In this document: positions 1 through 64,000 of the stretch, one piece after another
Layout of the letters: each line of letters starts with the position of its first letter
Position numbering within the stretch: position 1 is the first letter of the stretch
NCBI RefSeq assembly: GCF_964204865.1
Contig: NC_135258.1
Location: 11,151,001-11,215,000, forward strand
Length of the DNA stretch: 64,000 nt
Direction of reading: 5' to 3'
Source: Styela clava
Taxonomy: Eukaryota > Chordata > Ascidiacea > Stolidobranchia > Styelidae
Notes under the pieces: model-generated
The model's input: only the letters and a program-made list of their open reading frames with translations
What the model was told of the DNA's origin: nothing
Database searches by the model: none
Program-made: the position numbers and the translations under genes

Positions 1-2342
1 ATTTGCGGTTCTTGGCATATTGCTATCTACACCTGAATCCTGAATCATACATGCTGGACTCGAATACTTTTGCAATTTATCGTTTCGATGATGATTTGGT
101 CTTAACTAGTTATTTCGCTATGCATGCTTCAGGATTCAGTTTGTGTCGATAGCAACCGAGAAACGCTCGAGCACATGAAAAGTTGAATCACTTCCATGGC
201 ACATCGACACATTTCCGAAATCCAAATACTGTTTCAGACATCAAATAGAATTATTTTACATTAGCACAAATATGATTTTTTTGCACATGCTTGCTTTTTT
301 ATTAAGTCTATGTGTAAGAGTTCTAGAATAATCGACTGTGCACCCCATTATTGGGTTCGACCTGGCTCTGCGCCACCTGTTTTCTTGAAAATATTTCTGC
401 TGTAATTCAGCTCTATATTTTAATAGAAGTTGAACTAGACAGGAAAAATATAATAATTTTTGTAATCAATCAAGCCATTATTTTCAAATAAGTCATAGCC
501 CTCTGCCATTCAATTCTGAAACCAAGTAATTCAACAAGAAAGTCATGTTTGTGCTCTTGTTATTTCATAGTATGTTTAGCCTTGCTTCGAAATATTTTGC
601 TCCCTCTGATGTTCACAATGGTCAGTGTTGTTTTCCATCCGTGCTACATGTTATAGACAGGTATAGCAGCAGCAGATTCATTTCTCTTCATCTCATAAAA
701 CAACACTGAAGATTGTGAACATAGCAGTGTACTGAAATGTGCAATTTTCAAATCTATTTTTAACGACTTTTCAAAAAGTGACACTGTATTATTTATTTTT
801 TGTTTAAAATTGGATTACTCAGCTCTGTTGAGGATGAGGTAATTTTTGTATTCCTATAAACCGGAGCGAAATATTATTTGGGCATGGCTTTTGCACTTAG
901 TCGGCGAATTCGGCATTGAAATGAAGGTACATTGACCCACATGGCTGTCAGTGGACATATTTTGCTACCCATTTGAAATGTATTTCAACTACTCAATATC
1001 CAATCCATCCCGATATCTTACACTGACAGTCAAGCGCTCGTGGGTTGTAAGCTGACGCAGCAGTTGTTATTGGAAAGACATCTTCCTGGGATTAACTTGT
1101 GCATTTGGACATGTCTGTATCTTGAAAACTTGAAAACCCCAGATAGTTTTTTTTCCAGTAAATGCAACTCTCAGCTGTCACGTTCATTTGCTAAATTGCG
1201 TCTTTATAAATATATTCTGATCTTAGAATTTGGTGTTTGAAACAAAATTCTTGGATCAGTAGCGGAATTGTATCTCAAATTATTTTATCAATTGGCTCGA
1301 AACTAAATTCTATGTGCAATTTGGTATTATTAACATGATGTGCCATGGTAAGATATTGTATGTGCTCATTTTTTAATTAAAAAGCTTCTCTAGAAGGACA
1401 AAATCTACCTGATACAGGATGGTTACTCAGCATATATTTACATCTGTGGTATGAATTAAAGTTAGCAATGGTAAGGCATATGCCAAGTATTGCATATTTT
1501 AATTAAAACCTCAAACTTTGTTTGGCTTTAGTTTCAAAAGTAATTGTTTCTCTCTAATCTGACGTTAATGTTGTTTTTCTTCAAATTTGACATTATTGTT
1601 ACCAAAGGATTCTAGTTCAAATTCTTAGACATATCTAAAAACAAGAATAAATAAAAAAATGTTTTTTGTCAATGACATAATTACAATTACTGATCAAATG
1701 TAACTTCCAAGTACCAGTATTTATTTAAGACATCTTACAATATTTTAATCTTGTTATTTTATTCTTTATCTCTCTGTCATATTTATCAAGTCAATTTAAG
1801 AAAGATTGCACAGAGCTCGTCAGCATTCAACAGAGCAGGACATGAATATCACCATGCCAGATGACTTCTTCGTATCTCTAATAAATATCTCAGGCACCCA
1901 AGGCTACTTATTGTTATGTAAGCGCCGACAAAATGCGGCAACGGTATGGTATATACCAAGTTGGTCCAAGTATATAAATATGGATCTTTTATTTTTATAT
2001 GTATTGTATTACTGTGCATTGTCTTGTATTTTTTGCTATGTGCGCCGCGCTTTGCGAATTCTATGTTCAAATCTTGCTGCATCATTTTCCACTCACAATT
2101 GCTTGACTTTAAATTTCTGCCAAAATTTTTGGTAGATCTATTTGACACAACTTGCAAAAAGTATTCTTGCAAATGTGAGACTCTATGCGGATGAAGCGAA
2201 GTAGAAGCTAATGTAACCATTTATTTCATCAGAGAAAATTCGGCATCTTTGGCTTCATTTCCGGATTCTGCTGCTGCTGCTCTGTGCGATATCAAAACTC
2301 CTTTTTTTCTTATCCTAATTTGTCTTTTATTCTCGCGTTTAG
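1..2342. other. Intron and 5' flank of OGT, no gene seen
   Basis: No TPR-like or other recognisable coding segment was found here on either strand. The first OGT exon in the window starts at 2343 in the middle of the TPR array, so the earlier exons must lie before base 1 and this stretch is best read as a large OGT intron. The short open frames at 1806-2220 on both strands are AT-rich and resemble no family I know. Confidence 0.6.
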
Positions 2343-11430
<9,088 letters not shown>

Positions 11431-12344
11431 ATTTGAAATTGTAGAACTTTATTATGTACAGTTTTAATATGTTGATTTTTCTACTTATAAGATAGCCGTG
11501 GATTGTGGAGGGTGATGGCGTATGAATTTCTTTTTTGCTATCAAATTTGTATTTATTATTTTTGTGCAGCAGCGTATTATATCATGGTTGTAAATGGGTT
11601 GTTAAAACATGCTCAAAACTAGTACTAGAGACTGGCACTATTTTAGTTACTAATATGACTACAAGTCTACAACTTTGAACCCAGAATAGGATACTCTCTC
11701 TGAGAAATTAGTAAATTGCATGCCAGTCCCATCAATATTAGCGTGATATAGTGTAAATTTTCTGCTTGGGTTGTCAGTTGTGTGATGTAGATTATATGTC
11801 TGAGACCATGATCTTATCTTCATCACATGGTCTGCTTTTCATCTATTGGAACATGTAAATTATTGTATTTTATGTCATGCTTTTAATGTTTCTTTTCTGC
11901 AATTGTACTGGAATTTGACGGACTAAGTCATATGGGATAGTGTGTGTTTACAGTTCCAGATTTGAATCATGAAGGATCATTGTTCCTATCAAGTTATTGG
12001 TGATATCTCGTAGCCTCTTAGATTCCAACAAGAATGGACTATCGGAAGTGTTTGCTTTACACACCGAAGGCGTTTCGTGTTCACCATGCTGTAATCTTTC
12101 AGTTGATATGGGACGGGATTTAGAGATTATGGCGGAGCATTGGGTAGTCTGACAAAATAGCCTTGCCAGTAGGATGTCAATCATGTAACACGCCTGCCAT
12201 TACATTTATACGAGGGAGATTTCTTCGCAGAACTTTCGTTGTTCGGAACAACCATTTTGCTACATTAGCCCCCTCTCTCTTGAATGTTGGCCCACAATTG
12301 CCGATTAGTGTCGAACCGAATGCATTTGTTTTTGCAAATTCCAC
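11431..12344. other. OGT 3' UTR and intergenic, with unidentified minus-strand frames
   Basis: The first few hundred bases are presumably the OGT 3' UTR, though I see no clear AATAAA near the stop. At 11948-12365 on the minus strand two overlapping open frames (62 and 78 codons) follow each other with a frame change near 12177-12184. Their composition is less AT-biased than the neighbourhood and the second ends at a normal stop. I recognise no family. They could be the end of a decayed gene into which the hAT element at 12353 inserted, or chance. Confidence 0.3.
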
Positions 12345-12992
12345 GTCACCGGCAGGGATGGCCAATTCGAATATCGGAATTAGCGTTCATAAGAATATCG
12401 AATATTTGTGTGACGTCACACATTTTCGACGCCGCTTCCATGACGTTTCCGTTGATTGAAAACATTCTCGATAGAAATTTGCGCGTGATTGTTTTCATCA
12501 CTCATCAGCGTAACGTGTTATTTAGGCCGTAAGCGCCTTTACGTTTGTGCTATTTTCTCTAAAACGAAAGTTCTCCACAAATTTGTTCCACGATAACGAT
12601 GACAATTATTTTATTTTTGTACGCGCACGGAATTGTGAATCTGGTAAATACGTTCATCGGCGGCGAGTTTCTAAAGACAACGCAACTTTTTGATTGAAAA
12701 GCGGCAATTTAAAATACTGAAAATAAAACCGCAAACAATATAAGTTTTATTGAGGCCCGCGAAAATTTATAAAACGCTTTTCTAGGCAGTGAAAATCGCA
12801 AAATTTCGTGGGCCTACCGTTCACATTATGTTTGGTCGGGCGTTTAGAAACATATCGTCACGAATTGAGGGCGGGATTTGCCTGATTATTCATTACTTTA
12901 AATTGCCGTCGAATATTTTCGTGTTAACATTATACAAGGTTTGAAACGCGACTTTTTCCCGGGTTGTGAGGATGTATATAATTAATCTAAAG

Positions 12993-14310
12993 CAACCTTT
13001 TCGAAGCCAAGGGCTACTTTTTGGGTACAGATTAAGCTGCGGGCTACCAGTTCAATTTACACTTCTAAAAATATCAGTTGCTCGATTGAGCTTCAATTAT
13101 TGATATAATTACTGGTATTTAGTGAAGTATAGACACTAATAAACTTTAGGATTCTTCAGGAAATCAAACGATTATCACAACTTTGCAAATAAATTTCTAT
13201 CAATAACACTTGTATTTCAAAACTGAGTGTTTTTAAATTGATTTTCAACACTCTGCACAAGTCTAAGATAAAATGAACTTAACAGTTGTACTATCAAATG
13301 TTGCAGAGTATTATACTCCGACGAGTAACTTGACACTGTTACTCTGAGCGAGTCTTGCAGATTTTCATCAGTGAGGCGTGTTCCAAGTGGAGTGAGTCGC
13401 GGCGCTATGGACAATCGTGTTAAGCGTTAGGTTCGCAGGTTAGAATCCCATGCGGGAATAGTTATGTGCGAAAGGATTGCTGGACTCCTCGCCGCCGTAG
13501 TGTGGTTCACGTAACCACTGGTCGGTTAAGGCTTCCTTCGCCATCAAGTCCAGGCTTCCGGAAACAAATAACTAACTATACCCGACATCGAGTGGTAACC
13601 GGCGAGAAGCCGTGGTTGTCATATGATTGATCCGTCCTAACGGCTATCTTCTCCCCCGGGAGAAATATGTAAATCTCCTCCTATCCTGAGTTTATGTCAA
13701 AAATGTTGATTCGAAAGGATAGGTTGAAACAAACGATGGTCTCGTAAAATAGGATTACTGTATGATTTGAATCGCAAGCTTTTTCTGTCCGTACTGTGCT
13801 GACCAGTGGGTAGTTAGCGCGGAAGATTACGTGACAAGATGTAAAATATCTTTCCGCTTTGCCGTCGCTAAAATCGCCCCACTAATGAGACACACGCAGG
13901 CTGTTTTCATGATGGTATAAATATATCCACCTCCCATTCATCGTGAAAATAATGGATTTTTCTTTGGAATCAATAATTGTATTATTACTGCTCCGCTAAC
14001 CAACGGACAAGAAAAAGCGCGGGTTCGTGGAAAGTGATCTCAGTGTGATGTCATAATTGGAAGAGTGTTAATTGACCCGTCACATTACTGAGGTCAAATA
14101 AAAATAAGGTTGATGGTTACAATAATAAATATAGTGTCATTTCTAGTTCCCATATAAGTGTGATTTATACTAAAATAGCAGACAAAATTTAATTGATGTA
14201 GCTTACTTATAAGAGCCGTTATTAAACTTAGTTTGGAACAGACCTGCGGGCGACTCATATGGTCTTCGCGGGTGACTTGGTGCCCGCGGGCAACGCGTTG
14301 GTGACCCCTG
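12993..14310. mobile_element. Nested hAT-like element
   Basis: A perfect 8-bp duplication atctaaag (12985-12992 and 14311-14318) brackets 1318 bp. The right end runs …GCGTTGGTGACCCCTG, a typical hAT terminus. The left end begins CAACCTTTTCGAAG and seems to have lost the expected CAGGGGTC start, so the left inverted repeat is truncated. It interrupts the larger hAT element and is therefore younger. It carries a tRNA-like SINE. Confidence 0.75.
13390..13690 (+). repeat. tRNA-derived SINE-like sequence
   Basis: A GC-richer block inside the nested element contains a B-box-like AGGTTAGAATCCC about 45 bp after an A-box-like GCGGCGCTATGG. It is followed by a tRNA-unrelated body with GGTAACCGGCGAGAAGCCG and a CTCCCCCGGGAG stem. 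The spacing and order suit a Pol III SINE. I could not match it to a named family, and the ends are not sharp. Confidence 0.45.
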
Positions 14311-15622
14311 ATCTAAAGTATATTCAATCAATTTTATTGTGATGAAATAAATTTTACTCTGAGATGTTACAGCAGATTTATGGATTTTTCGAACGGTTTT
14401 ATCTAAAAATAAGAGAGAGAGTGTCAGCATTTCGATTAAGCGGAGTTACTGTTAACAAGTAGGCCTACATCTAAATATTTGCCGAATTCGCAAAATACGG
14501 ATCTAAACATTATTTAATTAATCGGGCAGTTTACCACACGTTTTTATTCTTATGATCTCGGATTGCAATGGTATATAAGAGTGGTGAGGATTTTATTTTG
14601 TCGACGCAACCGCAGGTTAAATTGAAGACAATTAAATTAATAAAGCAAGACATTTTAAATATGCCCGAATCGGTCACAAAAACATCACTTTGCACAACAG
14701 AAAAATATATATTCGTTGTTATATCATTTGTTGTAAAAGTCGACTCTTTTAACAGGTGGCATAATCGCGGCGATGAATATGTATTTTTGATTTACTGCTA
14801 AACTTTATATGTATATTCATTGTATGAAATGAATTATACACTACACGTAACAGGATATTATATCATTATTTGAGATTTTTCTAACGGCGATACCGAGTTG
14901 GCAAGATTGCAAAAATACGTATTAAAATTAAATACTTCAGGCGGTTTATCTCGTACTTTTAGGTCACAAATCGCTGTGGACCGAATAATAATGTTTTTTT
15001 TGACGTAAGAAGAAGCAACCGCGAGTTACGTTGGACACATTAAATTAATATATAAAGATATTTTAGAATCTCGTAGTTGTCATGGATTGAATATTTTATG
15101 TAACAGTATGATCATTATACACTGAAAAGACGGCTCTTTTAACGAGCGCGGAATCGCGGTGGATGTTACAGGCGGCAATGGGAATTTCCGATTTCGAAAT
15201 TCCTGGCTGCGCGGCTGGCAGTGGTGGTCATCTATTCTCTATTAATTTATTTCTAATTTCAAACACAACAATATGTTACACATATTAACAATATGGTTTA
15301 CATAAATTAATATACAAATATACTGGTAGGTAGTAGAATACTCTAAGCCCAAAAAGTAGAATTTTTAAAGGCATAATGGATTTTGATTTTTGTTGCTTGT
15401 TTCAGTTGCCTGTATTGCCATTGTACATATACTGTTGGTTTGTGGCTTTATTCTGATATTTCTATTGAAGCTTATTTCCTAATTTACTGGGTTTTAATAA
15501 CTAAAACAAAAATGTGTTATTTTCCATTTTAGAATGTATTCGGAATTCCAGATTCGAAAACATTATTTTAGAATGTATTCGGAATAGTTTAGTATTCGGA
15601 AATGGCCATCCCTGGTCACCGG

Positions 15623-16155
15623 TAACAATTGATCAGGTTTGGACTGTCCAGAATCCGGTATCACAATGTAAAATTGCCAGTTTTCTGTTCATTTGAAATT
15701 GGTGGCGTGATAAACCGAAAACGAAATACGCATTCAATTGATCAAGTTTCTACGCATTACAGCAAAAAACGTGCACGTATTTTCCGATTGTAGTTATGAC
15801 TGTCAATAGATCATTGCTTTCGCTAAACGTTCGATTTTAGCCCAGTTGTCAATGAGGTCAGAGTTTGGCGAATTACAATTTTTATCTGTGTTCCGGCCAT
15901 AGTCATAACAGATATTGGAATTTGTTTACATATTGTCGCCTTATTTAATGAAGATGAACGAATATAATATGATTTTTTATATTTATGATTATAATATAAT
16001 TTAATCGAGTTTACAACACATTTATGGTAACTAGGCAAATTCGAAACGTTGAGAGCAGAAAAATATCTCACACCCCTCAATTTATAAAAACTTTGTATTT
16101 GGTTATGTAAACTCGGTGGTCAGAAATATAATAATTAAGAATGAAAAGTTTACTT
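15623..16155. other. Intergenic, no feature seen
   Basis: AT-rich sequence between the hAT target duplication and the stop of the first methyltransferase gene. It should contain that gene's 3' UTR, which runs to lower coordinates. No gene, RNA or clear repeat was recognised. Confidence 0.5.
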
Positions 16156-16983
16156 CTAAGGTCTTCCTGAAAGAAGTATGAACACATCCCACGTGACGAA
16201 TAAGTTTACTTCATCATCACGCAAGTGCTCCACGTCCCAAAGTTTTTTCAAATCATTGCCGAAATCCTTTAAAATATCCGACTGACTATCCTCTTTATTT
16301 TTCAAAAATGTGTGATAGCTTGACCACGTCGAAACATATTTTGAAAAATCCTCCAGACTTAACTCTTTTTCGATTTTGTGACAATCAATCCTGGCTTTGT
16401 CTTCACAAGGTATCATGTCAAATATCCTGCTATACTTGTCGGCCACATGACTGTTTCGTTCATGCCAGATACATTTGGAACGGAGATTAAGCAAAATTGA
16501 AGCAGCACTTGGATCCGGACTCCTATCCAATTGAGTAATATTTGGTTTCCAATACGCGTAGAGAGCAATGCTACCACTAGGCTTCAGCACTCTGCTGCAT
16601 TCCTTGAAAAAACATTCAAAATCAACCCAGTGAATTGAAATTCCAGCACAGACGAGGTCCACGGATTCGTCGTCAACAGGAATGCTTTCAGCTTTCCCCA
16701 CCAAGTACGTAACGTTTGCTGCAGAGTTGCACATCTTTGCTTGCTCGATTTGATTTTCACTTGGATCGATACCTATAATTTCTGATACGTAAGGTTGAAA
16801 AAGTTTAGTTGATTGCCCAGTGCCACATCCAATGTCGACCATTACCGGTATATTGTCACCTTTTTGTAACCCGCTTTTCCTGCTTACATAACTAATGATT
16901 TCTTCTGCGACTGAAATGGGATAATCAGGTCTATAAACTGCATATGTTTTGGCGTGATTCTCCTTTTCGAAAAGCCGTATCAT
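16156..16983 (-). CDS. Class I SAM-dependent methyltransferase, copy 1
   Basis: Predicted to transfer a methyl group from S-adenosylmethionine to an unknown substrate in the cytosol. The 275-residue frame has the Rossmann SAM signature: motif I VDIGCGTGQS (about residues 49-58), then IIGIDPSENQIEQA (acidic post-I), AESIPVDDESVDLVCAG, and HWVDFECFFKECSRVLKPSG before the IALYAY strand. This is the Methyltransf_11-like family that includes trans-aconitate-methyltransferase-like proteins. I chose the Met of MIRLF because the paralogue shares it and alignment stops just upstream. The same frame stays open to 17124, but that extension is not conserved in frame in copy 2, and a CTGTTATAG acceptor-like site lies just before, so it may be 5' UTR or intron. 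No intron is seen in the body. It is a tandem duplicate of copy 2, about 1.5 kb away. Confidence 0.9.
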   Translation of the reverse strand: MIRLFEKENHAKTYAVYRPDYPISVAEEIISYVSRKSGLQKGDNIPVMVDIGCGTGQSTKLFQPYVSEIIGIDPSENQIEQAKMCNSAANVTYLVGKAESIPVDDESVDLVCAGISIHWVDFECFFKECSRVLKPSGSIALYAYWKPNITQLDRSPDPSAASILLNLRSKCIWHERNSHVADKYSRIFDMIPCEDKARIDCHKIEKELSLEDFSKYVSTWSSYHTFLKNKEDSQSDILKDFGNDLKKLWDVEHLRDDEVNLFVTWDVFILLSGRP

Positions 16984-17690
16984 AATGACGTTCAACCTCC
17001 TATAACAGTGACAGTTGCAGCTAAAACGGCCTTCGGGCAAACATATTACACAGCGGTTGTTATGCTTCAATGAGCTTTGTAAATATCCGGAACAGGAAGG
17101 TCTTTGCAAACAACTTAACATCATGATATGCTTTTGACAGGTTCAGTAAACGCAACGGCGTCGTTTCAGAGTTTGTACGACTGGTGTTATTAGTTAAGTC
17201 TACCATACAATATAAAGAGTATTGAATATATGGCATGGTAAATTGCTACTATCCAGCTAACCCTATCCAAGGCTAATTTACAAACGGATAAAAGGCGACA
17301 CAAAGGATAAAAATCACAATAAAGTACTCTGGAAATTAAATTTGGGTTCCGATTTCACTCCTTTAATCATATTTAACTTTTGTCGCCACTCGTCGATGCC
17401 CGCTTATTACTTATTATTTGCGCTTGTAACCAAGCCTACAGTTCTACCCGAAATAATAAAAAGAGAGTCAATGCAATATTTATAACACGAGGCATGAATT
17501 AATGGGAAAATGTCTCATACACATCAATTTAGAAACATTTGACTACCCCTCTATTAAATGAACGGTGGTATACCGTTGGTCAATCAACATCATACAAAAC
17601 TTGATATTTGGTTATGTAAAATTCGGTGCCAATTAGAACACGCATATGATATTGGTCAGAAATATGATATTTAGGAATGAAAGTTCACTT
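16984..17690. other. Spacer between the methyltransferase copies
   Basis: The part next to copy 1 (16984-17250) is duplicated upstream of copy 2 (18519-18740). The part next to copy 2 (17540-17690) resembles the 3' flank of copy 1. No separate gene is seen. It should hold the promoter of copy 1 and the 3' end of copy 2. Confidence 0.55.
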
Positions 17691-18518
17691 CTAAGGTCTT
17701 CCTGAAAGAAGTATGAACACATCCCACGAGACGAATAATTTCACTTCATCATCACGTAAGTGCTCCACATGCCAAAGTTTTTTCAAATCATTGCCGAAAT
17801 CCTTTAAAATATCAGACTGACTATCATTTTTATTTTTCAAAAACGTGTGATAGCTTGACCACGTCGAAACATATTTTGAAAATTCCTCCAGACTTAACTC
17901 TTTTTCGATTTTGTGACAATCAGACCTAGTTTTATCCTCAGCAGATATCATGTCAAATATTCTACTGTACTTGTCGCCGACATGACTGGTTCGTTCATGC
18001 CAGATACATTTGGAATGGAGATTGAAAAAAATTGAAGCAGCACTTGGATCCGGACTCCTATCCAACTGGGTAATATTTGGTTTCCCACACGCGTAGAGAG
18101 CTATGCTACCACTGGGCTTCAGCACTCTGCTGCATTCCTTGAAAAAACATTCAAAATCAACCCAGTGTATTGAAGTTCCAGCACAAACAATGTCCACGGA
18201 TTCGTCTTCAACAGGAATGCTTTCAGCTTTTCCCACCATGTACGTAACATTTGCTGCAAAGTTGCATATCTTTGCTTGCTCGATTTGATTTTCACTTGGA
18301 TCGATACCTATAATTTTTGATACGTATGGTTGAAAAAGTTTAGTTGATTGCCCGGTGCCACATCCAATGTCGACCATTACCGGTATATTATCACCTTTTT
18401 GTAACCCGCTTTTCCTGCTTACATAACTAATGATTTCTTCTGCGACTGAAATGGGATAATCAGGTCTATAAACTGCATATGTTTTGGCGTGATTCTCTTC
18501 CTCGAAAAGCCTTATCAT
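17691..18518 (-). CDS. Class I SAM-dependent methyltransferase, copy 2
   Basis: This is the tandem paralogue of copy 1, also 275 residues from the shared Met of MIRLF; an in-frame Met four codons earlier (18530) is an alternative start. The SAM motifs are conserved: VDIGCGTGQS, IIGIDPSENQIEQA, AESIPVEDESVDIVCAG, HWVDFECFFKECSRVLKPSG. Differences from copy 1 are mostly substitutions (for example YGKAES region L to M, CIWHERTSHV for CIWHERNSHV), with no length change and no stops, so both copies appear functional. Flanks of a few hundred bp on both sides are also duplicated. A likely shared catalytic role; the substrate is unknown. Confidence 0.9.
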   Translation of the reverse strand: MIRLFEEENHAKTYAVYRPDYPISVAEEIISYVSRKSGLQKGDNIPVMVDIGCGTGQSTKLFQPYVSKIIGIDPSENQIEQAKICNFAANVTYMVGKAESIPVEDESVDIVCAGTSIHWVDFECFFKECSRVLKPSGSIALYACGKPNITQLDRSPDPSAASIFFNLHSKCIWHERTSHVGDKYSRIFDMISAEDKTRSDCHKIEKELSLEEFSKYVSTWSSYHTFLKNKNDSQSDILKDFGNDLKKLWHVEHLRDDEVKLFVSWDVFILLSGRP

Positions 18519-18750
18519 AATGACGTTCAACTTGCTATAACAGTGGCAATCGCAACTAAAACGGCAAACATATTACACAGCATTTGTTATGCTTCAATGA
18601 GCTTTGTAAATATTCGGAACATGAAGTGATTGCAAACAACTTAATATCATGCTTTTGATACGTTCGTTAAACGCAACGGCGTCGTTTGAAAGTCAGTAAA
18701 ACGAATGTTAATCGCCTTAGTCTAGCATACAATATAAGGAGTATTGAATA

Positions 18751-18938
18751 GTTCCATTACATTTGAACCCGCGTACATTTCAACCCACGACAATTGCACC
18801 TACATACTATTGCACCTATGAGAATTTTTTTTTGTTTTGCGGATATTTGAACCCATACTAACCCTAACCCATGGGTTTTAGCACCCGCATATAGATTGAA
18901 CGAGCGGATATACACATGGGTTCAAATGTACGGTCACC
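18751..18938. mobile_element. 188-bp MITE upstream of methyltransferase copy 2
   Basis: A segment absent from the matching flank of copy 1 is bracketed by a 10-bp direct repeat gtattgaata (18741-18750 and 18939-18948). Its ends are inverted around TACATTTGAACCC / GGGTTCAAATGTA. The interior repeats variants of TTTGAACCC, TTTCAACCC and ATTGCACC and has a short ACTAACCCTAACCC run. A 9-10 bp duplication would fit a Mutator-like origin, but no family match is claimed. Confidence 0.75.
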
Positions 18939-18948
18939 GTATTGAATA

Positions 18949-20790
18949 TATGACATGGTGAATTGCCACTATCACTATCTTGCCACACCACATGGCTGCT
19001 TTACAAACGGATAAAAGGCGACATAAAAGATAAAAAGCTGAATAAAATTAAAGATAAGAGATACGTTTGAGCTCATTCAGAAATAAAATTGGCCTCCGCA
19101 TATCGGTGTATATACCCATTCAAAAGCCTAAGTGGTGTGAAATCCCTGGAATATCAATGCCAACCTTTAAAGGCCAGTGATAAACTAATAGAGATTCGTG
19201 GGGAAACATTATTTTAGACATCCTTTTAAGACTCAAATGGTCGCTGCAAATTAGAGGTCTTCTTTAAAGGTGGGTTATCACGCGAACATTTTTGTGGTAA
19301 ATTTGATTTCTATATAATTTTGGCGTTTACCGCTTGCAGAAAGTGGACTTCGTTTGCGAGACAGAAATTTTAAAAGTCAACCCTGCCGAAATCGAACGCA
19401 AATTAGTATGTCCCGTTGATGGCCTCGAACTGAGAACTCGTTCGCGTATTTTGCATTAGGTCAAAGGCAATTCTATCAAACGTTGTGGTGGTTTGAATAC
19501 ATACCAATATTTTCAAATAATATCATTGCATTATCAGAAATTACAGTAAACTTGACGAATCAAGATCAAGATAGACTCGATCTCTGATGGCCCCCCATAG
19601 TAATGTAAATATATATCATTTTTCCGATATCACGAGTCTACTACGCCGACGAGTTGTTTCTACTACGTCATCAGTGGACTCTACTAATGTATCATAATAA
19701 TGGTACTTTACAGGCTTGACTTATAAAAATTCGTGTCTCGCAAACGAAGTCCACTCTATGTAAGCGGTAAACGCCAAAAATCCTAAAAAATCATATAAAA
19801 TCAAATTAGCAACAAAAACCTTTGAGTTATGGAGGCAAACGCAGGAAAGGAATAAACCAAACAAGGTAACGTCAAGCTACTATCTATGAGAATAGGCGAG
19901 TATTAACATTTGTCTTGTGCCAGAAAACTAAATTTTCGCATATCATTCTTATTTCTACGGACCTAAAAAGTCAGTTGAAGGGGTATTCCAACCAATACTC
20001 ATTTCCTTTCCCACACAAATAATATTTCATGTTTATGAAATTTTTTAACTCCACGTAGTCTGTCTGCGTCACTCGAATAGTAGTCGTTTTAGTCGACTTT
20101 GTTTTCGGAAATAAAACCCAATTGTTCCACGCAGGTACAAAATGGACGTTCATGGACGTTGAACATTAGGCAAGTTAGGCTTCATCCAGAAATAAAGTTG
20201 GCCCTTGCATATTGGTGGATTCTCACACATAGGCTTGTTTGGAGTGAATGCCTGTATGAATAAGTCGCCCAATTAAGGTCGAGGCAATATATATAACACG
20301 AGGCATCAATTAATGGATATTCATGAGCAAACATTTATTGACATGAATGGATTACATATGATGAAAACTTGTAATCGACGGGTGAAATTTCATAATTCAA
20401 AATAAAATGATAAAAATAAATAAAAACTTTATTTGATAAACTGCATCTGATTTTGTTGTTTTGCCGCTGATAGCGTTTACAAAATGCAAAACCCAATAGA
20501 ACGCCATGCTTACCTTTAAGCTAATGCAAAATTACGCCGACAAATACTTTGTACCACGTCATCAGTGAACCATACTGAAGTATCATATATGATATTCTTC
20601 AGGCTTAACTGTTAAAAAATTGTGTTTCGAACGCAAAAAATCAAATTCGCAACAAAAAAATTTCCGCGATACCTTTAAGTAATGTGGTAAACACAGGCAA
20701 GAAAAAAGCCCAACAGTGTAATGTTAGACTGGCAAGAAGAGGCGGGTATCAACATTTCCCTTGTGCCAGAAAACAAAATCTAGTATAATT
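18949..20790. repeat. Upstream repeat blocks of ficolin-like unit A
   Basis: No gene is supported. From about 19911 the sequence is a recurrent block that reappears before or between the other units: the TTTCGCATATCATTCTTATT segment and the ACAAAATGGACGT…CATCCAGAAATAAAGTTG segment recur near 27745, 28555, 34765, 36270, 42110 and 47695. The repeated GACGAAGTCCAC / GCGTTTACCGC motif near 19320 and 19745 is inverted. Confidence 0.6.
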
Positions 20791-21614
20791 CGTCACGCTA
20801 ATAACCGAATCGCGTAAGTCATTTTTGGCGATTTTGAGTTTTTTTTATAAAATAGGTATTTAGGTAATGCTGCGCAGCTGTCTGTTAACTCGGATTTTAT
20901 TTTAAGAATTCCGAAACCCATAAAAATGGAGATTTAGTATGACATGTACAATTGTACAATTGTTTCGTCATAATGAAATATCATTGTTACCGCAGGACTA
21001 TTGTGACGTCACAAAGGCAAAATAACCTCGGCTAAGTATTTTGGAGTTTTTGCATCTCGGATTCTAGCTTAGCGCGTATTAATTTGAATTTATCCTACAG
21101 TATAGGAAGACGTGCACTTGTGATATTCACTGTCCGAGTCCAATTCACCTTGGTTGGCTTTTATATTGGGTGCATTGCTGTTTTATTCTTTATATTTAAT
21201 CTTAGTCTCATTTCGGTGGGTGAGCAGAACGTGTTATATTGATGAAATATATATTTTTGAACATAAAAAATAATGTAATTGAAACTGATTAGCTATTTTG
21301 GGGATTAGACATTGTAGATACTGAGAATTGAATTCGTTTTTGGGATGTTTAGTTTTCAGGACTGGTGCATATAGTAAAGTTGCAAAATTGCGTATGTCCC
21401 CAAGTCATAGACACATTTCTGCCTAAGTCACAGTGCGCCATTATGACGTCACTTAACTGCGTCATACAAATTAACTTAAATCCGGCTACGATCAAAAAAT
21501 TGAACCATGGCAAATTATTGACTCTCAATGGCATAACAATATCATTAGGAAGTTTTTTACGTTTTTCTCAAAACTGCTAAAAATGACTTACGCAATTCGG
21601 GTATTAGCGTGACG
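20791..21614. mobile_element. MITE of about 0.8 kb with ~45-bp inverted ends
   Basis: The left end CGTCACGCTAATAACCGAAT… and the inverted right end (…ATTCGGGTATTAGCGTGACG) match over about 45 bp, extending through GCGTAAGTCATTTTT. It interrupts the array's repeat block between tataatt motifs on both sides (20784-20790 and 21617-21623); other array copies read through uninterrupted here. No transposase frame. The superfamily is unclear. Confidence 0.8.
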
Positions 21615-21639
21615 ATATATAATTATCAGTGAACAGTTT

Positions 21640-22400
21640 GAAACGAACCATGTCGTACTGTCGCAAACATTTTTTCGCATACAATTCTTATTTGTACGGA
21701 CCTAAAAAATCAGTTGATGGGGTATTCCAACCAATACTCATTTCTTTTCCCACATCCATTAGTTTTCATTGTTTATGAAATTTTCTGACTCCACGTAGTC
21801 TGTCTGCGTCAATCGAATAGTCTTCGACTTTGTTTTCGGAAATATCAAAAATATGAATAGGCCTACATGCCGCCAATGTCAAAATTTCCAAGAATCGATA
21901 GAGCTCGGAAAAACTGAGCAAAAACAATTTCGTAGCTGTTTTTTTTTTCAATCGGAGTGATATTTTTGAAATCTGAACATACGGAGGCTTTTTCATTTTA
22001 AATTACCTAATTAAGACAGTAAGTAGCGCAAGCACATATACATATATATAATAATTTGTGTGAGACCAGAACAGAGTTGAAAGCTTGGGAATTGCTTGCA
22101 CTTCAAATAAATGATCGCCAGAGATTGAAATATTTATTTATAGAAGTAGGCTACCTTATTTTTGTTGACGCGGTTCGATTGTGTAAAGCTCACTTCCCAT
22201 ACTTCAAAACGAATGCTCAAAAGTTCTATATTATAGAGTTTGGAAAATAATTTAGTATGAAAAAAGTTGTTACAATGAAATAGCAGTAAAAGAGTAATAC
22301 TGTAAAATAGAGTGCATTTTCGCAGGAGGAACCAATATTAACCGAGGAGAAACATAATTGTTGAATATAAATTTAGACTATACGCCCCTAATAAAGACCC
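21640..22400. repeat. Array repeat block upstream of gene A
   Basis: Non-coding sequence repeated before each ficolin-like gene (compare about 28480-29290, 36220-37050, 47640-48360). Landmarks are ACTCCACGTAGTCTGTCTGC, CTCGACTTTGTTTTCGGAAAT-like sequence and TTTTTGAAATCTGAACATA. Its position 0.4-1.1 kb upstream of each start makes it a candidate for carrying the promoter or enhancer, but this is inference. Confidence 0.65.
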
Positions 22401-22772
22401 AAACTAAACCCTCCTATTGTTGAGACACAAGTTTGGAACGTCACATCTCCAAGTCATCGACACCGAAGGAGACCGCGCTAAAAAATTAGCGTTCCATGGT
22501 TAGGCTCCAACAAACAAGTTACTGTTGCCAGTTTACTGACACATGCAAAGTAGTAACAGCTGCTACTGTCTAGAAACTTGGCCGCTACCGTTACAACTTT
22601 TGAATCATGATTCATAGCTAATATTAAACAATTCTTAACCCCTCTTATCTGTCCAGAGTACATTGAGTCAGGAAGTGCCAAATAGAAAGATTTTTTTTTT
22701 GGATTTTCTGGTATTACTTTGGTCTAATCATTGTCAATTTTATTATTATACAAGGACTATAAATCGAATATA

Positions 22773-25700
22773 ATGTATTTCATAAAATTCCTGATATTAA
22801 TTGGTCTGTTAGGCGTCACATATTGCCAGGATACAGGCTCTGTTTATGGATTTTGTTCTCAAGTTTACGCAATGAATCGATTCTGCATGAATCAAATAAC
22901 AGGATCACAGGCTGTTGGACACTCTGATGATGTTATGCAGCAGCCTAGAGTTGGAAAAGCCGGCCCAAAGGGTGAAAGGGGAAGTCCTGGAGATCCTGGT
23001 ACCGTAAACTACACTGCTATCAAAGAGAGCATCGAAAAGAAAATAGAAGGTACGTATATGTCCGTAATATGAATCTAATTTTGCATCCTTTCCTAATATT
23101 ACCCATCATTGCATAACATCCCGACAAAGCCATTTAAGCCCAAAATTTCAAGAAAGGGGAAATTTTTTTCAGGTTTGTATAATGACGTAATACGACAAAA
23201 TAATGACGTGCTCCGAACAAAATATCCAACAATATGCTACATAATCTCCCTACAGACTTACTTCGCTATCGTGGTTATCGAAGCTATATAAACGCGCATT
23301 TTCATCTAGCTCGGTTGGTTTATTTGGATAAAGAATTTTTGATAGAAAGCCAGAAAACGTCGATAAATCGTTTAATAATAGAGCAAAATGGTGCTGTAAA
23401 AGGCGAATGAATTTATGTCCCACTGCGTATGAACCAAAGTTTCATTAGAAAAATGTTGAATTTTTTTGTTGTTGTCTAGTTACGCCTTTGTTGTAAACGC
23501 ATGCGATTTTATGAGTTGCCTCTAACGCCAGGCAGTTTAAAATTGAGTCGTCCTTTGCGATGGTAACTGAAAATCGAAATGTTAACATAACTATCGATTT
23601 TTAAACATAGGAATTATTTTTCTCATACAAAATCCTATATCCTATAACATTATACTAGTTTATCGTGTTTAATAGTGAAGTTTGAATTGAAAGCTTCTCC
23701 GGTCTGTTTTATTATTGATATTTCTAGAAACTGAAAATCGGATTAACGTGAAGCTTGAAAGATTAGAACGATTACTTGAAGAAGAAAAAAAGAAAAGCGA
23801 AGAAAGATATGACGAGATGAAAAATGTCACAGATGAAATAACAAAAGGTATTTGTATTTTATGTTCTACATTGCGTTAGTTTTTCGGGATTTTGCAAATT
23901 TGTTGTGCGAAATAATAAAGGAAGGATATAATAATATGATGCTGAAACGGACCATTATGCGATGAAAGCAATCCACAATTATTTTTGTACATTAGATTCT
24001 TTTTAGCAGGCGAACTCACACACAATATGTAATTATGAGACAGCACTGCTTTTTATGAATATTTGTTCTCGTCTATAAGACAAATTGTCCCGTCGTGTTA
24101 TTTGTCATTTTCCAGCTGCCATTTTAGTTTAATGGAAATTATTTTACAATTCGTTTGAATATCAAAACATCTTTCACGCTGTCTTTTTGTCTTAAGAACA
24201 GCAACGCCCGAGAATTTCGGGATGTGAAGAAGCGTCGCAAGATTATGCGAAGTTGTGGGATGGCCGTGGGGGAGTTTTTGATATTTATCGAAACAATAAT
24301 AAATACGAAGTTTATTGCGATCTTACCACAGATGGAGGAAAATGGACGGTGAAATATTTCTTTTTTCTTTAGTCTTGTAGAATGCTCACCCTTTTGCGAT
24401 ATTAGGAATGGTTCATAAAATTCCGAAACATCCGTGTTGGCATTATCATCTATTCTTGTTTTAGATTCCAATAGTTGATTTTTGCTTAAATGCTATAAAA
24501 TAAATTGTAGAACCTTGCAAAACACATACCCAAAAGAAATGTTCAAGTCAATAGACTCTAGAGTAGGGACTCTAGAGCAGAGCATTTAGACTGGCGGGCA
24601 ATACAAGTGTGAAGTAAAAAATTTACATTTTTTGATCAATATTTACAGTGTTAAAAAAGCAAAAGTGAAAAACAATAAGTCTCGTGCAAAAACTAAATTT
24701 AATCGCAATCTCAATGAATTCCTTGAGCTAATTTTTAGCTAAAACATCAAAATTTGGTTTTAGTTTGGTTGTGGCAGCATCAGGCGGGCCAGATTGAATT
24801 ACCCAACGGGCCGAATATGCTCCACGTCAGCCCTATGGTCTTCAGAAATCCCAATGTTGAAAATGGTCTTGTTCAGTTGACTATTTATATAATTTATCAG
24901 GTATTTCAACGTCGCGTAGATGGCACAGAAAATTTTGATCGTGTGTGGGAAGAATATGCTGATGGATTCGGAAGTAAAACAGGAGAATTTTGGCTCGGTA
25001 ATAACAGATATAAATGTACATTTTTAAGCTGGTTGTTATTTCATATTATTCAATAGAGTTGAACTTACCCAAATAAATAGTAGAATAAGATACCGATAAG
25101 AGGTTTAAGCAGGCATCGTATTGCCACGAGTTAAGATCGAAACCAAGATATTTTACCTGTCATTTTGAATAAAAGTCGATTTATCGTAAGTTAATTTACC
25201 GCGATTACACGAAATACCGAGATTTTGTTACTCCGTATATTTTTCTATCCAGGCCTTGAAACGATTCAGCAATTGACCAAGGATGGATCTTATGAACTAA
25301 GGATTGATTTGTCCGACTGGGATAATATTGTCGCTCATGCAAAATACAGGTTTGAATAGTGTTGATAATTTGTTTTTAATTTCCATTACTATTCGAAAAG
25401 TACACACAAAATTCTTAAAAAGAAACTGAAACAGATTCAGTATAATTTGAAAAATTCTGCTTTGAAATTGAAATTGACTGAACACCAAAGTCAATATCAC
25501 AATTAATACTCTAATATTTTTTCTTGGGTAGTACTTTCAAAATAAGTGGAAGAGAAGATAATTATAGACTGACTATTTCTGGATATTCTGGGACGGCAGG
25601 AGATGCTTTAAGATATCACAACAACATTCAATTCTCCGCTCCTGACAAAGATTTGGATACTTGGAATAAACATTGTGCGAAATATTTAAGAGGTGGATGG

Positions 25701-25850
25701 TGGTTTACTAATTGCAACTATACACATTTGAATGGAGAATATCTCAGAACCATACGATCAACCGGAGCTGGAAATGCTGGAATCATGTGGTATGAATGGA
25801 AATCCGACCAAACAATGAAGAAGTCGGTGATGATGTTTAGAAAAATTTAA
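22773..25850 (+). CDS. Ficolin-like secreted lectin, copy A (intact)
   Basis: Predicted secreted, oligomeric carbohydrate/acetyl-group binding protein of the ficolin type. Six exons: 22773-23049, 23728-23847, 24197-24348, 24901-24997, 25253-25349 and 25532-25850, all GT-AG and in phase, 353 residues. Signal peptide about 1-18; Cys28 and Cys38 probably form interchain bonds; five Gly-X-Y triplets at 61-76; coiled coil about 83-132; fibrinogen domain 139-353 with the four expected cysteines ([28 protein letters not shown]), EFWLG, a DKDLD calcium-loop candidate and GGWWF. N-glycosylation sequons NYT and NVT. I chose the Met of MYFIKF, common to all four copies and starting the signal peptide; an in-frame Met 14 codons upstream exists. 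A conserved AATAAAGTC at about 26299 may be the poly(A) signal. It is the only copy without a visible lesion. Confidence 0.9.
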
Positions 25851-27719
25851 ATATTTGATTTTCACTCTTTCATTTCGAAGCATGCGTTCCTCCCATCGCT
25901 ACATATTCTTATATATTCAACAGATTTTATCATTAGCAAGATTCACGACTGCTTTCGGCTTTCTCCAGTTCCATATTGCAGTCAAAATTATATCCTACTT
26001 GTCGTATCATACAGCTAACTACAAAGATATTGAAAATTATTTAATAAATTGACAATTTTCCTGATCCCAAAAACGGAAACACGAAAAATTATGACAATTA
26101 AAAAATATACCTGTGAAGCAAAATAACATTTTGCAAAATTTATATTTTTATCAATGAATACAGGATAAAGTAGGATTACATTATGGAGTCATATTAGTGT
26201 ATAAAATTCCAGTAAAGTTGGATAAGCAATTCTAAACGTATGAACATTCATTTAAATGAACGTTTGCTGTAAAACCTTTCCATGCGTAAGTTTATGTTAA
26301 TAAAGTCAAATTTCCTTCATTACATAGCTGTCTGTATTACAAATGCACCGCGGTAGTGGAAAGCTCTGAGATGTTCCTCGGATTTCAAAATCCAGTCGAA
26401 CTCTAGAAACTAGGCTTTGGAAAGGATTTAAAAAAAACGAAAGCTTAATAATAATAACTTTCTTGCGACTTCTGCCATCTCTAAGTGCTAAAAAAAACTA
26501 GAAAGAGGTTAGTCTTTTAGTTGCAGGGAAAGGAAATTTTTACAGCAACTCTAAGAATCTAGTAGAGATTCCCAAATCAGGGGTCGCGATCCCAAATTGG
26601 GTCGGAGTGATAAGTAGGTAGAGCCGCAAACAGGTCATGGGGTCGCTGAGGTATGGAAGTGGATGAATGTACAAAACATTTAAGATTTGACAAACCATGT
26701 TAAATTCAGTATTTTGTATCATGGCTTACTGTAAACCATCACTGATTGGTTTCAGCTTATTTTACTTGATACCACCACATGGCCAAACTCAAAAGTCCAG
26801 TGAAAAAAGCTCTAAACTTTAGAGCAGGGGTCAGCAACCTACGGCCCGCGGAGTAATATAATCCAGCCCACGACGCTTCACTGAATTACAGTAACAAAAC
26901 AGCTGTTTTGATGATTATATTCTTTAATTAACATAATTTATTGTGAGACACGTGTAGACTAAATTATATTATAACCTAACAAGTATATAATTCACAATTA
27001 CTCGCCTATAATGTGATTATAATTAGACAAATGACAACAAAACGCAGAAAAGTTGATTCTAAGTGCAAAGGGTTCAATGGCGCCGAAAATATTCAAATGG
27101 AATTTTTTAGGATGCAGTGCAATGAGGAAATAAATCTATATTCTGTTTGAGAGATGCACTGCTTGATTTTTATTATAAAAAGTATCATCCGTTGGGTTTT
27201 CAACTTTTTAAAAATATATGTGGCCCGCCAATGACCTGCAACTTTTGATTTTGGCCCGTGATGAACAAAAGGTTGCCGACCCCTGCTTTAGAGCTTCAGG
27301 GTCTAAAGTTTCATGAAAAAAATATTTATTGGCCCGGGGTCGCACAGGACACTTGAAAGTTGTCTTTGGGGCCGTTCTGAAAAAAGCTTGGGAACCCCTG
27401 CCCTAGATGAACGACAACAGACAACTCTTCGAGTATAACTATCATTATTTACTGCTACTACTATTACCACCTGAGAGAAAGAGGTGAATAGATAAAATGG
27501 CCCCTACGCTGAGAATGGACGACACCGTTGCATGCAATGTTCATATCAAACACAATGCTCCTCAAAATATTTATGAAAATTCTGTGAATGAACAGTTGTA
27601 ATCTATTGAGGGGGCTCTTCTCCATGATACGCGGCCAGAGTAAAAACAGTAAAGTAGTACGCGGTCAGTAAAAGGTTGAGAACCACTGGATTAGATAGAA
27701 CAACACGGTGGAAATTTCC
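25851..27719. repeat. 3' flank of unit A with transposon relics
   Basis: The first ~600 bp matches the 3' flanks of B and C (32598-33250, 39965-40640). The rest is hAT debris: the nested MITE at 26825-27285, degenerate outer ends at about 26570 and 27400 (…GGGAACCCCTG), and a hAT right end …GGTTGAGAACCACTG at 27674-27688. The 60-codon minus-strand frame at 26540 is inside this debris. No gene. Confidence 0.6.
26825..27285. mobile_element. hAT MITE, 461 bp
   Basis: The left end CAGGGGTCAGCAACCTACGG and the inverted right end (…AGGTTGCCGACCCCTG) are flanked by a perfect 8-bp duplication ctttagag (26817-26824 and 27286-27293). Too short to code. It sits inside the older degenerate hAT-like sequence in the A-B spacer. 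Confidence 0.9.
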
Positions 27720-29290
27720 TTAAGACCCCATTGTTCCGCGTAGGCACAAAATGGACGTCTATGGATGCATTCAACATTAGGACAAGTTAGTTGGCGCCCG
27801 TTGGCTCCATCCAGAAATAAAGTTGTTCCTCGCCTATTGGTGGGTGCTCACACACAGGTCCGTCTGGAGTAATTGCCTGGAATGACAAAGCTGCCCAATT
27901 AAGGTCAGTGCAATATTTATAACACGAGACATCAATTAATGGAGATTCGCGAGGAAACATTTATTGACATGAATGAATTACATATGATAAAAACTGGCAA
28001 TCGCCTGGTGAGATGACATAAACCAAAAAATGATAAAAATAAATAAAAACTTGATTTAAAAAACTGCGTCAGATATTTTTGTTTTGCCACTGCAGCGTTT
28101 GCTAAATGTGGCACCCAATAGAACTAGCATGCGTTTTAAAATTATAACACAGAACTCCATAATTATCTTTAATTAACCTAGTGCAAAATTACGCCGACGA
28201 ATTCTTTGTACCACGTCATCAGTGAACCGGAATGAGGTATCGTATGATATTATGCAGACTTGGCTGTTAACAAATCGTGTCCCGCGTACGAAGTCCATTT
28301 TATGTAAGCAGTGAACGCAAAAAATCATATAAAATCAAATTCGCAACAAAAAATGTTCCGTGATAACCCACTTTTAGGTAAAGTGATAAACACAGGGAAG
28401 GAATAAACCCAACAGAATAAAGATCATGTAGTCAAACATGCGAAGAAGAATAGTCTGGTGTTAACATTTGTCTTGTGCCAGAAAACTAAATTTAGTATAA
28501 TTATCAGTGGACAATTTGAAACTAGACATGCCGTACCGTCCCATTTTTCGCATATCATTCTTATTTCTACGGACCTAAAAGGTCAGTTGATGTGGAATCG
28601 GGCATTCCCACCAATACTCATTTCCTTTCCCACACCAAATATATTTTCGTTGTTTATGAAATTTTTCGACTCCATGTAGTCTGTGTACGTCACTCGAATA
28701 GTCCTCGACTTTGTTTTCGGAAATATCAAAAATATGAATACATGTCGTCAATGTCAAGATTTCCAAGATTCGGTAGTGAGTAAGAATAGGTAGTGAGAAA
28801 CTGAGCGAAAAAAAAAGTCGTAGCTGTTTTTATTCAGTCGGAGTGGTATTTTTGAAATCTGAACATAGGGAGGCTTTTTTCATTTGAATTGCTCAAGACA
28901 GTGAGTATCGCAAGCACACACGTATATATAATTTGCGCAAGAGTAGCACAGAGATAAAAAGCTTGAGAGTTGCTTGCACTTCAAATGAAAAGTTGCAAGA
29001 TATTCAAAGAACTGTTTATATTTTTGTTGCGGTTCTATCGTTTAATTCACTTCCCACACTTCAAACCGAATGCTTAAAAGTTCTTTATTGTTGAGTTCGG
29101 AGAATAATTTAGTATGAGAAAAATTGTAACAATGGAATAGCAGTCAAATAGAAATACGGTAAAATAAAGTGTATCCTCGTAGAAGGAACCAATATTAACT
29201 AGATATGAAACCAGGAAGAAACATAATTATTGAATATAAATATAGACCACGACTTACTAAAGACCCTAACTAAACCCTCCGTTTGTTGAG
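27720..29290. repeat. Array repeat blocks upstream of gene B
   Basis: This is the unit B copy of the two recurrent non-coding blocks found before each ficolin-like gene (landmarks ACAAAATGGACGTC, ACGTCATCAGTGAACC, TTTCGCATATCATTCTTATT, ACTTTGTTTTCGGAAATATC). No coding sequence is supported. Confidence 0.65.
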
Positions 29291-29821
29291 ATCCAAGTTT
29301 GGGGCGTCACACCTTCGAGCCACGGACTCCTAATGAGACCGCGCAAGAAAATCAAGGCTGTGAAATGGTCAGGCTTCAACGACCAAGCCACCGTTACCAG
29401 AGTGATAGTCATGCCAACAAAAACATGAGCTTAGAAAATTTCCAATGCAGTGGGTTTACGTTTAAAAATATCAAATAATTTACAGAAATCGTGTTGGTGA
29501 ACATGCAATAATCAACTGACTAGTAGCCGGAAGATTGTTTTGAACAATTTTTATAAAAAAGCACTCTCTATGTCAAATCAGGATCATAGAAAAGTTTAGA
29601 TTCAGTTGTATCGAGAACCGTATTGCAGAAATCACACAGCCATCAACTTAAGCGTTAACAGTAAGAGATCGAGACCGGAATCCTATAGTCATTCATGCAT
29701 GAAACAATGAGAACCATAACACATTACCATAGATACCTTACTATTCTTAGTAACGAATGTTATTACTTTAGTCTAAACATAGTCAATTTCTTTATTATAC
29801 AGGGAATATAAATCGGGTATA

Positions 29822-32597
29822 ATGTATTTCATAAAATTCCTAATAATATATAGTCTGCTAGGCGTCGCATATTGCCAGGATCCCGACTCTGTTTATGGAT
29901 TTTGTTCTCAAGTTTACGCGATGAAACGATTCTGCATGAATCAAATAACAGGATCACAAGCTGTTGGACATTCTGATGATATTATGCAGCAGCCTAGAGT
30001 TGGAAAAGCCGGCCCAAAGGGTGAAAAGGGAAGTCCTGGAGATCCTGGTACCGTAAACTACACTGCTATCGAAGAGAGCATCGAAAAGAAAATAGAAGGT
30101 ACGTATATGTCCGTAATATGAATCTAATTTTGCATCCTTTCCTAATATTACCCATTATTGCTTAACATTCCGACAAAGCCATTTCAGCCCAAAATTTCAA
30201 GAAAGCGGGAAATTTTATTCAGGTTTTTATAATGACGTAATACGACGTTTACTCTTGCCTTTTGCTCCGAACAAAGTATCCAACAATATGCTACATAATC
30301 TCCCTACGGACTTACTTCGCTATCGTGGTTATCGAAGCTATATAAAAGCGCATTTTCATCTATCTCGGTTGGTTTATTCGGAGAAAGAATTATTGATAAA
30401 AAGCCAGGAAACGTCGATAAACCGTTCAATAATAGAGCAAAATGGTGTTGTGAAAAGCGAAAGAATTTATGTCCCACTGCGTATGAACCAAAATTTCATT
30501 AAAAAAATGTTAAATTTTTTTGTTGTTGTCTAGTTACGCTTTTGTTGAAAACACATTTGTTTTATGAGTTGCCTATAACAACATGCAGTTTAAAGTTGAG
30601 TCTTCTTTTGGTATGGTAACTGAAAATCGATTTGCTAAGATAACTATCGATTTATAAACATATGAATTATATATCTCCTACAAAATCCTTAGATGTTTGA
30701 ATTTTACAACAATATAGCAGTTTATCGTGTTTGATAGTGTAGTTTAATTTAAAAGTTTCCCCGGTCTGTTTTATTATAATTGATATTATTTTCTAGAAAC
30801 TGAAAATCGGATTAACGTGAAGTTCGAAAGATTAGAACGGTTACTCGAAGAAGAAAAAATGATAAGCGAAGAAAGATATGACGAGATAAAAAATGTCACA
30901 GATAAAATAAAAGGTATTTTGTATTTTATGTTCTACTTCATTGGTTTCAATAATGCTGTTCAAGCTATTTTTATTGCGTTTATTTTTAAGGTTTTTGATT
31001 CGTTTGATACCTGCAAAACGTGTAATTTGTTGTGCGAAATAATAAAGGCATAAAAATATGATGCTGAAACCGGCATCATAACATAAAAGCAATTCACAAT
31101 ATTTTTTGCACATGAGATTCGAACAGGCGAACTCACACACAATTATGTAGTTATGTGGCAGCGCTGTTTTCTGACAAAATGTCCCGTAGTGTTATTTGTC
31201 ATTTCCCAGCTGCCATTTTAAATTGAAATAGATATTATGGAACTTATTTTACACGTTTAAATATCGAAACATCTTTCCCGCTGTCTCTTTGGTTTAAGAA
31301 CGGCAACGCCGGAGCATTTCGGGATGTGAAAAGGTGTCGCAAGATGATGCAAAATTGTGGGATGGCCGTGGAGGTGTTTTTGATATTTATCGCAACAATA
31401 ATAAATACGAAGTTTATTGCGATCTTACCACAGATGGAGGAAAATGGACGGTGAAATATTTCTTCTTTCTTCAGTTTTGTAAAATAATCACCTTTTTTGC
31501 GATACTTAGCTATAAGCTAAGAATGGTTGAAGTTCAATAATCACCTATTTGCGACAGTAATTTGAAAAGCTAATGGGAATAAGTGATTCGATAAATCCAT
31601 AAAATCAACCTTTTAACTATATACAATTTATCAGGTGTTTCAACGTCGATTAGATGGCACAGAAAGTTTTGATCGTGGGTGGGAAGAATATGCTGGAGGA
31701 TTCGGACGTAAAACAGGAGAATTTTGGCTCGGTAATAACAGATATAAATGTACATTTTCTGGTTGTTATTGCATATTGTTTAGTGAGATTAACCTTTCCC
31801 AAATAAATAGTAGAATATCATACCGATAATGGTTTAGGCAGGCATCGCATTGCCACGAGTTGAGATTGAAACCGAGATATTTTACCTGTCACCTTGAATG
31901 GCAATCAATTTATTGTAAGTCAATTAAACGTAATAACACGAAATACACGAGGTTATGTTATCCAAATAATTTTTCCTTCAAGGATTGAAACGATTCATCA
32001 ATTGACCAAGGATGGAACTTATGAACTAAGGGTTGATTTGTCCGACTGGAATAATAATGTCGCTTATGCAAAATATAGGTTTGTATATAATATGCAGTAT
32101 GCAATCATTTTTTTTTATCTGATTTTTATTACTATTCAAAAAGTACACACGAAATTATTCAAAAAAATAAATAAAATACATTCAAAATAATTTGAAAAAT
32201 ACTACTTTAGGATCGAAATGAACTGAACACCGAAGTCAATATCACAATTAATACTATAATCTTATTTCTTGTCTAGTACTTTCAAAATAAGTGGAAGAGA
32301 AGATAATTATAGACTGACTGTTTCTGGATATTCGGGGACGGCAGGCGATGCTCTGAACGATCATAACAACATGCAATTCTCTGCTCCTGACAAAGATTTG
32401 GATATTTGGAGTGATCATTGTGCAAAATATTTAAGAGGTGGATGGTGGTTTTATCTTTGCGAGAATTCACATTTGAATGAAGAGAATATCTTAGAACCAT
32501 GCGATCAACCAAGGCCGCAGGAGCTGGAATCATGTGGTATCGATGGAGATCCGGCCAAACAATGAAGACGTCGGTGATGATGCTAAGAAAAACTTGA
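29822..32597 (+). pseudogene. Ficolin-like copy B, two frameshifts
   Basis: Six exon equivalents: 29822-30098, 30797-30913, 31299-31450, 31635-31731, 31983-32078, 32277-32597. Exons 1-4 are open and encode the signal peptide, cysteines, Gly-X-Y stretch, coiled coil and the first half of the fibrinogen domain as in copy A. Exon 5 is 96 bases instead of the 97 in A, C and D; the missing base is right after the acceptor (GATTGAAACG versus GTCTTGAAACG) and leads to a stop within about ten codons. Exon 6 has two extra bases after TTGAATG (near 32481), a second frameshift. Splice sites are intact. Either a pseudogene or a pair of sequencing indels. The exon 2 product is one codon shorter than in A. 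Confidence 0.8.
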
Positions 32598-35110
32598 ATA
32601 TTAAATTTTCACATTTTAATTCGGATCATGCGATCTACCGCTAAAATTGTTATCCAATAGGTTTTACCATCAGCATTATTAGTTCTACTATTATAGCCTA
32701 CTTGCTGTGTTCGCGGTAAATTGATCATAAAGCCAACTACAAAGATATTAAAATTTATTCAATAATTGGGCGATTTTCCTGATTCTAAAAACAAAAACAG
32801 GAAAATTATGGTATTTAAAAACAAAAACTATAAAACAAAATAACTATGCTGCGAAAAAGATTTTTATCAATGAATACAGGGCAAAAAGTAGGCTTACACT
32901 ATGGCGTAATATAGGTCTATAAAATTCTACTAAAGTTGGATAATCAATTATAAACATTTGAATATTCATTTAAATGTACGTGTGCTGTAAAACCTTTTCA
33001 TGCGTAAGTTTATGTTAATAAAGTCAAATTTCCTTCATTACATGGTTGTCTGTATTACAAATGCACTGTGGTATTAGAAAGCTCTGAGATGTTTCCTTGA
33101 ATTTTAAAATCCAATCGGACTCTAGAAACTAGGCTTTGGAAAGAATTAAAAAAAAATGGAAGGGTAATAATAAAAATAGCTTACTTACGACTTCTTCCAT
33201 CTCTAAGTGCTGAAAACTAGGAAGATGTTGGTCTTTTAGTTGCAGAGGAAGGCGATTTTCACAACAACCCCAAGATGAACAACAACAGAAAACTTGCATA
33301 ACGACCCGTTGGTACGCTTCGCGTATGAATATTATTATTTATTATATATCATTATTTATTATCAGAAAACCTTTATATTTAAGCGATGTCTTGTTCAAAT
33401 CGAATCTAAAAAGTCTTTTTATTGCGTGTTCGAGGCTTTCAAAAATTGAATTATTTTTGAGTGTCAGACGTTGTGCCTGACTTCAAATTACCCTTGGCCG
33501 ATGAGTATCTATCTCTACTGTTACCACCTGAGAGTAAGAGGTAAATGGATAAAATGGGTCCCTACTCTGTAAATGGACGACACCGTTGCATGTAATGTTC
33601 TTATCAAACACAAAGTTCTTCAGAATGTTTATGAAAATCTTGTGGATGAACATTTGTAATCTTTTGTTGCTGTGTTTAATGAACCAATTAAGCATATTGA
33701 ACATTCAAAAGGCAATATTGAAAGCAAAGCTTGTCTTAATTCTGTCAAATTTACGATTGAAGAAAGAAACGCATGTTCATACAAACCCAAATTAAATCTG
33801 ATTTGCGCAGATTTAGAGACGAGTGCAATGGTCGTGAATGTGATATGTTCCTCTCGAATGTGACTTTTTCGTACAAGTCTTGCGTAAAATACCTCGAAAA
33901 ATGGACAACTTCGTTTGAGGATTTCATATGCTTAGACTTGATACATCTGATCCAAAACCCCGAGTCGAGAAATGTTGAACCGTGTGTTGAGTACTTGCTT
34001 GAGAAAAATGTTTGAGTGATGAACCCAAGTTGTTCGACTAATTCCAGAACTTATGCAAGTTTGTAGAAAAGCAACTTCAATCCAATTCAGTCTCTTGCTG
34101 TAAACTCAAGGCACATGAAAGATGGACAGTATATTTTAAAAGCTGCAGCCCCAGCAACTTTTACAGCGAACTGATAAAGACCTCACAATATTACTTCAGT
34201 AGTATGCTCACTTCAGTTAACAATTTTAACTACATTTCTTTCAGCCAGTTTTACGATATTGCAAAACATAACCCGGCAACATTGACGAAGATTAAATGAA
34301 CTGCCAAATATGTTCTGAGGACAAATAAATTGATTTTTCTGTAAATATTTTTTATAATAAACTAAAAAATACATTATTCCATTGTCGTCACATCGTAGTT
34401 CTACCAAACGATGTGTCCTCCTTTTATGGTTTAGAAATAGGATCACCCTACATTATGCCCAATTGCTCAGCTCCAAGCTGTGCTAGAAGACTGAATGACA
34501 TTGTTCGAATGTTGTGTCGGCATTGTACAGTGTCAAATCGATGTATCGCTATATAGTCTTTGAAAAATTATTCAAACATTGTGCAACGTTGTGTTTATGG
34601 CCAAATTTAACCCAAAATATAGTTTGTTGTACATTTGAATATCTTATAGCTTCACGTTCGAAATCCATCCCCCGGCTTCATTCTAGCTCCTAGAACAGCA
34701 GACTCATTCGATTCGGTAGAACAACACGGCAAATTCCCACAAGACCTCATTGTTCCGTGTAGGCACAAAATGGACGTCCATGGACTCGTTTAACATTAGA
34801 CAAGTTAGTTTCCGCCAGTTGGCTTCATCCTGAAATAAAGTTGACCCTTGCATATTGGTGGATGCTCACACGTAGGCTTTTTTTGAAGTGAATGCCTGCA
34901 ATGACAAAGCCGCCCAATCAAAGTCATGAATGAGTTACATATGATGAAAACTTGTAATCGACTGGTGAAATGTCATAAACCAAAAATGATTGAAAATCAA
35001 TAAAAACTTGATTTAATAAACTGTCCCATGTATTGTTGTTTTGCCACTGCAGCGTTTGTTAAATGCAATGCCCAACAGAACTAGCATACGGTTTGAAATT
35101 AGAATACAGA
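32598..35110. repeat. 3' flank of unit B, near-copy of the unit C flank
   Basis: Nearly the same sequence as 39965-42480, including 3' UTR with TTAATAAAGTC (about 33014), the ATTATTATTTATTATATATC stretch at 33330, the hAT-like transposase fragment and the minus-strand frame at 34213-34446. On the + strand near 34456 the frame MPNCSAPSCARR looks like the start of a THAP zinc finger but it soon stops; the C copy has lost the second Cys. No functional gene is supported. Confidence 0.7.
33586..34020 (+). pseudogene. hAT-like transposase C-terminal fragment (unit B)
   Basis: Overlapping frames on the + strand encode a run with CLNSVKFTIEERNACSY and SCVKYLEKWTTSFEDF, resembling hAT-type transposase C-terminal halves. 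Several frame changes split it, so it is dead. The same fragment is in unit C (40942-41345). In unit A only the matching start segment (about 27515-27600) and a hAT right end remain. The family call rests on motif resemblance only. Confidence 0.4.
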
Positions 35111-37380
35111 ACGCCATAATTACCTTTAACCCAATGCAAAATCACGTCGACGAATTCTTTGTACTACGTCATCAGTGAACCGTACTAAGTATTATATTTA
35201 ATTAAGTTCAATCATTATTTACTACATAACATCTTCAATGTGTATCTCGTCCTAATCGTTATTACTTTTATATTTACAGTCACTCATATTTTCCCTACAC
35301 CCCAGTATTCAAATATTTAACGAAGCTTAATTCTATGGCTGACCAAAACATAAAATGCATAAATTGTGCCAGCGCGTTATAAGGGGTGAGTTTGTTGCTT
35401 AGTTTGATGATTTAAATAATATTACAAACGTTTTACTCTGACTCGACCTGTTATTTATTAATTTTCATGTATATCAACATATGTATTTTTTTATCCCCCA
35501 AATTATTTTTGAAGTTAGGTATAAGGGGCAGCATTACCAGTAACTCGCCTCGGGCAGCAGAAAAGTTTGACACGCCACTGTTGCGCACATCGCAAGATCG
35601 TATCAAGATAAGATTCTTGAGTACCTAGATAAGAGAAACGGCTGGGTACATACAGAAATAAAGTCGGCCCTTTCATATTGGTTGATGCTCACACATAGCC
35701 ACGTTTGAACTGAATGCATGGAATGACAAATCACCCAATTGTGGTCAGTGCAATATTTATACCACGAGACATCAATTAATGGATGTTCGTGAAGAAACAT
35801 TTTTTGACATGAACGAATTACATATGATGAAAACTTGTAATCGCCGGGTGGAATTTCATAATTCAAAATAAAATGATAAAAATAAATAAAAACTTTATTT
35901 GATAAACTGCATCTGGTTTTGTTGTTTTGGCGCTGCAGCGTTTACAAAATTACGCCGACAAATACTTTGTACTACGTCATCAGTGAACCATACTAACGTA
36001 TCATATATGATATACTTCAGGCTTAACTGTTAAAAAATTGTGTTGCGAACGCAAAAAAATCATATAAAATCAAATTCGCAACAAAAAATTTTCCGCGATA
36101 ACTTTAGGTAATGCGGTAAACACAGCAAAAAAAGGCCCAACATTATAATATCAGACTGGGAAGAAGACTAGGCGGGTATTAACATTTGTCTTGTTCCAGA
36201 AAACTAAATTTAGTATAATTATCAGTGAACCATTTGAAACGTACCATGCGTACTGTCGCAAACATTTTTTCGCATATCATTCTTATTAGTACGGACCTAA
36301 AAAATCAGTGGAATGGGGTATTCCCACCAATACTCATTTCCATTCCCACATCCATTAGTTTTCATTGTTTATGAAATTTTCCACTGACTCCACGTAGTCT
36401 GTCTGCGTCACTCGAATAGTCCTTGACTTTGTTTTCGGAAATATCGAAAATGTGAATAGGCCTGCATGCCGTCAATGTCAAGGTTTCCAAGAATCGATAG
36501 AGCTCGGAAAAACTGAGCAAAAACAAATTCGTAACTGTTTTTTTTTTTCATTCGGAGTGATATTTTTGAAATCTGAACATACGGAGGCTTTTTCAGTTGA
36601 ATTGCATAATTAAGACAGTAAGTGCCGCAAGCACATTAACATATATATAATATATGATTTGTGTGAGAGTAGAACAGAGTTGAAAGCTTGGGAGTTGCTT
36701 GCACTTCGAACGAAAAGTCGCCAGAAATTGAAATGTCTGTTTGGAGAAGTACTGAATTTTTGTTGCGGTTCTATCGTATAACTCACTTACCACACTTTAA
36801 ACTGAGTGCTTAAAAGTTCTTTATTGTTGAATTCGGAGAATAATTTAGAATGGAAAAGGTTGTTATAATGGAATAGCAGTCAAATAGAAATACGGTAAAA
36901 TAAAGTGCAACATCGCAGAATGAACCAATATTAACTAAATATGAAACAAGGGGGACACATAATTATTGCATATAAATATAAACTACGCCTCAATAAAGAC
37001 CCTGAGCCCACCGATTGTGGAGATGCAAGTTGGGACGTCACACCTTCAAGCGACAAACGCTGAAAGAGATAGTGCTAAGAAATTAGCGCTCCAAAACGGT
37101 ATTGCACAATTTCTTTGAAAAAACACTCTCTAAATTGAATTAGAATCATGAAAAAAGTAGATCCTGGTGTATTGTGAACTAGGAGAATAGACGATATTTA
37201 TAGATTATGAAAATGTATTACAGAAAGCATACAGTCGTCGACGTAAGCATTAACAGAAGGAGAGGGAGGCAGAAAACCCATAGTCATTCACGCACGAAAC
37301 AATGGGAACCATAACGCAGTATACCATAAATTAGTTACTATTTTTCACTTTTTTGTATCTAATCATAGTCAATTTTTTTT
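35111..37380. repeat. Array repeat blocks upstream of gene C
   Basis: A second copy of the recurrent blocks (35640-37050) follows a partial copy (34740-35170), with about 450 bp of unrelated AT-rich sequence at 35190-35640 between them that ends in a hAT-like …GTTTGACACGCCACTG. No coding sequence is supported; the frames at 35603-35866 and 36593-36793 (-) fall inside repeats present elsewhere in the array without conserved frames. Confidence 0.55.
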
Positions 37381-37408
37381 ATTATATAAGGACTTTAAAT
37401 CAGATATA

Positions 37409-39964
37409 ATGTATTTCTTAAAATTCCTAATATTATTTGGTTTGCTAGGCGTCGCATATTGCCAAGATCCCGGTTCTGTTTATGGATTTTGTTCTCAAAT
37501 TTACGCGATGAATCGGTTCTGCATGAATCAAATAACAGGATCACAAGCTGTTGGACAATCTGATGATGCCATACAGCAGCCTAGAATTGGAAAAGCCGGC
37601 CCAAAGGGTGAAAAGGGAAGTACTGGAGATCCTGGTACCGTAAACTACACTGCTATAGAAGAGAGCATCGAAAAGAAAATAGAAGGCACGTATATGTCTG
37701 TGATATGAATCTAATTTTGCATTCTCTCCGTAGTCTCATTGAGACTTTACTACAAATCAACGTTTCTTACAGTTTCATTGATTGAAGCCTCGCCCTTTCC
37801 AAAATCACACAAATATATTTATTGAGCCATGTGAATAGAAGATGAGGCTGGCAGACTAATCCTACTCATTATTGCTTAACATTCCGAAAAAAAAACTATA
37901 TTTCGTCGAATCGAATTGAAAACACATACTCGTAAACTATGCGTTTTATTTTATGAGTTGCCATCTATTGTTCCCTAAAACGCCATACAGTTTAAAATCA
38001 AATCAACTCTTCCTTTAGGTATGGTGACTGAAAATGTAATTCCCTACATACTATCGATTTATAAACATGGGAAATATATATCTCATATTATAGTATAACA
38101 TCATTCTAGTTTATCGGTGTAATCTAAATTGAAAACTTTTCCGGTCTGTTTTATTATTGATATATTTTTCTAGAAACTGAAAATCGGATTAACGTGAAGC
38201 TTGAAAGATTGGAGCGGTTACTTGAAGAAGAAAAAATGGAAAACGAAGAAAGATATGACGAGATAAAAAATGTTACAGATGAAATAACAAAAGGTATTGT
38301 ATGTTCTACTTAACTAGTTTCAACAATTCCGTTCGAGCTATTTTTACTGATTTAATTTCTTGGGATTTTGATTAATTTTCTACTTGCAAGACGTGTATTG
38401 TTTTGTGCAAAATATTACAGACAGGATATAATAATATGATGCTAAAACTGGCCATTATGACATGAAAGCAATTTACAATTTTATTTGCACATGAGATTCA
38501 AACAGGCGAAAAAACACACAATATGTAGTTATGAGGCAGCACTGTTTTCTGACAAAATGCCCCGTAGTGTTATTTGTCATTTCCCAGCTGCCATTTTAAA
38601 TTGAAATAGATATTATAGAACTTATTTTACTCATTTAAATATCGAAACATCTTTCCCGCTGTCTCTTTGGCTTAAGAACGGCAACACCGGAGGAGCATTT
38701 CGGGATGTGAACAGGTGTCGCAAGATGATGCAAAATTATGGGATGGCCGTGGAGGAGTTTTTGATATTTATCGCAACAATAATAAATACGAAGTTTATTG
38801 CGATCTTACCACAGATGGAGGAAAATGGACGGTGAAATATTTCTTCTTTCTTTAGTTTTGTAAAATAATCACTTTTTGCGATACTCAGCTATAAGCTAAG
38901 AATGGTTGAAGTTCAATAATCACCTATTTGCGACAGTAATTTGAAAAGCTAATGGGAATAAATGGTTCGATAAATTCATAAAATCATCCTTTTAACTATA
39001 TACAATTTATCAGGTGTTTCAACGTCGAGTAGATGGCACAGAAAGTTTTGATCGTGGGTGGGAAGAATATGCTGAAGGATTCGGACGTAAAACAGAAGAA
39101 TTTTGGCTCGGTAATAACAGATATAAATGTAAATTTTCTGGTTGTTAATAATGCATATTGTTTAGTGAAGTTAACCTTTTCCCAAATAAATAGTAGAATA
39201 TTATACCGATAATGGTTTAGGCAGGCATCGCATTGCTACGAGTTGAGATCGAAACCGAGATATTTTACCTGTCACTTTGAATAACATTCGATTCATTGTA
39301 AGGTAATTGAACGTAATACCACGAAATACCGAGATTTTGTTAATCAATATATTTTCCTTCCAGGTCTTGAAACGATTCATCAATTGACCAAGGATGGAAC
39401 TTTTTAACTAAGGATTGATTTGTCCGACTGGAATAATAATGTTGCTTATGCAAAATATAGGTTTGTATAATATATTGAGTATGCAATGTTTTTTATTTCC
39501 AGTACTATTCAACAATTACACACAAAATTATTCGAAAGAAACTAATACAGGTTTAAAATAATTAGAAAAATTCTGCTTTAGGATTGAAATAGACTGGACA
39601 CCAAAGTCAATATCACAATTAATATCCTAACCTTTTCTTGTCCAGTGCTTTCAAAATAAGTGGAAGAGACGATAAATATAGACTGACTGTTTCTGGATAT
39701 TCTGGGACAGCAGGAGATGCTTTAAGAAATCATAACAACATGCAATTTTCGGCTCCTGACAAAGATTTGGATATTTGGGGTGATCATTGTGCAAAATATT
39801 TAAGAGGTGGATGGTGGTTTCATCTTTGCGAGAATTCACATTTGAATGGAGAATATCTTAGAACCATGCGATCAACCAAGGCCGCAGGAGCTGGAATCAT
39901 GTGGTATCGATGGAGATCCGGCCAAACAATGAAGACGTCGGTGATGATGCTAAGAAAAACTTGA
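37409..39964 (+). pseudogene. Ficolin-like copy C, in-frame stop
   Basis: Six exons: 37409-37685, 38174-38293, 38677-38831, 39014-39110, 39364-39460 and 39646-39964. Coding is as in copy A except one extra codon in exon 3 and a stop in exon 5: where A, B and D read a Tyr-Glu pair (TATGAA), C reads TTTTAA at about 39402-39407, ending the protein in mid fibrinogen domain. The rest of exon 5 and all of exon 6 remain open, so the lesion is recent. The donor of intron 1 is GC instead of GT (AGGCACGT at 37684-37691), a tolerated but unusual form. Substitution rather than indel makes a read error less likely. Confidence 0.83.
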
Positions 39965-42545
39965 ATATTAAATTTTCACATTTTAATTCGGATCATGCGA
40001 TCTACCGCTAAAGTTGTTATTTAATAGGTTTTACCATCAGCATTATATATTAGTTTTACTATTATAGCCTACTTGCTGTATTCGCGGTAAATCGATCATA
40101 AAGCCAACTACAAAGATATTAAAATTTATTCAATAATTGGGCGATTTTCCTGATTCTAAAAACAAAAACAGGAAAATTATAGCATTTAAAAACAAAAACT
40201 ATAAAACAAAATAACTATGCTGCGAAAAAGATTTTTATCAATGAATACAGGGCAAACAGTAGGCTTACACTATGGCGTAATATAGGTCTATAAAATTCTA
40301 CTAAAGTTGGATAAGCAATTATATACATTTGAATATTCATTAAAATGTACGTGTGCTGTAAAACCTTTTCATGCTTAAGTTTATGTTAATAAAGTCAAAT
40401 TTCCTTCATTACATGGTTGTCTGTATTACAAATGTACTGTGGTATTAGAAAGCTCTGAGATGTTTCCTTGAATTTTAAAATCCAATCGGACTCTAGAAAC
40501 TGGACTTTGGAAAGAATTTTAAAAAAAATGGAAGGTTAATAATAAAAATAGCTTACTTACGACTTCTTCCATCTCTAAGTGCTGAAAAACTAGGAAGAAG
40601 TTGGTCTTTTTGTTGCAGAGGAAGGTGATTTTCACAACAACCCCAAGATGAACAACAACAGAAAACTTGCATAACGACCCGTTGGTACCCTTCGCGTATG
40701 AATATTATTATTTATTATATATCATTATTTATTATCAGAAAACCTTTATATTTAAGCGATGTCTTGTTCAAATCGAATCTAAAAAGTCTTTTTATTGCGT
40801 GTTCGAGGCTTTCAAAAATTGAATTATTTTTGAGTGTCAGACGTTGTGCCTGACTTCAAATTACCATTGGCCGATGAGTATCTCTACTGTTACCACCTGA
40901 GAGTAAGAGGTAAATGGATAAAATGGGTCCCTACTCTGTAAATGGACGACACCGTTGCATGTAATGTTCTTATCAAACACAAAGTTCTTCAAAATGTTTA
41001 TGAAAACATTTGTAATCTTTTGTTGCTGTGTTTAATGAACCAATTAAGCATATTGAACATTCAAAAGGCATTATTGAAAGCAAAGCTTGTCTTAATTCTG
41101 TCAAATTTACGATTGAAGAAAGAAACGCATGTTCATACAAACCCAAATTAAATCTGATTTGCGCAGATTTAGAGACGAGTGCAATTTTCGTGAATGTGAT
41201 ATGTTCCTCTCGAATGTGACTTTTTCGTACAAGTCTTGCGTAAAATACCTCGAAAAATGGACAACTTTGTTTGAGGATTTCATATGCTTAGACTTGATAC
41301 ATCTGATCCAAAACCCCGAGAAATGTAGAACCGTGTGTTGAGTACTTGCTTGAGAAAAATGTTTGTTTGATGAACCCAAGTTGTTCGACTAATTCCAGAA
41401 CTTATGCAAGTTTGTAGAAAAGCAACTTCAATCCAATTCAATCTTTACTGTAAACTCAAGGCACATGAAAGATGAACAGTATATTTTAAAAGCTGCAGCC
41501 CCAGCGACTTTTACAGCGAACTGATAAAGACCTCACAATATTACTTCAGTAGTATGCTCATTTCAGTTAACAATTTTAACTACATTTCTTTCAGCCAGTT
41601 TTACGATATTGCAAAACATAACCCGGCAACATTGACGAAAATTAAATGAACTGCCAAATATGTTCTGAGGACAAATAAATTGATTTTTCTGTAAATATTT
41701 TTTATAATAAACTAAAAAATGCATTATTCCATTGTCGTCACATCGTAGTTCTACCAAACGATGTGTCCTCCTTTTATGGTTTAGAAATAGGATCACCCTA
41801 CATTATGCCCAATTGCTCAGCTAAAAGTGCAAGAAGACCGAATGACAGTTTTCGATTGTTGTGTCGGCATTGTACAGTGTCAAATCGATGTATCGCTATA
41901 AAGTCCTTGAAAATTAATGAAACATTGTGCAACGTTGTGTTTATGGCCAAATTTAACGCAAAATATAGTTTGTTGTACATTTAAATATCTTTTAGCTTCA
42001 CGTTCGAAATCCATACCCGGCTTCATTCTAGCTCCTATAACAGCAGACTCATTCGATTCGGTAGAACAACACGGCAAATTCCCACAAGACCTCATTGTTC
42101 CGTGTAGGCACAAAATGGACGTCCATGGAATCGTTTAACATTAGGCAATTTAGTTTCCGCCAGTTGGCTTCATCCTGAAATGAAGTTGACCCTTGCATAT
42201 TGGTGGATGCTCACACATAGGCTTTTTTGAAGTGAATGCCTGCAATGACAAAGCCGTCCAATTAAAGTCATGAATGAGTTACATATGATGAAAACTTGTA
42301 ATCGACTGGTGAAATGTCATAAACCAAAAATGATTGAATATAAATAAAAACTTGATTTAATAAACTGTCCCATGTATTGTTGTTTTGCCACTGCAGCGTT
42401 TGCTAAATGCAATGCCCAACAGAACTAGCATACGGTTTGAAATTAGAATACAGAACGCCATAATTACCTTTAACTTAATGCAAAATCACGTTGACGAATT
42501 CTTTGTACTACGTCATCAGTGAACCGTACTAAGTATCGTACGATA
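39965..42545. repeat. 3' flank of unit C, near-copy of the unit B flank
   Basis: It mirrors 32598-35170 in order and sequence with scattered substitutions and small indels (for example the loss of about a dozen bases near 41008 and the extra ATAT near 40045). It includes the hAT-like transposase fragment and the partial array block ending ACGATATTCTACAG, where the 4.8-kb element inserted. Confidence 0.75.
40942..41345 (+). pseudogene. hAT-like transposase C-terminal fragment (unit C)
   Basis: Copy of the fragment in unit B with the same frame breaks plus a 12-15 base deletion near 41008. It therefore predates the B/C duplication, and the duplication moved it as part of a larger segment. Confidence 0.4.
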
Positions 42546-43250
42546 TTCTACAGCAGTGGTTCTCTAACGGTGGGGCGCGCCCCACAAGGGGGCGTAGATA
42601 ATTTTTTAAGTTTGCGTGGAGCTAATTAAAATCAAAATATTTGTTAGATTTGATCTTGTCCGCCTTCTTTTAAATATTTACATTTTAAAATTTTTCATTT
42701 ATTTTATTGTTTACTTTCCATCCACGTATTTTCAACATGTTTTACTACCTGTTATTTGTAGCTTATTGTTAGCTAGTTATTTTTGATGTGGGGCGCGTGA
42801 CTTGACAATCTCTACATTTGGGGCGCGGCTTTGAGAAACTTTGACAACCACTGGTCTGCACTATTTAAAATATTTTTATTTGTATATATTTGTTATTTAT
42901 TTCCTGCTGTAGCGAAGCTGGATAAAAAAAAAAACAGTTTTTTACAGACTCAAAACAATTTCTTCAATTTTGGTGATGGGGCTTATAGTTGTTGAATCTC
43001 AGTGCCATTGTCTTTGCCGTTTTATTGCTCTTCCCGTAATTATCCTATTATCACTAAGTTTTTCAATGCTTCAATAATTTTTTAGTGTTTATTCATTTCA
43101 TTTAAAAATAAAACACAAATAATAAAAACAAATGTGGTTTCCATAGCCAAAGAACAAAATCTCTGCTATAGGTACCTGGAAAATAAAAAAAGGATAAGTA
43201 GAATTAATTAAATCAGAAACTAGTCGTTAATTTCTCTTTCAAATACTCAC

Positions 43251-44430
43251 CTAGATATATATAGGACTTTCCAAAATATCACGGATGTCACCATCCTGAA
43301 AAATTTCCTCCATCACCATCTCCATGACGCTTCGGACCTCATTTTTATCTGTTTTATGAATATTGATCGATTTTCTAAAACTTCTAATAAATACAGCAAA
43401 AATATGGTAACACTCATCGAACCCACGTCTCACAACTTCGTCAATTACGTTTGCCATTGCCATCGAGCCTCACTAACCTTTTGCTCTGGAATCAAAACGA
43501 AATGCAGTTCTTCGTCTTTCTTGATTTTCTCTAAAACATTAACTGCAAGTATTTGTCAATTCTTTGAGACTTCGGACGAACCTGAGCATAATCTTGAAAA
43601 CTGGGTAGATTGCGATTAATTCTATGCACGTCTCTGCGCTTTATGTCAAAAGGAGTCCAAAACACCTCTGGTGATAAGCTTGCATTTTGTTTTCGTGTTG
43701 ACGGAGCGGTTTTAAACGCACCTGAAGGTTCATGTTACTTCCAATGGGCGGCAGTTTCAACAGTTTTAGCGTATAACCTGAATTTAGAGAATGCACACAT
43801 TTTACCTAAACGCATGTTATAATACATATATATAATTCATGGCTGAAATTTGACAATCCGAAAATTGTTTCGTCGACGAATTGTGGATGAACTTAGTCCA
43901 TTATTTAATTGATACATCTACCTATTACTTTCATTTTCCCTTTTTTGCTAGCTTAAAACTCTCCCATCTATAATCTTTCGAGTAATAGTTTAAGGGCAAT
44001 AATTGTATACAAAAAAATTCAAATTTAGCATAGTAAGTAACTTCTATTTACCCTTCTTCTTGATTCAATACACAATTGAATGTGTTCTCTCAAATCAGGA
44101 AGATTCCGGTTAATTTCGTAAATATCGCCTTGTTGTAATGGGTAATGGGTGTCCAGAAAGCAACAGGTGGAAAATGTCTAGTTGCAGGCTTCTTCCGTTT
44201 GATGGTTGCGGTCAATGGCCTTCGGAGCTTTGCTTTCCCCTTTAAAACAAGGGTAACTCTTGTACTATGGAATATGAATTCTGTAAATACTCACTCATAA
44301 AAAAATAATAAAGATCGCAAAACGTTTAAATATTCAATACTTAATTCAATAAAAATACGACTACCTACCATGACCTTTGAAACAACTAATTCTTTTTCGT
44401 CCACAACTGTACCAGGAAGGTTCTGAAAAC
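43251..44430 (-). other. Unidentified exon-like segments inside the hAT block
   Basis: Several minus-strand segments look coding. About 44371-44424 reads NLPGTVVDEKELVVSK between a TTTTCAG and a GTAGGT. 44097-44280 is open for about 60 codons after a TTTACAG, with KRKKPATRHFPPVAFWTP. An overlapping alternative frame has LQQGDIYEINRNLPDLREHI, and around 43600 a similar INRNLP segment recurs. 43251-43463 gives 70 residues starting MAMANVIDEVVRRGF and ending at a stop beside a GTGAGT. I cannot join them into one frame or name a family. They may be a captured or decayed gene. Confidence 0.3.
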
Positions 44431-46469
44431 AAAAGACATTGGGCAAAGTTTAATTTCAATAGGAAGGCTATTTCAATGCATGGTTGATATGACTGATTAA
44501 TTTTAAATATCTCGAGTGAATGAGTCTTTTCAGCTGTCATAGTTGGTAGGCCAGCGTATTTGTTGTCCTGAAATTAAAACCAGAATATTGTTACTTTCAA
44601 AATCACGACGCAGCTGCTTGGGCTATCAAAAAGATATCAAAAATGAGAATTTCGGGCAGATAATGATAGGGAAGGAATTTGAAGTTATTATATTCTCAAA
44701 CAAATGATAAATTAGAAGACCGTGAAATATTTGAGCAATGAAATGAGACTTAACATAACATACCACGTTACTGATTCCATTCAGCTCATTCTGCGCTTTT
44801 ATGCTTGTCCCGTGAAGAAATTGCAATCAGTCCGATGATGCAAAACTCACCTGTAATGAACATTATATTTCTTCGTCATTTTTTTATGTATTAAATAATA
44901 TATATTTATGTGATTTTTACTAAACTTACATTGTCATTCTCAAATATTTGAGACCTTTCAATAGGTGCTGTTGTTATTGTTTTCGACTATTGCGCATCTG
45001 GCGTCTCCGCAATTTATTGAGTCCCTAGGCAACAAAGAGAAAACTGCAAGAAACAAATTTGATTTCAAAATACATTTTTTTTATGATAATTTTTGCTATT
45101 TTATTAATTCGTAATCTAAGAAGTTCCAAAACTCAGTCCATTCATTTATAGACTTTGAAATGGGTCGATATCATAATATGAAACCTCAAATAAAAAGAAA
45201 TACAATCATGTCGGCTTTAAACATGCATTAGTGCAAGGAATGGGTAACTAATCATACACGCGTCAATGCTAATAGAGAAGATTACGGTTCGAATTCATAA
45301 ATAGGTCCTCGTTATTTTGCTCGCTGAAGATCCATACAGTTCAAGAGATATGATGGCTAACGCGGTGCTGCATAATATATTGAACTGTTTAGACATCAAC
45401 TTCTCACTTGACATATCGAAAAATAGCAAGATCTTGTACATTAACCATATTTGTAACTGCTTCTCGCCAGTTTATCAGCCCTAACACTGCAAATACTGCT
45501 GGTTTGATTGCCATTGGTCCCATTTCCTAATTCCAGACGGAACGTTGTTACACAACAAATTTAAGAAGTTTTGCATTGCGTAGAAATCGATCAATAAATA
45601 GTAAGGCAATGATAAAAACAATTCCAACAATAGAACAAAAGTGATGCGTTTATTGGCGTGATTGTAATTCGAAAAATGGCAAAATAAGAACTCCAGATTC
45701 AGAATCTACTGGTATCGTCATCCAAATATATAATCCATTGCTATTGTTATTCCCATTCGTGAATTTATGTCATACATATGACTGAATGACACTATTGAAA
45801 ACTGCTTGTTAAGGTTACTATCCAAATTTAATATAATAAACATAACAAAGGGCCAATCATCTTAATACCTGAAATTAACCAACAAGTCAGAAAAAGGTTA
45901 CATTGTGGCAGCATCGCAACTAAGAACAATTTTCATGAACACCGTAAATATTTGGCCAAGGAACACTCGTGATCGGCAAACAGCGCAAAACGATCGATTT
46001 GTTTAGAGGTGTGATATGAGCAAAAACTGTCATGTCTGTGCCCAATATTTTCTACCTTAGACCCACTAGATGAGGCGTTATAAGCTGCAGTTAATGGACA
46101 AATTGTGCAGTGTTTTGGCGTATTTTTTCCACTACGTGTAGTGTTGGCTAGATATGAATAAATGCGTAGGCTACCAGGAGTGTATGTATAAACAGTAACA
46201 TTCAGATGAGCTCATGATTAGCTGATTTAATATATCTCCATACATTCAAAACGAAGTATTTTAAAATATATATAGAAGAATAATTTGCATAAATAGCTTC
46301 ATTTGTATGACGACTTATTTTGAAAACGTCAAGAAGTATGAACATTGCCCTACAACTACCAATTTTAACAGCTGTTGAAATTCATGTTTGCATAATAAAA
46401 AAATTATTCTAGTTAAATTTCTAGTTAATATTCTAGGAACATTCAAATATTTATCAATCTCGCGATCTG

Positions 46470-46700
46470 TGTCAATCAATCAATCAATCATTTATTCGTC
46501 GTCACAAAAACATCAAATGCACAAAAAATTGGTACAATAAATAAATATAATAATAATGATATTTGTGCGACAGGAGTCGCGAGGGACCATATTAGGTCTT
46601 CAAGCAGCGACACCCAAAGCGCTGTTACTGGTTCAGTGTAAAAAAATAACTACATTTGCCACAAACATTGACTATGCAATAGTCGTTATGATGAACATAT
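46470..46700 (-). repeat. Possible retroposon 3' tail with ATTG repeats
   Basis: On the minus strand the segment ends AATAAATGATTGATTGATTG (46481-46500 region), a short tandem tail like those of CR1/L2-type non-LTR elements. No reverse transcriptase frame is present, so only a truncated end could be here. Confidence 0.3.
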
Positions 46701-46934
46701 TTTGAATCATTGAAAAAATTCGCAGCAAACGCAACTTTACTAAAATCATAAAATAGAGGGAAAAAAAGAAAAACAACTCAACTATAAATTTATAAAAAAG
46801 GCATATTTGAATAAATGTATATAAGTTACATAAAAGACAAACGACAAGCGAGGGGAAAATGGTTAGACCAAAGACAAAATTGTAAGTGATTAATTGAATA
46901 GAAGTTGGTAAGCTCTAATAAATCATAAAACGTT

Positions 46935-46965
46935 GATATGTATATATATATATATATATATACAA
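46935..46965. repeat. (TA)n microsatellite
   Basis: Uninterrupted alternating TA for about 24 bp inside the hAT-bounded block. Confidence 0.95.
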
Positions 46966-47129
46966 TACGCTCCACAGTAAGTGGGCATAAAAGTTACGAA
47001 AGAATGGTAGGCATATGCTTGCTCAATAAATTAAAATATAACGAATTTTGGCATTTTAGTGTAGAGGTTGCACCAAGGTTGGTAAAGTTAAACTACCGGG
47101 TACTTTAGAAATAGACTCCTTACACCTAT

Positions 47130-47172
47130 AGTTCCTCCGGCTTTTTGGGTTGGGTTCCTCCGGCTTTTTGGG
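47130..47172. repeat. Short tandem duplication
   Basis: The 21-bp unit GTTCCTCCGGCTTTTTGGGT occurs twice in direct succession, separated by two bases. GC-richer than its surroundings. Function unknown. Confidence 0.8.
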
Positions 47173-47400
47173 TGTGCTGTGATGATTCATCTCACTTACA
47201 ATTGTATATTTATTACTCATTTTGGATATTTTCATTTTAAAACTTTTCATTTGTCTCAATATTAACGTTCCATCAACTTATTTTCAACGTGTGTTTTGTT
47301 TGGATATGACATATAATATTGTTAGCTAGATATTTTTAAGGTGTGGCTTTTTTTTGGAAGGGCGCGCAGCTTAAAAACTTTGAGAACTACTCTTCTACAG

Positions 47401-48697
47401 GCTTGACAAATAACAAGTCGTGTCTCGCATACGAAGTCCATCCTATGCAAGCGGTGAACGAAAAAACTCATGAAAAATATAAATTTAAATTCGCAAAAAA
47501 AACATTTTTCCGCGATAAATGGTAAAGAATGGTAAAGGTAAGAGGCAAACACGGGGAACCAATAGTATAATGTCAAACTGCAAAGAAGTATAGGCGGGCA
47601 TTAACATTTGGCTTGTTCCAGAAAACAAATTTAAGTATAATTAGCAGCGAACAGTTTGAAACTAGACATGACATACTGTCGCAAACATTTTTTCGCATAT
47701 CATTCTTATTTTTACGGACCTAAGAGGTCAGTTGATGTGGAATCGGGCATTCCCACCAATAATCATTTCCTTTCTCACACCAAATATATTTTCATTTTGA
47801 CTCCAAGTAGTCTGTGTGCGTCACTGGAATAGGCCTCGACTTTGTTTTCGGAATTATAGAAAATATGAATACATGTCGTCAATGTCAAGATTTCCAAGAA
47901 TCGGTATAGAGCTCGGAAAAACTGATCAAAAACAAATTCGTATCTATTTTTTCTTCACTCGGAATGGTATTTTTGAAATATGAACATACACAATTTTCCA
48001 CTTCAATTGCTCAAGACAGCAAGTAGCGCAAGCACATATATATATATACATAAATAATTTGCGTGAGAGTACAACTCAGTTGAATGTTTTTGAGTTGCTT
48101 GTTGCTTGCACAAATGTGAAGTCGCCAAAAATTGAAACATCTGTTTGAAGAAGTACTGTATTTTTGTTGCGGTTCTATCGTAAAACTCACTACTTTCCAC
48201 ATTTCCATCGAGTGTTGTTGTCGAGTTATTGTTGAGTTTGGAGAATAATTTAGTATGGTAATATGTTACAATGGAATAGTATTCAAATAGAAATACGGTA
48301 AAATACAGTGCATCCTCGCAGAAGGAAACAATATTAACTAGAAACAAACGCCGAAAGAGACCGAGCAAAAAATTAGCGCTTCAAAATGGTATTGAACAAT
48401 TACTTTGAAGAAAACACACTCTATATTAGAAAAGGATCATGGAAAAAACTAGATCCTGGTGTATCGTGAACTCCGAGAATAAACGATGTTTATAGATAAT
48501 AAAAATGTATTTACAGAAGCACGCAGTTTCCCACTTCCCAAAGAGGAGGCAGAAACCCACAGTCATTCATGCATGAAACAGTGGGAACCATAACACAGCA
48601 CACCACAAATTCTCTACTATTTTGTAGTTTTTCTGCTATTACTTTAGTCTAATCTTAGTCAATTTTGTTATTATACAAGTACTATAAATCGGATATA
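47401..48697. repeat. Array repeat blocks upstream of gene D
   Basis: Continues the array block interrupted by the 4.8-kb element and then the second block (47640-48360), as before the other genes. The 121-codon minus-strand frame at 48003-48368 lies wholly inside this repeat and is not kept open in the other copies. Confidence 0.65.
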
Positions 48698-51635
48698 ATG
48701 TATTTCATAAAATTGCTAATGGTATTTGGTCTATTAGGCGTCGCATATTGCCAGGACCCAGGCTCTATTTATGGATTTTGTTATCAAGTTTACGCGATGA
48801 ATCGATTCTGCATGAATCAAATAACAGGGTCAGAAGCTATTGGACACTCTGATGATGTAATGCAGCAACCTAAAGTTGGAAAAGCCGGCCCAAAGGGTGA
48901 AAAGGGAAGTCCTGGAGATCCTGGTACCGTAAGCTACACTGCTATCGAAGAGACCATTGAAAATAAAATAGAAGGTACTTATATGTCCGTAATATGAATC
49001 TAATTTTGCATTATTTCCATAAGTTGGTCTCGTTGAGAATTTGCTACAAATCAACGTTTCGTATAGTTTCGGTGATTAAAGCGTCACCGTTCCAAAATCA
49101 CACAAATATATTTATTTAGCCATGTGAATAGAAGTTTGAGCTGGTAGACTAATCCTACTCATTATTGCTTAACATTCCGACAAAACCATTTCGTCGAATC
49201 GAATTGAAAACACATAAGCTATGCGTTTTTATTTCATGAGTCGTCGTCAATAATTGTCTGAAACGCCATACGGTTTAAAATCAAATCAACTCTTCCTTTA
49301 GGTATGGTAACTGAAAATCTAATTCCTAAAATAATATCGATTTATAAACATGGGAAATATATATCTCGTATTATAGATTCATAAAATCTTCAAATTGTAT
49401 AACATCATACTAGTTTATCGTGTTCAATAGTGTAATCTAAATATAAAGCTTTTCCGGTCTGTGGTATTATTGGTATTTTTTTTTAGAAACTGAAAACCGG
49501 ATTAACGTGAAGATCGAAAGATTAGAACGGTTACTTGAAGAAGAAAAAATGAAAAGCGAAGAAAGATATGACGAGATGAAAAATGTCACAGATGAAATAA
49601 TAAAAGGTATTTTATGTTCTACTTCCGTAATTTCAACAATAATGTTGAATCTATTTTTATTGCTTTTGTTTTTAAGGTTTTTGATTCATTTTCTACTTGC
49701 AAAACGTGTAATTTGTTGTGCAAAATAATAAAGTCAAGATATGATAATATGATGCTAAAACCGGTCATCATGTAATGACATGAAAGCAATTCAAAATTAT
49801 TTTGGCACATGAGATTCAAACAGGCGAACTCACACACAATATGTAGTTGTGAAGCAGCACTGTTTTCTTTATAAATATTTGTTTTCGTCTATAAGACAAA
49901 ATGTCCCGTCGTTTTATTTGTCATTTTCCAGCTGCTATTTTAAGTTGAATAATATATATTGTGGAACTTATTTTAATCGTTCAAATATCAAAATATCTCT
50001 CCCGATGTCTCTTTGGCTTTAGAACGGCAACGCCGGAGCATTTCGGGATGTGAAGAGGTGTCGCAAAATGATGCAAAATTGTGGGATGGCCGTGGAGGAG
50101 TTTTTGATATTTATCGCAACAATAATAAATACGAAGTTTATTGCGATCTTACCACAGACGGAGGAAAATGGACGGTGAAATATTTCTTCTTTCTTTAGTC
50201 TTGTAAAATAATCACCCTATTGCGATAATTAGCAAAGCTAAGAATGGTTCAAGTTTATAAAATTACGAAATCTCCGTGTTTGCATTCTTAAATAACTTTG
50301 TTTTAGATTCTAATAGCCGATTGATGCTTAGATGCTTTGAAAAAAAAATTTGTAGCACCATACAAAGCATATACCTGAAAGAGATGTGCAAGTCAATAGA
50401 GTCTTCAGTAATCCCAATGTTAAAAATGATCTTGTTCAGCTGATTATTTATACTATTTATCAGGTGTTTCAACGTCGAGTAGATGGCACAGAAAGTTTCC
50501 ATCGTGTGTGGGAAGAATATGATGACGGATTCGGAAATAAAACAGGAGAATTTTGGCTCGGTAATAACAGATATAAATGTACATTTTTTGATTGTTATTG
50601 CATATTATTCAGTAAAGTTGGACTTCTTCAAATAAATGGAAAAATATAATATCGATAATTGGGTACTCCCGTAGTATGTGTAACAGGTTAGGGTTAAGAT
50701 TTATTTTATTCTGATTTTCCTTTTTCTAGTTCTATTACAAGTTCGGAGACTGTCTGTGTTAGGCAAGTATATACCTCTTGCTCATAGGTTTCAGTCCCTT
50801 TACACAACTTGATGTAAAATAGACGAACAAAAATTAGTTACCTTCATATTGGTACACATACTTCTGAAGCGATTTAGGCAGCCATCGTATTGCCACGGGT
50901 TGAGATCGAATCCGAGATATTTTACTTATCACTATAAATGGCACTCAATTTATTGTAAGCTAATTAAATGTCATAACAGGAAATAGCCGAGATTTTGTTA
51001 TCCAATCTTTTTTTTCATTTCAGGTCTTGAAACGATTCATCAATTGACCGAGGATGGAACTTATGAACCAAGGATTGATTTGTCTGACTGGAATAATAAT
51101 GTTGCTTATGCAAAATATAGATTTGTATAAAATAGGGAGTGATGAATATTATTTATTTTTTTAATATTTAGTACTATTCAGATAGTACACACAAAATTTT
51201 TAAAAAGAAACTAAAACAGATTCAAAACAATTTGAAAAATTCTGCTTTGAGATTGAAATGGACTGAACACCGAAGTCAATATCACAAATAATACCCTAAT
51301 CTTATTTCTTGTCTAGTACTTTCAAAATAAGTGGAAGAGAAGATAATTATAGACTGACTGTTTCTGGATATTCGGGGACGGCAGGCGATGCTCTGAACGA
51401 TCATAACAACATGCAATTCTCTGCTCCTGACAAAGATCTGGATATTTGGAGTGACCATTGTGCGAAATATTTAAGAGGTGGATGGTGGTTTCGTGCTTGC
51501 AAACATTCACATTTGAATGGAGAATATCTTAGAAGCCCGCGTGATACCAAGGCTGCAGAAGCTGGAATCATGTGGCATCAATGGAAATCCAGCCAAACGA
51601 TGAAGACGTCGGTGATGATGTTGAGAAAAACTTAA
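48698..51635 (+). pseudogene. Ficolin-like copy D, splice donor lost
   Basis: Exons: 48698-48974, 49487-49606, 50023-50174, 50464-50560, 51024-51120 and 51317-51635, all open in frame with the A architecture (signal peptide, two Cys, five Gly-X-Y triplets, coiled coil, fibrinogen domain). The donor of intron 5 is AT instead of the GT of A-C (ATATAG|ATTTGT versus ATATAG|GTTTGT at 51121-51122). Read-through gives a stop three codons on, removing exon 6 with the calcium loop and last two cysteines. A cryptic GT four bases on would shift the frame. Exon 5 also has Pro for a conserved Leu. It may make a truncated product or be a pseudogene. Intron 4 has a MITE not found in A-C. Confidence 0.7.
50661..50870. 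mobile_element. MITE in intron 4 of copy D
   Basis: About 210 bp with no counterpart in the same intron of A, B or C. Its ends are inverted: GGGTACTCCCGTAGTATGTG on the left, and CACATACTTCTGAAGC on the right. It includes CAGGTTAGGGTTAAG near the left end. The target duplication is unclear. Confidence 0.7.
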
Positions 51636-53267
51636 ATATTTAATTTTCATATTTTCATTTCGATGTACGTGTGCTGTAAAACCTCTCCGTATCGTAAGTT
51701 TATGTTAATAAAGTCAAATTTTCCATTCATCGTTGTCAGTATTGTAAATGCATCGTTGGAAATCGCTGAGGTGTGCCTTTGGATTCTAAAATCCAGTCGG
51801 ATTCTAGAAACTAGGCTCCTAAATGAATTTGAAAACAATGAAAGGTTAATAATAATAGCTTTCTTACGATCTCTTCCATTTCTGAGTGCTAAATAGTAGA
51901 AAGAGGTTGGAGTTTTAGTTGCGGAGAAAGTCGATTTCCACAACAACCCCAAGATCAACAACAACAAAAAACGAGAATATCGTTCAGAGACCGAAGACTT
52001 ATCGATCGAAAGTTAGGGGATCCCCCAAAACAGCGCTCTTACTCCATAGTGACATCTTGTGTCCCATCACTAATTAATTAATAACTCGCTAATTATACGA
52101 CATAATTCATCCAAAACCAATAGGCTTCTGGTACGACATATGATGAATGCACATGCAAAATCTGGAGCAGATTCAATCTCGCTTTCGTGAGATATCGCGT
52201 GCATCTAACAGACAGACAGACAAATACCTATCAACATACTTACGGATTAAAATCGATAAGTAATTACATAACGAACCGGTTGTACGCTTCGCGTATGAGT
52301 ATTATAATTTATTGACATTAGAAAACCTTTAGAATATTAGCAATGTCTCGTTCAAATCGGGTCTGAACAGTCTTTTTAGTTTTTTGCTTTCAAAAATTGA
52401 AGTATTTTCACCCGGAAGTGTGAAAATCACCATTGACCGATGATGATCTCTACTGTTACCACCTGAGAGTAAGAGGTAAATGGATAAAACGGGGCCCACT
52501 CTGAAAATGGGCGACACCGTTGCATGCAATGTTCATATCAAGAACAAAGTTAAACTATACTAATAAATCATTTGCATGCGGAAAGGATAAAAACGAGCTG
52601 ATATTGTAGCGTGTTTTACCCATAAGTATAAGAGCGGTCACCGAAGCGTGTCAAAATTTAGAGATACCAGATGTATATTAAACCTATTTTAAAGTCTCAA
52701 AAGCAAAAATGTGATTGTATCCCAAGTATATTATAATTACAATAAGGCTTTAATTACCGTAATAATTAAAAACAATATATTTGTAAAAACGTCATATTTG
52801 TATCACGAATAAGAATCATAGATTACAGTGTTTAGCCGAAACTTAACCGTCGTTCCTAACGGAAATATGGAAACTTGAAGCTAAACCGCAGTAGCCAGAA
52901 ATAAACTGTCCAAATTCTTCCTTAAACGCTATCGTTGATGATAATATCGTTTAATTTAGGTTGGCGGGATTAGTTTATGAGAAATATAGAAGCATCACAC
53001 CCGACAAGAAATATGTACACCAGCGCCTTTTGAAGAACTTGAAACGCAATTTTTGGTAATACTGCTTGTTCGGCAGATGGAAATATTTGGGTATCTGGTT
53101 TACTCTTTTTATCATTATTTTTTATATCTCGTTGACGATAACAGCTGTGAATGAACGTACAATTTTGCGGGAAAAATAAAAATTAATTTACATGTCAGTG
53201 GCGGAACACGATTTCATACTTCACGTGGTCACCAACACTGTGGGCGACCAATTAATCTACCTACACA
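51636..53267. other. 3' flank of unit D and intergenic
   Basis: The conserved TTAATAAAGTC (about 51705) lies only ~75 bp after the stop, because most of the 3' UTR seen in A-C is deleted here. A copy of the array's CCGGTTGTACGCTTCGCGTATG segment (52270-52560) ends the array. Around 52000-52250 is sequence with three CAGA repeats (GACAGACAGACAAA) that looks like an element tail. From 52600 to 53267 no feature was recognised. Confidence 0.5.
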
Positions 53268-53639
53268 CTCTAGGACAGGGTCGTCCAACCCGTGGCCCGC
53301 GGAAGCATTTTGACTGGCCCGCGCTGTATTTTACAGAATTGAATAAAAAAAATTGGAGTGAAACTAGTTTTCGACTGATGTAGTATACAAAGATGTATAC
53401 AAACGTTTATTTTCCTGAAATGCGCTCTCTGCCAGCCCTTTCGAACGAGCCATTCGTGTCCTTTTGAATCGAAACCAACTGGGAGGAGATATCGATAAAT
53501 AAATGTGCCATATTCGCTTACACACTTGGTCTTTTACTACTCTATATGACGTTGTCGCAAAACAATCAAAGCCATTCTCAGATTGAGAATTCGTTAAGGA
53601 ATGAATATTGTGTATTGTTTGGGTTGCCAATGTTTTACG

Positions 53640-55647
53640 TCCGGAAATAAAAGAGGTGTTTGCGAAAATAGCCTGTCAAGACAGAAGACCATAACTCGGT
53701 CATGCCGAAAAGCTTGAGAACTCTATAGCGGGAACTTTAATTGCAAAGGCGGGAAATTACTATCGTATTCCTTGGTGCTTGACGAAAGCCCTGACGTCAA
53801 GGTTACGGCTCAGTTGGCAACTTGGCGATAATAATGATTTTGAAATTACCGCAGAGCTCGCAGACATTGTCCCTATTAAGGGTACGACTAGAGCAGTGGC
53901 TCTTAAACTGGGGGGCGCGAGATGCTCACATGGGGGGTGCGAGAGGTCACAAGATGGAATTGGAAATTTACATGTAACGGCTCCTGAAATGGTCTCCGCG
54001 TTTGTTTAAAAATACCGGCTTTTTCGTGGTATAATAAATTTTTCTGTCTCGTAATAACTACAAAAATTTAAAATGTCTCACTATTTTAATTCATTCGTGT
54101 TCAAGGTAACTCGCGGTTGCTGCAACTCATGTCAAAATAAACTCATTACCGATCTAAAATACCGCGCCAATCCGCGGACATATTGAAGTGTGATCAACTG
54201 CCCGATTATATTTAGTTTTGATATATATTGCACTCATGCGAATTCGTTGTCTTCGTTAGGAAGATCTGGTATATATAATATCCCAGAAAGTATATATAAT
54301 TTAGTATAATTAAAATACATATAAAGTATATCAGTAGATGAATAATACATATTCATCGGCTCGAAATCCCCGCGGTACGGATCCTGAGTCAGTCCTCGAG
54401 ACTACGCCAGTCGTTATAAGAACCGACTTTGTCAACGGATATGTAACGGTTTTCTTGTTGAATAAAATATCAATCCATGACCGATATACTTATTTAAAAT
54501 GGTTGCTTTATTCATATTTAATTGTGATAAATTAAATCTGCGATTGCGTCGAAAAAATAAAAGCACCACTACTCCAAAATACCACGGTAATCCGCAACCA
54601 TAAAAATGTGTGGCAAAGTGCTCGATTACATTTTGTTTTGATTTGTATTCTTGCCAATTCTACCTTTATGAGCACTACTGGTGTGCCGTATTTTATAATC
54701 TCGCTTTTACAATAAAGAAATATTTGGTTGCAGGTTCACTACTTTATTCTATCTTTAGCATCTCGTCGCTGATGATTATATAATAAAAACTAACTCGTTT
54801 TCCTCAGAGGTGTCATGGTTCCATTCGAGAACAAAAAAAGTAATTATTTAATTGTCTTAGCGACACAAGAATATGTCGAGGGAAATTTCTGATTTAGGGA
54901 GAATAAACAGCGAAATCAAGATTTTCACGGCTTAAATAGCAGGCCACGCTTACGAAAACAAACGAGATTTAAACAAAATGCAATCGCAAACGCCTTAGCG
55001 ACTTTATTTTTCAGCGGTCAAGGGCCGGGGAAACGTCCACATGCATAATAACTTTAAAAAATGAACTGCTTTTAAATTTACATAAATTCATTTGTACTTC
55101 TCCATTTTGTTTGAAACGTTAGGCAAGCCAAGAAGTCTGTAATTGTTGCTTATTTTTAACACACGGTAAATAATTTTGGCATCGTTCAATAGTGATGAAG
55201 TAAACAATTGATTGAAATTCTACGTCTCATGTAAACGTTTAAGCCGAAAATACATTGAAGCATAGGTTTATTGCGTGTTTAGTTTTACTGAAAAATTAGT
55301 TTGACTTTATCAGGTATTGCAAACTGAGGGAAAAAACGAGAATGTATGATGACCAACCATTATTTGGCTTCATACATACGACAGTGAACGGCGAAGTTGT
55401 ACTCCGAAGCGTTCTATGTCCAAACAATCCGAGTATCTTAATATATAGCGACCTGCCCACCACAAAAGTTTGTAAAATTTTGCAAATGCGGGCGCGGCTC
55501 GAAAAGTTTAAGCACCACTGGACTACAGGCATTGGTCTGCTTGGAGCTGTGATGAAAAAGATCAAGCGTCTTAGCCTGGCTTTGGCGAATCTTTCGGAAA
55601 TAACTACTAATGGCGCCCCATCAATGGTTGGGACACATGAGTTTTAA
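53640..55647 (+). pseudogene. hAT transposase relic split by a nested element
   Basis: Upstream part, about 53640-53893: frames give EIKEVFAKIACQDRRP, then LVLDESPDV with VTAQLA, then ELADIVPIKGTTR, all typical hAT transposase catalytic-domain segments. The downstream part resumes at 55521 after the nested element, with GIGLLGAVMKKIKRL, LANLSEITTNGAPSMVG and a stop at 55647. In active relatives the last motif is TTDGAPSMVG; here the catalytic Asp is Asn. There are also a stop after QDRRP and a frame change. Dead on several counts. Confidence 0.8.
53894..55520. mobile_element. hAT element nested in the transposase relic
   Basis: The left end CAGTGGCTCTTAAACTGG and the inverted right end (…AAAGTTTAAGCACCACTG) are flanked by gactagag and gactacag (53886-53893; 55521-55528), 7 of 8 identical. 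No transposase. The interior holds two diverged copies of the module also in the OGT-intron element (AACTCGCGGTTGC at 54113; CTGCCCGATTATA at 54199 and its partner near 54625). Confidence 0.85.
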
Positions 55648-55867
55648 TTGTGAAAGTTTGGTGTACGGGTATCGTTTGTTTTTTCATTAACCTGTAGTCA
55701 GTGTAGCAAAACTAGAACAAAATGCCATATTAAGTGTCCTGCAAAACTATTAGTAAACTACATGTGGCCCTTCGGCCAAAAAGGTTGGACGACGCTGCCC
55801 TAGGTGTTTGCAGAATAAACCCACTCAAAACTATGTAAAAATAAGAACACTGTGTGTACTCTCCAGA

Positions 55868-55873
55868 TTTATT
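55868..55873 (-). terminator. RPL4 poly(A) signal
   Basis: AATAAA on the minus strand, 35-40 bases after the RPL4 stop, with a second AATAAA-like site just before it. The 3' UTR is therefore short. Confidence 0.75.
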
Positions 55874-55907
55874 TTTATATTTTATTTTAGAGAACATAGC
55901 AAAGGAT

Positions 55908-60203
<4,296 letters not shown>

Positions 60204-60774
60204 CTTGCGATATCGAGCCTGTGAAATAAAGCAAGGATTTAGCTCAACTTACAATTAGTGGTATACGCTATACCGGTATCTAAATAAAATTTTAAATTGC
60301 AACAAGAGCCTTTGTGTAGCTATTGCAATATTGTGAAAAAAAAAACAATCATACTGCAGTACTGGTAGACTGTATTACAATGTTCAAAAAAAGAGATAAT
60401 ACTGCTAATAACACAGTTTTACTGGGGAAACAGGGAAAGGGAGCTGTAAGGAACCAAAGCTAAATTGTAGTCTAGTGTACATGAATATAAATAAATAAAA
60501 TATTTTATCAAGAAGGGACAACCATACTGGTAATAGGAAAGAGATAGAACGCCATTCACAGATTTACCCTATTTTATGAGTACGGTAATCAACGTTTCTT
60601 TCCTAAACAGACATTTAACCTGGGCCTAACAATAAAAAATCAGCTCAGACAGTGTTAATGAAATGAATCAGCTTACAAAAAGCCGTGAATAATGATATAT
60701 TTTTAAAAAATTGGAAATAAATTGGCCAAAGAACTAAGAGCCGTCAGCTCACCTTAGACCCGAGATAGAAAAGG
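60204..60774 (-). promoter_or_regulatory. RPL4: RPL4 noncoding first exon, TOP start and 5' UTR intron
   Basis: On the minus strand CCTTTTCTATCTCGGG begins near 60774 and runs to TCTAAG with the donor GTGAGC at 60752. The acceptor TTTCACAG (ending 60219) lies 15 bases before the ATG (exon part 60218-60204). A C plus pyrimidine tract start is the 5'TOP signature of ribosomal protein mRNAs, which couples translation to mTOR signalling. The exact start base is inferred. Confidence 0.7.
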
Positions 60775-61484
60775 ACAGGCACGTTGATCTGAATGGTGAT
60801 GCCAGATTAGCAAATATTTTTTTCCAGATTTCCAAGCATATAAAAGAATTATTCATTGTTGAAACAATACATATTTTAAATTTAATTTTTATATTGAATT
60901 TTATTTAACAAAAAGAGTATTTATGTGATATATAAAATATTTCAACTATAGAAAAACTGGCATGGAAAAAAAATAGATGGAGAGGTTGTAGTCGGAGCAG
61001 CTTTCGTGATCGGGTAGCAACGATTGGCATCTAAATACAATACCACTGATTGTGTACAGTCTCCTATAAATTAATATTCAAGTCCAACTATTATACAATG
61101 CGCATTTCTGTTAATAGTATACAATTTAAATTCAAGAACTTATCTCATAAAACATAGATTTGGGTCTCAACATGGGTTGTGATTTCGGGATTTTGCTGAT
61201 TGGATCCCGGAACTAAATTTGAAATTCAGGGATCGGATTTAACTCGGATTTTTGAAATTTATAAAATTTGGCCAAAGTATGCATGCAATGTTGAAAATTG
61301 GAAACGTACACACATTAATTATTGTAATATTGGCGCAAAAACAGGTAAACATCGAGGTTGTTGAGTCTAATTTGACTGAAGAAACACATCCAACTTTAAC
61401 AGGTGTAGTTTTGAGTGCTTCATGCAAACTTTGTAATTTATTTTTTTGTTGGTTTCATAAAGAAAAAAATTCTGCATCCCATTA
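60775..61484. other. Intergenic, includes RPL4 promoter
   Basis: AT-rich sequence upstream of RPL4. I see no TATA box at a suitable distance and no gene. The open frames at 61239-61485 on both strands resemble no family. Confidence 0.45.
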
Positions 61485-61492
61485 GCAGTGGG

Positions 61493-61757
61493 CAGTGGCG
61501 TATCTACGTAAAATGGGGCCCATGACAAAATTTGAAATAAATGCGCCCCATTGATCGTTGACTGGCAATTTTCAACGGATGCTGTTTAATTGAGATACTT
61601 GTACGTTATTATGTTAGCAAGAATACGAGTTCCAAATATTTTCGATTTAAAATTATTTTATTATAATTTACGATTAAAACTTTTCGCCCTTTTTGCGCCC
61701 CTGTTCATACGGCGCCCATGGCACGAGCCATGGCTGCCACACCCTAGATACCCACTG
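61493..61757. mobile_element. hAT MITE, 265 bp
   Basis: The left end CAGTGGCGTATCTACG and the inverted right end (…CCCTAGATACCCACTG) are flanked by a perfect 8-bp duplication gcagtggg (61485-61492 and 61758-61765). The interior has GGGGCCCATG and GCGCCCCATTG near the left and matching GCGCCC motifs near the right. The frames at 61590-61923 cross it and are not genes. Confidence 0.87.
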
Positions 61758-61765
61758 GCAGTGGG

Positions 61766-64000
61766 GCCGACGGAGATGTTGTAAGGATACAAGGCAATGT
61801 TTGCTTTTGTCGGGCGAACTTTTTTTAACCATCCAAATATGCATGGCCCGTTCGTCCCTGGATACGAGGATAACTTCGGCACCTTGCGGTCACTCGATCG
61901 ATGTCTTCCTGACAGTGACGTAACAATTAAAATCTAAGCAATTTCTCTGGCACTTTGTTCTGTTAAGCTCGCCATAAAACGTAAAACTATTGGTATTCGA
62001 GACAATCACGCGGAACGAAAATTCAGATAAGTTGCCAAATCTTAAAATAAGGTTCAAACGGGCGACATGAAGAGTTCTTACTAATTAGGCAATCTCACCT
62101 TATTACATCGAATATACGCCACGACGTACTTTTCAATTGACTCAAGCTTGTGAGAATCGTGATATATATATATATAATACATGCGTGGACACAAATCATG
62201 CCGGGCATTTTGGGCCTTGCATCTCAAAACCAAAGTTACACAATTGATGTATTCATTTTTACGCTGAACTTGAACAAGCAGTACGAAATTTGAAACAATG
62301 GGTGACAACATTAGGAATAAATTGGTTACAAAGACTTTCTAATAATTGACGTATCGATTACGATTTTCAATAATGTTTGTAAACATCGATGTTTTCGTAG
62401 TTCTAAGTAGTTTTATTTCTCGCTTTTAGGCTATGTTACCGACATATATATAAACTGTATGTATAAATCAAATATTTCAACGACCAGTTTGTATCACTTT
62501 AACTGTGGTATCAAAAATACGTTTTGCAGCATCTACGATATATTACGGTAAAATGGCTCCACAGCCCTTATCATGGCAATTGCTTTAATCAATCAATCAT
62601 AGAAAAATTAGCAAATAAGTATAAAATACTTTTTGGGTTGGTTTGGTTGTGGGATTCGGGAGTAGGCGCTTCTCCCGTTTTTGATATGTCTTGTTATACT
62701 CGAGAACCTGAACTTGTCTTTATTTCTCTTTTTTGACGTTGTATGATAGCATCAAGTGGCTACGCCGCAACTGACGACGAGCGTCAAATTTGACGTTTCG
62801 TAAGTTATGTAATATTTTCATGTAAAGTGTGTCATGTTAATGTAGCTCACATAATGACATACATGAGCGCATATGGCGAAACTATCATGGAAGCTATCTT
62901 ACATTCGTTCTTGTGTTGTTTAGTCCAGCAATGGCCAAGAACACCTCACTAAGAAAACACACTCGATCGGAGTGCCGCTCACGTGAAAGGGGTTTTTATT
63001 TGTATCCATGTCTTTTTTCCTTTGAAAAAACGTTCGTCGCAAGTCTTTCCTTACCTAATCCAATTTCCATCTATTCGTTAGAAACGAAATTTCTGAAAAT
63101 TAGTACAGTTATTGATCTATAAGTTAGGCATAACTGGTTCTTAAAACGTTGAATCTCACCACTGTTTGAGGGTTGTAGAGACATTAATCAGACGTCTGTT
63201 ATATCCGCCGTCTGATTTGCGTGTTGCGACCAGACATCCTGTCAGCATTGTTGCACCCACCAGGCTTGTTGCCTTCCGTTTTACCGGCGGTGGCATATTG
63301 TATATTCTTTCGACGCTGTTTTTGTTTTCATTTATTTGATTGTTGAGCTTGTCAGATTTTTCCCAATTTTCCTATTTCGTGCCCATACACTTACTCATGG
63401 AACAACTTTTGTATTGAGGCCTTTTTATACCAAATGCACTAGTGTGAAACCACTGAACTCGAGTGGAATCAGGCTACGTAGTCGCCGTAAAATCAACATA
63501 ATAGCCCAATGTACGTAATAGAAAAAAGTCTTATGATCGGAAGAACAATATTCTGGGGGACGGGACGTTTTCGTCTCGTTCGTACTTTTGTTACGCTCAG
63601 AAGTATGCCTATAAAATTCACGTGGAACGGGATAGTGGAAATTATCGAAAATGCTTTTAAGAAGTTTTTAGTGATCACAATGTTTCACATACCTTGTTCA
63701 TAAGTGACTAAAGAGCAATCTCAAAAGGGTAAACATAAAGCGTTTGAATCCAGAATGTGTATGCCGTACCAATGTCGTCAAACACATCTTTGAACCACTC
63801 TAGGGTCATTCTAATTATACGGCACACTGATGAGGAAGGACCGACAAAAAGAGACGTGCTTGTCATCTAAGATTTCATCGAAAGTCTTAAGTATTGGTTG
63901 AATATGAAGATATCAGCGTCTAATGCCATAAGCGTGAACTGCGTAATCAGCCATATGTTGCGTCATGATAGTCTTGATTGTTAAACGGATATAAGCATCC
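61766..64000. other. Intergenic, no gene supported
   Basis: Only short frames. A (TA)n tract lies at about 62161-62176. At 63710-64000 on the minus strand two frames of 20-35 codons around stops (for example MTLEWFKDVFDDIGTAY) look mildly protein-like and might be the edge of a decayed gene continuing past the window, but no family is recognised. Confidence 0.4.

Follow-up and report, generated by a model that had tools for sequence, protein, structure and literature searches.

A four-gene ficolin-like array in Styela clava with one intact copy and three copies very probably lost recently and independently

A tandem array of four ficolin-like genes in the ascidian Styela clava, with one open copy (A) and three copies (B, C and D) each broken in a different way, is very probably undergoing birth and death with gene conversion, the broken copies having become pseudogenes recently and independently of one another. 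The genes, each of six exons on the + strand, were modelled in a stretch of 64,000 nucleotides (contig NC_135258.1, positions 11,151,001 to 11,215,000; hereafter the window; Table 1). Gene models and reading frames bore out the initial annotation in its account of a four-gene array with A intact and three independent lesions, and the translations did the same for the N-terminal half, of which the hydrophobic leader, the N-terminal cysteines, the GXY stretch and the charged helix-like stretch were open in all four copies. No fifth copy was detected by tblastn in the window, or within 10 kb on either flank, a single 25-residue match (E 0.25) being disregarded; a genome search with this kind of exon 1 gave matches at E of 1e-5 or below at the four array loci only (among the 115 of 769 candidates scored). 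Scanning the window yielded no Rfam match at the gathering threshold and no tRNA.

Table 1. Coordinates of the array genes, their lesions and their shared tracts (positions in the window)
Feature	Position	Strand	Basis
Intact copy A, ficolin-like, six exons, 353 aa	22773..25850	+	gene model, Pfam
Copy A codons 307-312 (TNCNYT), where amino-acid variation is densest within the gene	25707..25724	+	codon comparison, FIBCD1 alignment
Copy B, same gene, broken	29822..32597	+	gene model
Block matching 38117-42536 at 93.3% identity (4479 aligned columns), from intron 1 (in B and in C) to the 3' flank	30737..35192	+	
Copy B exon 5 start, one base missing, frameshift	31983..31986	+	gene model, alignment
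Copy B tract, 141 bases identical to D 51297-51437, read as recent gene conversion	32257..32397	+	sequence identity
Copy B exon 6, two bases extra	32479..32483	+	gene model, alignment
Copy B tract, 164 bases identical to C 39849-40012	32482..32645	+	sequence identity
Copy C, same gene, broken	37409..39964	+	gene model
Copy C intron 1, GC donor	37686..37687	+	gene model
Copy C exon 5 TAA stop, codon 230 of A	39405..39407	+	translation, alignment
Copy D, same gene, splicing lesion	48698..51635	+	gene model
Copy D Leu231Pro	51068..51070	+	Leu kept by FIBCD1 and tenascin-R in the alignments listed
Copy D intron 5 donor AT, not GT	51121..51122	+	gene model; GT in A, B and C

Copy A was read as a single open frame over exons 22773-23049, 23728-23847, 24197-24348, 24901-24997, 25253-25349 and 25532-25850, with GT donors and AG acceptors at all five introns. 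Its protein runs from the hydrophobic leader through a short GXY stretch (16 residues, about five triplets; no Pfam collagen match at E up to 0.1) and the charged helix-like stretch to a C-terminal fibrinogen domain (PF00147, E 5.2e-62, residues 154-351). The hydrophobic N terminus and conserved cysteines, noted by eye in the translations, are a candidate signal peptide and candidate oligomer cysteines. The best PDB match was FIBCD1 (4m7f, E 5.3e-53), with which an Asp-x-Asp motif and a cysteine pair align; the motif, Asp-Lys-Asp in all four copies (with B translated in A's frame), we take to be the calcium site. FIBCD1 Tyr405 aligns with Leu300, and His415 with Asn, Glu, Glu and Lys in A to D, so that neither is kept (numbering of the present analysis). 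Vertebrate ficolins and tunicate ficolin-like proteins (Halocynthia roretzi, Ciona) share the leader, N-terminal cysteines, GXY repeats and C-terminal fibrinogen domain, the likeness to the tunicate proteins being judged by domain plan. In contrast to ficolins, the array proteins have only some five GXY triplets followed by the charged helix-like stretch, and lectin activity and MASP binding are putative. A ficolin screen reports these genes from vertebrates and urochordates, its introduction adding amphioxus (PMC11312191), while FIBCD1 is described in PMC3908420 as a plasma-membrane protein, unlike the ficolin-like plan seen here. The array genes are ficolin-like immune genes, probably for secreted, sugar-binding proteins, and we infer that A would be expressed, secreted and able to bind glycans through its ligand pocket.

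The three broken copies were disabled by different events. Exon 5 of B is one base short (96 nt against 97) and exon 6 two bases long (321 against 319), both indels lying outside long homopolymers, and its frame ends at a TGA (32003-32005); when 48 donor/acceptor pairs in intron 4 were scanned, the six longest readings all went out of frame in exon 6. In C, two substitutions turned Tyr-Glu into Phe-stop; the scan for frame rescue in this copy covered intron 4 retention only. Smaller changes overlooked by the initial annotation were the loss of one codon in exon 2 of B, the gain of one codon in exon 3 of C, the GC donor of C (a class rarer than GT yet usable) and Leu231Pro in D. The frame of D is otherwise open, and it is conceivable, though improbable, that this gene is not broken at all, its AT-AG intron 5 being spliced or a cryptic donor restoring the frame. 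Among 118 donor/acceptor pairs scanned in intron 5, five reached the normal stop, all through the GT at 51081, which restores the frame with the normal acceptor at the cost of the end of exon 5. Such a product would lack a conserved strand and would still carry Leu231Pro; the donor sequence ATTTGT falls outside the U12-type AT-AC consensus, and the identical GT-to-AT change occurs in two copies of a sister array that are broken otherwise too. With intron 5 retained, the product of D would end in ...AKYRFV at a stop within the last exon, and a stop in that position should escape junction-dependent decay.

Judged from the copies themselves, the lesions are read as recent relative to copy divergence, and each is private to one copy of this array. 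Coding exons had been constrained relative to introns, exons differing between copies by 2.6-14.4% and introns by 11.2-37.5% in 29 of 30 intron-pair values, the sole exception being intron 3 of B and C (3.3%). The exon 6 lesion of B is absent from C, and since the 3' flanks of B and C differ by 2.5% the lesion is younger than the B-C split. The groupings of the copies changed along the gene, and conversion tracts had ends inside exon 6. No recent conversion was found in the ligand half of A, where the longest run identical to another copy was 46 bases.

The densest amino-acid variation, at codons 307-312 of A (equivalent to 32452-32469 in B, 39821-39838 in C and 51492-51509 in D), amounted to 10 amino-acid steps and 0 synonymous steps, with weak permutation support (p = 0.04 over the whole gene, 0.056 within exons 5-6). 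These codons align with RNCHTS of FIBCD1, in which Arg412, Asn413, Cys414 and His415 are given as ligand contacts in PMC10825690. The copies thus vary most at the putative target-gripping segment, the assignment to a ligand pocket being drawn from sequence alignment. When dN/dS was computed by exon group, as the initial annotation had suggested, comparison between broken copies showed exons 5-6 not to be relaxed (0.36, 0.18-0.77) relative to exons 1-4 (0.44, 0.26-0.77). Together with the hotspot, this points to a ligand half that was probably functional, and may have been diversifying, until a short time ago. Counting against the birth-and-death reading are the values for exons 3-4 alone (0.66-0.87 between broken copies, with wide intervals and few changes) and the modest hotspot p values.

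A sister array of seven copies with the same plan was located at C18:14.009-14.081 Mb, of which, judged on exon 1 and exons 3 to 6, five were open and two (c1 and c3) broken. Their lesions were spread over exons 1 (at its end), 3, 5 and 6, the presumed acceptor of intron 2 and the two splice sites of intron 5; both broken genes were hit in exon 3, and one of these also at exon 1. The stop codon of C recurs at the equivalent position (Glu230) in c1, and the GT-to-AT donor change seen in intron 5 of D recurs in both c1 and c3, a repetition that counts to some extent against independent decay. Selected truncation was considered for these parallels and rejected, as c1 and c3 share a 10-base exon 3 insertion upstream of both changes. 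With the stop present in c1 and absent from c3, the simplest account is that the gene had lost its frame before the stop appeared, and recurrence between the arrays is preferably attributed to chance.

The initial annotation saw here either redundant copies in decay or selection in favour of truncated, secreted subunits that join oligomers but have no ligand pocket; such subunits could, for instance, dilute or cap oligomers of A. Decay is favoured by the private, independent lesions, the constraint until recently and the spread of lesions in the sister array, while selected truncation appears very unlikely. The latter draws on the open leader, cysteines, GXY and helix-like stretches, on the expected escape of intron-retaining D from decay, on the c1 stop in the codon of C, and on a list for Anopheles, in PMC1242226, of 24 or 25 of 53 genes with truncated fibrinogen domains, some EST-supported, which that paper itself suspects of misannotation. 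The initial annotation had placed all lesions in the second half of the fibrinogen domain. All disabling lesions of B, C and D do lie in exons 5-6, but these make up 39.2% of the coding sequence and all three copies would be struck there by chance with a probability of about 0.06, which is suggestive only. Private changes pooled over B, C and D also resemble the pattern expected under selected truncation, with constraint in exons 1-4 (33 nonsynonymous to 19 synonymous, p = 0.04) and a neutral-looking ratio in exons 5-6 (18:6), although counts are small and changes after the lesions few. This shift is no truncation signature, because intact A shows it more strongly (12:11 and 21:4). Selected truncation is further opposed by the unrelaxed exons 5-6 and the ligand hotspot, by private changes of B in exons 1-4 that look unconstrained (9:2), by the exon 3 and exon 1 lesions of the sister genes, and by half a fibrinogen domain being unlikely to fold. 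There is also scant reason to think that the broken copies are kept, whether as truncated regulatory subunits, for which D with intron 5 retention would be best placed, or as a reservoir of ligand segments for gene conversion; tracts ending inside exon 6 and the hotspot at the ligand lip do exist, but the ligand half of A lacks recent conversion.

Sequencing or assembly errors seem a poor explanation: the lesions were read from one assembly, but those of C and D are substitutions, the indels of B avoid long homopolymers, and nearby coding exons (ribosomal L4, two methyltransferases and an OGT-type TPR) have clean frames of 168-328 aa. Within the preferred reading of independent decay, it is possible, if rather doubtful, that the genes otherwise work and that the lesions mark null alleles that segregate, one haplotype having been assembled; their recent appearance and the constraint still visible in exons 5-6 would fit, whereas three null copies out of four on a single haplotype would presuppose that null alleles are frequent. 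Under independent decay, duplication and gene conversion would have produced four copies with a common stem and different ligand segments, of which A still encodes the full protein. Separate recent mutations would have left B, C and D without a complete fibrinogen domain, as young pseudogenes or as null alleles of the sampled animal. Transcripts of B and perhaps C, whose stops precede the last exon junction by 73 and 53 nt, would undergo nonsense-mediated decay, and any truncated product would probably misfold.

Loss of a ficolin gene has a precedent in Ficolin-3 (H-ficolin), which according to PMC6379837 is lost in rodents as well as in humans with a frameshift in FCN3, the serum protein being undetectable in a homozygous patient; there too a ficolin gene was lost as a pseudogene or by frameshift, but not within a tandem array of near-identical copies. 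The FREP families of molluscs and insects are likewise expanded fibrinogen-domain families, with gene conversion noted for snail FREPs in PMC7588048; snail FREPs carry immunoglobulin domains, whereas Pfam found none in A. The four copies and the sister array can be explained without any new kind of system. The array would represent a clean, small case of birth and death among putative innate-immunity lectins, in which a common stem and a ligand segment varying by amino-acid changes only were followed by independent loss, and the four loci together with the sister array may be used to gauge the turnover rate of ficolin-like recognition genes.

Gene models covering all six exons of each of the four tandem ficolin-like copies (A to D) were built on the window sequence. 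Copy A reads through all 353 codons and its splice sites are canonical, and the lesions that the initial annotation had ascribed to the other copies were recovered: in B exon 5 lacks one base at its start and exon 6 carries two extra bases, in C a Tyr-Glu pair in exon 5 is replaced by Phe-stop, and in D intron 5 begins with AT, not GT. In addition, intron 1 of C has a GC donor, D carries Leu231Pro, exon 2 of B is one codon shorter and exon 3 of C one codon longer. No fifth copy was found in the window or in the 10 kb flanking each side, and a genome-wide comparison (376.6 Mb, 379 contigs) matched this type of exon 1 to no loci but A-D at E up to 1e-5 (115 of 769 candidates scored). In the A protein, Pfam recognises a fibrinogen C domain (E 5.2e-62), the best solved relative being FIBCD1, followed by tenascin-R and ficolin-2. 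N-terminal to this domain, a hydrophobic leader, cysteines and about five GXY triplets can be seen, together with a charged segment resembling a coiled coil by eye; judged from its sequence, this layout is the ficolin plan. The screen reported in PMC11312191 found collagen-bearing ficolins in vertebrates and urochordates, and its introduction also lists amphioxus among ficolin holders.

Features of the window and of the sister array on contig C18 (N, nonsynonymous; S, synonymous private changes)
Feature	Position	Strand	Codons 307-312	Exons 1-4	Exons 5-6	p
Copy A	22773..25850	+	TNCNYT	12N:11S	21N:4S	0.029 (Fisher)
Copy B	29822..32597	+	YLCENS	9N:2S	2N:0S	1.0 (Fisher)
Copy C	37409..39964	+	HLCENS	10N:9S	6N:2S (N include stop and its neighbour)	0.40
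Copy D	48698..51635	+	RACKHS	14N:8S	10N:4S	0.73
Transposase fragment	4111-4398	-
Methyltransf_11 genes	16117-17228, 17653-18750	-
Stretch between C and D	42553-47392
High-identity repeats	58184-59290
Sister array	C18 14.009-14.081 Mb
c1 stop	C18:14010210-14010212

Elsewhere in the window, two tandem Methyltransf_11 genes (90.4% identical) have long open frames, a DDE_Tnp_1_7 fragment lies amid OGT-type exons, and a repeat region contains 118 bases duplicated exactly in direct orientation, as well as inverted arms of 157 bases (100%) and 263 bases (99.2%). The C-D gap exceeds the other gaps because of a stretch of about 5 kb, which has no similarity elsewhere in the window at the self-comparison thresholds. 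Genome-wide, at least 161 exon-level fibrinogen-domain matches (150 of 718 candidates scored) were located on contigs C6, C13, C19 and others, many in regular series (for example, C19 5.3-6.1 Mb); on these matches, the genome holds a large expansion of the family.

Divergence between copies was lower in exons (2.6-14.4%) than in introns (11.2-37.5%, except 3.3% for intron 3 of B and C), which points to coding constraint through most of their history. Copy groupings changed along the gene, being AB/CD in intron 1, mixed in intron 2, AD/BC from intron 3 to early intron 4, mixed again between late intron 4 and the end of intron 5, AC/BD where exon 6 begins, and AD/BC in its second half and the 3' flank. 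B shares 141 identical bases with D at the exon 6 start and 164 with C at the exon 6 end, and B and C are 93.3% identical over a block that runs from intron 1 into the 3' flank. Duplication together with gene conversion accounts for the groupings, tracts and block alike.

The sister array comprises seven copies (c1 to c7) with the same stem and domain, plus two exon 6 fragments. Five (c2, c4-c7) are open in exons 1 and 3-6, with canonical splice sites where aligned. Copy c1 is broken at the presumed intron 2 acceptor, by a 10-base insertion in exon 3, by a stop in exon 5 and at both intron 5 sites. In c3 a 13-base gap spans the end of exon 1 and its donor, exon 3 bears the insertion seen in c1, the intron 5 donor is altered and exon 6 has deletions. 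Confinement of lesions to the second half, as first annotated, held for the window array but not here, c1 and c3 having also been hit upstream of exon 5. The stop of c1 occupies the codon that corresponds to the C stop, and c1 and c3 both carry the GT-to-AT donor change seen at intron 5 of D; since c1 and c3 share the exon 3 frameshift and only c1 has the stop, these parallel lesions were taken as chance recurrences. The two arrays together hold 11 genes, 6 of them open and 5 broken.

We regard B, C and D as young, independently broken pseudogenes (or null alleles) of a birth-and-death lectin array, an ordinary cause. The initial annotation had offered either decay of redundant copies, which is favoured, or selection for truncated subunits, which is judged very improbable on dN/dS by exon half and the sister-array lesions. 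Private changes pooled over B, C and D lean towards selected subunits, with constraint in exons 1-4 (33N:19S, omega about 0.57, p 0.04 versus neutrality) and neutral-looking exons 5-6 (18N:6S, omega about 0.97, p 0.55). However, intact A displays the same shift more strongly, so rapid evolution of the ligand half is a likelier source of the pooled pattern than loss of that half. Pairs including A gave dN/dS of 0.32 in exons 1-4 versus 0.73 in exons 5-6 (interval of the difference 0.03 to 1.08, excluding zero), and at the 15 positions in exons 5-6 separating A from uniform B/C/D, polarised by the five open sister genes, 7 had changed in A and 2 in B/C/D, with 6 undecided. In the broken copies the ligand halves are not visibly exempt from selection: dN/dS, taken jointly over the BC, BD and CD pairs (which have branches in common), was 0.44 (bootstrap 0.26-0.77) for exons 1-4 and 0.36 (0.18-0.77) for exons 5-6. 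In smaller pieces, values were 0.29-0.45 for exons 1-2 and 0.66-0.87 for exons 3-4, with few changes and wide intervals in the latter.

The stop precedes the last exon junction by 73 nt in B and by 53 nt in C, so that B transcripts should, and C transcripts may, undergo nonsense-mediated decay. If intron 5 were retained, D would end ...AKYRFV within the last exon, and its transcript could escape. A product cut off mid fibrinogen domain would be unlikely to fold. A human ficolin-3 frameshift is reported to leave the serum protein undetectable, and the rodent H-ficolin gene to be a pseudogene (PMC6379837).

The more interesting detail of the array is the ligand lip at codons 307-312, where ten amino-acid steps and zero synonymous ones occurred and conserved blocks adjoin; this is where the gene's densest eight-codon window lies (permutation p 0.04, or 0.056 when restricted to exons 5-6). 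These codons align with FIBCD1 RNCHTS, residue numbers having been placed on the alignment by us. As described in PMC10825690, N-acetyl ligands are bound by the Cys414 and His415 backbone of FIBCD1 and by a second pocket outlined by His382 and Arg412-His415, and TL5A and ficolins are without conservation of Arg412 and Asn413. The first two of the six positions also vary among the open sister genes (QT in c2, KS in c4, c5 and c7, NG in c6). The hotspot agrees with existing knowledge of ficolin-type receptors, and from this sequence variation the ligand segments that broken B, C and D carry look as if they were formerly in use.
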